A stretch of DNA of 64,000 nt, from NCBI GenBank assembly GCA_025060695.1, contig JANXBH010000005.1:32849-96848 (forward strand). The letters run 5' to 3'. Below the pieces are notes generated by a model that had not been told where the DNA came from, searched no databases, and saw only the letters and a program-made list of their open reading frames with translations. Positions within the stretch are counted from its first letter, which is position 1. Each line of letters starts with the position of its first letter. The position numbers and the translations under genes are program-made. This stretch comes from Caldifarciminota bacterium. GTDB lineage: Bacteria > Hydrothermota > Hydrothermia > LBFQ01 > DSFT01. Of the stretch, positions 1 through 64,000 are shown piece by piece.

Positions 1-2856
1 TTTGCTATTCCACCTGAAAATACTTATTCATTAACAAGAGAGGATTTTGTAGTTATAGTAAAAAGACTATTAGATTTATATAGAGGGGAAGAAATTGAAG
101 ATGACGTAGATGATATTTCAAATCGTAGAGTTAGGAGAGTTGGTGAAAGATTATATGAACACTTTAGAAACTCATTAATAAGAGCTTCCAAAGCCATAAA
201 GGAAAAGCTATTAACTGAAATGGAAGATGTTACTCCAAAAAAGCTATTTAACCCAAGACTAATAACAGCATCTATAAATAACTTCTTTACTACTGATACG
301 CTTTCTCAGTTTCTTGATCAGACTAATCCCTTAGCAGAACTAACACATAAAAGAAGAATTTCAGCACTCGGAAAAGGTGGCTTATCGCGTGAAAATGCAG
401 GTATTGAAGTAAGAGACGTTCACCCATCTCACTACGGAAGAATTTGCCCTATTGAAACTCCCGAAGGACAGAACATAGGTCTTGTGCTATCACTAACAAC
501 ATATGCCATGATAGATAATTTTGGATTTATAAGAACACCACTAAGAAAAGTTAAAAATGGAACTTTAACTAATGAGGTTCTTTATGTTGCACCTTATGAA
601 GAGGTAGACTATAGAATTGCAGGTGCAGATTTGAAAATCGCAAATGGTAAAATTATTGATAAAAGAATAATTGCAAGACATAAAAGAACATATAAAATTG
701 TTTCTAATAAAGATGTAGACTATATAGATGTATCTCCTAGGCAATTAGTATCACCTTCATCATCTCTTATTCCATTCTTAGAGCATGATGATGCAAATAG
801 AGCTCTTATGGGTTCTAACATGCAAAGACAAGCAGTTCCTCTTTTAATACCTGAATCACCAATTGTAGGGACAGGAATGGAGTCTAAAATAGCCAAAGAT
901 TCTGGAACGTTAGTTTTAGCAAAAAGAAGTGGTACAGTATCCTACGTGGACTCCAATAAAGTTATAATAATTCCAGATGAAAAGGAAGATGACTTTTTCG
1001 GTATTGATGAATATAAACTTCTAAAGTTTCAAAGATCAAATCAGAATACTCTTGTTCATCATATTCCTGTTGTAAAAATTGGTCAGAAAATTAAAAAGGG
1101 TGATATTATTGCGGAAATGGTAGCGGTAAAGGATGGAGAATTATCCCTTGGTAAGAATCTACTTGTTGCATTTATTCCTTGGTATGGATATAACTTTGAA
1201 GATTCTATAGTGGTTTCGGAAAGATTTTTAAAAGACGATATATTCACCTCTATACATATTGACAGCTACGAGATAGAAGTTAGGGAAACTAAACTTGGTC
1301 CAGAGCAGATAACAAGAGATTTACCGGGTGTGTATGAAGAAAGCCTTAGAAATCTTGATGAGCATGGAATAGTAAGAATAGGAACTGAAGTAAAGCCAGG
1401 AGATATTCTTGTTGGTAAAATTACACCTGAGGGAGAAAGAGAGCTAACACCGGAGGAAAGACTATTACAAACTATATTTGGTGAAAAAACAAAAGGTTAT
1501 AGAAATACATCACTAAAAGTCCCACCTGGAGTTGTAGGAACTGTAGTAGATGTTGTAATTTTAACTAAATACGCGGAAAACGAGTTTTCAAAGAAAATAT
1601 TAGAAGAAAGAAAAGAGAATGCTAATAAGAAGTATAAAGAAAGTATTGAAAGAGTAAAGAGTAGACTGATTGAGTTATTAGAAGAAAATCTAAAAGGTAT
1701 AAAGTTTAAGAAAAATATTTATACCAAGGATGGAGAATTGGTTTTCAAAACAGGCGAAACCTTCTCGAAAGATAAAGTGGATGATCCACTTAAGTTGGTA
1801 TTCGCTGATGGTTTTGTCGAAGACAAAACCGTTATTTCAAAAATAAATAATTTCTATTCAGGAGCAAAGTCATTTATAAAGTCAATTGAGGATAATTATA
1901 AACTGGAGCTCTCGAGGATTGAAAGGGGAGATGAGCTACAACCCGGAGTTATTCAACTTATTAAGGTTTATATAGCTCAAAGAAGAAAATTTAATGTAGG
2001 TGATAAAATGGCTGGTAGACATGGTAATAAAGGTGTTGTTTCAATTATAGCACCATTAGAAGATATGCCTTTTTTAGATGATGGAACACCGGTAGATGTT
2101 GTTTTAAATCCTCTTGGTGTTCCCTCAAGAATGAATATAGGTCAGATATTAGAAACACTTTTGGGTTGGGCTGGGGTTGAGTTAACGAAAAAGTTAGTTA
2201 ATTTATTGAAAGAAGGAGATGCTTCAAAAATTAGAGAATTCCTCCTAACAATATATCAACCTCACAAAGATGAGGATTTTATTGAGTTTTTAAAGAATGC
2301 AAAAGAATCTGAAATTATTGCTTATGCAACTAATTTAGCAGAAAAAGGTATAAAGTATGCTTGTCCTGTTTTTGAAGGCTTAACTATAGATGAAGTTAAG
2401 GAACAACTTAAAATTGCAGGATTACCAGAAGACGGAAAAGTTAGATTAAGAGATGGTAGAACGGGAGAATATTTTGATTACCCTGTAACTGTAGGTTATA
2501 TGTATATGATGAAGCTTGTTCATATGGTTGAAGATAAGATACATGCAAGAAGTGTTGGTTCTTATTCTATTATAACTCAGCAACCATTGGGAGGAAGAGC
2601 ACATTTTGGTGGTCAGAGGTTTGGAGAAATGGAAGTTTGGGCAGCCGAAGCTCATGGTGCTGCATATGCACTTCAGGAACTGTTAACAGTAAAAAGTGAT
2701 GACAGACTTGGTAGGAAACACTTATATGAAGCTATCAGAAGAGGTGACTTACCACCTGAGCCAAGTCTGCCCGAGTCATTTAATGTTCTTGTTAAAAAGC
2801 TTAGGGGTCTTTGTATAGATGTTATAATTGATTATCAAAAGGAGAGAAGGTTATGA
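1..2856 (+). CDS. rpoB: DNA-directed RNA polymerase subunit beta (5' end outside window)
   Basis: Catalytic beta subunit of RNA polymerase. The reading frame is open from base 1, so the N-terminal part lies left of the window and 951 codons are visible. The rifampicin-pocket cluster is present ([18 protein letters not shown] then ISALG), with the Asp, His and Ser positions that most often mutate to resistance in wild-type form. The usual LGPGGL reads LGKGGL. Later motifs are [15 protein letters not shown] and the C-terminal [13 protein letters not shown] block that contacts beta'. The stop overlaps the rpoC start (ATGA), so the two are cotranscribed. An internal ATG at 220 is not the real start. 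Confidence 0.98.
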
Positions 2857-5800
2857 TAGAAAGAGTTAAGGAGGAAATTTTAACTAAAATATCGCCAAAA
2901 AATCTTAAATCTATAATTATAAGATTAGCAGATCCTGATACTATTATAAGATGGTCGTATGCGGAAATGAAGGGAAGGGAAAGAGGTGAATACGGTCTTG
3001 GTGAAGTAACAAAGCCTGAAACTATAAACTATAGAACTCAAAAACCGGAACCGGGTGGACTATTTTGTGAGAAAATTTTTGGTCCTGTAAATAGTTATAA
3101 GTGTTCTTGTGGTAAATACAGGGGTAAAAAGTACGCTGGTGTGATTTGTGATGTGTGCGGTGTAGAAGTTACCGATTCATCTGTAAGAAGAGAGAGGATG
3201 GGCTATGTAAAGCTTGCAGTTCCTGTAGCCCACATTTGGTTTTATAAAATACCACCTTCAATAATAGGAACTCTTTTGGATATTAGTAGAGCTAATCTTG
3301 AAGAAGTACTATATTATAATTCATATGTCGTTTTAAATCCTGGTAAAGTGCCTAATCTTAGAAAGGGAGAAGTACTAACCCTTAGTAAATATGATGAGTT
3401 AGTTAGAACTTATGGTAAGGGTGCTTTTGAAGCTGGTATGGGTGCACCTGCAATAAAGCAACTTCTAAAAGAATTATCTGAACCGATTTCTGGTAATAAA
3501 ACGAGACTTGAAAAAATGCTTGAAGATTTAACTATAAGGTTAAGAGTAGAAAAATCAGCTATACTAAGAAAGAAAATACTTCAAAAGTTGAGAATTGTTA
3601 AATCATTCGTTGAATCTGGAGTAGAACCCCACTGGATGATATTAGAAGTTATACCTATTATACCTCCTGACCTTAGACCCTTAGTTGCACTTGATGGTGG
3701 AAGGTTCACTTCCAGTGATATAAATGAGCTGTATAGAAGACTTATATATAGAAATAGAAATTTAGCTAATATGTTGGCTGAAGCTCAAATGCCAGAACAA
3801 ATTTTAAATAATGAAAAAAGAATAGTTCAAGAAATGGTCGATGCAGTTTTAGATAACTCAAGAAGAAAAAAACCAGTTACTGGAAGAGGAAATAGAAAAC
3901 TAAAGTCTCTTTCAGATGATATTAGAGGTAAGAAGGGTCTGCTTAGGAGGAATCTGCTTGGTAAGAGAGTTGACTATTCGGCAAGAAGTGTAATAGTAGT
4001 TGGTCCAGATTTAAAAATTTATCAGGCAGGAGTGCCAAAGGATATAGCTGTTGAACTTTGGAAGCCATTCATTGAAAGAAAAGTTGAAGAAATGGGTCTT
4101 CCTGAGAGTCCTAAGAAACTTTTAAGAAGGAAATCAGAAGTTGTTTGGGAAATACTTGAAGATGTAGTTAAACACCATCCAATATGGTTGAATAGAGCGC
4201 CTACCTTGCATAGACCTTCTATTCAAGCTTTTGAGCCAGTGATAGTTGAAGGTAAGGCTATTAGATTGCATCCTCTTGTATGTACAGCATATAATGCGGA
4301 TTTTGATGGAGACCAAATGGCTATATTTGTTCCTCTATCACCTGAAGCACAGCTTGAAAGTTATATGTTAGTTTTATCCGTTCACAACATACTCTCACCA
4401 GCTAATGGGAAGCCATTAGCAAGTGCAAGTCAAGACATGGTAATAGGTATAAATTATTTAACTAAATCCAAATTTACATCAAATATCAGAACATTTTACT
4501 CAATACACGAGGCAATAATTAGCTATGAAAATGGACAGATGGATTTACATACAACTATAAGAGTTCCAATATCTAAATCTGAACCACTGAGTGGTATTCC
4601 TCCATTTGAGTTTATAGAGACTACAATTGGTAGAATTATATTCAATAGTATTTTACCGCCGGATTTTAGAATGAAATATGGTTTTATAAATAAGGAACTT
4701 AAAAAGAAAGATATTGCAGATATTGTATATAAAATGCATCGTATGCTGGGTTCTTGGACCACAGCAGAATTCTTAGATAATATGAAAGATTTAGGTTTTA
4801 AATATGCAACCAAGTCTGGTTTAACATTTGGTATAGACGATATTATTATCCCTGAAAGTAAATATCAAATAGTAGAAAAATCCTTTAAGGAGCTTGATAA
4901 AATAAATCGTAGGTTAGAAAAGGGTGAAATATCAAGAGCAGAACATTATCAACAAGTTGTAGACCTTTGGACAAGAACGACTGAGTCTGTAAAAAATGAA
5001 CTTGAAAAGTCACTTCAGTCTGACAAGGAAGGATTTAATCCAATATACATGATGGTATATTCTGGTGCAAGGGGTAACATAATTCAAACTATGCAACTTT
5101 CAGCAATGAGAGGACTAATGGCAAGACCAAGCAGAAAAGGTGAAATTGGTGATTTAATAGAAATTCCTGTTATCTCTTCTCTGAAAGAAGGCTTAAAAAC
5201 TATGGAATACTTTATATCTACACATGGAGCAAGAAAAGGACAATCCGATACCGCACTAAAAACAGCTGATGCTGGTTATTTAACAAGAAGACTTGTGGAT
5301 GTGGCACAAGATGTAGTAGTAACTATAGATGATTGTGGAACTATAAGAGGAAGAACAATAAGAGCACCAAATATTGCAAGTAAAATACTTGGAAGAATAG
5401 CACTTGAAGATATATATGACCCGAACACTGGCGAGCTTATAGTTAGTGCAAATGAAGAAATAACTGATGAAAAAGCGGAAATGATAGAAAAAGCTGGTGT
5501 TGTTGAGGTAAATGTTCGTTCGGTTCTTTATTGTGAGGCAGAATATGGAGTTTGTGCTAAGTGCTATGGAAGGAACTTGGCAACAGGAAAGATTGTGGAC
5601 ATTGGAGAAGCTGTAGGAATTATTGCAGCACAATCAATAGGAGAACCGGGAACTCAGTTAACACTTAGAACTTTCCATACTGGTGGTATTGCTGAAAAAA
5701 TAGCTGAAGAAAGCTTCTATTTATCACCTTTCAAAGGCATAGTTAAATATATTAATCTAAAAACACTTGAGAGGGATGGAAAGAAAATAGTTATAAGCAA

Positions 5801-6998
5801 GAAGGGTAAAATAAGGGTAGTATCAAATGATGGAAAAGAAAAGATTTACGATGTTCCATATGGAAGTGAAATATTCGTAGATGATGGTCAAATAGTGAAA
5901 GTTAATGAGAAATTAATAGAATGGGAGCCATATTCTCTTCCAATATTAACAACTAAAGAAGGAGTGCTTGATTTTGAAGATATTGTTGAAAATATCACAT
6001 TGAAGGAAGAAGTTGAAGAAGGTAAAATTGAATATGTAGTTCAAGTAGTGAGACAAAGAAAACTTTATCCTAAGGTTAATGTAAGAGATCCTAAGACAGG
6101 AGAAATATTAGAAGAAATACCATTAGTTAATGAAGCGAGATTAACCCAAAGAGTATATCAACTATTTAAGCAAGCAAAGCAAATTAAAAACTATAAGGAT
6201 AGGGAAATAGTAAAAGCTGGTGAAATTATTGCAAAACTACCAAAAATTACTGCGAAGACGAGGGATATCACTGGAGGACTTCCAAAGGTTGAAGAGTTAT
6301 TCGAAGCAAGAGTTCCAAAAAATAAGGCCATATTAGCTGAAAGGGGAGGACAAGTAGAGATTCTCGGTCTTGAAAGGGGTATATTTAAAGTAAAGGTAGG
6401 AGAACAAATTTACGAAGTTCCATATGGTAGATATTTACTTGTTGGTAGTGGTGAGTATGTAGAGGCGGGTGATCCTCTTACTGATGGCGAAATTGACCCA
6501 CATGACTTATTAAGAATAAAAGGTAAGGACTTCGTTCAAGAGTATCTATTTGAGAAAATACAAGGTATTTACAAAATGTCAGATGTTGAAATAAACGATA
6601 AACATATTGAGATTATAGTAAGGCAAATGCTCAGAAAAGTAAAAATTATATCTTCAGGAACTACTAACTTGTTTGAGGATGACATAGTTGATTATTCCAA
6701 GGTTAAAAAAGAAAACGAAAGAGTCATAACTGAAGGAGGAAAACCTGCAACCTATATGCATGTTTTACTTGGTATAACAAGAGCTTCGCTATCTACCGAT
6801 TCATTTATTTCTGCCGCTTCGTTCCAAGAAACCACAAAAGTATTAGCATTTGCATCTATAGAAGGTAAATCGGACGAATTAAGAGGTTTAAAGGAAAATG
6901 TGATTATAGGAGGTCTAATACCTTCAGGGACGGGTAGAAAGGACCTAAAAGAAATGGCAATTTTGGCTGAAGAAGAAAAAGTAGAAGAAATAGCGTGA
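2853..6998 (+). CDS. rpoC: DNA-directed RNA polymerase subunit beta'
   Basis: Largest RNA polymerase subunit, 1381 residues. The N-terminal zinc site is visible as [20 protein letters not shown] near residue 70. The catalytic magnesium loop NADFDGDQM is intact. The second zinc site is built from the Cys in DDCG and the [11 protein letters not shown] cluster. The bridge helix and trigger loop region ([38 protein letters not shown]) is conserved. It overlaps rpoB by ATGA and the next gene by GTGA, so the operon continues into non-transcription genes. Length and domain order are ordinary, with no large lineage insert seen. Confidence 0.98.
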
Positions 6999-8014
6999 TA
7001 CTACTAATAGCAACTTTTTTAGAGAAAGAAGTTTATTTTCCTTCAATATACTTAATTTTACCTGATAGTGGGGATTTTAGAGTAATATCAGAGGAGTTTT
7101 TAAAAGGATTTGACCTTGCTATCCGTGATGAATATAAATTTAGTATAATTGACGAAGACCCTGATACATCAATAGACTTTTCTGTTATTTATGAAAACAT
7201 TGTAAATAAACATCCTAAAATCGTGGTTGGACCTATATTACCAAAACATCAAAGAATCTCTGCGGAAATTTCTATGAGAAAGAAAGTTATTCAAATCATA
7301 CCTATAACATATGACCTCTATCTTGGAACTTATGGAAATTACGTTTATCCATTCAATTACAAAATTTATATGTCAATAGAATCACTCTTGGATTATACCT
7401 TTAAGAAAGGTGATAGTAATGTGGTTTTACTTTACGAGAATACAACAAATGGTTTTTCTATAAAAAAATTCATAGATACGAAATATGATATTCCGACAAT
7501 ACCTATAAAAAATACCAAGATTTCAAAGGAGTATATAGCTGAACTGATAAAAGATCTAAAAAATTATGACGCTCTAATATTTTCAGATGGAGGAATTAAT
7601 TCAGTAAATATTTACCTGAGTTTAAGAAAGAATGGATATAGTAAAGATGTATATGTATTTGATAGTTGGCTGTCGTTTGATATATTTCCGATGATCATAG
7701 GTTTGTCAGAAAATCTATATATCTTATCCCTCAAGAGTATAAGTTATGCAAGCTATTTACTAAAGCTTGATAGAAAATACAAATTCATAGAAAATTACAG
7801 AAAGTTGTATAATTCAGAACCTACAATAGCTTCCCAAATAGGATATGATACAGGAGTTTTAGTAAAGCAAGCTCTAAAGTCTGAAGATATAAAGAGTTTT
7901 CTTCTGAAGTATGGAATTTTAAGTGGTATTAATGGAGATTATTTAATATCTAAAAATCCTGAGTATATAAAGATCTTTAAAATTTCAGGAGGTGGTTTAG
8001 AGGAGGTAAAGTAA
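6995..8014 (+). CDS. Periplasmic-binding-protein-like (type I fold) protein, function unknown
   Basis: A 339-residue protein that reads like a type I periplasmic-binding domain of the branched-chain amino-acid receptor or LpoA type: alternating beta strands and helices with [30 protein letters not shown] and a C-terminal [17 protein letters not shown] helix. It starts at a GTG that overlaps the rpoC stop. The N-terminus [12 protein letters not shown] has only about six hydrophobic residues before charged sequence, so if exported the signal is very short. No ABC permease is adjacent, which favours an envelope or regulatory role over transport, but this is inference. Confidence 0.6.
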
Positions 8015-8166
8015 TGAAATTTTGGATAGCCTTTTTTCTTTCACTTATTTTACAAATTATTGGACTAATACTAACTTCCTTCGGAGATACAGTGATAACT
8101 CCAATTCTATTTACTATAGCTCTATTTGTTATAATGATTTGGGGGATTTTAAGCTATAATGGTTAA
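8014..8166 (+). CDS. Small membrane protein, 50 residues
   Basis: A short open frame lodged between its neighbours. Its ATG overlaps the previous stop (TAATG) and its own stop overlaps the start of the next gene by eight bases. An AGGAGG sequence lies 9 nt upstream (GAGGAGGTAAAGTAATG). The product has two hydrophobic stretches separated by a short loop containing FGDTVITP, so it is probably a two-helix inner-membrane protein. I do not recognise the family. The tight translational coupling on both sides and the good ribosome-binding site support it being a real gene. Confidence 0.65.
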   Translation: MKFWIAFFLSLILQIIGLILTSFGDTVITPILFTIALFVIMIWGILSYNG

Positions 8167-8431
8167 AGCACAAGTTAGTATATATAGCTTTGAAAATTAC
8201 GAAAATTTAGGAGAAACAGTAAGAGAATTTTGGAATATACTAAAAAGTTATCGCCTTAATTTTATTTCTAATTCAATTTCTACAATTATATGGTCAGATG
8301 ATGGGAGTTTAATTTTTGAAGTTTTAAAAGTTTCATTTGAAAAATTTAAGAAAAATAAATTAGTGTTTGATATAAAGATATTAAACTTTGGACCATATCC
8401 AGATTTTCAAATAAAGGATAGTGAAATATGA
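8159..8431 (+). CDS. YkoF/MTH1187-like small protein (possible thiamine or HMP binding)
   Basis: A 90-residue protein with a ferredoxin-like pattern resembling the YkoF/DUF77 family, which binds thiamine or hydroxymethylpyrimidine: an initial strand AQVSIYSFE, a helix ending in the REFWNIL segment, a NSISTIIW strand matching the family's MSTIxxG segment, a helix FEVLKVSFEKF and a final strand ILNFGP. No thiamine gene is nearby. It sits between a small membrane protein and dapA, overlapping both (ATGA with dapA). The family assignment is by pattern only; ligand and role are unknown. Confidence 0.45.
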   Translation: MVKAQVSIYSFENYENLGETVREFWNILKSYRLNFISNSISTIIWSDDGSLIFEVLKVSFEKFKKNKLVFDIKILNFGPYPDFQIKDSEI

Positions 8432-9282
8432 AAGGTTTATATACCGCAATAATTACTCCTTTTGACAACGAGCTAAATATAGACTATGAAAGTTTAGAAA
8501 AATTGGTAGAATTTCAAATAATGCATAAAGTAGATGGAATAGTAGTATTTGGAACAACAGGTGAGGCACCTACTATTGAAGAGGAAGAATTTTTTAAAAC
8601 TTTAAGTTTTATTAAAAAATATAAGGATAGTATAGATATCGTTGTTGGTGCTGGGACAAATAGCACTAAGAAAACAATTGAAAAAACAAAAAAGTGTATG
8701 GACATGGGTTTTGATAAATTTTTAATAGTTTCACCTTATTATAATAAACCAAATACAAAAGGCTTATATGAACATTTTAAGGCTGTATTATCCTTAGGTG
8801 CAAAAGTTATAATCTATGAAATTCCTTCAAGGACAGGAATATCTATTCCATTGGAGGTTATTAAGTCATTAAAGGAGGAATTTAGTGAAAATTTTGTCGC
8901 CTTGAAATTTTCAAATAGTGATTTAGACTTATTAAGTAGAATAATTTTGGAAGTGAAAGGTATTAATATTTTAAGTGGTGATGATAATTTAACACTTGCT
9001 ATGATGTCATTAGGTGCAAATGGAGTTATTTCAGTTTTAAGTAATGTATTTCCAAGTGAAATAAGGGAACTTGTTTATGATGCATTAGAGGGAGATTTCT
9101 TAAAGGCAAGAGAAATACATTATAGGATGTATAAACTCTTTAAACTTGCATTTATAGAAACTAATCCAATACCGATAAAGTACATGGCATATAAGAAAAA
9201 TATAATAAAAACACCAAAGCTAAGACTTCCACTTTCTGAACTTTCTGAAAGTAATATAAAGCTCATAGACAGCATTTTATAA
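8428..9282 (+). CDS. dapA: 4-hydroxy-tetrahydrodipicolinate synthase
   Basis: Condenses pyruvate with aspartate semialdehyde, the first committed step of lysine and diaminopimelate synthesis. This is the TIM-barrel DapA/NanA family, 284 residues. The pyruvate pocket GTTGEAPT, the catalytic Tyr in SPYYNKPNTKG, the Arg in SRTG and the Schiff-base Lys in VALKFSN are visible; the residues after the Lys differ from the common GIKEATG. It overlaps the preceding gene by ATGA, and its stop overlaps the opposing ccmD stop region. No other dap gene is in the window. A sister activity of the family (NanA, aldolase) cannot be excluded but is less likely. Confidence 0.9.
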   Translation: MKGLYTAIITPFDNELNIDYESLEKLVEFQIMHKVDGIVVFGTTGEAPTIEEEEFFKTLSFIKKYKDSIDIVVGAGTNSTKKTIEKTKKCMDMGFDKFLIVSPYYNKPNTKGLYEHFKAVLSLGAKVIIYEIPSRTGISIPLEVIKSLKEEFSENFVALKFSNSDLDLLSRIILEVKGINILSGDDNLTLAMMSLGANGVISVLSNVFPSEIRELVYDALEGDFLKAREIHYRMYKLFKLAFIETNPIPIKYMAYKKNIIKTPKLRLPLSELSESNIKLIDSIL

Positions 9283-9366
9283 TTTTTTCACTTTATTATA
9301 AAGTATTAACAAAAAAGCAAAAATAATTATCCAGAATGCAAGATAGGCTAAAAATAGATATATCAT
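9277..9366 (-). CDS. ccmD: Heme exporter protein CcmD-like, 29 residues
   Basis: Directly after ccmC, in ATGA overlap with its stop, lies a 29-codon frame encoding one hydrophobic helix (IYLFLAYLAFWIIIFAFLL) and a lysine-rich tail. This matches the size, topology and location of CcmD, the small protein that helps release holo-CcmE from the CcmABC complex. Its stop overlaps the convergent dapA stop by six bases. The name rests on position and shape, because CcmD proteins have little sequence conservation. Confidence 0.75.
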   Translation of the reverse strand: MIYLFLAYLAFWIIIFAFLLILYNKVKKL

Positions 9367-10037
9367 ATTTTAAGAATTCTCTTTATTTCAAACTTTTCTA
9401 CTCTATATGTTAGATAAAACATTAATGCATAAAGAGATAACAAAGTAATAAGGCTAAAAATCATAACAAATGTAATCTCAGGAGACATATTGAACTTTTC
9501 ATTTGTCCCCTCAATAACTATAGGATGAATACTCCTCCAAATTCTAATAGAAATGAAAGTTATCGGAACATTTATAAAACCAATAATTGCAATGAAAGAA
9601 GAAGTTTTAGCTCTCGTTTCAATATCGTCGGATAACATATTCCTCAATGCAATATATCCAAAATAATATAAAATTGTTATAGCCATAGTAGTTAGTCTTG
9701 GATCCCATGTCCAAAACACACCCCATGCAGGTTTTGCCCAGATTGAACCCATAACTAATGAAGCCATACCAAATAATATACCAAGTTTTATGCTAACACT
9801 TGCAAGAATATCGTAGTCTAATTTCTTATTTCTTAAATAGAGGATAGAAAATATAAGTCCTATAAATAGTGAAATCATCATTATCCATGCAGATGAAACA
9901 TGATAGTAAAATATTTTTTGTATATGACCGAGAACTATTCCCTTTTCTCCTGGCCAGCTTACAGGTGGTGCCCAGATAAAAATTAAAAATAAATTTATAG
10001 AAACTAAAAGAAATACTATGAAAAAAAGTAAGCTCAA
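9363..10037 (-). CDS. ccmC: Cytochrome c biogenesis heme-handling protein CcmC
   Basis: Inner-membrane protein that presents heme to CcmE in system I cytochrome c maturation. The 224-residue product has about six membrane helices and the tryptophan-rich heme-handling (WWD) segment WGVFWTWDPRLT, with His residues flanking it (FYYHVSSAW, RSIHPIV). Translation seems to start at a TTG one base after the mature 3' end of tRNA-Thr, so the gene is probably expressed from the tRNA promoter and freed by tRNA processing. No closer ribosome-binding site is visible. ccmD follows in overlap; ccmA, ccmB and ccmE are not in the window. Confidence 0.9.
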   Translation of the reverse strand: MSLLFFIVFLLVSINLFLIFIWAPPVSWPGEKGIVLGHIQKIFYYHVSSAWIMMISLFIGLIFSILYLRNKKLDYDILASVSIKLGILFGMASLVMGSIWAKPAWGVFWTWDPRLTTMAITILYYFGYIALRNMLSDDIETRAKTSSFIAIIGFINVPITFISIRIWRSIHPIVIEGTNEKFNMSPEITFVMIFSLITLLSLYALMFYLTYRVEKFEIKRILKI

Positions 10038-10038
10038 A

Positions 10039-10112
10039 AGCCTGCGGGCGGATTTGAACCGCCGACCTCTTCCTTACCAAGGAAGCGCTCTAACCTCCTG
10101 AGCTACGCAGGC
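10039..10112 (-). tRNA. tRNA-Thr (GGT anticodon)
   Basis: Cloverleaf on the minus strand: acceptor stem GCCTGCG pairs with CGCAGGC, D-arm AGCTCAGGAGGTTAGAGC, anticodon stem CTTCC/GGAAG around loop TTGGTAA (anticodon GGT) and T-arm with GGTTCAAATCC. CCA is not encoded; the discriminator base is T. A TAAAAT element ends exactly 8 nt before the 5' base. ccmC starts one base after the 3' end. Confidence 0.95.
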
Positions 10113-10153
10113 TAAATGAAATTTTAAAGCCCATCTTTAAAATTTATTATCAC
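10113..10153. promoter_or_regulatory. Divergent promoters of tRNA-Thr and pdxH
   Basis: Two copies of the CTTTAAAATTT block face outward. On the minus strand TAAAAT at 10126-10121 ends 8 nt before the tRNA-Thr 5' base. On the plus strand TAAAAT at 10138-10143 ends 10 nt before the pdxH ATG. The tRNA end gives an independent reference for a transcription start, so the block is read as a -10 element and the pdxH mRNA as leaderless or nearly so. Confidence 0.7.
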
Positions 10154-10726
10154 ATGATTAATCCAATAAGTTTAGTAAAATCATATTATGAAAAAGCAAA
10201 GGAGCTAAATTTAAAATATTTTGATGCTGCAGTTCTTTGTACTTCGAGGGATAATATACCAGATGGAAGAAATGTGCTAATAAAAGAAATCACAGAAAAT
10301 GGTTTTATATTCTATACAAATTACAATTCAAAAAAAGGAAAAGATTTAGAATTGAATCCACATGCATGTATAGTTTTCTATTGGCAGGATTTAGGAATAC
10401 AAATCAGGATAAGGGGGAAAGTAGAAAAAGTGGAGAATCAAAAATCAATTGAGTATTTTAGAACAAGGCCAAAAGGGAGCCAAATTTCCGCATATATATC
10501 AAAGCAGTCTGAAGAATTAGAAAGCTATGAAAAGTTAGTTGAAATATTTGAAGAATATAGTAAAACATTTAAAGATAGGGAAGTGGAAAAGCCAGAAGAT
10601 TGGGGCGGATATATATTGATACCGTCAGAGATTGAAATATGGGAGGAAAAACCATATAGACTTCACAAAAGGGTATTATACTACTTGGATGGAAATATAT
10701 GGAAAATGAAATACCTATATCCATAG
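10154..10726 (+). CDS. pdxH: Pyridoxine/pyridoxamine 5'-phosphate oxidase
   Basis: FMN enzyme that makes pyridoxal 5'-phosphate from PNP or PMP. At 190 residues it is slightly shorter than the E. coli enzyme, from which it lacks some N-terminal sequence. Family blocks are clear: PDGRNVLIKE, FYTNYNSKKGKDL (FMN phosphate contacts), ACIVFYWQDLGIQIRIRG, FRTRPKGSQISAYISKQSE and a C-terminal W-K-M-K-YLYP end. The start is fixed by the -10 element 10 nt upstream. The 3' end overlaps the following PP-loop gene by 28 nt in another frame. Confidence 0.93.
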   Translation: MINPISLVKSYYEKAKELNLKYFDAAVLCTSRDNIPDGRNVLIKEITENGFIFYTNYNSKKGKDLELNPHACIVFYWQDLGIQIRIRGKVEKVENQKSIEYFRTRPKGSQISAYISKQSEELESYEKLVEIFEEYSKTFKDREVEKPEDWGGYILIPSEIEIWEEKPYRLHKRVLYYLDGNIWKMKYLYP

Positions 10727-11370
10727 TTTTTTCTTTTAGTGGGGGAAAGGACAGTGTCCTTTCTATTTATAAACTATTAAAACAAAACTATAAAATTCAG
10801 TCCCTTATTACAACTATTACTGACATCTATAGCAGAGTATCAATACATGGAATAAGAGAAGAACTAATTATGGAGCAGGCTAATGCTATAGGTATTCCAT
10901 TACATCTAATTTACATTCCGCATAATTGCGTAAATGAGGAATATGAGAGAATTATGCTTGAAAACATGAGCTTTTATAAAAGTTTTGGTGTTAATTATGT
11001 AGGTTTTGGTGATATTTTTTTGGAAGATATTAGAAAATATAGAGAGGAAAATTTAAAAAAAATAGGTATGAAATGCATTTTTCCATTATGGAAGAAGAAT
11101 ACAAAGGATTTAGTTCGTGAATTTATAAGTCTTAAATTTAAGTCTATAGTTGTTGCAGTTGATAGTAATTTGTTAGATATTTCTATGCTTGGTATGGAAT
11201 TTGAAGAGTTTATAAATTTCTTACCAAATAATGTAGATGTTTGTGGAGAAAATGGTGAGTTTCATACTTTTGTATACGATGGTCCAATATTTAAAAAAAG
11301 AGTAAATTTTAGAAAAGGAGATATAGTAATAAAAAACAACTATGGATACATTGATTTATATCCCATTTAG
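10699..11370 (+). CDS. PP-loop ATP pyrophosphatase, diphthine-ammonia ligase-like
   Basis: Adenine-nucleotide alpha-hydrolase superfamily. The N-terminal PP-loop is FSFSGGKDSVLSIYKLL, followed by a Rossmann-type core. The C-terminal block VCGENGEFHTFVYDGPIF is the signature of the Dph6/MJ0570 group (TIGR00290-like). Eukaryotic and archaeal Dph6 amidates diphthine on EF2; bacterial members lack that substrate and their role is unknown. It overlaps pdxH by 28 nt and the next gene by 29 nt, so the three genes are one transcription unit. Assignment to the family is firm; the reaction is not. Confidence 0.8.
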   Translation: MENEIPISIVFSFSGGKDSVLSIYKLLKQNYKIQSLITTITDIYSRVSIHGIREELIMEQANAIGIPLHLIYIPHNCVNEEYERIMLENMSFYKSFGVNYVGFGDIFLEDIRKYREENLKKIGMKCIFPLWKKNTKDLVREFISLKFKSIVVAVDSNLLDISMLGMEFEEFINFLPNNVDVCGENGEFHTFVYDGPIFKKRVNFRKGDIVIKNNYGYIDLYPI

Positions 11371-12445
11371 TCTCTGGGGAATTTCTCCTTTTGTCTCAAA
11401 GAATTTATATTTTCAATATAAAAGTCCAAAAATTAAAAATGTTGAAATTTACAATGTTTTAGACTATGGCTTGGTTTTGAGAAAGGAAATAAAGAAAGCT
11501 GATAGCTTGCCACTTTCCTATATTTATTCTATTCAATTTCCTATAGATAACTATTCGCAATACGGTGTTATATTTTCAAGATATATAAGTAGATTTTTAT
11601 TTTCGTTAGCATACGACTATAATGACAAATTTAAACAAGGTTCATTTTCAATGGATTATAGAAATTTAAATCTGAGTTATTATGAAATCTTTAAATTAGA
11701 ACAGCACTTAAGATTCTTCTACTTAGGCTATTTTGAAATTATAAAGTTAAGCTATCAAATATATAATGACACTAATACATTTTATGCAAAATTTTATAAA
11801 AGCGAACTGATATACTCTAATTTACAGAAAGAAATATATCTCAATTATGGTCTTGATAGGTCGCATTTTTCAATTAGTGGGGGTATATATCGCAATTTCA
11901 AAAAAAACTTTAACTATCTAAATTACGAGTTTTTTCTAAACTTAAAGTATCTTAAAATTTACTCCTCTCTTAAACCATTTCAAATCTTTGATACTATATA
12001 CAAGTACAATGAACACTTACTTAAAATAGATTATAAATTCTTAAGTTTTTCCTATACATACATTGAGAATTTAGTTCCCATTGATACAATGAATTTTTCA
12101 TTTTCATATATAAACTCGTTTTCGGTTTCTATAAAGACAAGTTTTTTAAAATTTACTTCAATGAGAAGTTTTGGAACCCCAATAAAGTGGATTTTAAACT
12201 TTTCTACATTTTACAATTATAAGTTTAAAAAAGATATAACTATAACACCATTTGTTAATGCAAGTTATATAGAAAACGATTTTAAGAAGCCAATTGAAGA
12301 TATATTTATTTTAAATTCTGGAGTAAGTTTAAATTTGTTTGATGGTATATATTTACAAGTTAGCTACTTTTCTAACTTGTTTATTCAAAGTTTATGGAAT
12401 TATAATAGTTATAGTATTTTTCTAAGAATTTCTATGGAAGATTAG
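11342..12445 (+). CDS. Predicted outer-membrane beta-barrel protein, unknown
   Basis: A 367-residue protein made almost entirely of alternating aromatic and polar strands (for example FKQGSFSMDYRNLNLSYYEIF, NFSFSYINSFSVSIKTSF), ending in a strand with [11 protein letters not shown]. This is the texture of an outer-membrane barrel. The start overlaps the previous gene by 29 nt. The N-terminus MDTLIYIPFSLWGISPF is a short, poorly charged signal if it is one. The family is not recognised. It converges with the DUF2723 gene and overlaps its end by 14 nt. Confidence 0.6.
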   Translation: MDTLIYIPFSLWGISPFVSKNLYFQYKSPKIKNVEIYNVLDYGLVLRKEIKKADSLPLSYIYSIQFPIDNYSQYGVIFSRYISRFLFSLAYDYNDKFKQGSFSMDYRNLNLSYYEIFKLEQHLRFFYLGYFEIIKLSYQIYNDTNTFYAKFYKSELIYSNLQKEIYLNYGLDRSHFSISGGIYRNFKKNFNYLNYEFFLNLKYLKIYSSLKPFQIFDTIYKYNEHLLKIDYKFLSFSYTYIENLVPIDTMNFSFSYINSFSVSIKTSFLKFTSMRSFGTPIKWILNFSTFYNYKFKKDITITPFVNASYIENDFKKPIEDIFILNSGVSLNLFDGIYLQVSYFSNLFIQSLWNYNSYSIFLRISMED

Positions 12446-15272
12446 CAAGACTATCTAATTCCATTAATTTTTCTTCTATTCTTGTCATTGCATAGTTAAC
12501 AAATTCAGTATCATTAATTTGCGATATTTTCAATTTTAGTTTATTCAGTAAATTTTTTGCTTCGCTAAATTTCTTCATTTTTATTAAATTATCTGCAATT
12601 TCTAATTCTGCATTGAAAATTTGTAAATAAACATAAATATCTCCTAATGTAATAGCTCTTAAGAACATATTTCCAAATTCAAAATATCTATTGGATTTTT
12701 CGTAGTTGCCTTGAATTTTGTACATATTGGCAACCTGAAATGCTACCATAGCATAGTTTCTATATATCCTTTGATGATTTTCATCCTTGTAAACTGACGT
12801 ATCAAATATACTCCTATATCTAAATATGCTATCGCTCGCAAGTTTATATTTTTTTGCATAGTTTTCAATATAGTAAATTGGGTCAAAATTACCACTTAAT
12901 AAGTAAGTCGTTCTTTCTAAGTTTACTTTAGAAAATTCATCTGTTTCGCTTAAGCTTGTATAGTCATTGTTTATTCTCCAAGCAAGTCCCTCAAGAATAA
13001 ATAGTTTTTTATAGTCCCTATATGCATCAGGATCACATGTAATTGAAAAATATATTGGAACTTTAAACTCTTTTCCTATTACTACTTCTTCTATAAATTC
13101 ATCTCCGTCTTCTAAATAAATCTGTGGTATTTTTACTATTCCTTTTTCAGTTAAAATACTTACGTATTCATCAGTTTTGTATCCTACGCTTGTTGCAATC
13201 ATATCCCTAATTGCTAAATCTCTTAATAGAATAAGTCCATTGTTAGTAGGTATGAATACAGGTAATTTATCAATGTCTTCATTTGAAAGGCTTATAGGTG
13301 CTCCCCATCCCTTAAGCTGCTTAATATACCAGTTTGTATTTAGTAGTGATAAATTTGCATTAAATACATCTCTTCTATATCCTAATACTTCTTGCATGAA
13401 CCATACTGGAAATGTGTCATTGTCTCCATTTGTAAATAGAACAGCTCCGTTAGGAGATTTTATAGGACTAGAAAGTATATTATAAGAAAAATCTTCAGCT
13501 ATATAGTTTTTATGTCTGTCGTTATATTTCCAATTATGATTTATCATATTGTAAACTACCCATACTGTAAATATTGTTATTACTATTGTAGGAATAATTG
13601 AAAGCTTCAAAGACTTCTTTAGTATCCTTGCAACTTCAAGTAGTCCGAAGCCTCCATAGAATATAATAGTCGAATACAGCAGGATATAAAAATATTCCCT
13701 GTCTCTAACTTCCATTTTTACTTGTCCTGTTATTGGATCAGGTGTGATATTTGACGGATTAACAGGTAAGCTTGGTGCATCTGCAGGATTTTGGTATATA
13801 AATAGTCCTACAACTGCTCCTACTAATCCAAATAAATATAACCAAAATAAGGTTCTATTTTCTGAAAAGATAAGTATAAATCCAAATATCATGAGGATAA
13901 GGATAATGTATAAAATTGGTAATGACTGTTCAGTTGTAATATATGGAATTGAGGTAAATTGCCAAGATGTATAAATTCCCAATACTTGAAATTGTTCAAA
14001 TATTGGTATTCTTCTTTCAAAGGGATTTGGAGGACCATATTGTTTTCTTGTTAACATATCCATAAATGCATACCAGTTAGATGGATCACCTTCGTTTATT
14101 CTTACTATAGGATTATGAGTTAAGTAGTGTGCTCTTGATAGTAGCCAAAATTCACATACAATTGCAAGCAAGATAACTATTAGTGCGACACCTTTCCAGT
14201 TTTTATAAAGTTGTGTATAAATGAAAAATAAAGATATGGCTAATAGTCCTGAGGAACTTGCAATAATAAGACTAATTACAGAGCCATGAGCGAAGTGAAA
14301 AAATATGCTAATTATCATAAGTAAGACAATTAAAATTGTAAGAGTATTACTAAAATTAAGTTTTCTAAACTTATGCATTGTCCATATCATTGATATATAA
14401 GCAATTAAGAGCATGATGTTGTATATAAAGATATTTCTCGTAATTTTTGACATTTCATTATAAATCAACTCAGGATTATATGTAATAATATTTACTTGGT
14501 TTGAAAATTTCTGAAAGTTAATAAGGCTATTTTCGTAATTGATATATTGCAAAACATTATAAGAATTAAACCAAATAACAAAAATGCCTAATATAGTTGC
14601 TAATACTCCCCAAAAGTAGTCATCCCATATATACTTTCTTTGAAATATAGCAAGGAATAGGAAAATTCCAATAAATCCAAATAGTGAAATAGCTTGAATG
14701 CCTGTAGCTACTGCTAAAATATATGCAGCTAAGATTAGCCATTTAATAGAACCTGCTTTTTCTCTATTCTTTAACCAAACTAAAACAAAATATACAGCCA
14801 TTACATTTGAGACAAGAGAGGGTGTATAAGTTTCCGCTTCTATAGAGTTAAACCATTGAGAATAGGTAAATGCTTGAGTTAATGCTACAAATATACCAAC
14901 TATATGTACCCAAATGTTTTCGTAGTCCTTATTTTTGAATAAACTAACACTATCGACTACTATCAAGTAAAAGAAACCTGCCATTAAACCACCTGTTAAT
15001 ATAGGTATTAATGTAATTCTTAGAACAATTTGGTTAGCTTCGTATCCTTGAAGGAATTCCTTTATTTCCTTTAATGGTATTGGAAGCATTGAGAAGAATT
15101 TTGCTAATAAAACATATAGTGGTGTCCCTGGAGGATGTGGAATTCCAAGATTATAACTTGATGCTAAGAACTCACCAACATCCCAAAACACAACAGTCGG
15201 TGCTGTAGAAAGAAAGTATATAAATGAAACAAAGAGCGTAATTATAGAAAATATTATCCACTTAACTTTCAT
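12432..15272 (-). CDS. DUF2723 (GT117-like) membrane protein with C-terminal repeats
   Basis: A 946-residue polytopic membrane protein. The N-terminus carries the DUF2723 hallmark [12 protein letters not shown] followed by [17 protein letters not shown]; the acidic pair in this first loop is typical of GT-C glycosyltransferases. About 13 hydrophobic helices follow, then a soluble part (from about residue 590) with [16 protein letters not shown] and a TPR-like helical tail around residues 850-940. DUF2723 proteins are common in Bacteroidota and are proposed protein O-glycosyltransferases; the donor and acceptor here are unknown. It starts in ATGA overlap with clpP and is cotranscribed with clpP and probably dnaN. 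Confidence 0.85.
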
Positions 15273-15895
15273 TTTCTCTTTCTTATAACTTCATCTATCA
15301 TTCCATATTCTCTTGCTTCAAGGGCTGACATGTAGTAATTCCTTTCAGTATCTTTTTGAATTTTTTCATATGACTGTCCTGTATGCTCTGATAAAATTTT
15401 TATTAATAAGTCTTTTAGTCTTAATATTTCCTTTGCTTCAATTTCTATGTCGGTTGCTTGACCTTGAACTCCTCCCCAAGGTTGGTGTATCATTATTCTT
15501 GCATTTGGAAGAGAAAATCTTTTACCTTTCGTTCCTGATGCAAGTAAAACTGCAGCCATCGAAGCTGCTATGCCTATACATATTGTCACTACGTTAGGTT
15601 TTATATACTGTATCGTATCATATATTGCAAGGCCAGCGGTAACATATCCTCCGGGTGAATGAATATATAAATTTATATCTTTCTCAGGGTCTTCTGCTTC
15701 TAAGAATAGTAATTGAGCGACTATAATATTTCCCACGTTGTCATCAATAGCTGTCCCTAAAAATACTATTCTATCCTTTAATAACCTTGAATATATATCA
15801 TATGCCCTTTCTCCTCTTGATGTTTGCTCAATTACATATGGAATATAGTATTGGTCATATTGTTTTTTATATCTCTCTACTTTCCACTTTTTCAT
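15269..15895 (-). CDS. clpP: ATP-dependent Clp protease proteolytic subunit
   Basis: Serine peptidase that forms the barrel of Clp proteases, 208 residues. The strong family blocks [27 protein letters not shown] and [14 protein letters not shown] are present. The catalytic Ser (about 112, in IAASMAAV) and His (about 137, in [10 protein letters not shown]) are intact. The position of the catalytic Asp reads Asn: [10 protein letters not shown] where E. coli has DTERDRFLSA. A Shine-Dalgarno sequence GGAGG lies 6 nt before the ATG, unlike the leaderless genes around it. It follows dnaN after 14 nt and overlaps the DUF2723 gene. Confidence 0.95.
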
Positions 15896-15909
15896 AGTTT
15901 ACCTCCACT

Positions 15910-16974
15910 TCAGCTCCTTGTAGCAACTAAGTATTTTAAACTATCATTCTCTGATTTTATTAAAATCCTTGATAATTCAGGATAAATGTAAATATATATC
16001 TCATTCTCTTCAATAGCATCAAATATGTGCCTAAGCTTATCATATTGCAAATATATCTCTAAGTCGTCGCCTTCATACTTACCAAGTAAATTTGCCCTAA
16101 ATTCTTCTCCACTATATGAAGAACCAGCAATTTCAATAATATCTCCAACTTTCAAGCTAAATATATCAATATCTATAGAGGACATAGCTTTGAGCTTATG
16201 CTTTATTTCATCTTTATTAATGATTAATTTATTAGGTATATCCTCTTCAAATAAAGAAGCATAATCTGGGTAGGTCCCTGAAATCAATCTAAGACTTAGA
16301 AAACCATTTGAAAATTTTAAAATCATTTTTTCATCTTTGTAAAAACCGATTTTTATTTCATTGTCTTCAATATCTGATAACAAGTTATAAATAATTCTTG
16401 GCATTATTACCTGGAAGTCTCCAAAATTATCTTCTAATAACTCAGTATATAGCCCAAGAACATTCCTATCAGATGCTACAAAATTAGCAATATTGCCTTT
16501 ATTATCCCATAGTATACCTGAAAAGATAGATTCATCGTCCTTATCTACACAAAATTCTATTTTTGAAAGAATTTCTTTTAGTTTTTTACTAGAAAATGTG
16601 AAACTTTCTATTTTTTCATTACTTTCTGAAATCTTCGTAAAAACCGTCGTATCTAAAATAGGTATTTTATAGTAAATATCTTCAAAGAATATTTTTAGTA
16701 TATTTTCTAGTTCAAAGTGCAATACTGAAAAGTCAGGAGTATTTTTTAATATATGCATTAAAGTTGAACCATTTATTAAAACTTCACCATCTTTACCATT
16801 TAGAACCTTTGAAAAACCAATATGTTGAACGTCTGGACTATGCGAGTGGACATAAAGAACATTATCTTTAACTTCTAATAGAATGTTGTTTTCAATACTT
16901 TTCCTCTTTCCTAAGATTCTATTTGTTATACGCAAAACTTTTTCAATTTCTTTCTTTTCTATTGAAAATTTCAT
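15910..16974 (-). CDS. dnaN: DNA polymerase III subunit beta (sliding clamp)
   Basis: Processivity clamp, 354 residues, three repeated clamp domains. The first begins MKFSIEKKEIEKVLRITNRIL. The central blocks are FVASDRNVLGLY and the LRLISGTYPDY segment near residue 240, which is the most conserved part of the family. The C-terminus ends KYLVATRS rather than the usual MPMRL-type tail that lines the protein-binding pocket, so the pocket is divergent. dnaA and recF are not adjacent. A TTTAAACT version of the -10 block stands 9 nt before the ATG, so the mRNA is probably leaderless. clpP and the DUF2723 gene follow on the same strand. Confidence 0.93.
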   Translation of the reverse strand: MKFSIEKKEIEKVLRITNRILGKRKSIENNILLEVKDNVLYVHSHSPDVQHIGFSKVLNGKDGEVLINGSTLMHILKNTPDFSVLHFELENILKIFFEDIYYKIPILDTTVFTKISESNEKIESFTFSSKKLKEILSKIEFCVDKDDESIFSGILWDNKGNIANFVASDRNVLGLYTELLEDNFGDFQVIMPRIIYNLLSDIEDNEIKIGFYKDEKMILKFSNGFLSLRLISGTYPDYASLFEEDIPNKLIINKDEIKHKLKAMSSIDIDIFSLKVGDIIEIAGSSYSGEEFRANLLGKYEGDDLEIYLQYDKLRHIFDAIEENEIYIYIYPELSRILIKSENDSLKYLVATRS

Positions 16975-16980
16975 AGTTTT

Positions 16981-16993
16981 GAAAGTTTAAAGC
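16981..16993 (-). promoter_or_regulatory. dnaN promoter (-10 block)
   Basis: GCTTTAAACTTTC on the minus strand. The TAAACT core ends 9 nt before the dnaN ATG, matching the spacing in the other operon-first genes. It is one of two copies with C in place of the last A of TAAAAT; the other precedes the prenyl synthase gene. Confidence 0.55.
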
Positions 16994-17159
16994 TATATAA
17001 CTATGTTTATTCAGAAAGTCTTTTTTATAAGAAAATGGCTATTGCAATAGCAAGAAAAAATACTTGTGTGCCTGAAATAGTTATCAAGAAATTTAGAAGA
17101 TGGATTAAGCTTGAAATTAGCAATCTAAATTCCATACCCTTGAAAGTTTTTATTTTTGT

Positions 17160-17170
17160 GCTTTAAAATC
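17160..17170 (+). promoter_or_regulatory. Candidate leaderless promoter of the FG-GAP gene
   Basis: GCTTTAAAATC with TAAAAT at 17164-17169, 9 nt before an ATG at 17179. That ATG opens a 20-codon frame beginning MLNILINFEV that stops at 17239-17241, in the frame that would need a -1 shift to enter the downstream gene. The rest of the 272-base gap (16975-17246) shows no other convincing gene. Confidence 0.45.
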
Positions 17171-17246
17171 TAAAAGCTATGTTAAATATCCTTATAAATT
17201 TTGAGGTTATCTTTCCTACAAGTCCCTTTTTAGGGAAATAGTAGAG

Positions 17247-18635
17247 TTGAAAGGAGAAAATGCGGTAAATAGCAAAGAAGATATAAGAGTATCTAATCTT
17301 ACATTCAATAGAGTGCTTATATGTTCTCCTGGACATAGCGGTTATGTATGGGTGATTACTGACAGATACGGAGTAGTAACGGATATTGACGGTAATGGAC
17401 TAAATGATATTCCATTTACTGAGGGTAATCCCAATTTGGCATACTGGATGGGTTATGTAAGGGTAGCATTTCAGACATCAGAAGGAAACTTTCAGTGCGT
17501 TCCAGTTAGTAATTTACACTATGTTCCATATGCTGTATCTGTAGGGGATTTCAACGCAGATAATAGACCAGATTTAGTTTTTACAAGTGCGGCTGAGCTA
17601 AAAGCATTTACTTTAAGAAACAATGGAGGATGGAGCTTTATTGAACAGCAAATATCTGCAGGAACACTTTATCCAAACCACATAGCTGTAAGGAATGTAA
17701 ATGCTGGTCCAGGTTCTGAAATAATCTTTACTGATGAAGGTTATCGTTTATTTGTTCATAATTTCTTAACTAATTCTACAAGTATTATAAATAATGAATG
17801 TATGGAAGGTTTAAGTTTAGCTGATCTTAATAATGATGGTAGACAAGATGTTGTTTGCGGTACGACTAATGCTTATTTTGAAGAGGGCTATGTTAGATAT
17901 CAACTCAATCAAGGTAATAACTGGTCTCAGACTTATAATGTGAGTAACTTATCTGGTTCATGGCACGGTGTTACAACGGGTGATTTCAATAAAGATAGTA
18001 GAGTAGATATTGCTGCCTGTAATGCTTTTGATGATAGGATATATATATTTTACAACAATGGAGGTAATCCACCGACATTTACCCAAGTAGCAAGTGTTTT
18101 GGTAAATGATTTAGACTCATGTGAGCTTACGGTTGCGGATATAGATTGTGATGGAGATTATGATATAATTTGGTCAAGAGGTTGGGGTGGAACTGGAGCA
18201 AGTATTGGATATTTACAAAATCCAACTTGGACTAATCATGTTATTGAAGGTGGTACATTTATTGCTTATGGAGTAGCTGTTAGTTATGTAAACAAAGATA
18301 AGAAACCGGACGTGATAGCTGGTTTAAATAATGGACTTTATGTATATTATAATACATCAAACATTGATACTACTTTATGTGCTCCTATTACACCTGTTGA
18401 TATTATTGAAAATAGAGGAGTAAATTATAGCATAGTAAAAGATAAAAATAAAGTAAAGTTTTTATTTAATGTGTCATTAAGCGGAAGTATAGATGTATAT
18501 AGTTTAGATGGAACTAAGGTGGTTAGCAAAAAATTTAGTGGTAAAGAAGTTAGTTTAAGCTTGAAAAAAGGTCTATATATTATTTCAATCAATTCTAACT
18601 TATTAACTAAGAAAGAAAGATTAGCAATGTACTAA
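17247..18635 (+). CDS. FG-GAP/VCBS repeat protein with T9SS-like C-terminal domain, 5' end doubtful
   Basis: A 462-residue beta-propeller-type surface protein. Repeats with calcium-binding-like acidic loops recur: VTDIDGNGLNDIPF, VGDFNADNRPDLVF, LADLNNDGRQDVVC, TGDFNKDSRVDIAAC, VADIDCDGDYDIIW, VSYVNKDKKPDVIAG. The last 75 residues (SGSIDVYSLDGTKVVSK and KGLYIISINS) form a T9SS sorting-type module. No signal peptide precedes the repeats and the only start in frame is a TTG without supporting promoter spacing, whereas a promoter and ATG lie just upstream in another frame. The gene may be frameshifted or 5'-eroded. A hairpin follows the stop. Confidence 0.7.
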   Translation: MKGENAVNSKEDIRVSNLTFNRVLICSPGHSGYVWVITDRYGVVTDIDGNGLNDIPFTEGNPNLAYWMGYVRVAFQTSEGNFQCVPVSNLHYVPYAVSVGDFNADNRPDLVFTSAAELKAFTLRNNGGWSFIEQQISAGTLYPNHIAVRNVNAGPGSEIIFTDEGYRLFVHNFLTNSTSIINNECMEGLSLADLNNDGRQDVVCGTTNAYFEEGYVRYQLNQGNNWSQTYNVSNLSGSWHGVTTGDFNKDSRVDIAACNAFDDRIYIFYNNGGNPPTFTQVASVLVNDLDSCELTVADIDCDGDYDIIWSRGWGGTGASIGYLQNPTWTNHVIEGGTFIAYGVAVSYVNKDKKPDVIAGLNNGLYVYYNTSNIDTTLCAPITPVDIIENRGVNYSIVKDKNKVKFLFNVSLSGSIDVYSLDGTKVVSKKFSGKEVSLSLKKGLYIISINSNLLTKKERLAMY

Positions 18636-18653
18636 GTCTCCCTTTGGGGGACT
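18635..18653. terminator. Hairpin between convergent genes
   Basis: AGTCTCCC-TTT-GGGGGACT forms an eight-pair stem (one G-T pair) with a three-base loop, starting at the last base of the FG-GAP gene stop and ending one base before the opposing gene end is reached. There is only a short T tract (TTTAAAAT) after it. The position suggests a shared terminator. Confidence 0.6.
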
Positions 18654-19358
18654 TTAAAATCCTATTCCTATACTATTTGAATTTCCTAAAAATGGATGAG
18701 TTTTAAATTGATAACCAACTCTCGTTAAATTTGTATAAACGATAATACCTGCGTTAAATGTGGTATTTGCGGTATTATAACCTAAAATGAGATTTATATT
18801 TCTGTGAAGTTTAATTAAAGATGAAATCATATACGATAGTGGATAACTCTCCTCAAGTAGAGCGTCTATAAAAATATCGTAATTTTTTGCGGAGTATCTA
18901 AATGAAAGTATACCAGCATTTCTTCCTTCATTTCCTGCATATAAAGCACTTGCGGAAAACCAAAACGGTTCTATATATCTGTAAAATCCAATAATACCTC
19001 TTAAATAGAGTTTAGTTTCTTCTTTTCCTGATTCATTTATTATCTCTTGTGGTTCTAAATTTAGACCTATACCTAAGTTTCTATAACCTATACCTATTGC
19101 AAGAAGGTGTTCTGAAAATTCTTCTGCTCTTATAGAATACCAGCCAAGCCCTAAATTATAAAACTGCATTCCAAAGAAATATCTATTTATTATATTTGAA
19201 AAATCGGAACTATATGAAAATTCAAAAGATAACTTTTTTCCGAGAAGCTGAGGGCTATATAAAACGGCTTCAGGTCTAAAAAAAGTAGATAGGATGTTTG
19301 AGGAAACTGAAAAAGGTGATGGTAAAAATGGTGATATGAAACTTAATATTACTAACAT
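18654..19358 (-). CDS. Predicted outer-membrane beta-barrel (PorV/UPF0164-like texture)
   Basis: A 234-residue protein rich in glycine and aromatic strands (FGMQFYNLGLGWYSI, LLAIGIGYRNLGIGLNL, RNAGILSFRYSAKNYDIFIDA), ending THPFLGNSNSIGIGF, the kind of terminal strand seen in PorV/UPF0164-like barrels of the FCB group. A hydrophobic N-terminus MLVILSFISPFLPSPF could serve as a signal peptide. It follows the oxidase subunit IV gene after two bases. Function unknown; a T9SS shuttle role like that of PorV is possible but not shown. Confidence 0.5.
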   Translation of the reverse strand: MLVILSFISPFLPSPFSVSSNILSTFFRPEAVLYSPQLLGKKLSFEFSYSSDFSNIINRYFFGMQFYNLGLGWYSIRAEEFSEHLLAIGIGYRNLGIGLNLEPQEIINESGKEETKLYLRGIIGFYRYIEPFWFSASALYAGNEGRNAGILSFRYSAKNYDIFIDALLEESYPLSYMISSLIKLHRNINLILGYNTANTTFNAGIIVYTNLTRVGYQFKTHPFLGNSNSIGIGF

Positions 19359-19360
19359 AA

Positions 19361-19705
19361 CTATCTCCTCAGTTCTTTCTTTTCTTTTTGATATTCTATT
19401 AAGTTCTTTTTACTGAAACTAATATCCAATAAATTTCCTGCTATGAGTAGAAATATGAAAAATATCGGCATAAGTGCAAAACCTAATGTTAGTTTATCTT
19501 CGTATCTTAGGTACATAAAAAATAGTAAAAGTAGTAATACCTGAATAGAAGAAAGTAGTAATATCAAAAATGAGCCAAAACCTCCCCAATTCAAATAAAA
19601 AATCATTGTGTTTATAACTGAAATAAAAGATATAGCTAAAAATACAATAACATATGGAAGATAATTTAAAGGTGGTTCTCTAAAGTGTTCTTTGTTGTTA
19701 GCCAT
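19361..19705 (-). CDS. Cytochrome c oxidase subunit IV (caa3/bo3 type)
   Basis: Small accessory subunit of a heme-copper oxidase. About 114 residues, three membrane helices, a HFREPPLNYLPYV entry and the family's LLLLLFFMYLRYEDKLT segment between helices two and three. The frame can be extended to a TTG at 19711, but the -10 element is then only one base away; the ATG at 19705 lies 7 nt after it and is chosen. Catalytic subunits are not in the window. The barrel gene follows after two bases. Confidence 0.8.
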   Translation of the reverse strand: MANNKEHFREPPLNYLPYVIVFLAISFISVINTMIFYLNWGGFGSFLILLLSSIQVLLLLLFFMYLRYEDKLTLGFALMPIFFIFLLIAGNLLDISFSKKNLIEYQKEKKELRR

Positions 19706-19739
19706 AGCCAAAATTTTAAAGCTATAAAATTTTAGCAGT
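19706..19739. promoter_or_regulatory. Divergent promoters of oxidase subunit IV and SDR genes
   Basis: The minus-strand TAAAAT at 19718-19713 ends 7 nt before the ATG at 19705. The plus-strand TAAAAT at 19725-19730 (in GCTATAAAATTTT) ends 9 nt before the SDR ATG. The two cores are separated by only six bases. Confidence 0.65.
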
Positions 19740-20462
19740 ATGAAAAGTGCGATTATTACAGGAGCAAGTAGTGGTATTGGTAAAGCTATTGCTTATGAGC
19801 TTGCAAAGGAGAAATATGAACTACTTTTGATTGCAAGAAGAGAAAATTTGCTAAATGAAATATGTGAAGATATAAGAAATAAATTTAAAACCAAGGTAAA
19901 TTATCTAATAATTGATTTAAGTAATAGGAATTCAAATTTCTCTTTTATAAAAGACTATTTTCTTGAAAATTACGATAATTTGAATATTTTGGTTAATAAC
20001 GCAGGTATTGGATATTACGGTGAAATAGAAAATCTTAGAATGGAAGATATTGAAAGATTATTCTGGACTAATCTATTTTCGCATATACTCATAACTAAAG
20101 ATTTGGTTGATATAATGAAAAAACAAGGTTTTGGTACAATAGTAAATATAATTAGTTTAATAGCATTTTTCCCAATAAAAAAGTGGTCTTTATATGCATC
20201 TACTAAGTCCGCTCAAATGGGTTTTTTTAAGAGTTTAAGAAGAGAACTTTATAGAAATAGAATTAGAGTAATTAATGTTTATCCTTCTGCAACTGAAACC
20301 GAGTTTTTTAATAACTTAAATCTCCCATATCGTTTTCCACAATTGGACAAACCTGAAAAAGTAGCTAAAAAAGTTGTCAAATTTATTAAGAAAAATAAAA
20401 ATGCGGAAGTATTTATTTCTCCTTTACACTGGCTTGCTCATAAGTTATCTGTTTGGTTTTAA
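19740..20462 (+). CDS. Short-chain dehydrogenase/reductase
   Basis: Classical SDR, 240 residues. The nucleotide-binding motif TGASSGIGKAIA is at the N-terminus, NNAGIGYYGEI lies near residue 90, and the catalytic pair YASTK is near 155 with an upstream Ser in IISLIAF. The Arg-rich segment after the first glycine loop (LIARREN) suggests NADP. The C-terminus ends KLSVWF, probably membrane-associated. Substrate unknown. The last 50 bases overlap the convergent def gene, an unusually long tail-to-tail overlap. The start follows a -10 element at 9 nt. Confidence 0.85.
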   Translation: MKSAIITGASSGIGKAIAYELAKEKYELLLIARRENLLNEICEDIRNKFKTKVNYLIIDLSNRNSNFSFIKDYFLENYDNLNILVNNAGIGYYGEIENLRMEDIERLFWTNLFSHILITKDLVDIMKKQGFGTIVNIISLIAFFPIKKWSLYASTKSAQMGFFKSLRRELYRNRIRVINVYPSATETEFFNNLNLPYRFPQLDKPEKVAKKVVKFIKKNKNAEVFISPLHWLAHKLSVWF

Positions 20463-20967
20463 TTTTATCCATCCAATCTTTCATAATAATTGCTCTTTTT
20501 TCAGGAGATATATAGTCTATAATTAAGATACCATTTAAATGGTCTATTTCATGTTGTATAGCTCTTGCTAATAGTCCTTTTGCCTGTATTTCAAAGTCTT
20601 CAAATGTTCTTGTTTTTAAATTTAGTTTTTTTGCCCTTACAATAATAAAACTTGCCCTCTGTATTTTTACGTATAGTTCAGGAAATGACAAGCAACCTTC
20701 TTCGTCAATTTCTATACCCTCTTTGTAAACTATTGTAGGATTTGCCAATACTAAAAATCCCTTTCCTTCTTTTACTGCATCTAAATCTATTGCACATAGT
20801 CTATAAATTTTGCCTATTTGATTTGCTGATATTCCTAAACCGTCGTAGTATCTCATAGTATCTATTAAATCAAGGGCTAATTGTAGTATTTCGGAGTTTA
20901 GTTGCTCTACTTCTTGCGTCTTTGTTCTTAAAAATTTATTTGGATAAATTAGAATTTCCTTAACCAC
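20413..20967 (-). CDS. def: Peptide deformylase
   Basis: Metallohydrolase that removes the N-formyl group from nascent proteins, 184 residues. Motif 1 is GLGISANQIG (Ser replaces the usual first Ala), motif 2 is EEGCLSFP with the metal-binding Cys, and motif 3 is QHEIDHLNG with both metal-binding His and the catalytic Glu. It begins one base into the yajC stop, so it is coupled to yajC. It overlaps the convergent SDR gene by 50 nt; the overlapping codons encode the C-terminal helix, where the family is variable. Confidence 0.95.
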   Translation of the reverse strand: MVKEILIYPNKFLRTKTQEVEQLNSEILQLALDLIDTMRYYDGLGISANQIGKIYRLCAIDLDAVKEGKGFLVLANPTIVYKEGIEIDEEGCLSFPELYVKIQRASFIIVRAKKLNLKTRTFEDFEIQAKGLLARAIQHEIDHLNGILIIDYISPEKRAIIMKDWMDKIKTKQITYEQASVKEK

Positions 20968-21233
20968 TACTTTACTACCTCATTTATTGCCCATTTTTTA
21001 ATTTTTAAAACTGTCTTTTCACTTTCAATTAGCACGTAGTCATCACCTATAGTTTGAATCTCTCCTATTATTCCTGATATCGTAATCACTTTATCCCCTT
21101 TCTTCAAGTTCTTTATCATTTGTTCTTTCCTTTTCTTTTCCCTTTGTTGTGGTAATATAAGAATTAAGTATAGCACAACAAAAAGAAGTAAGTAAAATAT
21201 TAAAAGCGAAATCCAATTACCTTGTTCTTGCAT
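20967..21233 (-). CDS. yajC: Preprotein translocase subunit YajC
   Basis: Accessory subunit of the SecDF-YajC complex, 88 residues: one N-terminal membrane helix (WISLLIFYLLLFVVLYLILI) followed by the diagnostic LPQQREKKRKEQMIKNLKKGD and a small domain VITISGIIGEIQTIGDDYVLIE. A -10 element stands 9 nt before the ATG, so the mRNA is probably leaderless. def follows in overlap. secD and secF are not in the window. Confidence 0.93.
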   Translation of the reverse strand: MQEQGNWISLLIFYLLLFVVLYLILILPQQREKKRKEQMIKNLKKGDKVITISGIIGEIQTIGDDYVLIESEKTVLKIKKWAINEVVK

Positions 21234-21277
21234 ATTTAGAAAATTTTAAAGGTTATTAGCTTTAAAATTGTTAAACT
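21234..21277. promoter_or_regulatory. Divergent promoters of yajC and the Trm112-like gene
   Basis: The minus-strand TAAAAT at 21248-21243 and the plus-strand TAAAAT at 21263-21268 each end 9 nt before their start codons. The arrangement is symmetric, with identical spacing on both sides. Confidence 0.65.
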
Positions 21278-21451
21278 ATGGAAGAAAAAATTCTTAATGA
21301 GCTTTTAGAAATCTTGGCATGTCCAATATGCAAGGGTGATATAGAGTATAAACAGGATGAAAACAAACTTATATGTAATAAGTGTAGATTAAAATTTCCC
21401 ATAAAGGAAGGTATTCCCATACTATTGGAGGAAGAAGCGGAAAAGTTTTAG
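21278..21451 (+). CDS. Trm112/YcaR-family zinc-ribbon protein, 57 residues
   Basis: A short protein with a four-cysteine zinc ribbon: [13 protein letters not shown] then [20 protein letters not shown]. This is the Trm112/YcaR (UPF0434) pattern, in which the C-terminal IPILL segment is constant. Eukaryotic Trm112 activates methyltransferases; the bacterial role is unclear. The ATG is 9 nt after a -10 element and the stop is 6 nt before porU, so it is probably the first gene of the porU transcript. Confidence 0.85.
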
Positions 21452-21457
21452 AAGTCT

Positions 21458-24400
21458 ATGTTATATATTCTCACTTTTTTTGAAGTTTTAAAGAATAATC
21501 CAGATGAATTTGAATTTTTGTTTGAAATACCAGAAGTTTATAATCCTACAATTTACTCTTATAAAATTGCTATTCCTCCAGATGGTTACTACGAAATTTC
21601 CTACGAAGTTTTAAATTATTCAAAGTTAAACTATAGTGATATTTTAAATTTATCGAGCGATAAAGTTTTTGAAGTTAATAGAAAAAATGCGATAGATTTG
21701 GAATACATTGAACTAAAAATTAATCCATACTATAAAGTAAATGATGAACTATATATTAGAAACAAAATTAAATTCAGAGTAAAGTTCTACTTATCTGAAA
21801 GTAAAAAAGTAGGTGATTATTTACCACACCATAGAGAATTTATAAATTTTCCATTTCCTAAAAGTTGGATAAAAAAGAAAGTACTTTCAACTCCTCCAGA
21901 CTTCTTTTCTATGGCTCAATTTTGGATTAAGATAAAAATAAAAGAAAGAGGTGTTTATAAAATATCCGCTGCCGATTTAATAAATTTAGGCATTTTGCAA
22001 GAATACTTAACAATAAACAGAATTTCCTTATTCGCAAAAATTGACACTTTCAATAGTTCGTTAATTTATGCGGATAGTTTAATAAAACAAGTTTCAATTC
22101 ATGTATATGATGAAAATGGTGATGGTATTTTAAATCAAAATGATTATATTTTATTTTTTGGAGAAGGTTCTGAGGGTTTCAGAAACTACAATAATTCAAT
22201 AGTTTTCTATAGAAATCCATATGATGTTTATAGTTATTACATACTTGGAATAAACTCAAATATTCCTCCAAAGTTTATGACAATAACCAATTTTAATTAT
22301 GGTCAAACTATTTACTCAACTGGTATGTATAGGCATGATAGTGATTTGATTAATACAGGCAAAAAAGGAAGAATTTGGCTTGGTGAGGAAATAAAGTATA
22401 GTAATAGCTTTAATTTCAATTTAGAAGGTATTGTTTCAAATACTGGAAGTTTGACTTTGTCAATAGTAGGTGCTGAGCCATTAGCTCCCAATGAATGCGG
22501 AAACGGAAAATTGCAGATTGTACTAAATAACCAGGAATTAGACAATAACTTTATAGTTTTTGATGTTCAAAGAACTACAAAAAGCTATAATATTTCAAAT
22601 TTACAATATTCTAATAATATTTCTATAAACGTATTATCTTCAAATTGTTCAAATCCAAGATTTTATTTAGACTATTTTGAAGTTAGATATACAAGAAATA
22701 TACCTGAGGAGGGTAGTGTATATTTCCAAACTACCGCATCTGCAAGAATTACAAATAATGCTCTTATGGTTTTAGATATTACAAATTTATACGAACCTGT
22801 AATTTTAAATAATTTTTCAGATAATGTAGTGCCTAATAAAATATACTTCATATCAAAAACTTATTTAAAACCGCTAAGTATTGAAATTATAAATATAACT
22901 GAAAACTTGTATAGTCTAAGTAATGTTGAGTATATTATAATAGGACCAAATGATTGGTTTAATTCTATAAATAATTACATTGAATTCAGAAAAAGATATT
23001 TTCCAACTATATGTGGCGTAAATTTTTGTATAGATTCTACGGGTTTTCATAATGTAAAGTATATTTCAATTGAAAATGTATTTGAGCAATTTGGTTTTGG
23101 TATGAAAGACCCTGTTGCTATAAGAAATTTTCTATATACATTATATAGGAATTCTCAAAATTTACTATATGGCTTATTATTAGGCGATGCAACTTATGAT
23201 TATAGAAATATTCTTCAAAAAGGTGGAAATATTCTTCCCGTTTACTACGATTTTAATGAAAGTTTTGATATAAATCTTTCATTTGCCGGTTCATTTGATG
23301 ACTTTTATTTTGATTTTAGTGGAGATAGGTATGCGGATATAAACTATGCAAGGTTTCCTGCAAGAGATAAATCAGAAGTTTTTAACTATTTTAAAAAAGT
23401 AATAGACTACGAATTAAATAGATTTTTTTCTGACTGGAAAAATAGATTATTGCTCGTAGCGGATGATTTTTCTAATCCATACCCATGTGAAAGTTCATGG
23501 CATTTGCTTCCTTCTGACAATATTCAAAAATTCTATATACCTAAAAATGTCATAGTTCATCATTTATATATGCACGAATATCCATTAGAAGGTGGAAGAA
23601 AACCTACCGCTAATAGAGATTTTATTGATAGATTCAATAATGGCTATCTATTAATTAATATATTCTCTCATGGAAATCCCTCTCAAATAGCAAGTGAAAT
23701 GCTACTTTCACTAATGGACGTTCAAAAGTTAAATGCATATAATAAGCCTCCATTTGTATTGATTTTAAGTTGCAAAACTAATGTCTTTGATAGATTGGAT
23801 GGAGATTTAGCAGGACCTAAAGGACTTGGAGAATATTTAGTTACTTACACTGGTGGAGCTATTGGTGTTCTCTCTTCGACAGCCCTTTCATTTGTAGGAG
23901 CTAATGTAGCTTATGCACAGCAAATATTTTCTGCATTAAAAACTAATAGACCTTATCCTATGGGATATATATCTAAACTTGGGAAAAATAACTGGTATTA
24001 TGTTCTCTTTGGTGATCCATCGGTTATGATAGGTTATCCAGACACTAATAGTAATTTATCTTTTCCTGATAGTGCCTTCGTAGGTGCTTTATACAAAGGT
24101 TCATTTTTGGAAACGAAAAACTATAGTGTTAGCATTAGCTTAATCCCATCTACAAGGGTGGTGGTAGATGCAACATGTTCTCCACCTCAAAGTTATAATA
24201 TATTAGAACCTCATAGAATTTTATATAGAGCCTATATTAATACTGATTCCTTGAAAGTATTTATCCCAAAGGATTTAAATCCAAATAGAAAATTACAACT
24301 AAGGGGCGTTTATGCTTATTCTAACAAGTTTAAGGATTCTATAAGTTTAGGTTTTAAAGCTGAACTAATTGAACAAGATAATGAAGGTCCAAAGTTAAAA

Positions 24401-24997
24401 TTATTGTATTATTTAAAGGAAGTTTTTGATAGTTCTAAATTTACACCAAAAGTAAGATTAACTCTATGGGCAAGTGATGAACATGGTATATATTTAAGTC
24501 CAGGTTATAGAGATGTAGAAATTTATATAGATGACGTGGAGGTTATAAAACTTACCGATAAATTTATCTATGAACCTAATAGTTTTACAACTGGTAGTGC
24601 GGATTTTGAATTGGACTTTTCAAATAATCAAGGTTGGCATAAATTAACACTTAGAGCATTTGATAACTACAATAACTTTTCTACTAAAGACTACTATCTA
24701 AACTTTTCAGACGAAAATATTTCAGTATACGATTTACTTGTATATCCAAATCCTTATAAAAAAGGTCCTTTTTATATTACATTTAATTCAAATAGTCAAG
24801 CTAACGCCCAATTTAAAATTTACACTTTAAATAGTAATTTAATATATGCAAGTTCAAGATATACCATAAATCCAGGTTTTAATGTTTTAAAATTAGAGAA
24901 TCTGGATATAGGAAGTGGTTTATATATTTTGGTCTTAGAATTAAAGAAGGAAAACCGAAGTTTAAAAGTAAGGAAAAAATTTGCTGTTGTTAAGTAA
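21458..24997 (+). CDS. porU: Type IX secretion system sortase PorU-like (C25 peptidase)
   Basis: A 1179-residue C25 (gingipain-family) cysteine peptidase. The catalytic region shows LLINIFSHGNPSQIASE (His) and PFVLILSCKTNVFD (Cys) followed by LGEYLVTYTGGAIGVLSSTA, as in PorU, which cleaves T9SS cargo signals and attaches cargo to the surface. The N-terminal 400 residues are beta-rich; the C-terminus ends in its own T9SS-type module (VYDLLVYPNPYKKGPFYITF ... GLYILVLELKK). An in-frame stop seven bases upstream fixes the start, leaving MLYILTFF as the only hydrophobic N-terminus. It overlaps the convergent MFS gene by 8 nt. No porV or porQ homologue is adjacent. Confidence 0.85.
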   Translation: MLYILTFFEVLKNNPDEFEFLFEIPEVYNPTIYSYKIAIPPDGYYEISYEVLNYSKLNYSDILNLSSDKVFEVNRKNAIDLEYIELKINPYYKVNDELYIRNKIKFRVKFYLSESKKVGDYLPHHREFINFPFPKSWIKKKVLSTPPDFFSMAQFWIKIKIKERGVYKISAADLINLGILQEYLTINRISLFAKIDTFNSSLIYADSLIKQVSIHVYDENGDGILNQNDYILFFGEGSEGFRNYNNSIVFYRNPYDVYSYYILGINSNIPPKFMTITNFNYGQTIYSTGMYRHDSDLINTGKKGRIWLGEEIKYSNSFNFNLEGIVSNTGSLTLSIVGAEPLAPNECGNGKLQIVLNNQELDNNFIVFDVQRTTKSYNISNLQYSNNISINVLSSNCSNPRFYLDYFEVRYTRNIPEEGSVYFQTTASARITNNALMVLDITNLYEPVILNNFSDNVVPNKIYFISKTYLKPLSIEIINITENLYSLSNVEYIIIGPNDWFNSINNYIEFRKRYFPTICGVNFCIDSTGFHNVKYISIENVFEQFGFGMKDPVAIRNFLYTLYRNSQNLLYGLLLGDATYDYRNILQKGGNILPVYYDFNESFDINLSFAGSFDDFYFDFSGDRYADINYARFPARDKSEVFNYFKKVIDYELNRFFSDWKNRLLLVADDFSNPYPCESSWHLLPSDNIQKFYIPKNVIVHHLYMHEYPLEGGRKPTANRDFIDRFNNGYLLINIFSHGNPSQIASEMLLSLMDVQKLNAYNKPPFVLILSCKTNVFDRLDGDLAGPKGLGEYLVTYTGGAIGVLSSTALSFVGANVAYAQQIFSALKTNRPYPMGYISKLGKNNWYYVLFGDPSVMIGYPDTNSNLSFPDSAFVGALYKGSFLETKNYSVSISLIPSTRVVVDATCSPPQSYNILEPHRILYRAYINTDSLKVFIPKDLNPNRKLQLRGVYAYSNKFKDSISLGFKAELIEQDNEGPKLKLLYYLKEVFDSSKFTPKVRLTLWASDEHGIYLSPGYRDVEIYIDDVEVIKLTDKFIYEPNSFTTGSADFELDFSNNQGWHKLTLRAFDNYNNFSTKDYYLNFSDENISVYDLLVYPNPYKKGPFYITFNSNSQANAQFKIYTLNSNLIYASSRYTINPGFNVLKLENLDIGSGLYILVLELKKENRSLKVRKKFAVVK

Positions 24998-26162
24998 AAT
25001 TCAAGTAGCGTCTAAACAAGTACAAGTATAAAACCGTACTTAATAAACTAAAACTACTTATACTAAACCACATTAGTACGTGGCTATTTTTATAAATATC
25101 TACTATCATACCTCCTATTATAGGACCTAAAGACCATCCTAAGCCTTGAATAAATCCGAAAAATCCCATATAGCTTCCAAGTTTCTCTTTATCTGATAGA
25201 ATACTTGCCATGGTTTGACCTGAAGGAACTGCAAACATTTCCGCTATGGTTATTATAACTATAGATACTATAAGTCCATAAAAATCTTTCATAAATCCAA
25301 TTGAGAAGTATCCTATAAAGTAGAAGAATGTTCCCAAAATAAGGGCTTTCTTTTGATTAATTCTATCAATATAATTTGAGATAGGGATTTGCAAAAATAC
25401 CACGAGTATTCCATTTATTGCATACAAAATACCAAGTTCATTATTATCTATTGAAACGAAATTAGTTGCATAAACTGATAGTGTTGATATCAACTGACTC
25501 ATAGTTATAAAAAAACCAAGAGAAAAAGTTGAAAATAGTATAAAAATTTTATTGCTCAATATTTCATTTATAGGAAATTCAAAATTTCTTGAATTTCTAT
25601 TAGATTTGACATTGGGTATTGTTAGCATTAGCATAATTGCGGAGAGTATAGTTGCAAGAAAGGAAATAAAAAATAACAATGAATAGGACTTTGTCGAAAT
25701 TATTCCCCCAATTGCAGGTCCAAGCGCCCATCCTAAATTAACTCCAACCCTACTTATACTATAGGCAAAATTTCTTTCCTCTTCTTTACTTAATTGTGCT
25801 ACAAGTATATCAAGATTTGACATGTTAATATTAAAAAACAAGGCATTTAAAATGAGTATAGGGACAAATAATCTATAATCTAAATTGAATGCTATTGTTA
25901 GACTAATAAAAAGGAATATAAACGACCTTACAAAGAATGATACAATGAGAACATGTTTTGAACCAAATTGGTCTGATAATATCCCACCTAAGATTCTTCC
26001 AAATATACCAATTAGTCCTGAAATACCAAGTATTGAACCTATTAGACTCATAGATATGTTCTTGACTTCGTATAAATATATTGATAAAAATGGGAAAGCT
26101 ACTGAAAATCCAAATGCCATGATTAAGCGAGCAAAAGCCAAACTTAAAATATCTCTATTCAA
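24990..26162 (-). CDS. Major facilitator superfamily transporter
   Basis: A 390-residue protein with 12 predicted membrane helices. The MFS loop motif appears after helix two as GRILGGILSDQFGSKHVLIV, and the internal repeat shows again as GWALGPAIGG and GWSLGPIIGG in helices five and eleven. This resembles drug-efflux-like (DHA1) members, but the substrate cannot be told. Translation apparently starts at a TTG about 21 nt after the shared -10 element, so this side of the bidirectional promoter has a short leader. It overlaps porU tail to tail. Confidence 0.8.
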   Translation of the reverse strand: MNRDILSLAFARLIMAFGFSVAFPFLSIYLYEVKNISMSLIGSILGISGLIGIFGRILGGILSDQFGSKHVLIVSFFVRSFIFLFISLTIAFNLDYRLFVPILILNALFFNINMSNLDILVAQLSKEEERNFAYSISRVGVNLGWALGPAIGGIISTKSYSLLFFISFLATILSAIMLMLTIPNVKSNRNSRNFEFPINEILSNKIFILFSTFSLGFFITMSQLISTLSVYATNFVSIDNNELGILYAINGILVVFLQIPISNYIDRINQKKALILGTFFYFIGYFSIGFMKDFYGLIVSIVIITIAEMFAVPSGQTMASILSDKEKLGSYMGFFGFIQGLGWSLGPIIGGMIVDIYKNSHVLMWFSISSFSLLSTVLYLYLFRRYLNFT

Positions 26163-26175
26163 GATTATACAATAA

Positions 26176-26192
26176 GCTTTAAAATTTTAAGG
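26176..26192. promoter_or_regulatory. Palindromic bidirectional promoter (MFS and TPR genes)
   Basis: GCTTTAAAATTTTAAGG is almost its own reverse complement, so one element contains both TAAAAT cores: plus strand 26180-26185, 9 nt before the TPR gene ATG, and minus strand 26189-26184, about 21 nt before the MFS TTG. No second copy is present in the 32-base gap. Confidence 0.6.
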
Positions 26193-26194
26193 TT

Positions 26195-27319
26195 ATGTTA
26201 ATATTAATAATTAGTCAAATAACGAGGCAGGATACTGCTAAAATGTGGTTTTCAGTAGCAAAAGACTATTTTCAAAAGAACCAATTTCAAAGTGCAATTG
26301 AAAATTACAAGAGGGCACTTTCATACGATGATAAGTTCTTACCAGCATATTTAGAACTTGCTTTATCATATGTTGCTATTAAACAAGCTGACTCCGCACT
26401 AATGGTATATGAAAAAATTACTAAGCTATTTCCTGAGAGACCTGAAGGTTATCAAGGTTTAGGCTATATTTATGGATATATAAAAAACGACTATCAAAAG
26501 TCTATAGAAAATTATAAAAAAGCTCTTGAAATAGATCATAATAACGAAACTATAATAAAACTGCTACTTGGTGTATGTGAAAAAGCAAAGGATTACACAA
26601 CTGCGGAAAGCTTGTACGTAAATTTATTAAAAAAATATCCAAATGATAAAAAACTACTTAAATCTTACGTACAAATTCTTGTTAGACTTGAAAGATATAA
26701 AGATGTTTCTGACAAGATAGAAGAATTATATAGTATTGATAGTAGTGATAAAGAAATTATCGTTTTAGGTTATAGTGTAAATCAAAGACTTCAAAATGAA
26801 AATGTTAAGTTGTATAAACCAAGATATTTAAAATATCTTGAAAGACTATATAGTTTAGAGCCTAACAATGTTGATTATTTAGATGCTATTGTGAATGAAG
26901 CTATAAGTGATAAAAATTATAAAAAAGCGGTAAACTACCTTGAAAACTATCTGAAAGCAAATGAAAATTCTTCAGTATATTTGAAACTGGGAACAATATA
27001 TTTTGAATATCTAAAAAATTATTCAAAGGCTGAAGAACTATTTAATAGGGCTATTTCTTTAGCTCAGCGTGAAGGTCAATCCTTAGTTATAGCTTTTGCT
27101 AATGCAAGTCTTGGAGATATTTACTTGGATAGAGCTCAAAGCTTATTTAACAACGAAAAATATAGTGATGCAATAAAACTATATGATGTCGCAATAAACT
27201 ACTATACAAAATCACTAAATACTGCAACTGGAACTCTAAAGAACTACGTATCAGAACAACTTGAAAGAGCAAGGAAGTATAGACAAACTTCTTGGAGAAG
27301 GGCGAATAATATAGAGTAA
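26195..27319 (+). CDS. Tetratricopeptide-repeat protein, probably exported
   Basis: A 374-residue helical-repeat protein. TPR units are visible from residue 20 onward: MWFSVAKDYFQKNQFQSAIENYKRAL is the first in effect, followed by repeats ending ALSYDD, KITKLFPERP and KALEIDHNN and, after a looser central part, AVNYLENYLKANENS. The start is fixed by a -10 element at 9 nt and an in-frame TAA 15 nt upstream, so the N-terminus MLILIISQ is the whole hydrophobic segment before charged sequence. If exported, this is a seven-residue signal followed by Gln. The HNH gene follows after two bases. Confidence 0.8.
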   Translation: MLILIISQITRQDTAKMWFSVAKDYFQKNQFQSAIENYKRALSYDDKFLPAYLELALSYVAIKQADSALMVYEKITKLFPERPEGYQGLGYIYGYIKNDYQKSIENYKKALEIDHNNETIIKLLLGVCEKAKDYTTAESLYVNLLKKYPNDKKLLKSYVQILVRLERYKDVSDKIEELYSIDSSDKEIIVLGYSVNQRLQNENVKLYKPRYLKYLERLYSLEPNNVDYLDAIVNEAISDKNYKKAVNYLENYLKANENSSVYLKLGTIYFEYLKNYSKAEELFNRAISLAQREGQSLVIAFANASLGDIYLDRAQSLFNNEKYSDAIKLYDVAINYYTKSLNTATGTLKNYVSEQLERARKYRQTSWRRANNIE

Positions 27320-27321
27320 GC

Positions 27322-27819
27322 TTGAGTCGGGTTTTAGTATTAAATCAAACTTTTGAACCGTTAAATATTATAAGTATAAAAAGAGCAATAAAGTTAATAT
27401 TTACATTAAAAGCGGATATAATTTATGCTAATAGCAAGCTAATAAGAGCGCAAAGTATAGCTATACCTGAGCCAAGTGTTATAAGACTTAAATACTATAT
27501 TAAGGTAAAGTACAAAGAACCTTCTCTGTCAAAAAAAAATATAATTTTAAGAGATAGAAGGACATGTCAATATTGTGGAACTCAAAAGGGACCATTTACA
27601 GTTGATCATATTACTCCAAAGTCAAGAGGTGGTAAGGACACTTGGGAAAATTTAGTTTGTGCTTGCATGAAGTGCAATTTAAAAAAGGGAGATATGTTAC
27701 CAGAGGAAGTAGGTATGAAATTAATTTCTAAGCCAAGGAAACCCACATATTTTGAACTAAATATTTTAAGAGATAGCATTCCAGATGAAAGATGGAAGGA
27801 ATTTTTATACTTAAAATAG
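27322..27819 (+). CDS. HNH endonuclease
   Basis: A 165-residue HNH nuclease of the small bacterial type that opens with a MSRVLVLNQTFEPLN segment. The metal-binding core is CQYCG followed by FTVDHITPKSRGGKDTWENLVCACMKCNLKKGD, containing both Cys pairs, the catalytic DH and the Asn. Translation starts at a TTG three bases after the TPR gene stop. No phage or restriction gene surrounds it; such stand-alone HNH proteins are common in FCB genomes and their task is unknown. It overlaps the following gene by 28 nt. Confidence 0.85.
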   Translation: MSRVLVLNQTFEPLNIISIKRAIKLIFTLKADIIYANSKLIRAQSIAIPEPSVIRLKYYIKVKYKEPSLSKKNIILRDRRTCQYCGTQKGPFTVDHITPKSRGGKDTWENLVCACMKCNLKKGDMLPEEVGMKLISKPRKPTYFELNILRDSIPDERWKEFLYLK

Positions 27820-28820
27820 TTGGTGATACGAACTTAATAAGAGTTTCTAAAGACCCAAACTTTGAAATAAATAGCCTTGTAAAGGAATTTTTAAATAAAG
27901 GTTATCCATTTACTACGTTTAATTTAATAAAAATAGGCAAAATTCAAGATACCATAGTAATTGAATACAGTTTTACTAAAGGTGCGATTTATATAGTAAA
28001 ATCAATTAAATTTTCAGATTATTACTCAAAGAAATTTGTCTATCAAAGATTTTTAAATAACTTCAAAAATTCCATTTTAGACTTTCAGAATATTAGCAAA
28101 ACTATAAATAGTCTTGATAATTTTTATAAATTAGAAACTCAACTAACTATAGAAAAGGAGTATTTAGTTCTTAAGAATAAAAAAATACCTTTTGAAGGTT
28201 ATGGAGGGCTTACGATTTCAGATACTCAGATAAATGGGAACGTTAGTCTAAGATTTGATTTTTTAAAATTCATCTATAGTAAAAATTTCAAGAACATTGG
28301 TCTTGAATTTCCATTTCCTATAAAATTTCCAAATAATTTCGGTTTTTCCTATTATAGTATTTTAGAAGATAAAAACTTTGAAGTATATGCAAATATTTCT
28401 GGATACATTATGGGTTATAGACTTTATAACGATAAATTGGGTATTTTTGGAGCTTATAGTAAGCATAGTATTTATTTAAGATTAGATGCGTTGAATTTTT
28501 TTTATAAATTATTTTTCAACTATGAAAACAAATTTTTAAACTTGCAGTTTTCTATAAACCAAATTGATAAAAATGTAATAGGTGGTTCTCATAGTATTTT
28601 GGGTTATCTTGACAATTCCATTATTTGTAATAACTACTTGTTCTTAACTTTTAGAACGAACTTAAATTTTTTCTTACCAGTTTTTCAAATATATTGGATT
28701 GACAAAAGTAAAATGCTGTATTCCTATGGATTGGGTATAGGTAATGAAAGTTTTGGTATATATTTTATTATAAATGGTAGGGAAAACAAGCCCTACCTTC
28801 ACTTTCTAATTAAAAGTTAA
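27792..28820 (+). CDS. Omp85/BamA-like small outer-membrane protein
   Basis: A 342-residue protein. The first 115 residues resemble POTRA-type folds (INSLVKEFLNKGYPF ... KGAIYIVKSIKFSD; VYQRFLNNFKNSILDF), and the rest is a beta-barrel with GGLTISDTQINGNVSLRFDF, IGLEFPFPIKFPNNFG and a penultimate LGIGNESFGIYFIINGR strand. This suggests a reduced BamA/TamA-family member. The start lies 28 nt inside the HNH gene, leaving MEGIFILKIVG as a minimal signal. It converges with the porin-like gene (11-nt overlap). A hairpin lies within its last codons. Confidence 0.5.
   Translation: MEGIFILKIVGDTNLIRVSKDPNFEINSLVKEFLNKGYPFTTFNLIKIGKIQDTIVIEYSFTKGAIYIVKSIKFSDYYSKKFVYQRFLNNFKNSILDFQNISKTINSLDNFYKLETQLTIEKEYLVLKNKKIPFEGYGGLTISDTQINGNVSLRFDFLKFIYSKNFKNIGLEFPFPIKFPNNFGFSYYSILEDKNFEVYANISGYIMGYRLYNDKLGIFGAYSKHSIYLRLDALNFFYKLFFNYENKFLNLQFSINQIDKNVIGGSHSILGYLDNSIICNNYLFLTFRTNLNFFLPVFQIYWIDKSKMLYSYGLGIGNESFGIYFIINGRENKPYLHFLIKS
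28776..28797. terminator. Hairpin at convergent gene ends
   Basis: GGTAGGG-AAAACAAG-CCCTACC is a perfect seven-pair stem with an eight-base loop, inside the final codons of the Omp85-like gene and just past the end of the opposing gene. The following TTCACTTTCT is only weakly T-rich on the plus strand. It may end transcription from both sides. Confidence 0.45.
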
Positions 28821-30402
28821 TTTCTCTATAAATCCAAAATCTTGCTAAAAAGCTTCCAGCATCAGCCTTTGAATAATTTACAATTTGTCCACCGATATTC
28901 GTAACGTCTCCTGTTAATAGTCCTACCTTTTGCAATGCTGCTAAAGAAGTTGGTCTTATCCAGCCATATTTTAATCTATTTCCAGGTATGAAATATCCTA
29001 TTATAAATCCTAAATCAGCCACTTCTGCATACCTAAATCTGAGAGACAGGTCAAATTCATAGCCTAAATCTAGTGCATATGCTTGATCTGGCTCTATAGG
29101 AAACTTTGTGCTATCTACTGTAATGTATTCTTTTTCGGGACCCCAATATTCCCAATAACCAAGAAAGTCAAATCTTGCCTTCAATGAGTGAAAAATTGTG
29201 TATGGAACTGCTTCAAGATATACATTTATAATTCTGAGATCTGACATTACACTTGCAAATATATCCCTGTATAAGCCGGGTTTCATACCCCAAGTGAATA
29301 TTTCACCAATACCACTCCACTTACTCCAATTGCTATTTAATGATAATTCACCTCTTAAAGATGGAGCAAACCAACCTTCATAGACATCGTTTGTATTACC
29401 ATTGTCACCTTGAAAACTTGTATAACTAATACCCATTCCAAATGTTTCACTAGCAATATATTTTGCATCAATTGTAAATGCTAACGAGTTAAACCTATAA
29501 CCTTGACATTCTTGGTTTAAATTAGGATCGCAGTTTCTAATAATAGTATATAGCTTATCAGGAAGATCATTGTATACTGGTTTTACCGCATCCCATCTTC
29601 CAAACATATAACCTATTTCACCTCTTATATTAAACTTTCTAAATGGACCTACATCTATATATAGTCCTGTCCAAAATGGATTAAAACCGGGTGATATAGC
29701 TCTGTCTTCAGCAAGTGCCAAAAAGTATATGTTAAATGCGTATGGTTGATCTGTTCTTTTTAGTTTTCTTAAGACTATACCATAGTTTTCTAAGTCATAT
29801 TTTGTGTATATCCAATAGTACCATTTTGTATTCTCTGTATTTATAGCAACAGGAAAGTAGAACCAATCTTCCTGATTACCTCCTCCCTCTGAAATTTTAG
29901 TATATACGAAATCTAAATAAACTTCTTGATTTTCATTTGGTCTTAGAAATATACCGAATGTATTATATCCTTGCCCATAGAAGTCTGAAAACAGAAGACC
30001 TAAACCATAATTTCTTACCATTCTTCCACCTGCTATTACTGCTTTTGTCCCAAACGGCCAATTTAGAGTATCTGTCATTACAAAGGCTTCACTTATAAAA
30101 GGGAAATTCTTCTTAGAAAATCCAGACCACAATCCCCACCAAGTAAGTCCAAGTCCTATAGTAAATATATCATTTACTCTTATACGAGCATTTAGTCTTG
30201 CATAACCTGCTTGGAACATTTCGTTTTCCGCACTCGCAGCAGTAGCTGTTAGATCTGGAATGTGAGAAGTTACATATACATTAGTGGCAAGAACTTCTCC
30301 GTAGAACCTTGCATCAATCACATCACCTTCTCTAAAGAGTTCAACTTGTGCCCAACTTACTGAAAAGAGACTTAAAATAAGAAAAATCTTACGCATCATC
30401 AT
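28810..30402 (-). CDS. Outer-membrane porin-like protein, unknown family
   Basis: A 530-residue protein with a normal-looking signal peptide (MMMRKIFLILSLFSVSWA, cleavage before Gln) and then repeated amphipathic strands with many aromatic residues and glycines, for example AVIAGGRMVRNYGLGLLFSD, FNIRGEIGYMFGRWD and DLGYEFDLSLRFRYAEVADLG. The ending ARFWIYREINF terminates in Phe, as barrel proteins usually do. The family is not recognised; it could be a large porin or polysaccharide-related channel. It follows the DUF212 gene after eleven bases on the same strand. Confidence 0.6.
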   Translation of the reverse strand: MMMRKIFLILSLFSVSWAQVELFREGDVIDARFYGEVLATNVYVTSHIPDLTATAASAENEMFQAGYARLNARIRVNDIFTIGLGLTWWGLWSGFSKKNFPFISEAFVMTDTLNWPFGTKAVIAGGRMVRNYGLGLLFSDFYGQGYNTFGIFLRPNENQEVYLDFVYTKISEGGGNQEDWFYFPVAINTENTKWYYWIYTKYDLENYGIVLRKLKRTDQPYAFNIYFLALAEDRAISPGFNPFWTGLYIDVGPFRKFNIRGEIGYMFGRWDAVKPVYNDLPDKLYTIIRNCDPNLNQECQGYRFNSLAFTIDAKYIASETFGMGISYTSFQGDNGNTNDVYEGWFAPSLRGELSLNSNWSKWSGIGEIFTWGMKPGLYRDIFASVMSDLRIINVYLEAVPYTIFHSLKARFDFLGYWEYWGPEKEYITVDSTKFPIEPDQAYALDLGYEFDLSLRFRYAEVADLGFIIGYFIPGNRLKYGWIRPTSLAALQKVGLLTGDVTNIGGQIVNYSKADAGSFLARFWIYREINF

Positions 30403-30414
30403 AGAGTGTCAAAA

Positions 30415-30843
30415 TTATAAAGCATACATTATTAAAGCAATAATTATTCCCCATATGGCTCCTATAAATACTTCCACAGGTGTATGTCCTAAAAGTTCCT
30501 TTAATTTCTCATCCGCTTTTCTACCTGCATATAAATCATCAAGTATTTTATTTAATATCTCTGCTTGTTTTCCTGCTGCTCTTCTTATTCCTGCTGCATC
30601 GTACATTACGATAAAACTAAAGAATAAGCATATTGCAAAAATATTGGAATTAAATCCTTCTTCAATTCCAACAGCTGTTGAAAGTGCCATTACTGATGCA
30701 GCATGAGAACTAGGCATTCCACCTGTTGAGAATATAATCCTAAAATCTATTTTTTTATAATATATGTAATTTATTATAATTTTTAGTACTTGAGCTGATA
30801 AGCTACCGACAATAGCAGTTAGAAGAACTTTATTCATAACCAA
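30415..30843 (-). CDS. DUF212 (divergent PAP2 family) membrane protein
   Basis: A 142-residue membrane protein of the DUF212/YuiD family, distant relatives of PAP2 phosphatases. Diagnostic blocks are GGMPSSHAASVMALSTAVG near residue 40, YDAAGIRRAAGKQAEILNKI in the middle and LGHTPVEVFIGAIWGI near the C-terminus. The Ser-His and Arg-containing segments correspond to the acid phosphatase site. It overlaps the prenyl synthase gene by 14 nt; the pairing suggests a role in prenyl-phosphate metabolism, but this is inference. Confidence 0.85.
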   Translation of the reverse strand: MVMNKVLLTAIVGSLSAQVLKIIINYIYYKKIDFRIIFSTGGMPSSHAASVMALSTAVGIEEGFNSNIFAICLFFSFIVMYDAAGIRRAAGKQAEILNKILDDLYAGRKADEKLKELLGHTPVEVFIGAIWGIIIALIMYAL

Positions 30844-31633
30844 TTACCAAGAAATCTACAAAATCATATAGAATCCTACCTTCCTCAAAGTTTTCTATTA
30901 TTAGTATTTGCAATGAATTCTTTAGTTCATTAATTTTCTCTATGGTAGCTTCATATCCTAGAAATTTCAATACATTAGTTTCCTCATTTTTATTTTTGTC
31001 TGCAACGTCATCAACTAACTGAAACAATAAACCTATATTTTTACCTATTTCAGAGATAGTTCTTATCTTTTCACCGCCTGATAACATATAGCCTGCAGTA
31101 AGACTAGCTTCAATTAATTTTCCTGTCTTGTAATAGTGTAGTTTTTGAAGATCATTAAAGGTTTTTACATTCTTCTGAATATCAATAACTTGTCCTCCTA
31201 TCATACCATTACTTAAAAGTGCATCTATTATGATTTCCGATATCTTTTTATCTAATCTATTTAGAAATTTGAATGCATATGCAAATAGTGCATCTCCAGT
31301 TAAAATAGCTATGCTTTCTGAAAATTTCTTGTGAACACTTAGTTTATTTCTTCTATAGTCGTCATTATCTAATGCTGGTAAGTCATCATGGACTATAGAA
31401 AATGTATGAATTAATTCTATTGCTGATGCAAGGTCGTATAGCTTTTCATTCACGTGTTCAATATTCAGTCTATATCCAAGATATGCTAAAAATGGTCTTA
31501 CTCTCTTCCCACCTTCAAGACTATACCACATTGCTTCATGGAGTATAGACGGTTCTTCCCATACTTTTGGTAAATTTTGGTATAAATATTCTTCAAGACT
31601 TTTATTAAAATTACTCCAAATTTCTTTTAACAT
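30830..31633 (-). CDS. Polyprenyl (farnesyl/geranylgeranyl-type) diphosphate synthase
   Basis: Trans-prenyltransferase, 267 residues. The first aspartate-rich motif is VHDDLPALDNDDYRR with its Arg pair, GGKRVRP is near the N-terminus, GGQVIDIQ is central and the second aspartate motif is QLVDDVAD. The protein is shorter than most IspA enzymes (about 300) because the C-terminal helices after the second motif are trimmed. Product chain length cannot be read with certainty. A TTTAAACT version of the -10 block ends 10 nt before the ATG. Confidence 0.88.
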   Translation of the reverse strand: MLKEIWSNFNKSLEEYLYQNLPKVWEEPSILHEAMWYSLEGGKRVRPFLAYLGYRLNIEHVNEKLYDLASAIELIHTFSIVHDDLPALDNDDYRRNKLSVHKKFSESIAILTGDALFAYAFKFLNRLDKKISEIIIDALLSNGMIGGQVIDIQKNVKTFNDLQKLHYYKTGKLIEASLTAGYMLSGGEKIRTISEIGKNIGLLFQLVDDVADKNKNEETNVLKFLGYEATIEKINELKNSLQILIIENFEEGRILYDFVDFLVIGYE

Positions 31634-31684
31634 TTATATCAAAAGTTTAAAGTATAAGCACAAAAGCCTTAAAATTTTATATAA
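31634..31684. promoter_or_regulatory. Divergent promoters of the prenyl synthase and DUF4837-like genes
   Basis: The minus-strand ACTTTAAACTTTT (31653-31641) ends its core 10 nt before the prenyl synthase ATG. The plus-strand CCTTAAAATTTTA (31667-31679) ends TAAAAT 9 nt before a TTG, which supports TTG as the start of the lipoprotein gene. Confidence 0.6.
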
Positions 31685-32548
31685 TTGAAAAGATTATTTT
31701 GCTTTCTGATATTATTTGGTTGTAATGAAGAGTTAAATCTTAAAATTGAGGATTTAAATAAATTTTATATATTCTCCGAAAATGATGAAATTAAAAGATT
31801 TTTCATTTCTTACTTTGATACGAATTTTTATAGATTTTTGGAAATAAAGAATTTATCAGAGCTAAATAAAATAAACAATCTTATTATTATACTTACTGAA
31901 AATAGTAGGGAATTTTACAGATTTTATAAATACATAAATGACGAACTGGGATATAAGCATAACTATAGTAGAGATGGTAGTTTTTTATTTGGTATATTTG
32001 GAAAAAATGAAGAAGATTTAAAATTCAATATTTACAAAAATAGAAGCTATATTGATAGCGTATTAAAGAAAAGAGTTTACGAACTTGCATACAAAAGAAT
32101 TTTTTACTTCGGAATTGATAAAGAGAAAACGAGGCTTTTTAAAGAAAAATTATATTTAACTTTGGATATTCCAGTAGGTTGGAGAATTTTAGATAGTCAA
32201 AGTATATCGCATGGTTCATTCTTTCGTTTTGTAAAGGAAAATCCAAAAAGGTATATGAGTTTATATATCTTAAATACTAAACCAACATTGAGCTATAGTA
32301 ATATCTCAGAGACTAGAAAACTCCTAATGGATACATTTTGGAATACTAAAATTTCATATATTGCTATGGACAAACTATGTATAGATGGTAATATTAAGCA
32401 GGGAGTTTTTAGAAGCTGTATGGGTTATTTAAATAGTAAAGCTTACTTCTATGACATTAGCGTTATAGATAGTTATTTAAATAATTTAGTTCTATACATT
32501 GTTGAGATAGACGCGATTTTAAGTAATTTAAGTGTAAATGAAAAATAG
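31685..32548 (+). CDS. DUF4837-like lipoprotein
   Basis: A 287-residue predicted lipoprotein. The N-terminus MKRLFCFLILFGC contains a short lipobox (LFGC) only 12 residues from the start. The C-terminal half has the IPVGWRILDSQ ... GSFFRFVKENPKRYMSLYI arrangement recalling DUF4837, a family confined largely to Bacteroidota and relatives. The start is a TTG, supported by the -10 element 9 nt upstream. Function unknown. It ends at the same point as the convergent flippase-like gene. Confidence 0.55.
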   Translation: MKRLFCFLILFGCNEELNLKIEDLNKFYIFSENDEIKRFFISYFDTNFYRFLEIKNLSELNKINNLIIILTENSREFYRFYKYINDELGYKHNYSRDGSFLFGIFGKNEEDLKFNIYKNRSYIDSVLKKRVYELAYKRIFYFGIDKEKTRLFKEKLYLTLDIPVGWRILDSQSISHGSFFRFVKENPKRYMSLYILNTKPTLSYSNISETRKLLMDTFWNTKISYIAMDKLCIDGNIKQGVFRSCMGYLNSKAYFYDISVIDSYLNNLVLYIVEIDAILSNLSVNEK

Positions 32549-33393
32549 TCATTTTTTATCGGTTTGATATAGTATATATCCAATAAGTGTGAGGATAAGT
32601 TCAATAATTAAGTTAAAAATTCTAAAAAGAATGCTTATTTTATTTGAAAGATCAATATCAAAAAATTTCATGAGCATGAATATCATAACCCCTTCTCTTA
32701 CTCCAATACCTGCTGGTGCTATCAGAGATAGTATACCTATGTTGTAAGAAATAGGAAAAATTAGAAGGCTGTAGAATAAGCTTATTTCTCTATTTAATGA
32801 TAGTATAAAGAAGTAAAGTGATAATCCCACTAATAGCCACATAAATAGAAACATAGTAAGTAAAACGAAGAAAGTGCTTAGCTTGATACTAAATTCGTAT
32901 TTCTTTGAAAGAAAATACAAAACTATCGGAAATAAGAAAAATACTATGATAGAGCCAAAGAGTAAAATGTAATTCTTTATTTCGTAGAAATAAAAGCAAA
33001 GCATAGGTATTGCACTATAAATTAAATAGAACTGATTTAGTAAAATACCTTTTGCTATTGATTTTATATTTAAATTCAGACTTTTGGAAATACCAATTAG
33101 CAATGTAAATGTCCAAAATCTTCCCGGTAGATATCTTCCAAGTATTGAAAGAAATGATATATAAAAGACTCTTTTATAGGATAACTCTAAATGGAATAGT
33201 TCGTATATAAATCTAACTATGTAGACAGAATATAGATTGAATGCTAAAAAAAAATAGAAGATAAAAGAAAATAGATTTTATTAGAAGAAATTAGTATTTC
33301 TTTTATCTTTTCAATATCTTTAAATGCAAAGTAAAACATTACAAGGAAAAGAAGAAGCGATACTAAGGAAAGAAAGACCCTTAATTTATTCAT
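32549..33393 (-). pseudogene. UPF0104/flippase-like membrane protein, interrupted by a T9 frameshift
   Basis: Two frames together give one protein of the lysylphosphatidylglycerol-synthase-like (UPF0104) integral membrane family. The first begins at ATG 33393, in ATGA overlap with serS, and reads a typical entry (VMFYFAFKDIEKIKEIL, then IYFLLSSIFF) before stopping at TAG straight after a run of nine T (33254-33246). The other, shifted by one base, continues without a gap through LSILGRYLPGRFWTFTLL and a long helical domain with LIAPAGIGVREGVMIFML. Both halves match the family order, so only one base is missing. It could be a pseudogene, a slippage site, a phase-variable tract or a sequencing error. 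Confidence 0.7.
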
Positions 33394-34658
33394 TTAATTA
33401 TATCTAAGCCAAGATATTTTCTTAGTGGTTCGGGGACAACTATATAACCTTCCTTGGTTTGATTATTCTCTATTATAGAAATTAAAACTCTTGGAGTCGC
33501 AAGTCCAGAACCATTTAAAGTGTGAACAAATTCTTTCTTACCATTTTTTCTTCTAACTTTAATATTTGCCCTTCTACTTTGAAAATTCTCTACATTACTA
33601 ATAGAACTTGCTTCTAAGTATTCCTTTTGACCTACACAGTATACTTCAATATCGTAAGTTTTTGCTGAAGCAAATCCCATATCTCCAGTGCAAAGAAGAA
33701 CAACTCTATATGGTATATTTAAACTTTTTAATAACTCCTCAACATCTTCAACCATCTTTTCATGTTCTATATATGAATTTTCTGGAAGAGTAAACTTATA
33801 TAGTTCTACTTTATTAAATTGATGCATCCTTTTAATACCCCTTACATCTTTTCCATAAGCTCCTGCTTCTCTTCTAAAGCATGGGGTATAAGCAAAGTAA
33901 TATACTGGTAATTCGCTTTCTTCTAAAACTCTATCTACAAATAAGCTCGTTAATGGAACTTCTGCTGTAGGAACTAAATATAAATTATCTTTTTCAATAT
34001 AATACATTTCATCTTTAAATTTTGGAAGTTGACCACTATTGAACATAGTTCTTTCATTTACTAAAAATGGTGGAATAATTTCTGCATATCCTCTTTTCTT
34101 TGCAAACTCCCTAAAGTAGTTTATTAAAGCCCATTCAAGTTCTGCACCAAGACCTTTATATACTACAAATCTTGAACCTGCTATTTCTCCTCCTTTTTGG
34201 AAATCTATAATATTTAATTTTTCTGCAATTTCCCAATGTGGTTTTGGTTCAAAGTCAAACTTAGGAATATCCCCCCAGCTTCTAATAATTTTATTTTCCG
34301 AACTATCCTTTCCTACAGGCACGCTTTCATGTGGAATATTCGGAATAAGGCTCCAATAATAATAAAATTCATTTTCTATAATTTTTCTTTCATCTTCTAA
34401 TAGTTGAAGCTCGTTGTCTATTTGTTTTGCTTCTTCAATTAAATTACTTACATCTTCATTTTTTACTTTAAGCTGTGAAATTTTTTTAGATACTTCATTT
34501 TTCTTCGCTCTTAATTCATCAACTTTTTTTATATACTCTTTTCTTTTGTTATCAAGTTCCAAAACTTTTTCAATTAATTCTAATCCATATCCACGATTTT
34601 TTAAAGAAACTTTTAATTTTTCTAATTTATCTCCTTTTAAATAAGATAAGTCAAGCAT
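33390..34658 (-). CDS. serS: Serine--tRNA ligase
   Basis: Class II aminoacyl-tRNA synthetase, 422 residues. The N-terminal 100 residues form the coiled-coil tRNA-binding arm (NKRKEYIKKVDELRAKKNEV). Motif 2 is FRREAGAYGKDVRGIKRMHQ and motif 3 is LNGSGLATPRVLISIIENNQ; EASSISNVENFQSRR is also typical. The -10 element ends 6 nt before the ATG, so the message is probably leaderless. The flippase-like gene follows in ATGA overlap. Confidence 0.96.
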   Translation of the reverse strand: MLDLSYLKGDKLEKLKVSLKNRGYGLELIEKVLELDNKRKEYIKKVDELRAKKNEVSKKISQLKVKNEDVSNLIEEAKQIDNELQLLEDERKIIENEFYYYWSLIPNIPHESVPVGKDSSENKIIRSWGDIPKFDFEPKPHWEIAEKLNIIDFQKGGEIAGSRFVVYKGLGAELEWALINYFREFAKKRGYAEIIPPFLVNERTMFNSGQLPKFKDEMYYIEKDNLYLVPTAEVPLTSLFVDRVLEESELPVYYFAYTPCFRREAGAYGKDVRGIKRMHQFNKVELYKFTLPENSYIEHEKMVEDVEELLKSLNIPYRVVLLCTGDMGFASAKTYDIEVYCVGQKEYLEASSISNVENFQSRRANIKVRRKNGKKEFVHTLNGSGLATPRVLISIIENNQTKEGYIVVPEPLRKYLGLDIIK

Positions 34659-34660
34659 TT

Positions 34661-34673
34661 TAAAATTTTAAGG
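34661..34673 (-). promoter_or_regulatory. serS promoter (-10 block)
   Basis: CCTTAAAATTTTA on the minus strand, with TAAAAT at 34670-34665, 6 nt before the serS ATG. The 18-base gap to yraN leaves no room for a leader with a ribosome-binding site. Confidence 0.6.
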
Positions 34674-34676
34674 TTT

Positions 34677-35009
34677 TTATATATAGTCAATTTCGCCATG
34701 GTAGACTATTTTTTGATTACTATATATAACTATTTCAAACTTATAATTTTCTATATTATTTTCAAGCACGTATTTATTTATGCAGTCTTCTAATTTCTTA
34801 ATTTTACTTATACTAATTGTCATTGAAGGCTCAAGTTTGTTTATTGTTCTTACTTCAATAAATACTATAGTATTATCCTTTTTAGCAATTATATCAATTT
34901 CTCCATGTTTACCGCAAAAGTAATTCTGTTCTAAAATTTCATATCCTAAGCTTCTTAGATAATTGCAAGCTATTCTTTCTGCTTTTAAACCTTTCTCCCT
35001 TCTATTCAA
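34677..35009 (-). CDS. YraN/UPF0102 endonuclease-like protein
   Basis: A 110-residue protein of the UPF0102 family, related to Holliday-junction-resolvase folds. The nuclease-like core reads GLKAERIACNYLRSLGYEILEQNY then GEIDIIAKKDNTIVFIEVRT, containing the Glu, Asp and Glu-x-Arg residues of the site (most relatives have VEVK). Cellular role unknown. It overlaps dnaB by 8 nt and is presumably expressed from the dnaB promoter. Confidence 0.88.
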   Translation of the reverse strand: MNRREKGLKAERIACNYLRSLGYEILEQNYFCGKHGEIDIIAKKDNTIVFIEVRTINKLEPSMTISISKIKKLEDCINKYVLENNIENYKFEIVIYSNQKIVYHGEIDYI

Positions 35010-36354
35010 ATGGTATATCTTCTAAACTTGGGGTTTCTAAGTCATCTTGCATCATAGTTGTAAATCTAAAAACACTACTTTCAAATATAAGGGTATCTTC
35101 TCCTATTGGTCCATTTCTATTTTTTGCAACGTTCACACCTATTATTCTTTGTGAGTCATCCTTAGTTCTATATAGCAGTACTACTATATCCGCATCTTGT
35201 TCAATACTTCCACTTTCTCTTAAGTCTGAAAGTTGAGGTTTTTTATCAGCCCTTTCTTCAGCTTTTCTTGATAGTTGACTTAACACAATTATCGGAATAT
35301 TTAGTTCTTTTGCAAAATTCTTTAAATTCCTCGTAATGAAAGCTATTTCTTGTTGTCTACTTTCTCTTCTTTTTCTTTCATGTGGTTCAAGTTCTATAAG
35401 TTGCAAGTAATCAATTGTAATAAGTTTTACCTTATTTTCTCTAACTACTCTTCTTGCTTTTGCCTTAATTTCTAATAATGACGATGAACTATCATCTATC
35501 CATAAAGGTGCAGATTCTTTTAGTTTGCCTATAGCTTCTATTATTTTTGCAAATTCTTCTAAATTAATTGAACCTGTTCTGATTTTCATGTTGCTAACAT
35601 TTGATTGCATAGAAATGAATCTTTGTGCAAGTTCATTTGCACTCATCTCAAGCGAAAATATTGCAGTTGCCTCATTTTTTTCTACACTTAAATATCTATG
35701 AATAAATAGTGCAAAGGATGTCTTTCCTACACTTGGTCTTGAAGCAATAATTATTAAGTTTCCTGGTAAAAAACCTCCTGTTAAGTTGTCCAAAAAACTT
35801 ATACCCGATGGTAATCCAATAACGCTGCTTCTTTTATTTGCCTTTTCAATTATCTCATTTTCATGTTCTTCAATAATTTCTAATAAATTAGTGAAACCCT
35901 TTCTAATTCCTCTGTCTCTTATTTCAAGTATTCTTGCTTCTGCAAAATCTAATAGTTCATTGGCTTTTCTCTCTTGCTTTTCTGCTTCTCTTATTATAGT
36001 TTTTGAGGTCTCTATAACCTTTCTATATATACTTTTTTCAATTAGTATGTTAATATGGTAATCAATTGTTGATGCTTCAGAGTAGAATTTTTCAATAATT
36101 TGATATAAATAGTCGTAACCTCCTATTTTTTCAAATGTTCCTCTTTTTTCAAGTTTGTCCTTTAACATTCCAACATCTATAATTTCTTTATTTTCTATTA
36201 GATATAGGTCTCTAATGGCCGCAAAAATTTCCCTATTTTTTGCATCTACAAAGTCTTCTTCATTTAGTTTTTCCATTACTTTTCCTATAGTTTCTTTAGG
36301 ATATACAAGCATTAGATATATTATGGTCATTTCTGATACTATTGCATCTGGCAT
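35002..36354 (-). CDS. dnaB: Replicative DNA helicase DnaB
   Basis: Hexameric fork helicase, 450 residues. The N-terminal collar domain is followed by a RecA-like motor with Walker A ASRPSVGKTSFAL near residue 205, GLPSGISFLDNLTGGF just before it, the Walker B region LITIDYLQLIE and the LSQLSRKAEERADKKPQLSDLRESGSIEQDAD sensor segment. No intein interrupts it. The -10 element ends 7 nt before the ATG. yraN follows in overlap. Confidence 0.96.
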   Translation of the reverse strand: MPDAIVSEMTIIYLMLVYPKETIGKVMEKLNEEDFVDAKNREIFAAIRDLYLIENKEIIDVGMLKDKLEKRGTFEKIGGYDYLYQIIEKFYSEASTIDYHINILIEKSIYRKVIETSKTIIREAEKQERKANELLDFAEARILEIRDRGIRKGFTNLLEIIEEHENEIIEKANKRSSVIGLPSGISFLDNLTGGFLPGNLIIIASRPSVGKTSFALFIHRYLSVEKNEATAIFSLEMSANELAQRFISMQSNVSNMKIRTGSINLEEFAKIIEAIGKLKESAPLWIDDSSSSLLEIKAKARRVVRENKVKLITIDYLQLIELEPHERKRRESRQQEIAFITRNLKNFAKELNIPIIVLSQLSRKAEERADKKPQLSDLRESGSIEQDADIVVLLYRTKDDSQRIIGVNVAKNRNGPIGEDTLIFESSVFRFTTMMQDDLETPSLEDIPFE

Positions 36355-36393
36355 GCTATAAATTTTAAAGCCACTTACTTTAAAATTTTATGT
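36355..36393. promoter_or_regulatory. Divergent promoters of dnaB and a lipoprotein gene
   Basis: The minus-strand TAAAAT (36367-36362) and the plus-strand TAAAAT (36381-36386) each end 7 nt before their ATG. This is the most symmetric of the divergent pairs. Confidence 0.65.
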
Positions 36394-36855
36394 ATGGTAA
36401 GAATTTTGTTTGTAAGTTTATTTTTTTTAATGATTTCTTGTAAGAAGAAAAGTGAAACAAGTAGTTCTTGTGAACAACCTGCAACTAATCTTAGTGGTAT
36501 TTGGAAAGGTTCTTGGGTTTTGCCACCAGATCCTCCATATAATAGCCAGACAGGTCAGATTTGCACAAGGATAGTTCAAACTGGAAGTTTAATAGACGGG
36601 AAGCTATATGATATGGATAATTCAAGTCAGTTTTTTGATAGTGTAGATATAAAAGGAAATATATGTGGTTCGGTAGTTAATTTAAGAACTGATACTATGG
36701 TTTATTTTAATATTAAAATAATTGCTAAATTTAATGGTAATGTTGTGTATGATACTTCTGGCGGAACGTTTAAAATTCAAGCTCCTCAGAATAACTATGA
36801 AAGCTCAGATGGAACTTGGTGGATGAAAAGGGATACAGCTGCTTCATGTAAATGA
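36394..36855 (+). CDS. Predicted lipoprotein, unknown
   Basis: A 153-residue protein with a lipobox (FFLMISC then KKK) 15 residues from the start. The mature part begins with a Ser-rich linker and contains NLSGIWKGSWVLPP, a lipocalin-like GxW opening, followed by short strands; CTRIVQTG, GNICGSVVN and the C-terminal ASCK hold further cysteines. It may be a small ligand-binding or surface lipoprotein. The family is not recognised. The stop overlaps the following membrane protein by ATGA. Confidence 0.65.
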   Translation: MVRILFVSLFFLMISCKKKSETSSSCEQPATNLSGIWKGSWVLPPDPPYNSQTGQICTRIVQTGSLIDGKLYDMDNSSQFFDSVDIKGNICGSVVNLRTDTMVYFNIKIIAKFNGNVVYDTSGGTFKIQAPQNNYESSDGTWWMKRDTAASCK

Positions 36856-37865
36856 ACTTTATTATATCTCAAGTTTTTGAAAGTGCCTATCCTGTATTTG
36901 AATTAAGAAATGTAAATCCTTATGGTTTTTTTGATAGAAAAGCAAATTACATATGGTTTTTTAAGTATAATGAATACTACATTATGGAAGCGTATTTTAA
37001 AAGAAATAATGAATTAAAAAAATTAGTTATTTTACTTGATAGACCAAGTTATTTAAGTATTGTAAATGACTATAAAAAATTTTCTTCTGAGAATTACTTT
37101 GTTCATTACTTAGCTTCTCAAACTTTAATCTCATATTTATTTTATTCTGATTTCCCAAGTACTATTGAAATAGACCAGAAGCTTGTAAATCCACTAAGAA
37201 CTGTGTTTCCACTTATGTGGTTAGGTTTTAGTTATGCAGTTCAAATGAGATTCAGTCCTATAAGTAGCTCTATGGTTTATGCATCAAGTTATGGAGCAGT
37301 AAGTGGTTATTTAAAGAACTTTTTAGTTTTAGATACATATGAAAGGATAATTTGGAGTATGTCCGAAAATTTGCTATATTTTATTTCTACTTACTATTTC
37401 AAGCCTCGCATTCCTATTATTACAAGAAGCATATTTTTGACAACATTATATTATTTCAATCACTATGCATTTGAAAATTCAGTTTTTGACTTAAGAAGTT
37501 CTATAAACTCAAGTATAATATCATTTTCTAATTTAGCACTTTTTAGAAATGACATAAGAACTACTAACGGTGACGTGTTTTTCGAAGCAATTTCTTCTAT
37601 TTCTTTTGGTTTTAGTTCTTATAATCTAAAAAATGACTTTGAGTATTTGGTTATTGGTGCTAATTTGGGATATTTATTAGGATTATATATGTCTCAAAAA
37701 AATGATATAGCTCTTTCAAGTTCCTTTGCAAGTGCAATTTTTACAACTATTATCACTTATACAATTTCTGGAATATTTTCCGATATTAAAAGACAAGTTT
37801 ATATTATCACACCCTTTATCTTATATGCTAATTATTTCTTAATTGATAGACTGTTTGATTTTTAA
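36852..37865 (+). CDS. Predicted membrane protein, unknown
   Basis: A 337-residue protein with a soluble N-terminal third (FELRNVNPYGFFDRKANYIWF) and a hydrophobic remainder with several helices or long strands (TVFPLMWLGFSYAVQMRF, YLVIGANLGYLLGLYM, FASAIFTTIITYTISGIF). The start overlaps the lipoprotein stop (ATGA) and an in-frame TAA directly precedes it. The N-terminus MNFIISQ is only six residues before Gln if it is a signal. The nearest texture is an 8-helix exported protein of FCB bacteria. No function can be given. Confidence 0.55.
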   Translation: MNFIISQVFESAYPVFELRNVNPYGFFDRKANYIWFFKYNEYYIMEAYFKRNNELKKLVILLDRPSYLSIVNDYKKFSSENYFVHYLASQTLISYLFYSDFPSTIEIDQKLVNPLRTVFPLMWLGFSYAVQMRFSPISSSMVYASSYGAVSGYLKNFLVLDTYERIIWSMSENLLYFISTYYFKPRIPIITRSIFLTTLYYFNHYAFENSVFDLRSSINSSIISFSNLALFRNDIRTTNGDVFFEAISSISFGFSSYNLKNDFEYLVIGANLGYLLGLYMSQKNDIALSSSFASAIFTTIITYTISGIFSDIKRQVYIITPFILYANYFLIDRLFDF

Positions 37866-37866
37866 T

Positions 37867-38403
37867 TTAAAGATGAATTCTAAAGATTATTTTTATAGTA
37901 TCATTGAGACTCATTTGGTATATCTTTTTTATAGGAACTATCCAAATTAATTTATTTTCTGAAATACTATCTGCATTGGATTGAAGGATTTTTTTCTCAG
38001 AAAATACAGAGAGTTTATAGTAATTTTCATCACTTATAAATGGTTCTAAATTTTTTGTTAAAGTATCCGATAGCACCAAGAACTTATAAAACTCAATATA
38101 GTCCTTTCCCTTATAAAATTTTAGTGAACTATCTTTAACTATAAGTTCATCTAAGTTCAAATTTTCATAAAAAATCTCTATTCTTCCTATATTCTTTATA
38201 GTATCCTTTTCAATCTTCGTATATTTTGCTCTTTCATCCTTTAAATTCATGTTTAAACTATCTTCTGAAAAAATTTGAAGTACAAATAGTGGTATTTCAA
38301 CTTTATATAGTAGGTCAAATTTATTATTTTTCTTTATGTGAATTTCCTCCTCAATTGTAAAACATCCTAAGAGTAATAAAAATGGAGTATATCTTAGCGA
38401 CAT
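37867..38403 (-). CDS. Predicted lipoprotein, unknown
   Basis: A 178-residue protein with a lipobox LLLLGC 13 residues from the start, then a beta-rich domain (FDLLYKVEIPLFVLQIF, IGRIEIFYENLNLDELIV). Many lipoproteins of this size occur in FCB genomes. It overlaps the PrcB-like gene by ten bases, so both are on one transcript. The family is not recognised. Confidence 0.6.
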   Translation of the reverse strand: MSLRYTPFLLLLGCFTIEEEIHIKKNNKFDLLYKVEIPLFVLQIFSEDSLNMNLKDERAKYTKIEKDTIKNIGRIEIFYENLNLDELIVKDSSLKFYKGKDYIEFYKFLVLSDTLTKNLEPFISDENYYKLSVFSEKKILQSNADSISENKLIWIVPIKKIYQMSLNDTIKIIFRIHL

Positions 38404-38813
38404 TTATTTAGCTTTAGTTGTATTGGGTAGTCGTACTTTGGAATTTTTATGAAAACCGATGGATATGTTATAACCATAAGGACAATTTGATCCTTTTTTG
38501 GACATTCCTCATTAGCATATATATTAATTTTTTTATTTTCTAATAAAACTTTTGTAATGTTTATACTATATCCACTTGTTGGTCTTTGACCTAAAAATAT
38601 GCCAATAAGTATCTCTTTGTTAAAGTCAATAGTTAACTTTGGAATTTCATCTGATATAATATTTGTGTGTTCTCTATAAAAATTTTCGTATTCTTTGTAT
38701 GATTTGAAAATTTTTATACCTTCACTTTGATATCCTAAACTAATATTTTCTACTATTTCATAGTGTATTTCTTTTGGACTATTACCCATAAATGATAGAA
38801 AAAAATATATCAT
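38394..38813 (-). CDS. PrcB-family protein
   Basis: A 139-residue protein with the PrcB C-terminal domain pattern: YKEYENFYREH, then DFNKEILIGIFLGQRPTSGYSINITKVLLENKKINIY and VMVITYPSVFIKIPK. PrcB is a partner of the PrtP protease in Treponema; here no protease gene is adjacent, so it is probably a stand-alone envelope protein. A hydrophobic MIYFFLSFMG start could be a very short signal. A strong hairpin separates it from the upstream small lipoprotein gene. Confidence 0.65.
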   Translation of the reverse strand: MIYFFLSFMGNSPKEIHYEIVENISLGYQSEGIKIFKSYKEYENFYREHTNIISDEIPKLTIDFNKEILIGIFLGQRPTSGYSINITKVLLENKKINIYANEECPKKDQIVLMVITYPSVFIKIPKYDYPIQLKLNKCR

Positions 38814-38820
38814 TTTAGTT

Positions 38821-38837
38821 GGGGTCCTTTGGACCCC
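38821..38837 (-). terminator. Terminator-like hairpin after the small lipoprotein gene
   Basis: GGGGTCC-TTT-GGACCCC is a perfect seven-pair GC-rich stem in an AT-rich setting, eight bases after the stop of the low-complexity lipoprotein gene and seven bases before the PrcB-like ATG. There is no long T tract, so it may act as an attenuator or RNA-stabilising end rather than a full terminator. Confidence 0.55.
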
Positions 38838-38845
38838 AGTTTATG

Positions 38846-39055
38846 TTATTTTTTCCCTTCTGGTGCTTGCTTGGTTTGTTGAGCGGCGGTATCAGTGGTT
38901 TGCTTTTGAGCAGTGTCAGTAACAGGTTGGGTTTGTTCTGCTGGTTGAGTTTGCTGTGGTTGTTCAGCAGGCTTTTGTTCTTCTGCTTTTTGCTGTGGTT
39001 CACCGCAAGCACCGAGTGCTATTATCAAGCTGAGAGCCCATACAAAGTTTCTCAT
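38846..39055 (-). CDS. Small low-complexity lipoprotein, 69 residues
   Basis: A signal peptide with lipobox IIALGAC is followed by about 52 residues made almost only of Gln, Thr, Pro, Glu, Ala and Lys (EPQQKAEEQKPAEQPQQTQP is the start of the mature part). It is presumably an abundant surface or periplasmic lipoprotein without a fold of its own. Base composition is visibly richer in G and C than its neighbours. Unlike most genes here it has a leader of about 20 bases with a strong GGGAGG ribosome-binding site 8 nt before the ATG, and a GC-rich hairpin follows, all suggesting high expression. Other frames over this region are shadows. Confidence 0.75.
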   Translation of the reverse strand: MRNFVWALSLIIALGACGEPQQKAEEQKPAEQPQQTQPAEQTQPVTDTAQKQTTDTAAQQTKQAPEGKK

Positions 39056-39063
39056 CTCCTTAA

Positions 39064-39094
39064 CCTCCCTTAAGTAAGTTTGATAATTTTAAAG
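39064..39094 (-). promoter_or_regulatory. Promoter and strong ribosome-binding site of the small lipoprotein gene
   Basis: The -10 block GCTTTAAAATT (39094-39084) lies 30 nt before the ATG, and GGGAGG (39069-39064) lies 8 nt before it. This is one of the few leadered transcripts in the window. Confidence 0.6.
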
Positions 39095-39101
39095 CATAAC
39101 A

Positions 39102-41186
39102 TCATTGATTATCAATTAAGTCTTTAAAAAATTGTTCTTCTATTTTAGTTTCGGTGTTTTCTTTAGTGTGAACATCACAAGTTTCTGTCGGTTCTTTATG
39201 TGTTCTAAAAGGTTCATATATAATGGGACAATATCTTGTAGGAAGTTTTCCTGAAACTCTACAAACCTTTCTAAATTCAACACCATAAGGTATGTAAAAA
39301 TCCTTAGTAGACTTATCTTTATATATTTCCTTCATAATTAAAGACCATATTGGAACCGCTAAATATGTACTGGTTGCATTTGGAAATATAGTCCTGGTGC
39401 TATCGTATCCTACCCAAACACCAACTGTAATATCAGGAGTAAAACCTATAAACCATGCATCTCTATAGTCATCAGTCGTTCCAGTCTTACCTGCTGCGTG
39501 CTCGTTAAATTTGTATATTAATCTTGCGTCAATAGCTGTTCCTGCATCTAATACATGTTTTAATAAGTTTATTGTTAAATATGCACTAATTGAATCTAAA
39601 ACTTGCGTATATTGTGGTTTATTTTCCTCTAAGATTATACCATTTGCATCTTCTACTTTTGTTATAAATATAATTTTCTTTCTGCTTCCATAGCTTGCAA
39701 TTGTGCTAAAGGCATTTACTAATTCTATTGGTCTAATGTCTATTGAACCAAGTGCAACTGAATAGTAGGGTGGGACTGGAGTTTCTATACCTAGTCTTTT
39801 TGCCATCTCACTTGCAGATGCAGGTCCAATATCCATTAGTAGTCTTACAGTTGCTAAGTTTTTTGATAGCGCGACTGCTTTCCAAATAGGTATAGCTCCA
39901 TCGTATTCTCTATCGTAATTTGAAGGTTGCCATACGGAGTTATCTGATAGCTTAATAGAAATAGGTAAGTCATATATAATATCGCTTGCATTGTAACCTT
40001 TTTCTATAGCAGATGCATATGTAAATATCTTAAATGCAGAGCCTGCCTGTCTGTATGCCTGAGTTGCCCTGTTAAATTGACTATGAAGATAGTTTCTGCC
40101 TCCTATCATTGCAAGCACATATCCTGTCTTATTATCTAATACTATAACTGCACCTTGTAGATAATTTGGTTTCTTATTTGACTTTGGATTGTAGTCTTTA
40201 TATTTAGGTCTTGTTGGAAATTTCATATCGTATACATTTAGCATACTGTCAAGAACTTTATTACATATCTCTTGTATTCTACTATTTAGTGTTGTATATA
40301 TTTTACCTCCACCTCTAAAAAGAAACTCCTCTCCATACTTACTTTCTATATACTTTCTAACTTCATCAATAAAGTATGGTGCAATTCCTCCGTATAATAC
40401 AGGTGATTTATGATAAACAATTTCAGGCTTGTATTTTTTGTATTTTTCATAGTCAGTTTTGGTTATTACTTTATAGTTATATAGCATTTTTAGCACGATA
40501 TTCGCTCTTTCCAATGCCAAGTTGTAGTTTTTCGTTGGTGAATATCTTGATGGATTTTTCGGAATACCTGCTAATATTGCACTCTCCTTTGGATTTAAAT
40601 CACTTGCACTTTTTCCAAAATAATACTGCGAAGCATTTTCAATACCATACAATCCACTTCCCATGTAAATTTGATTTAAATATCTTTCTAAAATTTCATC
40701 TTTACTAAATGTTCTCTCTAATTTGATTGCAAGTAGAATTTCTCTAATTTTTCTTGTGAGTGTTCTTTCTTGTGTTAAAAACATATTTCTTGCAAGTTGT
40801 TGAGTAATCGTGCTTGCACCTTCCCTAATACTAAAAGTTAAAATATTCTTTATCATAGCTTTAATCACCCTATCAATATCTACGCCCCAGTGCTTGTAAA
40901 ATTTCCTGTCCTCGAGTAAGATAAATGACATTATAACATGTTTTGGAAGTTTATCTATTCTTGTGGGTACTCTTCTTTCTTCGTGAAATTCGTATATTAG
41001 TTTTCCATTTATGTCATAAACTTTCGTTGAATTAGGTGCTCTATATCTTTCTATTTCATCTAATGACGGAAGTCCAATTGAAAGATAAATTAATGCAGGT
41101 ATTGAAATAGTAATTATAACTAAGTAAGTAATAAGCGACCACTTAATACCCCACAAAAATTTTTTGAAATCAAATTTAAAGTTCAT
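39102..41186 (-). CDS. Penicillin-binding protein 1A-type transglycosylase/transpeptidase
   Basis: Bifunctional class A PBP, 694 residues. After one N-terminal membrane helix comes the GT51 domain with ILLEDRKFYKHWGVD and ASTITQQLARNMFL. The transpeptidase domain shows QAGSAFKIFTY (catalytic Ser, SxxK), SKN (SxN) and GKTGTTDDYRDAWFIGFTPD (KTG). The C-terminal extension carries four cysteines (CRVSGKLPTRYC, ETCDVH), possibly disulfide-bonded. It starts in ATGA overlap with the Rossmann-protein gene. Confidence 0.92.
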   Translation of the reverse strand: MNFKFDFKKFLWGIKWSLITYLVIITISIPALIYLSIGLPSLDEIERYRAPNSTKVYDINGKLIYEFHEERRVPTRIDKLPKHVIMSFILLEDRKFYKHWGVDIDRVIKAMIKNILTFSIREGASTITQQLARNMFLTQERTLTRKIREILLAIKLERTFSKDEILERYLNQIYMGSGLYGIENASQYYFGKSASDLNPKESAILAGIPKNPSRYSPTKNYNLALERANIVLKMLYNYKVITKTDYEKYKKYKPEIVYHKSPVLYGGIAPYFIDEVRKYIESKYGEEFLFRGGGKIYTTLNSRIQEICNKVLDSMLNVYDMKFPTRPKYKDYNPKSNKKPNYLQGAVIVLDNKTGYVLAMIGGRNYLHSQFNRATQAYRQAGSAFKIFTYASAIEKGYNASDIIYDLPISIKLSDNSVWQPSNYDREYDGAIPIWKAVALSKNLATVRLLMDIGPASASEMAKRLGIETPVPPYYSVALGSIDIRPIELVNAFSTIASYGSRKKIIFITKVEDANGIILEENKPQYTQVLDSISAYLTINLLKHVLDAGTAIDARLIYKFNEHAAGKTGTTDDYRDAWFIGFTPDITVGVWVGYDSTRTIFPNATSTYLAVPIWSLIMKEIYKDKSTKDFYIPYGVEFRKVCRVSGKLPTRYCPIIYEPFRTHKEPTETCDVHTKENTETKIEEQFFKDLIDNQ

Positions 41187-42832
41187 CTTAACTTGTATCT
41201 ATATCCTAAGTCTTCTTTTTCAAAAATCCATGCAACTATCTCACCACTTTCAAAATTAAAGTCATAAATTGTTCTATTAAATAAGGAAGAATATGAGTTA
41301 TTTTCAATTTCTTTCAATATTTCTCTTATTCTTTCTTTCCAATTTTCTATATTTTTTCTTGAAATTTCTATCCATTCGTAATTTAAGAAAAATTTTATAT
41401 TACTTTCGTTAGCTTTCCATTTACTTTCCCAATGTTTGTCCCTTATTTCTCTTTTTGCAAAAATAAGTCCATCTGGTTCTATAAATATGGGAATACCTAT
41501 GGAAATTGCAGTTTTCCTATATTCACTATTTTTTAGAACAAAATCCAAGAGTTTTTTAAATATTTCCTCAGTATCTATATTTATAAATTCATTAAATTTA
41601 TAATTTTGCTTTATAAGTTCCGCTTCCATTATAAGTTTGCTAAGTCTTGGTGGTCCTAAAATTTCAAATGCCCAACTTCTTGCATTGTGTTTTTGTTTTA
41701 ATTCTTCAAGTATTTTTATAGCTCTATATCTTAGATAGCCTGCTCTATAAGTGGGATGCATGATTGCAGAAGAGATTGCACTGATTATATCGTAAGATGT
41801 ACTGTTTCCAATAGTTTCTAAAAATACAACTTCCGCTATTTCCTCAGGTGTAATTGCTTCCATCTGATTTAGACTCGTTATTGCCCTAAATTCTTCTAAT
41901 GAAAATACCCCGTTTTCTCCTGTATCTATGTATAAGTCTTCCATAATTCCCTCTTCAGTCCCGTAGTCTAAATGCTCAATATCAAAAATATCACCTAATC
42001 TTAGTCTATAAATTCTCTCTTCATCATATAACTTTAGTTCCTTATTATTTTTCTTAATTTTCCCATAAGCTATATTCTTATATGCAATAAGTGATGCGGG
42101 TTTTATTTCTTTTATTATGGGTGCTCTTTTGTCTTTGTTAGGTTTTGATAATATTGAAAAGTTTGGTGTTTTTGATAATAAAAACAATAGCAATGTGTGT
42201 GCACCTGCAAGTGCACTTTTTGCCAAGAGAACTCTTGAAGGTCTTTCTTCACCATGAGTATAGGGTATATTTATTCCCATTCCTCCTGTGCCAGTAGTTC
42301 CAATCTTTATATAAATCTTGATTTCATTTTGAATTAAAGTTTCCCAGAGTATTTGTATGTGTCTTATTAGTAGCGGAATTGAAGAGGATGCAATCAAGTT
42401 GTATATTTTTTCAACTCTTATGTTATCTAATGAATTTAATATTTCTTGAGATATTTTAAAGATGTCTTGATATGCAAGTGCGGTTGCGGTATTTATTGTA
42501 TCAATGATTACTTCAGGCTTATGCCTACTTACGATATTGTAAAGATGAGAATCTTTTAATATTTCTTCATTAAACTCACTAATGGCATCTTCTACTATTT
42601 CTTTTAATATTTCTTCTTTTGGTTTGTCCTTTGATTTTTCCCTTGCGAATATGTTTCCATATTCATATTGTAAGTTTGCACTTGGAAATTCTTTTTTTAA
42701 CTTTTCTATTGCATCTAATACCTCTTCCCTTGTTAAACCTGAAATTATAATATCTTTAAACCCTTCCTTTAAAAACTTTTTGCAAATAGAAATACCAACT
42801 TGTCCTGCACCCCCAAGAACTAATATTTTCAT
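41183..42832 (-). CDS. NAD-dependent epimerase/dehydrogenase-like Rossmann protein, unknown
   Basis: A 549-residue protein. It opens with a Rossmann motif [20 protein letters not shown] and continues with [20 protein letters not shown] and [19 protein letters not shown], a glycine-rich block followed by [18 protein letters not shown], in the style of extended SDR/epimerase relatives. The C-terminal 250 residues, including the [22 protein letters not shown] segment, are of unknown type. It lies between nuoB and the PBP gene, overlapping both by four bases. Substrate unknown. Confidence 0.6.
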
Positions 42833-43416
42833 GCTTTATTTCTTCTTTGCTTGTATTCCATTTCAACTTTTTCTGAAAGTTTAATAATTCCATTTATAAG
42901 TGCATCTGGTGTAGGTGGACAACCTGGAACATAAATATCTACAGGGACAACTTGATCTACTCCCGGAACTACTGAATATACATTTCTATAATGGTCTCCA
43001 CTTATTGCGCAACTTCCCATTGCTATTACCCATTTTGGATATGGCATTTGGTCGTATAGTCTTTTTATTCTTGGTGCCATTTTAATAGTAACTGTGCCTG
43101 CAACTATCATTAAGTCAGCTTGCCTCGGTGTTGCTCTTAAAATTGAACCTATTCTCTCTGCGTCAAACTCTGGGCCATAAGTTGCCATAAGTTCAATCGC
43201 ACAGCAAGCAAGACCAAAAGTTAATGCCCAAGGACTTTTCGCTTTTGCCCAGTTTAGTACAGATGAAACTGAGGTTATTAAAATCTCACCACCCGGAAAC
43301 TTTTCAAACTTATATATAAAATCTTCAAAAATTGAAGTAGGATTTTCCTTAATATATCCTTGTTCTAAAATTTTTACATTTATGGTGTCTTTTTTGGTAA
43401 TTTTAAGCTTTGCCAT
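42829..43416 (-). CDS. nuoB: NADH-quinone oxidoreductase subunit B
   Basis: Complex I subunit that holds the N2 iron-sulfur cluster, 195 residues. The four cluster ligands are seen in [25 protein letters not shown] and [13 protein letters not shown]. Other constant blocks are [15 protein letters not shown] and the [14 protein letters not shown] loop. It follows nuoA after four bases. nuoC and nuoD do not follow; a Rossmann-protein gene does, so the complex I operon is split in this genome. Confidence 0.96.
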
Positions 43417-43420
43417 GGTT

Positions 43421-43777
43421 CTACTCCCATCTGTAAGCCTTTTTTCTATATAGGTATATCCATCCTATTAAAAGTATGAATATAAACACAAAAGCTTCAA
43501 TAACAGCAAATAAACCAAGTTTTTTAAATACAACCGTAAATGGTAATATAAATGCAACTTCTATATCAAATATTAAAAATAAAAATGCAACGATATAAAA
43601 CCTAACTGGATATCTAAGCCACGCATCTGTTATGGGAACTTCCCCTGATTCATATGGTAAATATTTATTTTCATTTTGAGTAGGTTTTGGTGAAAGAATC
43701 TTTTGAATTAGTATCATACCGATTGGTATAAGTAGAGAGAATATTACTATAAGCAGCAATTTAATATAAACTTCCAT
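43421..43777 (-). CDS. nuoA: NADH-quinone oxidoreductase subunit A
   Basis: Membrane subunit of complex I, three helices. The constant [39 protein letters not shown] segment is clear (shown here in parts: YESGEVP, then [10 protein letters not shown]). The frame can extend to a TTG at 43783 but the ATG at 43777 lies 7 nt after a -10 element and is preferred. That promoter overlaps the last codons and stop of the M24 peptidase gene upstream. Confidence 0.93.
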
Positions 43778-43781
43778 AGCC

Positions 43782-43794
43782 AAAATTTTAAAGC
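43782..43794 (-). promoter_or_regulatory. nuoA promoter, embedded in the end of the M24 peptidase gene
   Basis: GCTTTAAAATTTT on the minus strand, with TAAAAT at 43790-43785 ending 7 nt before the nuoA ATG. The CTT TAA within it is the last codon and stop of the upstream gene. Confidence 0.6.
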
Positions 43795-44930
43795 TCTACG
43801 ATTTGTTCTTGTTTTATGGTTGTTATGTTTGCTCTATTTTTTTGTATATATACATTTATCTCAGACCTTATGCCAAAATTGTTTTGAATATATATTCCCG
43901 GTTCAACAGAAAACAAGCAGCCATTTATAATATTTCTATCATCGTGCGTCTCAAAATTATCTAAATTTACATTTATCCAATGAACACTTCTTCCAATTGA
44001 ATGACCAGTTCTATGAACAAAGTTTTCTCCATATCCCTTTTTACCTATATATCTTCTAACAAGGTCATCTACCTCATATCCAAAAACATCCTTTCCTTTT
44101 TCTAATCTTTCAGTTATAAAATCAACTGCCATATCTCTCGCAGTTTTTACTATGTCAAAGACTTTTTTATATTCATCACTTGCCTTTCCATAGTATCCAA
44201 TATAAGTAATATCGTAGTATATACTATTTTTTATGTTTAACCTTGCCCAAATATCTATTAAAAATGGTTTTCTATATTCAATCTTCGTTGGATTTTCCTT
44301 TTTTGGAAAATAGTGAGGATTTGAAGTGTTTTCTCCTGTTGCAAATATAGGCATATCTCCGTCCATAGTAAGATTATTCTTTGTTAAATATTCATATATA
44401 AACTCTTGAACTTCATGCTCATATTTAAAATTTTTAAAATTCTCTAATACTTCAAATAGTGCTTGCTTTATTATCTCACCTGCCCTATAGTGTGTTTCCA
44501 TTTCTTCCTCTTTAATTATTGATAGGTTTTGGACTATTTTAGAGGACGAGACGATATTTATTTTAAAACCCTTTATGATTTCATAAATTCCTGCATCTAA
44601 AATAGATAAATGTGGAATAGAGAACTTTTTAGAATATTCCATAGCGACTATATTATATGGACTTAGAATTTCCTTTAACTTTTCTCTCATTTCTTTCCAT
44701 GTTCTATAGAAAATAATTTCTCCTGCAAAATTACTTAATTTATCAGGTTCTACTTTTGAAAGTAGCTTAATTGGTTTTCCCTGTTTTGGTATAAAGTAAA
44801 ATAGTACCCTTGTTGTATGCTCAGTTATATTTAATATGCTTCTTGCTATATAGTTTTTATTTTGAAAATCGTAAATTAGCCATCCATCTATATTTAGACT
44901 TTTTAATATATTTTGAATTTCTTCAATCAT
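43788..44930 (-). CDS. M24-family metallopeptidase (Xaa-Pro aminopeptidase-like)
   Basis: A 380-residue protein with an N-terminal creatinase-type domain and a C-terminal pita-bread catalytic domain. Metal ligands are visible in order: Asp in FLIDIWARL, Asp in YYDITYIGY, His in HRTGHSIGR, Glu in FSVEPGIYI and Glu in GIRSEINVY. A substrate His lies in SVHWINV. It therefore should be an active dinuclear peptidase, probably cytosolic because no signal is seen. It overlaps the upstream lipoprotein gene by 8 nt, and its end contains the nuoA promoter. Confidence 0.88.
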   Translation of the reverse strand: MIEEIQNILKSLNIDGWLIYDFQNKNYIARSILNITEHTTRVLFYFIPKQGKPIKLLSKVEPDKLSNFAGEIIFYRTWKEMREKLKEILSPYNIVAMEYSKKFSIPHLSILDAGIYEIIKGFKINIVSSSKIVQNLSIIKEEEMETHYRAGEIIKQALFEVLENFKNFKYEHEVQEFIYEYLTKNNLTMDGDMPIFATGENTSNPHYFPKKENPTKIEYRKPFLIDIWARLNIKNSIYYDITYIGYYGKASDEYKKVFDIVKTARDMAVDFITERLEKGKDVFGYEVDDLVRRYIGKKGYGENFVHRTGHSIGRSVHWINVNLDNFETHDDRNIINGCLFSVEPGIYIQNNFGIRSEINVYIQKNRANITTIKQEQIVEL

Positions 44931-45510
44931 TTCTTAAAAGTAGTTGCTTTAAGACTAACTCTTTTTCTTTGCTTATGAAATAAACATTATTTAATATTGT
45001 AGTATCAGGACCAAGTTTTGCATACACTATGAAACTATCAGGTGCAAAAATATAGTATCTATGTATAGATTTTTGTGTATTTATAGTTTTCTCAAAATAG
45101 TCGTAGTTTATTGCATATCTTAGTTCCTCTCTTTGAACTTTTATACTTACTTTAATTAGATAGCCATCACCTGAGAATGCATATTCTTTATTAAATCCAT
45201 TTACAAATGGATATGGAAAATAAGGTACATCACCATTAAATGCAACTATTAAATTTTCATTATCTGAGTATTCAACTACCCTTTTTATCATTAACATATC
45301 TCCCGTATTTGAAATATATTCTCTTTCTCCTTCAAAATCAAGTATTATAAAGAAGCTGTCGCTTTTTATTGCAGAGATTTTAAATTCCTTATTTTCTTTG
45401 TCCAAATATATCCATGTTGAAAATTTTTTAAATGGTAAATAATCAGAAGTTTCTATATCTACTATATCAGAACAACTTAAAATTAGAAGAAATGTTAAAA
45501 ATCTTGGCAT
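44923..45510 (-). CDS. Predicted lipoprotein, unknown
   Basis: A 195-residue protein with a short lipobox (FLLILSC) 12 residues from the start and a beta-rich mature part (FSTWIYLDKENKEFKISAIK, FIILDFEGEREYISNTG). No family is recognised. It overlaps the GIY-YIG-like gene by 16 nt and the M24 gene by 8 nt. Confidence 0.6.
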   Translation of the reverse strand: MPRFLTFLLILSCSDIVDIETSDYLPFKKFSTWIYLDKENKEFKISAIKSDSFFIILDFEGEREYISNTGDMLMIKRVVEYSDNENLIVAFNGDVPYFPYPFVNGFNKEYAFSGDGYLIKVSIKVQREELRYAINYDYFEKTINTQKSIHRYYIFAPDSFIVYAKLGPDTTILNNVYFISKEKELVLKQLLLRND

Positions 45511-45812
45511 TTTGGATTTCTTTTGTTTAGTTTATTATAGCTTTCCAAAATTTGTAAATAGAATCTATGTGGATTTTCTGCTTTAAAATACGAAAAACCA
45601 AGCCTTATTCCTTTCGTAAATAGTTCTTTTATGCATGGATTAGTATTTTCATATATCTTTAAAAGTTCATTTTTAATACTGCTTCCATATCCAAAATATA
45701 CAATCTCTTCATTTTCGTATATGAATATATAAAATGCACCCGGTTCATCTGGTGCAAATTGGTTTATATAAAAGTCGTAAAATGGATATTTTTTATGCCA
45801 GTTAGGCCACAT
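45495..45812 (-). CDS. GIY-YIG-superfamily-like small protein
   Basis: A 105-residue protein with a layout like small GIY-YIG domains: PGAFYIFIYENEEIVYFGYGSSIKNELLKIYEN resembles the GxYxI ... YIGxT ... RLxxH order, and the end ENPHRFYLQILESYNKLNKRNPKC resembles the helix before the conserved Glu and the final PxCN. The signature tyrosines and the Arg are only partly kept, so nuclease activity is doubtful. The -10 element ends 9 nt before the ATG. Confidence 0.45.
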   Translation of the reverse strand: MWPNWHKKYPFYDFYINQFAPDEPGAFYIFIYENEEIVYFGYGSSIKNELLKIYENTNPCIKELFTKGIRLGFSYFKAENPHRFYLQILESYNKLNKRNPKCQDF

Positions 45813-45862
45813 CGTTCTGAAATTTTAAAGTTTTTAAAATTACTTTAAAATTATAATTCTAT
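45813..45862. promoter_or_regulatory. Divergent promoters of the GIY-YIG-like gene and mnmG
   Basis: The minus-strand TAAAAT (45827-45822) ends 9 nt before its ATG. The plus-strand TAAAAT (45847-45852) ends 10 nt before the mnmG ATG; a second TATAAT overlaps immediately after it. Confidence 0.6.
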
Positions 45863-47722
45863 ATGATAAAGAAAAGTTTTGACGTAATTGTAGTTGGTGG
45901 TGGGCATGCAGGTATTGAGGCAAGTTTGGCAAGTGCAAGAATGGGTTTAAAGACATTACTTATAACATTAGATATAGATAAAATTGGTCAAATGTCATGT
46001 AATCCAGCTATGGGTGGAATTGCAAAAGCACACTTAATAAAAGAAATAGATGCACTTGGTGGAGAGATGGCGAGAGCAACTGATGAATCTGCAATATCTA
46101 CAAAAATGTTAAATGTAAGAAAAGGACCTGCTGTATGGTCCTTAAGAGCACAAGTAGACAGAAAAGAATATAGAGAAAGAATGAAAAAGGTAGTAATGAA
46201 TACAAAAAATCTTGAGGTATTTCAAGAAGAAGTGGCAAAGCTAATTATAGAAAAATATAAAGTAATGGGATTAATTACTTCACTTGGATATGAATTTTAT
46301 GCAAAAGCAATAGTTTTAACGACTGGAACTTTTCTTGGAGGGAAAATTTATATAGGTAATACTACGAAATTAGCAGGAAGATTAGGAGAATCTTCATCTA
46401 TTGAACTTTCTAAACAAATAAGAGAAATATTTGCTGTATCAAGACTAAAGACAGGTACATCACCAAGAATAGATGGAAGAACCATTGATTTTTCAAAGCT
46501 AAAAGTAGATGAACCAGACAACCCTCCAAGAGGGTTTTCATTTAGGAATCCGTATTTAAATATAGAACAAATACCATGCTATGTTACTTATACAAATGAA
46601 AACACTCACAAAATAGTAATGGATAACTTAAACTTAGCTCCAATGTATAATGGGACAATAAAAACAAAAGGACCAAGGTATTGTCCAAGTTTTGAGACAA
46701 AAGTAGTAGAGTTCTTTAAGGAAGTGAATAGTCATAGAATAATATTAGAACCTGATGGTAGGGATACCAATGAGTGGTATTTAAACGGATTTTCTACATC
46801 CTTGCCACTTGAAATACAATATGAAATGCTAAGGACTATACCAGGACTTGAAAATGCAGTTATACTAAGACCGGGATATGCAGTAGAGTATGACTTTGTA
46901 GATCCAAGGGAACTATATCCTTGGCTTGAAACGAAGAAGATAGAAAATCTATTCCTTGCCGGACAAATAAATGGCACAACAGGTTATGAAGAAGCGGGAG
47001 CACAGGGAATAATTGCAGGAATAAACGCAGGACTAAGAGCAATGAATAAAGAGCCATTTTACTTGACAAGACAAGATGGATATATAGGAGTTTTGATTGA
47101 TGATTTAATTACAAAAGGAGCTGATGAACCATATAGAATGTTAACCGCAAGAAACGAATATAGACTAATTCATAGAATGGATAATGCATATGAAAGATTA
47201 TCGGAATATGGTTATAAATTTGGATTGCTAAGTCATAATGAGTATAGCATTATAAAAGAGAAAATACAAGTTGTTAAAGACGAGATTGAAAGACTAAAAA
47301 CTACGAAACTAAAGGCAATTGAAATAAATGAAAAATTAAGAGAAATTGGTTCCAGTGAAGTAAACGTAGTTATTACTCTATTTGAACTATTAAAAAGAAG
47401 TGAAGTAAACTATGAACACTTTATTAATTGGGGTTATGCGAGAGTGGAGGATAAGCTATTAATTGAAAAGATAGAAGTTGAGGTTAAGTACGAAGGTTAT
47501 ATAAAGAGATTATTAGAAGAGGCTCAGAAGTTAAAAAGCATGGAAAGATTTATTATACCAGATAATATATCTTACGAAAAGATTGAAGTTATATCAAATG
47601 AAGGAAGAGATAAACTTAGAAAATATAGACCACAAACTTTAGGACAAGCCCTAAGAATACCCGGAATCAAGCCTACGGACGTAATAAATCTATATTACTA
47701 CTTAAGAAGAGTTAACCAATAG
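45863..47722 (+). CDS. mnmG: tRNA uridine-5-carboxymethylaminomethyl modification enzyme MnmG
   Basis: FAD enzyme that with MnmE modifies the wobble uridine of several tRNAs, 619 residues. The FAD-binding [17 protein letters not shown] is at the N-terminus, [14 protein letters not shown] and [15 protein letters not shown] follow, and the active-site Cys regions are GPRYCPS and [11 protein letters not shown]. The NADH-side motif [20 protein letters not shown] is present and the C-terminal helical domain ends [19 protein letters not shown]. The mRNA is probably leaderless. mnmE is not in the window. Confidence 0.97.
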
Positions 47723-47723
47723 T

Positions 47724-47795
47724 ATGGATGTTCTTATCTTTTCTTTACTTTTTATGACAAGTTTATATTGGATATTAAGACCACTTTTTAAATGA
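47724..47795 (+). CDS. 23-residue single-helix membrane microprotein candidate
   Basis: A frame of 23 codons begins two bases after the mnmG stop and ends in ATGA overlap with the ABC ATPase gene. It reads MDVLIFSLLFMTSLYWILRP then LFK: a single hydrophobic helix with a basic end. The exact fit between two genes and the coupling to the next start support translation, but it is short enough to arise by chance. Confidence 0.45.
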   Translation: MDVLIFSLLFMTSLYWILRPLFK

Positions 47796-48466
47796 GTATA
47801 CTTGAAGTAAAAAATCTTAGCGTAATTTTGGGTAATAAGGAAATATTGAAAGATATTAGCTTTTCGCTAAATGAAGGTGAAATACTACTTGTAATTGGTC
47901 CGAATGGGGGAGGAAAGACAACATTACTAAAAGCTATACTAAATATTATTCCATACAGTGGAAAAATATATATAAAACAAGGATATAAACTTGGATATGT
48001 GCCACAAAATTTAGAGAACGTATCTAATTTACCAATATGTGTTTTTGAAATGTTTAAGTTCTTTACAAATGCAAGTAGTAAAAAAGTAGAGGAAATTATG
48101 GAGTTTTTTAAGTTAAGGGAATATAAAGATGAGTTATTTAAAAATCTTTCAGGTGGTTTAAAGCAAAAAGTTCTAATATCAATCTCAATTTTAAAAGATA
48201 GTAAAATACTACTTTTAGATGAACCTACAAATAATCTTGATGTAAGTGCACAAAATGAATTTTACAGGCTTATAAAAGAACTAAGAGAGAAATATGGGGT
48301 TTCATTTATAATAGTTAGCCATGATATTGGGATAGTAAACTCAACTGCTGATAAAATTCTATGTCTAAATAAAGTCATGTATTATCATGGAATTGTAAAA
48401 GTAGATGAGGAAATTATAAGAAAGCTATATCAAAGTGAAGTGAAAATAATATTACATGATCATTAG
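47792..48466 (+). CDS. ABC transporter ATP-binding protein (zinc/manganese type)
   Basis: A 224-residue ATPase. Walker A is GPNGGGKTTLLKAIL, the Q-loop is LGYVPQNL, the signature is LSGGLKQKVLI, Walker B is ILLLDEPTNNLD and the switch His is in IIVSHDIG. It is paired by an 11-nt overlap with an FtsA-unrelated permease of the ZnuB class, so this is a metal importer of the ZnuABC/MntABC type. The solute-binding protein is not adjacent. The metal cannot be read from sequence. Confidence 0.9.
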   Translation: MSILEVKNLSVILGNKEILKDISFSLNEGEILLVIGPNGGGKTTLLKAILNIIPYSGKIYIKQGYKLGYVPQNLENVSNLPICVFEMFKFFTNASSKKVEEIMEFFKLREYKDELFKNLSGGLKQKVLISISILKDSKILLLDEPTNNLDVSAQNEFYRLIKELREKYGVSFIIVSHDIGIVNSTADKILCLNKVMYYHGIVKVDEEIIRKLYQSEVKIILHDH

Positions 48467-49235
48467 TGCAATAATTTTTGGTAGTATTATTTCTTTGGTT
48501 TTAGGTATTTTGTCTTTCTTTGTAGTTTCAAGAAATTTGGAGTTCGCAGGGACTGGCATTTCACACGCGGTTTTTGGTGGTCTTGCAATAGGTATTCTAC
48601 TAAATATAAATCCTTTAATTACAGCAACAATATTTTCAATAATTTTCTCGTTATTAATTGTGGAAAGTTCAAATAAACAAAATGAAAATACCGCAATAGG
48701 TGTTCTATATCCATTTTCCATGGCTATTGGAATTTTCATTCTTTCAAAGTTTTCAAAGAACTACCAAGACATTTGGTCATATTTATTTGGAAATATTTTT
48801 CTTATTAGTAAGTTTGATTTCTTTGTCTTTTTAGTTTATTCAGTCGTTATAGTTTTTTTTATTTTATTTCGCTTTAAAGAACTTGTACTTATTGCTTTTC
48901 ATAAAGAGCTTGCAATTTCCAATGGTATAAATGTAAAACTTTATGACTATTTATTTTTTATAGTTCTGTCTATAGGTATAATACTCTCGGTTAAACTGCT
49001 TGGAGTTATTTTGTCTACTGCATTTTTAGTAATTCCCTCAGCTATAAGTTTTAGACTATTTAAGGGTATAATAAAGAATATAGTATTTTCCTGTTTAATC
49101 TCATTATCATTCACAGCATTAGGTATAGTTCTATCCTATCTCTTTGATCTTCCTGTATCCTCTACAATTGTTATTATGGCATCAACTTTATATTTAATTT
49201 TAAGCTTGTTTCAACTACGGGGCAAACACTCTTAA
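48456..49235 (+). CDS. ABC transporter permease (ZnuB/MntB family)
   Basis: A 259-residue protein with about eight membrane helices, of the ABC-3 metal permease family. Typical blocks are SFFVVSRNLEFAGTGISHAVFGGLAIGILL near the N-terminus (given here as two stretches, SRNLEFAGTGISHAVFGG), TAIGVLYPFSMAIGI in the middle, AISNGINVKLYDYLFF and KLLGVILSTAFLVIPSAISF. It is coupled to the ATPase gene and converges with the beta-propeller gene (21-nt overlap). Confidence 0.9.
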   Translation: MIISAIIFGSIISLVLGILSFFVVSRNLEFAGTGISHAVFGGLAIGILLNINPLITATIFSIIFSLLIVESSNKQNENTAIGVLYPFSMAIGIFILSKFSKNYQDIWSYLFGNIFLISKFDFFVFLVYSVVIVFFILFRFKELVLIAFHKELAISNGINVKLYDYLFFIVLSIGIILSVKLLGVILSTAFLVIPSAISFRLFKGIIKNIVFSCLISLSFTALGIVLSYLFDLPVSSTIVIMASTLYLILSLFQLRGKHS

Positions 49236-50372
49236 TGCTCCATTACTATATTTTATAATATAAATTCCTGTCCCTAAACTATTTATATTTAATCTATTTG
49301 CTTTAGTTTGAAGTATTTTCCTTCCAGAAACTTCATAAACCTCTATAAATTCTTCCTTACTAAAGTATATAACTCCATCCTTTACCACATATCTCTCTTG
49401 AATAGATACAGGATTTCCAATTATTGCCTTAATATATCCACTTCCTACATCGTTATTATGATGGGTGTAGTAATAGGAGAAATTGTCAGATTCTCTTAAA
49501 ACATATATTGCATTTGAACCTCCTGTAAATCCGCCAAGAGAAAATTTAAAATATTCTCCGTCATAGTCCACTCCGCCAAATCCTCCAAAATTCAACTTAA
49601 AGCTATCTATTTGGTTAAAATCGTTCTTATTGATTTTATATACCTTCACGCTGTCAAATTTCCAAACCCCTGCAAAAATATAGTTATTTCCAACTGCAAA
49701 TTCGAAAACATTCTCAAGATTTCTTGTAGAGTCAATAATTGTAAAACTAATAGGTTCTATTTTGTATATAGTCGAGTTATTCTGGGGTTGCCAGTTTACA
49801 TAAGTTCCAGCGGTCATTACATATACAAAATTATTATCGCATTTTATGGACTTTGCATTTGAACGAACCCTAATTCTTGTAGTATTATTATTACTTGGGT
49901 TAATTCTGTGAACAGAAGAAGTGTCGTCATAAGAATAATCACTATTTATACCTGTTGACGCTACAAATATATATCCAAAACAATATGCAATACCATCAGG
50001 TCTTTTAGATACAGTTATTGAATCCACTATGTTGTAGTTTTGAATTATATAAACCTTATTATTGAAAGTATTACCGAAGTCTGTAAAATATAGTTTATTG
50101 TTAACTTTTACTATTTGCATAGGGTTCATATGGCTTGGGAGAAGTAGTTCGTAAATGATATTATTATTTCTTATAAAAGCTATAGAACCATCTCCTGAAA
50201 ATCCACCTGAATTTACCACTATGAACGTGTCATTGGAGATAATAAAGTGATTTGGGACAGGTCTTGTACCAGTGGTAAAACTATCTACTATCTGGTTTTG
50301 ATATATTGCATATATTCTTTGTGTATTTTGACCTATTACATATGCACCATACGATATAATTAACCATGTCAT
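49215..50372 (-). CDS. YVTN-type beta-propeller with T9SS-like C-terminal module (BtuG-like candidate)
   Basis: A 385-residue propeller: repeated blade patterns include FIISNDTFIVVNSGGFSGDG, KVNNKLYFTDFGNT, CFGYIFVASTGI, CDNNFVYVMTAGTY and AVGNNYIFAGVWK. The last 60 residues (FSKEEFIEVYEVSGRKILQT and LGTGIYIIKYSNG) form a T9SS sorting-type module. It is the third gene downstream of a cobalamin riboswitch and is overlapped by ATGA. In Bacteroides the surface propeller BtuG captures B12 for BtuB; this protein is a candidate counterpart anchored by T9SS instead of lipid. Binding itself is inferred. N-terminus MTWLIISYGAYVIGQ may be the signal. Confidence 0.65.
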   Translation of the reverse strand: MTWLIISYGAYVIGQNTQRIYAIYQNQIVDSFTTGTRPVPNHFIISNDTFIVVNSGGFSGDGSIAFIRNNNIIYELLLPSHMNPMQIVKVNNKLYFTDFGNTFNNKVYIIQNYNIVDSITVSKRPDGIAYCFGYIFVASTGINSDYSYDDTSSVHRINPSNNNTTRIRVRSNAKSIKCDNNFVYVMTAGTYVNWQPQNNSTIYKIEPISFTIIDSTRNLENVFEFAVGNNYIFAGVWKFDSVKVYKINKNDFNQIDSFKLNFGGFGGVDYDGEYFKFSLGGFTGGSNAIYVLRESDNFSYYYTHHNNDVGSGYIKAIIGNPVSIQERYVVKDGVIYFSKEEFIEVYEVSGRKILQTKANRLNINSLGTGIYIIKYSNGALRVFAP

Positions 50373-51454
50373 CTTCTTACCTCCTTTTTAATAAGTTTAT
50401 TTTGTCTTACTATAAAAACCCCCCTATTTTTAAAATCCTTATAATTTCCATAAAATATCCTCTTGCCATCAATTGTAAATATTTCTACATTTTCATTTTC
50501 TACTATCTTCTCCTCTAATTTAACATTAAATACTTCAATACCATCAACACAGGTATTTTCATCACTTCTGATTGCTAATATTCTTACAGTGTCCGATACA
50601 CCAAATGGACTTGAAATACTTCTTGATTTTAGAGAGTCTATCTCACCAAGTGTATCTGGTCTTGTATTATAGTAGAATGCATTTATAAAGTTAAGTCTTC
50701 CATCGCCTCCATATATTCTTACAGGTTTATTTGAAACTATCTTAAAATCAATACCTTGCTTATTTATTATATTTAAACTTCTAAAAATTAAAACTCCATT
50801 TTCACCAATATTTAAGCAATTTCCGTCCACAAAACTAACCTTATGTTCCCAATTTATAGTATCTCCATTAGTCCCAACCGCATAGATAATACTTGGCATG
50901 ATATAGTTGTAATTAGAAGTTTGACAATTTAAGCAAGCTACCGCATCTAAATCATAGCCACTACATAAATTATGCTTGCACTTACTAATCCAATCCGCTA
51001 TTATAATAAACCTTACGGTGTCATTAAATAAAAATTTATCTCCCATCCATATATTAGGATCATTTACATTGGCTCCATAGTTTGTAGGTTTGATACCACT
51101 AAGACCTTTCCAATAGTAAATATTACTATTTGATGTATCAAAAGAATACTGAAAGAACAACTTTCCATTCTTTGAATAATATAAAATTCCGGGTTCTGCA
51201 AAAACTTGAGTATCTGGGTTTGTAGAGTATATAAATACATTCTCAAAAGTCCTAATTTCACTTAAAGTAAATTTATTCTTAAATCCAAGCATAATGAAGC
51301 CAAATTTACCAAGAGAAAGAACATCAAGTGAAGGATTAGTTGGAGTTGCACTTGTAGGAGGATTATTATAGACTATATATGGATAATTATTTTGACCATA
51401 CCACTGACCATCTCCATGTGAAAATAAATATATAGTATCTATCCAAGCTACCAT
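50369..51454 (-). CDS. Surface protein with T9SS-like C-terminal module, in the B12 operon
   Basis: A 361-residue protein. The body follows a pattern known from FCB surface proteins near B12 receptors: SLDVLSLGKFGFIMLGF, FENVFIYS, FAEPGILYYSKNGKLFFQY, then YWKGLSGIKPTN, WMGDKFLF and CSGYDLDAVACLNC. The C-terminus (ENVEIFTIDGKRIFYG ... RGVFIVRQN) looks like a T9SS module. Its start overlaps the receptor stop. Apart from MVAWI there is no hydrophobic leader before the mature-looking GDGQWYGQ sequence. A role in cobalamin capture is inferred from context. Confidence 0.55.
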   Translation of the reverse strand: MVAWIDTIYLFSHGDGQWYGQNNYPYIVYNNPPTSATPTNPSLDVLSLGKFGFIMLGFKNKFTLSEIRTFENVFIYSTNPDTQVFAEPGILYYSKNGKLFFQYSFDTSNSNIYYWKGLSGIKPTNYGANVNDPNIWMGDKFLFNDTVRFIIIADWISKCKHNLCSGYDLDAVACLNCQTSNYNYIMPSIIYAVGTNGDTINWEHKVSFVDGNCLNIGENGVLIFRSLNIINKQGIDFKIVSNKPVRIYGGDGRLNFINAFYYNTRPDTLGEIDSLKSRSISSPFGVSDTVRILAIRSDENTCVDGIEVFNVKLEEKIVENENVEIFTIDGKRIFYGNYKDFKNRGVFIVRQNKLIKKEVRR

Positions 51455-52872
51455 CTTACGCCTCCTTTTATGTTAATAGAAAAACTCTCCATAGGATATC
51501 CAGCTATAAACTCATACGACTTATTTAAAAGGTTCTTAAAATATAGATAAACAAAAAAGCTTTTAAAATCGAAGAACTTATAGTAATCTATAATTAAAAT
51601 TGGCTTTAGCTTTTCACTTGAAGGATAGTAATACCTTGGTCTTGTTGAATAAAACACGAAAGCAATTTCATCCCTTAGGAATTCAGAAAAGTTATAAATG
51701 ACTTTTGCACTAAGATTTAACTTTGGTCTATAAGGTAATACTCTATTTTTTGAAAGCTTATTTTCAATGTAGGATGCGGAAATATTTAAAAATCTAAATT
51801 TTCCATTCAATTCAATACCATAAAGTAATAAGTATTTTTCATTTTTAGCTATCCAATATTCGTTTTCAGGAAGCCAAAGTATAGGATTTTGAATGTATGT
51901 TATAAAAGTATTAATAAATAAATAACTAATTGATGCACTATAGAAGTTTTCAGGGTTTAGGAATTTATCTCCTTTTGCATAGTTTGAACTATAGTAAAGC
52001 TCGGAAAAGTTCGGAAGTCTTCTTTTTATAGACAAGTCTAAAGTAAAACTCCATAAGTCAAAAGTTTTTGAAAAATTATAGTCATATCTAAAAATACCCT
52101 CATCATAAACTAAAGAAATATTAACAAGGTTTTTTATTGGCACTTTTAATATATGTCTTTGATGTATTTTTTTCATACTTACTACTATGCTCTCAAAATA
52201 TTTTAGACTTAAGCTATAACTTTCATATGGTTTTTCGTGGTTATATTGATAAAACTGATAAGAAAAGTAGAATTTTTTATGTGAAGATAGAAAGCCTCTT
52301 ACTCTTTCAAAGTCATTTCCCTCATTTCCATACCCTCTAAGTGGCATACCAAACTTTGCACTATAAAATATTAATTTATAGTCTTTATAATTTACATACC
52401 CCCCAAGCTTGTCTTCAAAATTGTTTTTTCTAAAATACTCTCTATTGAAACTATCCCAATATTTAAAATTGTTCTCATTGTAAGTTCTTTCTATTCCAAA
52501 ATTCCCATAATTTAGAAATATTGAACTTTTTCCATAAGAACCAAGAAGTACTCCTAATTCCCTAATCTTAGAAAATTCTAAGCTTATCCTATAGTCATTT
52601 AAAAAAACTTGTGAATTTGAAATAAGATTTAAAGGTAATACATTAGTATAAAAGAAGCCCCAGATAGGACTATTTAATTTTATGTTTTCTAAATAAATTT
52701 CATTTTGCTTGTCTTCAAGTCCTCTAATTGATACAACTATTCTATTTGAGAGCTCTCTAAATACTATATTTGAACGAACTCTATATACTTCTCTAAAATC
52801 TCCAAACTTATAAACACTATCAATTTTATATAAATACCTAAAAGTATCTATCACTACGATAGTATCAAGCAT
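51448..52872 (-). CDS. btuB: TonB-dependent receptor, BtuB-like (cobalamin uptake)
   Basis: A small TonB-dependent receptor of 474 residues. The N-terminus MLDTIVVID contains a TonB box like that of BtuB (DTLVV). A shortened plug follows: VVSIRGLEDKQNEIYLENIK then the NSPIWGFFYTNVLP segment. The barrel shows RRLPNFSELYYSSNYAKGD with FLNPENFYSASISY, typical of receptors, and YLYFKNLLNKSYEFIAGYPM near the end. An upstream riboswitch ties it to B12. There is no room for a signal peptide: an in-frame TGA stands 12 nt before the ATG. GGAG lies 8 nt before the ATG. Confidence 0.8.
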   Translation of the reverse strand: MLDTIVVIDTFRYLYKIDSVYKFGDFREVYRVRSNIVFRELSNRIVVSIRGLEDKQNEIYLENIKLNSPIWGFFYTNVLPLNLISNSQVFLNDYRISLEFSKIRELGVLLGSYGKSSIFLNYGNFGIERTYNENNFKYWDSFNREYFRKNNFEDKLGGYVNYKDYKLIFYSAKFGMPLRGYGNEGNDFERVRGFLSSHKKFYFSYQFYQYNHEKPYESYSLSLKYFESIVVSMKKIHQRHILKVPIKNLVNISLVYDEGIFRYDYNFSKTFDLWSFTLDLSIKRRLPNFSELYYSSNYAKGDKFLNPENFYSASISYLFINTFITYIQNPILWLPENEYWIAKNEKYLLLYGIELNGKFRFLNISASYIENKLSKNRVLPYRPKLNLSAKVIYNFSEFLRDEIAFVFYSTRPRYYYPSSEKLKPILIIDYYKFFDFKSFFVYLYFKNLLNKSYEFIAGYPMESFSINIKGGVRW

Positions 52873-52886
52873 TATTCTAACTCCTC

Positions 52887-52912
52887 ACCTTCCTGAACCC
52901 TAGCAGGAAGGT
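52887..52912 (-). promoter_or_regulatory. Expression-platform hairpin of the cobalamin riboswitch
   Basis: ACCTTCCTG-CTAGGGTT-CAGGAAGGT is a perfect nine-pair stem placed between the aptamer and the GAGGAG ribosome-binding sequence (52886-52881) of the receptor gene. There is no T tract, which favours control of translation, possibly through loop pairing with the aptamer. Confidence 0.65.
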
Positions 52913-52919
52913 TTTGAAA

Positions 52920-53067
52920 GCTCGTTAGCAGGTCTTCCGGCTTAGGGCAATTTTAGCCCTTGGCCTTCCCATCCTTTAAGGACAGTGGCTCTAAGGGCAA
53001 ACTTACACCCATCACGGCTGCTAGGACAGCGTGGGATTTTCACCCAACTTCCCTGTCGCTAACGAGC
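52920..53067 (-). ncRNA. Cobalamin (B12) riboswitch aptamer
   Basis: On the minus strand the sequence contains, in order, CAGGGAAGTTGGGTGAAAAT, CCCACGCTGTCC, AGCAGCCGTGATGGG, GAGCCACTG, GGGAAGGCC and AAGCCGGAAGACCTGC, the conserved blocks of the cobalamin riboswitch including the B12 box (GCCACTG). A perfect ten-pair P1 stem (GCTCGTTAGC with GCTAACGAGC) closes it at 53067-53058 and 52929-52920. A -10 element (53079-53074) ends six bases before the first P1 base, so the RNA starts almost exactly with the aptamer. Confidence 0.95.
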
Positions 53068-53070
53068 AAT

Positions 53071-53106
53071 AAAATTTTAAAGCATAAAAACTTTAAAATT
53101 TGAATT
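53071..53106. promoter_or_regulatory. Divergent promoters of the B12 riboswitch operon and tig
   Basis: The minus-strand TAAAAT (53079-53074) precedes the riboswitch. The plus-strand TAAAAT (53094-53099) ends 7 nt before the trigger factor ATG. The riboswitch side shows that the same -10 type also drives long-leader transcripts. Confidence 0.65.
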
Positions 53107-54309
53107 ATGGCAGTAATACCTGATGAAAGAAAAGCCTTAAGGGAGCTAAAATTACAAATAGAAAAATTAAAAGTTTTAGAAGAGGAAGATAAGGTTGCAT
53201 TAGAATTTCAAAAATTTGTAGAAATACCCGGCTTTAGAAAAGGAAAAGTGCCTATATCTCTTATAAAACAAAAATATAAAGAAGATATTAAAAATGAAGC
53301 AATAAAGAGTGCTATAAGACAAAAAATAGATGAACTAAGGAGTGAATACGAAATAGTATCAGATGTAGGAATAAAGGATATTCATGAAGCGGATAATTCT
53401 TATGAAGTTTTAATAGAATTTGAGGTTATACCAAAAATTGAGCTACCAGACTTTACAAATATCCAAGTAGATAGAAAAATATATAAGGTTTCAGACTTGG
53501 ATGTTGCTGAGTATATAGAAAATTTAAGGAAAAAATTTAGTGAAGAGGTAAAGGTAGAAGAAGATAGAGAAATACAAGATGATGATATTATTATTGCAAA
53601 GATGGAAGATTATGATAAAGATGGAAATTTAGTATCAAGTGAGGATGTATATATTGAATATAAAAAAGATGAGATAGATGAAAGGTTATATAGGGCTTTG
53701 GCTAATAAAAAAGTAAACGATATAGCGGAAGTTAAGTTTGACGACGGTTCAAGGCAAGTTTTTAAAATTCAAGAAATAAAAGTAAGGAAATTGCCTGAAC
53801 TAAATGATGAATTTGCACAGATAAATGGATATATGGACTTGGAAGAAATGAAGCAGAAAATTAGAGAAATGCTTGAAAAAGAAGCAAAGGTGAGAGGGGA
53901 ATTTGAATATGAAACTCAGATAATTGATAAGATATATGAAGCTTATCCATTTCAGCCACCAAGTAAGTTCGTAATAAATGCTTATGAGAATATTGTAAAA
54001 AATATGGAAGTTCCTAAGTTTAATAGAAAGGAGGAAGAAAAAGCATTTCAGGAGCAAGTTTTAAGTCTTGCATATAAATCAGTAATTAGAGAGCTTATTT
54101 TAAGGGAGGTAATTAAGCAGAAGTCAATAGAAGTAAGTGATGAAGAAGTTATAGAATATTTAAAACAAAGAGGTGAGGAAAATCCAGAGGAATATATAAA
54201 AAGAAGTAAGCAAAGAGGTCAATATGAATCAATTATAGAAAGTGTAAAAATGAAAAAGGCTTTTGACTATATTAAAAACCTTGTAAGAACTAAAGTTATA
54301 GTAGAATGA
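53107..54309 (+). CDS. tig: Trigger factor
   Basis: Ribosome-associated chaperone, 400 residues. The ribosome-binding signature is VEIPGFRKGKVPISLIKQKY near residue 50. The middle FKBP-type domain (about residues 140-225) is reduced and lacks the usual proline-isomerase residues, as in many FCB trigger factors. The C-terminal chaperone part is helical (ELNDEFAQINGYMDLEEMKQ onward). The mRNA is probably leaderless. dacB follows in ATGA overlap. Confidence 0.93.
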   Translation: MAVIPDERKALRELKLQIEKLKVLEEEDKVALEFQKFVEIPGFRKGKVPISLIKQKYKEDIKNEAIKSAIRQKIDELRSEYEIVSDVGIKDIHEADNSYEVLIEFEVIPKIELPDFTNIQVDRKIYKVSDLDVAEYIENLRKKFSEEVKVEEDREIQDDDIIIAKMEDYDKDGNLVSSEDVYIEYKKDEIDERLYRALANKKVNDIAEVKFDDGSRQVFKIQEIKVRKLPELNDEFAQINGYMDLEEMKQKIREMLEKEAKVRGEFEYETQIIDKIYEAYPFQPPSKFVINAYENIVKNMEVPKFNRKEEEKAFQEQVLSLAYKSVIRELILREVIKQKSIEVSDEEVIEYLKQRGEENPEEYIKRSKQRGQYESIIESVKMKKAFDYIKNLVRTKVIVE

Positions 54310-55556
54310 TACTGATTTTTGCGTTTAATTTAGATTCTTTAGTGAAATCTATTGAAAATGATGGTACTACAATAGCAATTATATTCTACGACCTTGAAAA
54401 GGACAGTTTGATATATGAATACAATTCTAAAAGAAGGCTACCTCCTGCTTCTATACAAAAGGTTATTACAACATTTGCTGCAATAAAACTTTTTAAAAGT
54501 GATTTTAAATTCAAAACTTATTTCTTTAAACATAATAATGACTTATATCTCTTTCCTAATGCTGACCCACTATTGGATGAAAATGCGCTGCTTAAAATAG
54601 CAAAAGATATTAGCAGTCTTGGATATAAGAAGTTTTCTAATCTATATTATGACGATAGTTATTTTACAAAGAGTAGATATCCATCTGGGTGGTTTTGGGA
54701 TGATATAGAACAAGCGTATGCACCAGCTATAAGTCCGCTAATACTAAATGAAGGTGTATTTTCTATTCAATATCAAGCAATTCCGAAGCATAACTTTGGT
54801 GATCTTTTATACGTAAAACTTATAAGTTCAAATAAGAACAATTATGAAGTTGAAAATGATACAGTTATTGTATATGGTGATTTTAGCAAGTATAAAAATT
54901 TAGTCTTTCCACAAAAAGAACCAGAGCAATTTTTCCTTTGGTCATTTAAGAATGCTCTATATAAGAACAACGTGAAAGTAGAAAATGTAAAGGGATATAA
55001 GGAACTTCCACCTGATGCGGAGCTTATATATATCTATGAATCAAGCCCAATAGATAGTGTCTTAAAATATATGAATAGCGTAAGTTCTAACTTAATATCT
55101 GAGATTGTTTTAAGAAGTATTGGAGTTTGGTTATATTCAGTTGGGGATTGGAAGAATGGAATTAAAGGTGTTAAAAATATACTCTTTTTAGAGGGTATTG
55201 ATACTAATTTTGTAATGATAGATGGTAGTGGTCTTTCAAGGTATAATTTGATACCTGCAAAAACTTTTATTGATATATTTAAAAGTGCATATAAAGATAA
55301 GCAAACTTATGAAAGACTGTTATCTGTTTTGGTTGAACCAGGTGAAGGAACTTTAAAAAATAGACTAAAAGAATTTAAGGGAAGATTGAAGGCAAAAACA
55401 GGGACACTAAGAAATACCACTTCCCTTGTAGGTATTATTGATAAAAAAATTGCTTTTTGTATCATAATTTATGGTTTTAATGATAGCATTAGTAAGTATA
55501 AAAAAATTATTGATAATGTAGTGCTCGGGACCCGACTCGAACGGGTAAGTCCTTAA
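54306..55556 (+). CDS. dacB: D-alanyl-D-alanine carboxypeptidase/endopeptidase (PBP4, S13 family)
   Basis: Periplasmic peptidoglycan hydrolase, 416 residues. Active-site motifs are PPASIQKVITTFAAIKLF (SxxK), SVSSNLISEIVLRS (SxN) and RLKAKTGTLRNTTSLVG (KTG). The insert domains between the first two motifs are smaller than in E. coli PBP4. It must be exported, yet the start is fixed by ATGA overlap with tig and an in-frame TAA 15 nt upstream, leaving MILIFAFN as the only hydrophobic leader. The last dozen codons run antisense into tRNA-Leu and the stop lies within that tRNA gene. Confidence 0.88.
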   Translation: MILIFAFNLDSLVKSIENDGTTIAIIFYDLEKDSLIYEYNSKRRLPPASIQKVITTFAAIKLFKSDFKFKTYFFKHNNDLYLFPNADPLLDENALLKIAKDISSLGYKKFSNLYYDDSYFTKSRYPSGWFWDDIEQAYAPAISPLILNEGVFSIQYQAIPKHNFGDLLYVKLISSNKNNYEVENDTVIVYGDFSKYKNLVFPQKEPEQFFLWSFKNALYKNNVKVENVKGYKELPPDAELIYIYESSPIDSVLKYMNSVSSNLISEIVLRSIGVWLYSVGDWKNGIKGVKNILFLEGIDTNFVMIDGSGLSRYNLIPAKTFIDIFKSAYKDKQTYERLLSVLVEPGEGTLKNRLKEFKGRLKAKTGTLRNTTSLVGIIDKKIAFCIIIYGFNDSISKYKKIIDNVVLGTRLERVSP

Positions 55557-55606
55557 CGGACAGTAGGTTCTGAGCCTACCGCGTCTACCAATTCCGCCAC
55601 CCGAGC
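55522..55606 (-). tRNA. tRNA-Leu (CAG anticodon)
   Basis: Class II tRNA on the minus strand, 85 bases to the discriminator A. Acceptor GCTCGGG pairs with CCCGAGC, anticodon stem GTAGG/CCTAC holds loop CTCAGAA (anticodon CAG), the long variable arm is TGTCCGTTAAGGACT, and the T-arm has CGTTCGAGTCG. CCA is not encoded. Its variable-arm TTAA carries the stop codons of both flanking genes. Confidence 0.95.
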
Positions 55607-56644
55607 TAAGTAAAATTTTATAGCTTGGTCGTTATCAAGTAATATATTTATATGTCCCATTTTTCTTCTTTTTTTTCTGTCTTTGAAATACCAATAAAAG
55701 AAAGAATTATTTAATTTTAAAACCTCGTATAAATCTGGCTTTTTTATATCTATAAGATTTATCATAAGTGTTGGTTTTATTAATTGAGGACTCGATAGTG
55801 GTAAATTTAAGATTGCTCTTAAAAATTGTTCAAATTGCGATATCGTGCATCCGTCAAGTGTCCAATGACCACTGTTGTGTGGTCTTGTCGCTATTTCATT
55901 TATTAAAATTTTATCTTTATATACAAAAAACTCAATAGCCATAATACCAATAAGATTTATAGATTTTGAAAGCTCTATTGCAATTTCCTCAATTTCCCTT
56001 TTTAATTTTTCATCTATCTTTGCAGGAGTAATATTATACACCAATATTCCTTCTTTATGAAAATTTTCAGATATAGGAAAAGTTTTAAATTCATATTCGT
56101 TTCTTGCAATTATAATAGAAACCTCTTTTTCAAAGCTTATAAACTCTTCAATAATAACCTCTTCATTTAAATTTTTAATTTCTTCCAAGTCCTCTAATTT
56201 TTTTATATAATACTGACCTTTTCCGTCATATCCAAGTTTTGTAGTTTTTATAACTGCTGGAATAAAATTATTTTCTTTTATGACTTTTTCTACTTCACTA
56301 TAACTGCTTGCTATATAGAATTTTGGGACAGGAAAACCACTTTTACTTAAAAAGCTCTTTTCACTATATCTACTTTGCTTTAGCATGAAATTTTCAAAAC
56401 TTGGTCTAAGTTTATCTTCCATATATTTTACAATTTCTATAGGTAAATGCTCAAACTCAAATGTTATTACGTCGCTATTTTTATAAAATTCCTCATATTG
56501 CTCAAATGTATATATTTTTGCAGGTGTATTAGAAGAAGGGACATTAAGAGTTTTATCTAAAACATTAAAACTAAAGCCCATATAAGTCCCTCTTAATATG
56601 GTCATAAATCCAAGTTGTCCCCCTCCCATTATGCCTATTTTCAT
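55553..56644 (-). CDS. purK: N5-carboxyaminoimidazole ribonucleotide synthase
   Basis: ATP-grasp enzyme of purine synthesis, 363 residues in the open frame. Signature blocks are MKIGIMGGGQLGFM, AVIKTTKLGYDGKGQYYI, VIIEEFISFEKEVSIIIAR and the active-site ATRPHNSGHWTLDGCTISQFEQ (split here as ATRPHNSG and HWTLDGC). The true gene has no stop before tRNA-Leu: the last 16 codons (RVAELVDAVGSEPTVR) are read from the tRNA and the stop is in its variable arm. The tRNA promoter is inside the preceding codons. purE is not adjacent. Confidence 0.9.
   Translation of the reverse strand: MKIGIMGGGQLGFMTILRGTYMGFSFNVLDKTLNVPSSNTPAKIYTFEQYEEFYKNSDVITFEFEHLPIEIVKYMEDKLRPSFENFMLKQSRYSEKSFLSKSGFPVPKFYIASSYSEVEKVIKENNFIPAVIKTTKLGYDGKGQYYIKKLEDLEEIKNLNEEVIIEEFISFEKEVSIIIARNEYEFKTFPISENFHKEGILVYNITPAKIDEKLKREIEEIAIELSKSINLIGIMAIEFFVYKDKILINEIATRPHNSGHWTLDGCTISQFEQFLRAILNLPLSSPQLIKPTLMINLIDIKKPDLYEVLKLNNSFFYWYFKDRKKRRKMGHINILLDNDQAIKFYLARVAELVDAVGSEPTVR
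55607..55622 (-). promoter_or_regulatory. tRNA-Leu promoter, inside purK
   Basis: TATAAAATTTTACTTA just before the tRNA 5' base; TAAAAT (55620-55615) ends exactly 8 nt upstream, the same spacing as at tRNA-Thr. The element lies within purK codons. Confidence 0.65.
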
Positions 56645-56976
56645 ACTTCTAAATAAAGTTTTCCTTTTGAAATAATAAATTTCTTTACTTGTATACCTTC
56701 TATATATTCTGACAAGTAAATGCTTAAAATGTTGTCCTTTAAAGTAATACCCTTTTCTGATATATCTGGAAGAAAGTAAGAAGCTAAACCCTCTACTGAA
56801 AATGTTATGATTGAACCTGTAGTTTTTATAGGAACTAATTTAATTGTAAAAGGAATTATAATAAGAAAACTTCCTTGTATGCTTATATGATTATCGTTAA
56901 TCTTAACTTTCAAATTTCTTTTTAAAAGTTTGGATATAATTTTGCTTAAAACATATTCGTCTAATTCTATTCTCAT
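56641..56976 (-). CDS. Hypothetical protein, 111 residues
   Basis: A small protein without a recognised family. It has two basic and hydrophobic beta-strand blocks (LKVKINDNHISIQGSFLIIIPFTIKLVPI given here in part as NDNHISIQGSF, and ILSIYLSEYIEGIQVKKFII), probably a compact cytosolic beta fold. It overlaps purK by ATGA and is the first gene of that transcript, with a -10 element 7 nt before its ATG. Confidence 0.55.
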   Translation of the reverse strand: MRIELDEYVLSKIISKLLKRNLKVKINDNHISIQGSFLIIIPFTIKLVPIKTTGSIITFSVEGLASYFLPDISEKGITLKDNILSIYLSEYIEGIQVKKFIISKGKLYLEV

Positions 56977-57038
56977 AGTAAAAATTTTAAAGTCCTGATA
57001 AAAAATGCTTTAAAATTTAAAAAAAAGGGAGGTTCAAA
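56977..57038. promoter_or_regulatory. Divergent promoters of the 111-residue gene and the UspA gene
   Basis: The minus-strand TAAAAT (56989-56984) ends 7 nt before its ATG. The plus-strand TAAAAT (57011-57016) lies 22 nt before the UspA ATG, and a GGGAGG ribosome-binding site (57027-57032) stands 6 nt before that ATG, so the UspA message has a short leader. Confidence 0.65.
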
Positions 57039-57887
57039 ATGAAGATGTTTCATAAAATTGTATATACTACTGATTTATCAGAATCATCACTAAAACTTAT
57101 ACCTTGGATAACATACCTTTCAAAAGTAGGAGACTCAAGATTAGAGATTTTACATGTTGTAAATAGTATTTCTCCATTTTATAAAATGATACTTGGATGG
57201 AATACAATTTTGGATGAATATTCTAATAACCATAAGCATAAGATACTTTCAACATTAGAAAGTATCAAACTTTCTTTAAAGGAAAATGGTATAAACCATG
57301 TGGATATCTATCTAAAGGAGGGAACTCCTCACTGGGAAATAGTAGATTTTTTAGATTACACTAAAGCAAGTTTAGTTGTTTTATCAAATTCATCAAAAAA
57401 CGAAGAAATAGGTTCAACCGCATATGAGGTTTCCTGTTTAAGTCCTTCAAATGTTCTAATAATTAAGGGAAATAGTGAACCGAGGATTAAGAAGATTGCG
57501 GTTGGTATGGATTTCTCAAGGTATTCAAAAAATGCATTTATACTATCACTTGCATTAGCTAAGACATTTTCTGCAAAAGTATATAATGTCCATGTTTTTG
57601 ATAGTGCAAGTTTAGAGCATTTGCCAAGTAATTTAATAGATGAACTTTTAATAGAATTAAATTTAGAACTAACTAAAGTATTTGAGGGCGTAGATATTGA
57701 ACCAGTTATTATAAAAGAAGGTAGTGATGGTAGAGCACTAACAAAATGGGCAAAAGAGAATGATATTGATATTATTTTAATTTCGTATAGAGGACTAAAT
57801 GATAGGACCATGTTTTTGGGTCATTTTGCTGACGAAGTAATTAGAAGTTCCCAAATACCTGTATTATTGGTTAGAAAATTTTACTGA
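57039..57887 (+). CDS. Universal stress protein, two tandem UspA domains
   Basis: A 282-residue protein. Domain 1 starts HKIVYTTDLSESSLKLIPW and domain 2 starts KKIAVGMDFSRYSKNAFILS. The second domain keeps the ATP-binding pattern near its end: SYRGLNDRTMFLGHFADEVIRSSQ, with Gly-x8-Gly and Ser-Ser. The first domain's equivalent (SNSSKNEEIGSTAYEVSCLSP) lacks the glycines, so only domain 2 is likely to bind ATP. It has a strong ribosome-binding site. ribE follows with a one-base overlap. Confidence 0.85.
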   Translation: MKMFHKIVYTTDLSESSLKLIPWITYLSKVGDSRLEILHVVNSISPFYKMILGWNTILDEYSNNHKHKILSTLESIKLSLKENGINHVDIYLKEGTPHWEIVDFLDYTKASLVVLSNSSKNEEIGSTAYEVSCLSPSNVLIIKGNSEPRIKKIAVGMDFSRYSKNAFILSLALAKTFSAKVYNVHVFDSASLEHLPSNLIDELLIELNLELTKVFEGVDIEPVIIKEGSDGRALTKWAKENDIDIILISYRGLNDRTMFLGHFADEVIRSSQIPVLLVRKFY

Positions 57888-58510
57888 TGTTTTCAGGTAT
57901 AGTAGAAAGGACTTCAAGTTTAAAGAGCTATAGAAAATATAGTGATGGAATATTTATTGAAATAGAAAATCCATATGAGGAACTTTTTGAAGGTGAAAGC
58001 ATAAGTTTAGATGGTTGTTGCTTAACTGTTGATAAATTTGATAAAGATTCTATATACTTTTTCTTATCACTTGAAACTCTTAAAAGAACGAAATTTTCAA
58101 GAATTGACATGAAGAATCATGTATTTAACTTGGAAAGGTCTTTAACTTTAAATAAACTTATTGGTGGACATTTGGTTTTAGGCCATGTGGATGACGTTGG
58201 AATAGTTCAAGAAGTAAAAAACTTTGAAAATACGAGAATTTTAGAAATTCAATTCAATCCAATATTCAAAAAGTTTACTGTATATAAAGGAAGTATTTGT
58301 GTAGATGGAGTAAGTTTAACTATAAATGAGATAGGTGAAAGTAGTTTTAAAATAGCACTTATTCCAAAAACCATAGAAATTACTAATTTAAAATATTTAA
58401 AAGAAGGGAGCTTTGTAAATTTAGAATTTGATATAATTGCAAAGTATGTAGAAAATCTCATTAATAAAGGCTGGAAATCTTTATTATTACCTCAACACTC
58501 TCAGGAATAA
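57887..58510 (+). CDS. ribE: Riboflavin synthase alpha subunit
   Basis: Dismutates two lumazine molecules to riboflavin, 207 residues. The start MFSGIVER is diagnostic. Two tandem lumazine-binding barrels follow: GESISLDGCCLTVDKFD in the first, and SICVDGVSLTINEIGES in the second, with IGGHLVLGHVDDVG between. It is cotranscribed with the UspA gene (TGATG overlap). Its last 50 bases overlap the convergent cdaR gene. A cobalt or FMN riboswitch is not seen nearby. Confidence 0.93.
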   Translation: MFSGIVERTSSLKSYRKYSDGIFIEIENPYEELFEGESISLDGCCLTVDKFDKDSIYFFLSLETLKRTKFSRIDMKNHVFNLERSLTLNKLIGGHLVLGHVDDVGIVQEVKNFENTRILEIQFNPIFKKFTVYKGSICVDGVSLTINEIGESSFKIALIPKTIEITNLKYLKEGSFVNLEFDIIAKYVENLINKGWKSLLLPQHSQE

Positions 58511-59084
58511 TCTTTATATCTTCAAAAAACTTCTTTAGGGCAACTTTTGTCTTAAAGTCCTCCGTTCTATGTGATATATCTATCTCATTAGTTTCGACAT
58601 ATTTAATGCCGATTATTTGACTTTCAGATGCAATTACATCAACTACTTTAGGTTCAACAATAATACTATCTATAGTATAGCCTTCTTTTGGAGAACCAGT
58701 AATATTTACTCTTACTTCTCTTGGTTTTCTTACAATTTTTTCAACTAATATATTTAAAGTTTCTGGATATACACTAATAAGTTTTATGTGAGGTTCTACT
58801 ATTATATAGTTTCTTATTGGAATTTTGAAATTTCCAGTTTTCATTGGTTCAAAGTTTATATTCAATTGTCTTTTTTTTATTGCTAATGATATTAGGTCTT
58901 TTGCTTTTCCAGAAAGTTCCAAGTATACACTATCAGTATTGGGAACTACTCTAAAATACTCATTTTTTTGAATTAATATGCTATATGCAAATTTTACATT
59001 AATAGATTTATCAAGTTTTGCATATACAAAGATTAAAAGACTAATGAAAATTGATAGTATAAATATGATTCTAGATTCTGCCAT
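58461..59084 (-). CDS. cdaR: YbbR-domain protein (CdaR-like)
   Basis: A 207-residue protein with one N-terminal membrane helix (IIFILSIFISLLIFVYAKL) and YbbR repeats: RVVPNTDSVYLELSGKAKDL, ISVYPETLNILVEKIV, VRVNITGSPKEGYTIDSIIV and EPKVVDVIASESQIIGI. In Gram-positive bacteria CdaR binds and regulates the diadenylate cyclase CdaA. The 14-nt overlap with cdaA supports that pairing here. It overlaps ribE tail to tail by 50 nt. Confidence 0.85.
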   Translation of the reverse strand: MAESRIIFILSIFISLLIFVYAKLDKSINVKFAYSILIQKNEYFRVVPNTDSVYLELSGKAKDLISLAIKKRQLNINFEPMKTGNFKIPIRNYIIVEPHIKLISVYPETLNILVEKIVRKPREVRVNITGSPKEGYTIDSIIVEPKVVDVIASESQIIGIKYVETNEIDISHRTEDFKTKVALKKFFEDIKIIPESVEVIIKISSLY

Positions 59085-59838
59085 TTAGTATTGCCTCTAT
59101 TGTTCCTTTTAATTCCTCTTTCTCAATTGGTGGTGAAAGTTCACCTTTAAATGCAAGCCTTACAGTTTGCCTTTCTTCAGATACAACTATAGATATGGCA
59201 TCTGAAATTTCGGTTATGCCTACCGCTGCTTCGTGTCTTGTCCCAAGTAATGGATCAGGTAGTTTTGAGCTTCTTGGCAATTTTACACTTGCAGATAATA
59301 TTCTATCTTCTTTTATAACTATAGCTCCGTCGTGAAGAGGATTTTCAGGATAAAATATACTCTCTATTAGATAGGATGAAAGCTTTGCATCTATTTCAAT
59401 ACCTTCTTCTAAATAGTCTTGAAGACTCATTCTATTTTGAATAACAATAAGTGCTCCATATCCTCTTTCACTAATTCTATAGCAAGCTTCTATAATTTCA
59501 TCTATTGGAACTTTTGGTCCTTTTGTTAGTGCTCTTAAAATTCTACTTTGACCTATACTTGCAAGTAGTCTTCTAATTTCAGGTTGAAATAGAATTATTA
59601 AAGCTACTAAACCAACGGTCTTAAATGCATTTATTAACAAATTCATAGAAGACAACTTTAATATCTCTGAAATAACAGCTAAAAATACTATAATAAGAAC
59701 GGACAGAAACATATATGGGGCTCTTGTGCCTCTAAATAGCTTTAAAAATTGATATACTATGAAAAGGAGTATTAAAAAGTCAATAATGTCAAAAAAAGAA
59801 AATTCTATACTTTTTAATATCTGCAAAAAGTCATTCAT
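59071..59838 (-). CDS. cdaA: Diadenylate cyclase CdaA
   Basis: Makes the second messenger c-di-AMP from two ATP. The 255-residue protein has three N-terminal membrane helices and a DAC domain. The nucleotide motif PLHDGAIVI is intact. The RHR motif reads RHE in LGTRHEAAVGITEISDAISIVVSEE; the rest of the block is typical. Genes on both sides are on the same strand and overlap (cdaR by 14 nt, propeller by 4 nt). Confidence 0.92.
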   Translation of the reverse strand: MNDFLQILKSIEFSFFDIIDFLILLFIVYQFLKLFRGTRAPYMFLSVLIIVFLAVISEILKLSSMNLLINAFKTVGLVALIILFQPEIRRLLASIGQSRILRALTKGPKVPIDEIIEACYRISERGYGALIVIQNRMSLQDYLEEGIEIDAKLSSYLIESIFYPENPLHDGAIVIKEDRILSASVKLPRSSKLPDPLLGTRHEAAVGITEISDAISIVVSEERQTVRLAFKGELSPPIEKEELKGTIEAILNGRI

Positions 59839-60599
59839 TTCAACTTATATATTTTGCCTCCTCTAAAATCCAATATATAAAAGTAATCTTTATATATTTC
59901 AAAGTCTGAGATTTCAATATTACTATCTTTAAATATAACCCTCCTTTTAAATGTTTCCTTGAAGTTTGAATATTCTAATATTGTCCCACTTTTTAAGCTA
60001 ACTAAAAATCTTTCCTTTTGCTTTATAAGAGTTGTTGGTTCTTCTCCATAGTTGAACCTTATTATAGGTTCAATATTTTTATAGTTTACATTTTCGTATA
60101 CAGGAAATATCCCAATGTCGTTTTCATTTATTTTAAAAATGCCCCATAACTTTCCTTCTTTATCTATTGTCAAACTTAGAGGTTCATAAAAGCCCATAGC
60201 TACGATTTTTATATGGTTGCTTTTATACTTATAAATTGCATCCGATACGGCAATATATAAGTTATCCATTGTATCTTTGGTAAGTTCTATAGTTGAGGTT
60301 GGTTCATATTTGGGTAAATTAGTTATTACATGTTCTAACTTTTTATTATAAAACTTAGAGATTGTTCCTTCATGAGCTATAAATATTGTTTCTTCTATAA
60401 ATTCAATGTCATATGATGGTTGATTTAAGTTTCTAACTGACAAAATAGGATTAGCTTTTAGGTTATCCAATACCCAGAGATTTCCTGTTATTTCAAGAAT
60501 GTAAATTTTATCCTTATGTATTTTAATGTTAATAGGTCTTGAAAATGAAAAATTCGAAGAGTCTACTATTGCTAATGAAAGTAAAGATAATATTTTCAA
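59835..60599 (-). CDS. Beta-propeller-like exported protein, unknown
   Basis: A 254-residue protein with blade-like repeats (INIKIHKDKIYILEITGNLWVLD, EFIEETIFIAHEGTISKFY, KDTMDNLYIAVSDAIYKY, TIDKEGKLWGIFKI) as in NHL or SMP-30-type propellers, with about five blades. The N-terminus MKILSLLSLAIVDSS could be a short signal. It starts at a TTG 9 nt after the shared palindromic -10 element. It precedes cdaA in overlap; a link to c-di-AMP signalling is only positional. Confidence 0.55.
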   Translation of the reverse strand: MKILSLLSLAIVDSSNFSFSRPINIKIHKDKIYILEITGNLWVLDNLKANPILSVRNLNQPSYDIEFIEETIFIAHEGTISKFYNKKLEHVITNLPKYEPTSTIELTKDTMDNLYIAVSDAIYKYKSNHIKIVAMGFYEPLSLTIDKEGKLWGIFKINENDIGIFPVYENVNYKNIEPIIRFNYGEEPTTLIKQKERFLVSLKSGTILEYSNFKETFKRRVIFKDSNIEISDFEIYKDYFYILDFRGGKIYKLK

Positions 60600-60600
60600 G

Positions 60601-60618
60601 GGCTTAAAATTTTAAACC
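60601..60618. promoter_or_regulatory. Palindromic bidirectional promoter (propeller and LptF/G genes)
   Basis: GGCTTAAAATTTTAAACC is nearly self-complementary. The plus TAAAAT (60605-60610) and the minus TAAAAT (60614-60609) share two bases. They end 10 nt before a CTG at 60621 and 9 nt before the TTG at 60599. No other promoter fits in the 21-base gap. Confidence 0.6.
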
Positions 60619-60620
60619 TT

Positions 60621-61706
60621 CTGAAAAAGATTGATTTTTATATATTATCGGAGTTTTTGAAATTATTCTTTATAATTATTTGCGGAGTAATTGTATTATA
60701 TATCGTTGTGAATTTTTTTGAAAATATAGATACTTTTATAAATCCTCAAAGAGGTTTTAAGTTGTATCCTACTATAAAATACTACTTCTATCAAGTGCCT
60801 TATCTTTTTGTCCTCATGTTGCCTGTTGCACTAATGCTATCCTGTTTCTTTTCAATTGGTGATCTTTCAAGAAGATTTGAAATTATGGCTATAAAATCAA
60901 TTGGAATTAGCATGAAGAGAGCTTTCTTTACAATTTATTTATTTTCTATTTTAATGACAGGTATTTCACTTTATTTATATTTGGATGTGGTAGGTGCATG
61001 GGTAAGGAAAGCTGAATGGGTAAAGGCAGTTGAAATTCAAGGAAAGAAGATACCAAAAGAAAAAACCTTTGCAATGAATTTAACCTTTGTAAGCGGAAAT
61101 AAGGTATACTTTTTTAATGCGATTAGTGCTTTAACTAATTCTTCTGATGGTATAGTAATTGTAGAGTTAGAAAAGGAAGGAAAAGTAAAAAGAAGAATAG
61201 ATGCAAGTAGCGGAAAATATATAAACGATGTTTGGGTTTTTTATAATGTAAATGAGAGAACTATAGATGGGAATAAAATAAAGTATGAGTTTTATAAAGA
61301 GAAAATATTTTCTGAAATAGAAGAAAGTCCTTTTGAGTTTTTAACTGAGCTAAAAGAATTACAACAAATGAATTTAAAGGAGTTAACTAATAGGATAGAA
61401 AAACTAAAGAAAGCAGGTTTTGAAATAAATGCGGAATTGACCGAGTTTTATTCAAGGATTTCATTTCCGTTTATGAATATAATTACTATTATTTTATCTT
61501 TGCCAATAGCAGTAGCAATTAAAGGAAGAGGTAAGGCATGGGGATTTGGTATAGCGGTAATTTTTGTTTTTTTATATTGGGGAGTTTCTGAGATGTTTAG
61601 GACACTTGGTATAGTAGGTAAGTTAGAGCCAGTTCTATGTGCATGGATACCTAATTTGATATTTTTAATAATTGGTATTCCGGGATGGTTTAGAATTGAG
61701 AAGTAA
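60621..61706 (+). CDS. LptF/LptG-family permease (YjgP/YjgQ)
   Basis: Inner-membrane permease of the LPS exporter type, 361 residues from the proposed start. The family N-terminus normally reads like MKxLDRYILREFLK; here LKKIDFYILSEFLKLFF continues upstream of the TTG at 60657 and begins at CTG 60621, 10 nt after the -10 element. Other blocks are NFFENIDTFI, LPVALMLSCFFSIGDLSRRFEIMAIKSIG (as two parts), LTEFYSRISFPFMNIITIIL and WIPNLIFLIIG. The partner LptB/LptF/G genes are not adjacent. The TTG at 60657 is the fallback start. Confidence 0.8.
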   Translation: MKKIDFYILSEFLKLFFIIICGVIVLYIVVNFFENIDTFINPQRGFKLYPTIKYYFYQVPYLFVLMLPVALMLSCFFSIGDLSRRFEIMAIKSIGISMKRAFFTIYLFSILMTGISLYLYLDVVGAWVRKAEWVKAVEIQGKKIPKEKTFAMNLTFVSGNKVYFFNAISALTNSSDGIVIVELEKEGKVKRRIDASSGKYINDVWVFYNVNERTIDGNKIKYEFYKEKIFSEIEESPFEFLTELKELQQMNLKELTNRIEKLKKAGFEINAELTEFYSRISFPFMNIITIILSLPIAVAIKGRGKAWGFGIAVIFVFLYWGVSEMFRTLGIVGKLEPVLCAWIPNLIFLIIGIPGWFRIEK

Positions 61707-62757
61707 AGTATGGTTTAGGGTCTACTGCTTCTTTTCCAATTCTTAATTCAAAGTGCATGGGTTCATCTGATACTTTTGCAATTTCTTGTCCCTTAATTAC
61801 ATTATCACCTTTTTTTATACTTATTTTAGTAATTTGACTATAAATAGTATAAAATCCTGAGTGTTCTATAATTATTATGTTTCCATAGCCTTCAATAAAT
61901 CCTACATATACTACACTTCCGCTTTCTGCAGCTCTTACAGGACTATCCTTAGGTGCTTGTATATCAATACCACTATTTTTCGTTTTAGTTCCATATATCT
62001 TGTCGTATACTATGCCAAAATCGTTCACAATTTTTCCATTTACTGGCATAAGTAATGAAATACCTGTGGTTTTCTTTACACTTTCTTTTTTCTTCGATAA
62101 TTCGTTTATAATGCTTTCAAGTTTTTGTTTTGCTCTTTCTAACTCACTTAGGTATACTTGTCTTTCTGTTTTGTTAGTTCTTATTCTTGATAGTCTGTTA
62201 TTTTTCTCCTGCTTTATTCTATTTAGTTCATTTAATGCAATTTCTTCATCTTTTAGTTTTAAATTTAGTGTGTTTATCGTAATGTCAATTTTATTTTGAG
62301 TAATTTCTAATTGTTTTTGTTTTTCTCTTAGGTCATTTACAAGGTTTTTATAATATCTTAGGACTGATAGTAAACTAACTTCAATTCTATAAGATGTATA
62401 AAATGAGCCTGTTTTTAATAGTAATGACCACATGTTTTCTTTTGGAATTTTATATAGTAGTTTTGCAGAAGTGTTCAGCTTTTTTCTTTTTTCCTCTATT
62501 TCTTTTGTAAGCTCCTCTTTCTTTCTATTTAGTAAATCTAATTCATTTTGAAGTTTTTGAACTTGTAGTTTCAATAGTTGTATTTTCTCGTTATATAGCT
62601 GTATTCTTGCATTTAATATTGATAGTTCTTTAAGTATGCTTTTTTCTTGTTTTTTTAGTTCTTCAAGTTTTTCTTGGTTTTCTATAATAAGTCTATTTAT
62701 TTCTTCTAATTGTTTTTGATAGTCCTCAATATTCTGTGCTAATAGCCATAGCAACAC
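61690..62757 (-). CDS. EnvC/NlpD-like LytM-domain protein with coiled coil
   Basis: A long coiled coil (about residues 10-225, EEINRLIIENQEKLEELKKQ onward) precedes a C-terminal LytM (M23) domain. The domain lacks most zinc ligands: KNSGIDI replaces HxGIDI, YSQI replaces YAHL, and PMHFELR replaces HLHFEVR. This is the EnvC pattern, a non-enzymatic activator of amidases in septum splitting. The frame extends to 62793, but GTG 62757 or the adjacent TTG, preceded by GGAGG, gives a signal-like start (VLLWLLAQ). The start lies inside the thiolase gene. Confidence 0.8.
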   Translation of the reverse strand: MLLWLLAQNIEDYQKQLEEINRLIIENQEKLEELKKQEKSILKELSILNARIQLYNEKIQLLKLQVQKLQNELDLLNRKKEELTKEIEEKRKKLNTSAKLLYKIPKENMWSLLLKTGSFYTSYRIEVSLLSVLRYYKNLVNDLREKQKQLEITQNKIDITINTLNLKLKDEEIALNELNRIKQEKNNRLSRIRTNKTERQVYLSELERAKQKLESIINELSKKKESVKKTTGISLLMPVNGKIVNDFGIVYDKIYGTKTKNSGIDIQAPKDSPVRAAESGSVVYVGFIEGYGNIIIIEHSGFYTIYSQITKISIKKGDNVIKGQEIAKVSDEPMHFELRIGKEAVDPKPYFTSQF

Positions 62758-63895
62758 TTCCCCCACCTCCAAGACAAAGCCCTGCAATTCCAAGTTTTTT
62801 ATTTAGCCTTCTTAATGAATATATTAATGTAGTTAATATTCTTGCTCCTGATGCACCAATTGGATGACCAAGTGCAATTGCCCCTCCATTTATATTGAAT
62901 TTATTCCAATTCCATCTTAATTCTTTATAATTTGCTAAGACTTGGCTTGCAAATGCTTCGTTTAGCTCAATTAAATCAAATTCGTCTATATCTTTTATAT
63001 TTAATTTATTCATAAGTTTTCTAAATGCTCCTATAGGTGCAAAAAATAAATCTTTTGGCTCTGTAAAATAGCTTGTATAGTCTAAAATCCATGCTAATGG
63101 TTTTAAATTTAATTCTCTTACTTTTGTTTCTGATGCTAAAACCAGTGCACTTGCTCCATCACTTAAAGGTGGTGCATTTCCTGCAGTTACTTTTCCATCT
63201 TTTTTAAATACAGGTTTTAGTTGAGATAATTTTTCAATACTTGTATCTCTTCTTGGTGTTTCATCTGTATCTATAATTTTATTATCTACTTCTATTGGAA
63301 TAATTTCTTCTTTAAAATAGCCATTGTCAATGGCTTTTATTGCTTTAATATGACTTTCATACGATAACTGGTCCATTTCTTCTCTTGTTATATTTGCTTT
63401 CTCTGCAGTGTATTCTGCTAAATGTCCCATATGCACATTATTATTAAATTGACAACTTAATCCATCGTAAATCATTAAATCTACTATTTCAGTATTTCCG
63501 TATTTAATTCCATTTCTTAAATAAAGTGCGTGTGGTGTATTTGTCATACTTTCCATTCCTCCAGCTACTACTATATGTGCATCTCCTGATTTTATCATTT
63601 GTGCTCCTAACATAACTGCCTTTAGTCCAGAACCACAAACCTGATTTATAGTAATTGCGGGAACTGAACTTGGTATACCTGCAAGAATTGCCGATTGTCT
63701 TGCAGGATTTTGCCCATTTCCTCCTTGCAAAACCTGACCCACTATCACTTCATCTATTAAACTCACTTCAATATTTGCCCTTTTTATTGCTTCTTTTATT
63801 GCGATAGCTCCAAGTTCTACCGCTTTGAATTTTGATAAATTTCCTAAGATTTTTCCTATAGGAGTTCTTACTGCACTTATAATCGCAACACGCAT
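62726..63895 (-). CDS. Acetyl-CoA C-acetyltransferase (thiolase)
   Basis: Two-domain thiolase, about 389 residues. The nucleophilic Cys is in NQVCGSGLKAV, the active-site His in GHPIGASGARI and the second Cys in GLCLGGGGSVAMA. VAGGMESMTNTPH is also typical of biosynthetic or degradative acetyl-CoA acetyltransferases; biosynthesis (acetoacetyl-CoA) versus fatty-acid use cannot be told. A TTG at 63901 is possible, but the ATG at 63895 lies 6 nt after the -10 element and is preferred. It overlaps the EnvC-like gene. Confidence 0.92.
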   Translation of the reverse strand: MRVAIISAVRTPIGKILGNLSKFKAVELGAIAIKEAIKRANIEVSLIDEVIVGQVLQGGNGQNPARQSAILAGIPSSVPAITINQVCGSGLKAVMLGAQMIKSGDAHIVVAGGMESMTNTPHALYLRNGIKYGNTEIVDLMIYDGLSCQFNNNVHMGHLAEYTAEKANITREEMDQLSYESHIKAIKAIDNGYFKEEIIPIEVDNKIIDTDETPRRDTSIEKLSQLKPVFKKDGKVTAGNAPPLSDGASALVLASETKVRELNLKPLAWILDYTSYFTEPKDLFFAPIGAFRKLMNKLNIKDIDEFDLIELNEAFASQVLANYKELRWNWNKFNINGGAIALGHPIGASGARILTTLIYSLRRLNKKLGIAGLCLGGGGSVAMAISTEY

Positions 63896-63899
63896 AAAC

Positions 63900-63910
63900 A
63901 AATTTTAAAG
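63900..63910 (-). promoter_or_regulatory. Thiolase promoter (-10 block)
   Basis: CTTTAAAATTT on the minus strand, with TAAAAT at 63907-63902, 6 nt before the ATG at 63895. Confidence 0.6.
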
Positions 63911-63938
63911 TTTGTAAGATAGAAAAAATTTCTTGTGA

Positions 63939-63958
63939 TAGAGAAAATTAGCTCTCTA
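63939..63958 (-). terminator. Candidate terminator between CRISPR repeat and thiolase gene
   Basis: On the minus strand TAGAGA-GCTAATTT-TCTCTA makes a six-pair stem followed within ten bases by an ATTTTTT tract (63930-63924). It could end pre-crRNA transcription if the array is read leftward. Confidence 0.4.
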
Positions 63959-63970
63959 TGAAGTATAGCT

Positions 63971-64000
63971 GTTTCAATCCCTCATAGGGACGATAAAAAC
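63971..64000 (-). CRISPR. Single terminal CRISPR repeat at the window edge (array continues right)
   Basis: GTTTCAATCC followed by CTCATAGGGACGATAAAAAC is a 30-base unit of the well-known GTTTCAATCCC...AAAAC repeat class, with a small internal hairpin (TCCCT-CAT-AGGGA). The reverse complement ends ATTGAAAC, the usual crRNA 5' handle, so the array is probably transcribed on the minus strand and this would be its leader-distal end. Only one copy is visible, so no spacer can be read; the identification rests on repeat type and exact placement at base 64000. Confidence 0.75.

Follow-up and report, generated by a model that had tools for sequence, protein, structure and literature searches.

A −10-type block at leaderless distance from most first genes, and apparent reliance on HARP in place of an RNA-based RNase P, in a Caldifarciminota bacterium

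The genome studied here, probably that of an uncultured hot-spring bacterium, carries a long −10-type block that stands close upstream of the start codon of most first genes. We hold with considerable confidence a joint explanation in which this block would be an extended −10 promoter of the sigma-70 type, the first genes would be mostly leaderless, and the tRNAs would be trimmed by HARP. Most operons would probably be transcribed without a leader or with only a few bases of one. The RNA-based RNase P appears to have been lost from the lineage, which seems to rely on the small protein enzyme HARP. The transcription start and leaderless translation in the host family, as well as the role of HARP as its working RNase P, are read from sequence.

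The sites of the block CTTTAAAATTT and its variants in the window, i.e., the whole 64,000-nt stretch of DNA that was analysed, are given below. The block is 11 bases long, and the gap is counted in nucleotides from the end of TAAAAT (or TAAACT) to the start codon or to the tRNA 5′ end.

10135..10145, +, block CTTTAAAATTT; serS ATG 10154, gap 10
10119..10129, −, block; tRNA-Thr(GGT), 5′ end about 10113, gap 8; back to back with the plus-strand block at 10135
16982..16992, −, block CTTTAAACTTT; dnaN ATG 16974, gap 9
19711..19721, −, block; ATG 19705, gap 7; upstream TTG 19711 begins at the last base of the block
19722..19732, +, block CTATAAAATTT; ATG 19740, gap 9; adjoins the divergent block
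21241..21251, −, block; ATG 21233 (yajC, as named in the preliminary description), gap 9
21260..21270, +, block CTTTAAAATTG; ATG 21278, gap 9
26177..26187, +, block; ATG 26195, gap 9
31642..31652, −, block CTTTAAACTTT; ATG 31633, gap 10
31667..31677, +, block CCTTAAAATTT; TTG 31685, gap 9
34663..34673, −, block CCTTAAAATTT; ATG 34658, gap 6
36360..36370, −, block; ATG 36354, gap 7
36378..36388, +, block; ATG 36394 (lipoprotein, name of the same origin as yajC), gap 7
39084..39094, −, block CTTTAAAATTA; ATG 39055, 30-nt leader with GGGAGG, class led by a Shine-Dalgarno (SD) site
43783..43793, −, block; ATG 43777, gap 7; upstream TTG 43783 begins at the last base of the block
45820..45830, −, block; ATG 45812, gap 9
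45843..45853, +, block CTTTAAAATTA; mnmG ATG 45863, gap 11
52910..53078, −, cobalamin riboswitch RF00174; leader of the gene starting at 52872, untranslated transcript from a putative block promoter
53072..53082, −, block; 5′ end of the cobalamin riboswitch (aptamer model begins at 53078)
53091..53101, +, block; tig ATG 53107, gap 7
55613..55623, −, block CTATAAAATTT; tRNA-Leu(CAG) 5′ end, gap 8
56982..56992, −, block; ATG 56976, gap 7
57008..57018, +, block; ATG 57039/57045, longer leader with GGGAGG, SD-led class
60607..60617, −, block variant GTTTAAAATTT; TTG 60599, gap 9
63900..63910, −, block; thiolase ATG 63895, gap 6; upstream TTG 63901 begins in the last bases of the block

The two start codons of the divergent pair 36354/36394 are separated by 39 nt. 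At the promoter gaps cited in the preliminary description the block is indeed present in the window, either exact or with up to two changes, and the gaps of 6–10 nt that it gave hold for the cited genes (serS 10, thiolase 6) with the exception of mnmG, where 11 nt were counted and not 10. Its preference for the start codons ATG 19705, 43777 and 63895 over upstream TTGs is supported too, as the block contains these TTGs or borders on them, which puts them upstream of any transcription start that it could set. Exceptions that it did not include are the starts at 57039/57045, 39055, 52872 and 30396, the last with a gap of 17 nt.

At the scale of the 1.5-Mb host genome, a pattern count gave 352 copies of CTTTAAAATTT and 88 of the reversed control. 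Gene starts were assigned by a simple home-made caller from coding potential alone, yielding 1453 genes, 356 of which are divergently transcribed first genes. The block lies 5–12 nt ahead of the start codon in 248 of these 356 (70%), which supports the early proposal of a −10-type block with a largely leaderless layout; across all genes the figure is 349/1453 (~24%), and the remainder are mostly operon-internal. The genome-wide motif search scored for distance to start codons, which had been set beforehand as a check, gave a peak at 6–11 nt: the end of TAAAAT falls at 6, 7, 8, 9, 10 and 11 nt in 47, 63, 34, 46, 19 and 12 of the divergent first genes, respectively, over a background of about 1–2 genes per position elsewhere. 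Among 494 strong block sites in the genome, 329 are located 5–12 nt ahead of a CDS start and 27 at tRNA or tmRNA genes, and only 30 are intragenic with no start nearby. The divergent first genes devoid of the block (15%) may have other promoters or may represent missed starts or small genes. Region 2.4 of RpoD is canonical in the host, where RCTTTAAAATTT would be the extended −10 element of the housekeeping sigma-70 promoter, as in the rest of its family.

The block is best read as a promoter, not as an AT-rich ribosome-binding site, because it is also found ahead of tRNA and tmRNA genes and of the cobalamin riboswitch. AT-rich non-canonical ribosome-binding sites have been reported for genomes of the FCB group (PMC9581028), and a signal of this kind, or a Kozak-like one, would be a competing explanation; it is nevertheless extremely unlikely here, since none of the tRNAs, the tmRNA or the riboswitch is translated from the block, leaders of at least 18 nt keep the block far from the ATG and have a separate SD near it, and the block is at leaderless distance in just 10% of the closely spaced genes inside operons. 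SD-like motifs were detected in 35% of the closely spaced operon-internal genes without a block, in 50% of co-directional genes with a leader of 18–59 nt and in 0% of the leaderless class, the latter value being in part a consequence of the block occupying that space. The anti-SD of the 16S rRNA, GGATCACCTCC, is intact, and operon-internal genes, together with first genes having the block at least 18 nt away, would use SD sites. In the host genome, then, SD sites are present and the AT-rich signal is not tied to translation. The idea of a leaderless transcriptome thus stands for most first genes, while the whole is mixed, with SD-led and riboswitch leaders.

If the block is a promoter, RNA polymerase would start about 7 nt past TAAAAT, where a purine precedes a pyrimidine and a T. 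In tRNA leaders, nucleotide 7 after the hexamer is a purine in 76% of cases, followed by C (66%) and T (76%), and mRNAs with a gap of 9–10 have a purine at the same position in 74–90%. In mRNAs with a gap of 7, this nucleotide is mostly T and not a purine, so the start would need to shift to nucleotide 8. This putative purine-pyrimidine-T initiator, common to tRNAs and mRNAs, is probably a better anchor than the tRNA distance and would imply mRNA leaders of 0 to ~6 nt; leaders of 3–6 nt are probable for about one in three of the “leaderless” genes. In most first genes the predicted start falls on the start codon, or 1–6 nt ahead of it, and an mRNA of this kind, having no usable leader, would have to be initiated by the leaderless (5′-AUG) route.

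No −35 element was visible by position or by 4-mers, where only traces of the divergent partner block emerged; a degenerate −35 could go unnoticed in DNA so rich in AT. The lack of a −35 consensus allows divergent promoters to stand back to back, as they do, with a median of 44 nt between start codons. This compact arrangement also bears on whether the true starts could be well upstream, with the block serving as a regulator site or as a strong secondary promoter, a reading to which we assign very little probability: of the 245 divergent genes preceded by a forward block, 183 have a reverse block within 60 bp as well, no further conserved signal appeared upstream, and the paired start codons, ~34–56 nt apart, leave other promoters nowhere to lie except in the neighbouring coding sequence. 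In promoter footprinting against the JZ-1 MAG, synteny was broken at most promoters.

The block, with at most one mismatch and at 6–17 nt, precedes 31 of 38 non-tandem tRNA/tmRNA genes (chance 0.0046 each), and at the tmRNA gene it lies at 28 nt. The gap of exactly 8 nt, proposed at the outset as an independent anchor for the transcription start, is seen at both tRNAs of the window; genome-wide, tRNA gaps are mostly 7–17 nt with a mode of 10–12, and the 8-nt anchor was sampling luck. From the block promoter, tRNAs would receive leaders of roughly 1–10 nt, most likely removed by HARP, a protein-only RNase P, and not by the RNA enzyme. That tRNAs are instead transcribed leaderless and need no RNase P, as in Nanoarchaeum equitans, would agree with the absence of rnpA and rnpB in four of four family members and with the closeness of the block to many tRNAs. 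We consider it highly improbable, given that gaps varying over 7–17 nt would leave most tRNAs with a leader, that several tRNAs follow others in tandem, a few nt apart, and one lies just downstream of the 16S gene, and that the HARP gene is conserved in the family with its catalytic motifs. Judged by sequence only, the tRNAs are not all transcribed from nucleotide 1.

Neither rnpA nor rnpB was found in the four genomes of the host family, a plain-pattern search for the core motifs of RNase P RNA returned no more than chance-like matches, and PRORP (PF16953) had no match at E ≤ 10 in genomes G000–G012. TIGR03875 (HARP), on the other hand, scores above its curated cut-off in all four host-family genomes; the catalytic motifs DTS, DSKEDID and DEG are kept, and the G002 protein matches a solved RNA-free RNase P at 4.9e-37. 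Among the 147 genomes of the phylum, both genes are also missing in all five members of a second family, f37 (for rnpB, as read from the tally). These are draft metagenome assemblies, about 81–96% complete, and the genes could have been lost from the assemblies and not from the organisms; this is, however, a very doubtful account of an absence found in 4/4 and 5/5 genomes, all nine with HARP, when 137 of the 138 remaining genomes have rnpA, rnpB or both and the single exception is 61% complete. In the genus of the window the HARP gene is split at a conserved A9 tract, which suggests that the protein may be made by programmed slippage. A9 as a general slippage system was rejected, the genome having only 15 runs of nine A, and a simple genome scan found no further adjacent split gene pairs.

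Should these readings be correct, few bacterial genomes would be leaderless to such a degree when first genes are counted, and the promoter would be regular enough for transcription starts and start codons to be deduced from the sequence itself; the host would thereby provide a natural test of the requirements for bacterial leaderless translation. Two HARP-only families would be added to the very few lineages known without the RNase P ribozyme, and their sister families, with RNP only or with both enzymes, would allow a test of how and why the RNA enzyme is lost. To the full combination of a −35-free leaderless promoter, divergent gaps of ~40 bp, HARP replacing the RNA-based RNase P twice in the phylum and A9 slippage in the genus of the window, in a probably thermophilic lineage, we give about an even chance.

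Leaderless genes and HARP-only bacteria are already known kinds, of which the host is a strong variant. In the sister genus (G002/G003, near 50% GC), examined like the outgroups through pattern counts and selected loci, the block is found ~8–14 nt before tRNAs and 6–10 nt before ATG, and longer leaders contain GGGAGG/AGGAGG. Its layout sets the host lineage apart from typical FCB genomes: of 37 Bacteroidetes/Chlorobi genomes, only one was reported to have leaderless genes, at 2.4% of genes (PMC3160421). A TA-like −10 signal ~10 bp before the start codon is known in Deinococcus-Thermus, Actinobacteria and Aquificae (Zheng et al. 2011, PMC3160421), and GeneMarkS-2 has a leaderless class, as summarised in PMC9581028. 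Like these bacteria, the host has a −10 box close upstream of the start codon, within ~12 nt of first-gene starts, with SD-led genes mixed in, and the signal also precedes untranslated RNAs. It differs in belonging to a lineage outside these groups, in its long and nearly invariant CTTTAAAATTT as opposed to TAnnnT/TAtaaT, and in the 70% share of divergent first genes, the abutting divergent promoters and the lack of a detectable −35. HARP-only tRNA 5′ maturation has been described in Aquificaceae and a few Nitrospirae (PMC10941002, PMC6380272), with which the host shares the presence of HARP, the absence of rnpA/rnpB, and tandem tRNAs and an rRNA-operon tRNA needing 5′ processing; here, however, the phylum is different, there are two separate HARP-only families with relatives having RNP only or both, and HARP is split at the A9 tract in the genus of the window. 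The host resembles N. equitans in the nearness of the promoter to the tRNA gene and in lacking an RNA-based RNase P, but differs in having non-zero leaders, tandem tRNAs and a protein RNase P. Extended −10 (TGn) promoters work without a −35. The promoter proposed here would resemble them in its missing −35 and in the additional bases that precede the −10 box, but its extension is RCTT and not TGn, and it would be the dominant promoter of the genome.

The genome to which the window belongs (G000) comprises 1.497 Mb in 77 contigs at about 30% GC, of which the analysis covered 1,496,388 rebuilt bases, i.e., essentially the whole genome; the window itself is contig C55, 32849–96848. Among named public records, the mnmG of the window is closest to that of the MAG “bacterium isolate JZ-1.bins.166.201901” (85% identical in amino acids). 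The 1453 genes were called by hexamer coding potential alone, and their starts are therefore independent of the block, an 11-base –10-type promoter element with the consensus RCTTTAAAATTT. The recurrence of this block shortly before start codons, proposed in the preliminary description, is borne out by the genome-wide motif search, in which CTTTAAAATTT has 352 copies vs 88 for the reversed pattern and the gap between the end of TAAAAT and the start codon peaks at 6–11 nt. Among 356 divergent first genes, gaps of 6, 7, 8, 9, 10 and 11 nt occur in 47, 63, 34, 46, 19 and 12 genes, with a background of about 1–2 per position for TAAAAT ends elsewhere upstream. With a refined matrix (false positives in coding sequence, 0.0002 per position), the block lies 5–12 nt before the start in 248 of these genes (70%), lies at 18–59 nt in 12% and is absent in 15%. 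Strong sites number 494 in the genome: 329 are 5–12 nt upstream of a called CDS start, 27 precede a tRNA or tmRNA, 72 are at other distances from a start, just 30 are within genes with no nearby start and 36 are intergenic with no start, several of the latter clearly ahead of an uncalled ATG. An exact block is also present at window 7975–8014 (+), within the 3′ end of the ORF 6995–8014 and followed by two SD-like GGAGG and an ATG; it may be the internal promoter of an uncalled small gene. The contig ends with a CRISPR direct repeat (CRISPR-DR2; window 63971–64000, +), and an array may be cut off there.

As judged from its position, the block is a promoter, since it also stands ahead of untranslated RNAs. 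Allowing up to one mismatch, it is found 6–17 nt upstream in 31 of 38 non-tandem tRNA/tmRNA genes (chance 0.0046 per gene), it lies 28 nt upstream of the tmRNA gene, and the final bases of a block overlap the beginning of a cobalamin riboswitch model (window 52910–53078, minus strand) that lies ahead of the gene with its start at 52872. An AT-rich ribosome-binding site, the reading given in the literature for the FCB group (PMC9581028), is ruled out by the blocks ahead of untranslated RNAs. No –35 element was seen upstream of the G000 block promoters, and region 2.4 of RpoD is ordinary. Where a divergent gene has a forward block (245 cases), a reverse block lies within 60 bp in 183, the two often touching; at co-directional promoters the reverse block is almost never present (3/95), which argues that it is the neighbour's promoter and no part of the forward one. 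Start codons of such divergent pairs are 34–56 nt apart (5th–75th percentile; median 44); the –35 of one promoter would often fall in the partner's promoter or coding region, in keeping with the lack of a –35 signal.

The 8-nt gap at both window tRNAs had been taken as an anchor for the transcription start, an agreement that must be put down to luck because the tRNA gap varies over the genome, being mostly 7–17 nt with a mode of 10–12. The sequence after TAAAAT is a better anchor: 76% of tRNA leaders have a purine at nt 7, 66% have C at nt 8, and T stands at nt 9 and at nt 10 in 76–78%; the purine at nt 7 is also found in mRNAs with gaps of 9 (74%) and 10 (90%), and with a gap of 6 the A of the ATG falls at nt 7. 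We infer that transcription starts at nt 7–8, from which mRNA leaders would be 0–1 nt for the majority of genes having gaps of 5–8 and about 3–6 nt for gaps 9–12. SD-like motifs occur in 0% of the leaderless class (a figure partly forced, as space is lacking), compared with 35% for operon-internal genes that are closely spaced and lack a block and 50% for co-directional genes with a block 18–59 nt away, and the 16S 3′ end retains GGATCACCTCC. Leaderless and SD-led genes thus appear to coexist, and the window has every class: leaderless (e.g., 36354/36394), SD-led (39055, 57039) and riboswitch-led (52872). The leaderless share of all genes is about 24% (349/1453), because most genes sit inside operons. 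All conclusions on RNA ends are predictions from sequence.

Among 41 relatives, the block pattern exceeds the reversed control with any strength only in family f1, i.e., G000, a second species of its genus (G001) and two genomes of a sister genus (G002, G003). In each of the latter two the block-plus-tRNA pattern is matched at 11 places, at a GC content near 50%, at which few AT blocks of this kind would arise by chance; the listed G003 sites cluster 6–10 nt before ATG, and longer leaders bear GGGAGG or AGGAGG. In the sister family f2, some copies of CTTTAAAATAT stand before tRNAs and, at 7–8 nt, before a few ATGs. From these traces the layout is probably older than f1, in weaker form, and not tied to the change in RNase P described below.

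A search for RNase P RNA (RF00010, rnpB) and RnpA (PF00825, rnpA) found neither in any of the four f1 genomes and both in each of the nine other relatives of the first set. All four f1 genomes have a match above cut-off to HARP (TIGR03875), which in Aquifex is the protein-only RNase P. Across the 147 species of the phylum in the search set, HARP is found in 23 genomes, RF00010 in 121 and PF00825 in 128. Neither RNP gene was found in f1 (4/4) or in f37 (G142–G146; 5/5), a second such family, all nine genomes being HARP-positive, nor in G133, which is 61% complete; the remaining fourteen HARP-positive genomes have at least one RNP gene each. For f37 and G133, the absence of rnpB is read from a tally of 26 genomes without a match, 20 of them named, since these six alone are neither listed as matching nor named. 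For the HARP of G002, the match to solved structures of RNA-free RNase P is at 4.9e–37, and the motifs DTS, DSKEDID and DEG are retained.

In G000 and G001 the HARP gene is split:

G000, contig C22, 7718–8253, minus strand: split HARP gene L149, frame broken at an A9 tract
G001, contig C105: split HARP gene L148, frame broken at an A9 tract

The tract is 101 nt after the ATG, in the identical place in the two species; the gene resumes in the frame that one added A would give, and its downstream part is strongly conserved. This suggests programmed transcriptional slippage as the likeliest reading. An assembly error common to both species, or a decaying gene, is a less probable but conceivable source of the break; the frame is intact in G002 and G003. 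Over all G000 contigs there are 955 A7, 185 A8 and 15 A9 runs and none longer, a steep fall that suggests selection against slippery tracts. An escape of tRNA expression from RNase P, as in Nanoarchaeum, is unlikely, since several tRNAs lie a few nt after another tRNA and one lies after 16S, so that 5′ processing is needed. HARP's role in f1 is a prediction. The Hydrogenobacter HARP tolerates leaders of 5–22 nt, and its cleavage is ten times slower on precursors that carry CCA (PMC10652100); by inspection, only about 1 of 44 G000 tRNA genes encodes CCA. The HARP-only bacteria in reviews are Aquificaceae, a few Nitrospirae and unclassified genomes (PMC10941002, PMC6380272), and the parts consulted of a recent survey of more than 1 million genomes name no bacterial lineage like that of G000 (PMC12153264).

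Bacteria with leaderless genes marked by a TA-like signal some 10 bp ahead of the start codon are already known; such genes are most prominent in Deinococcus-Thermus (39% of genes on average) and nearly missing from Bacteroidetes/Chlorobi (PMC3160421). By the features that can be read from its genome, G000 belongs to this kind; its block is unusually long, invariant and –35-free.
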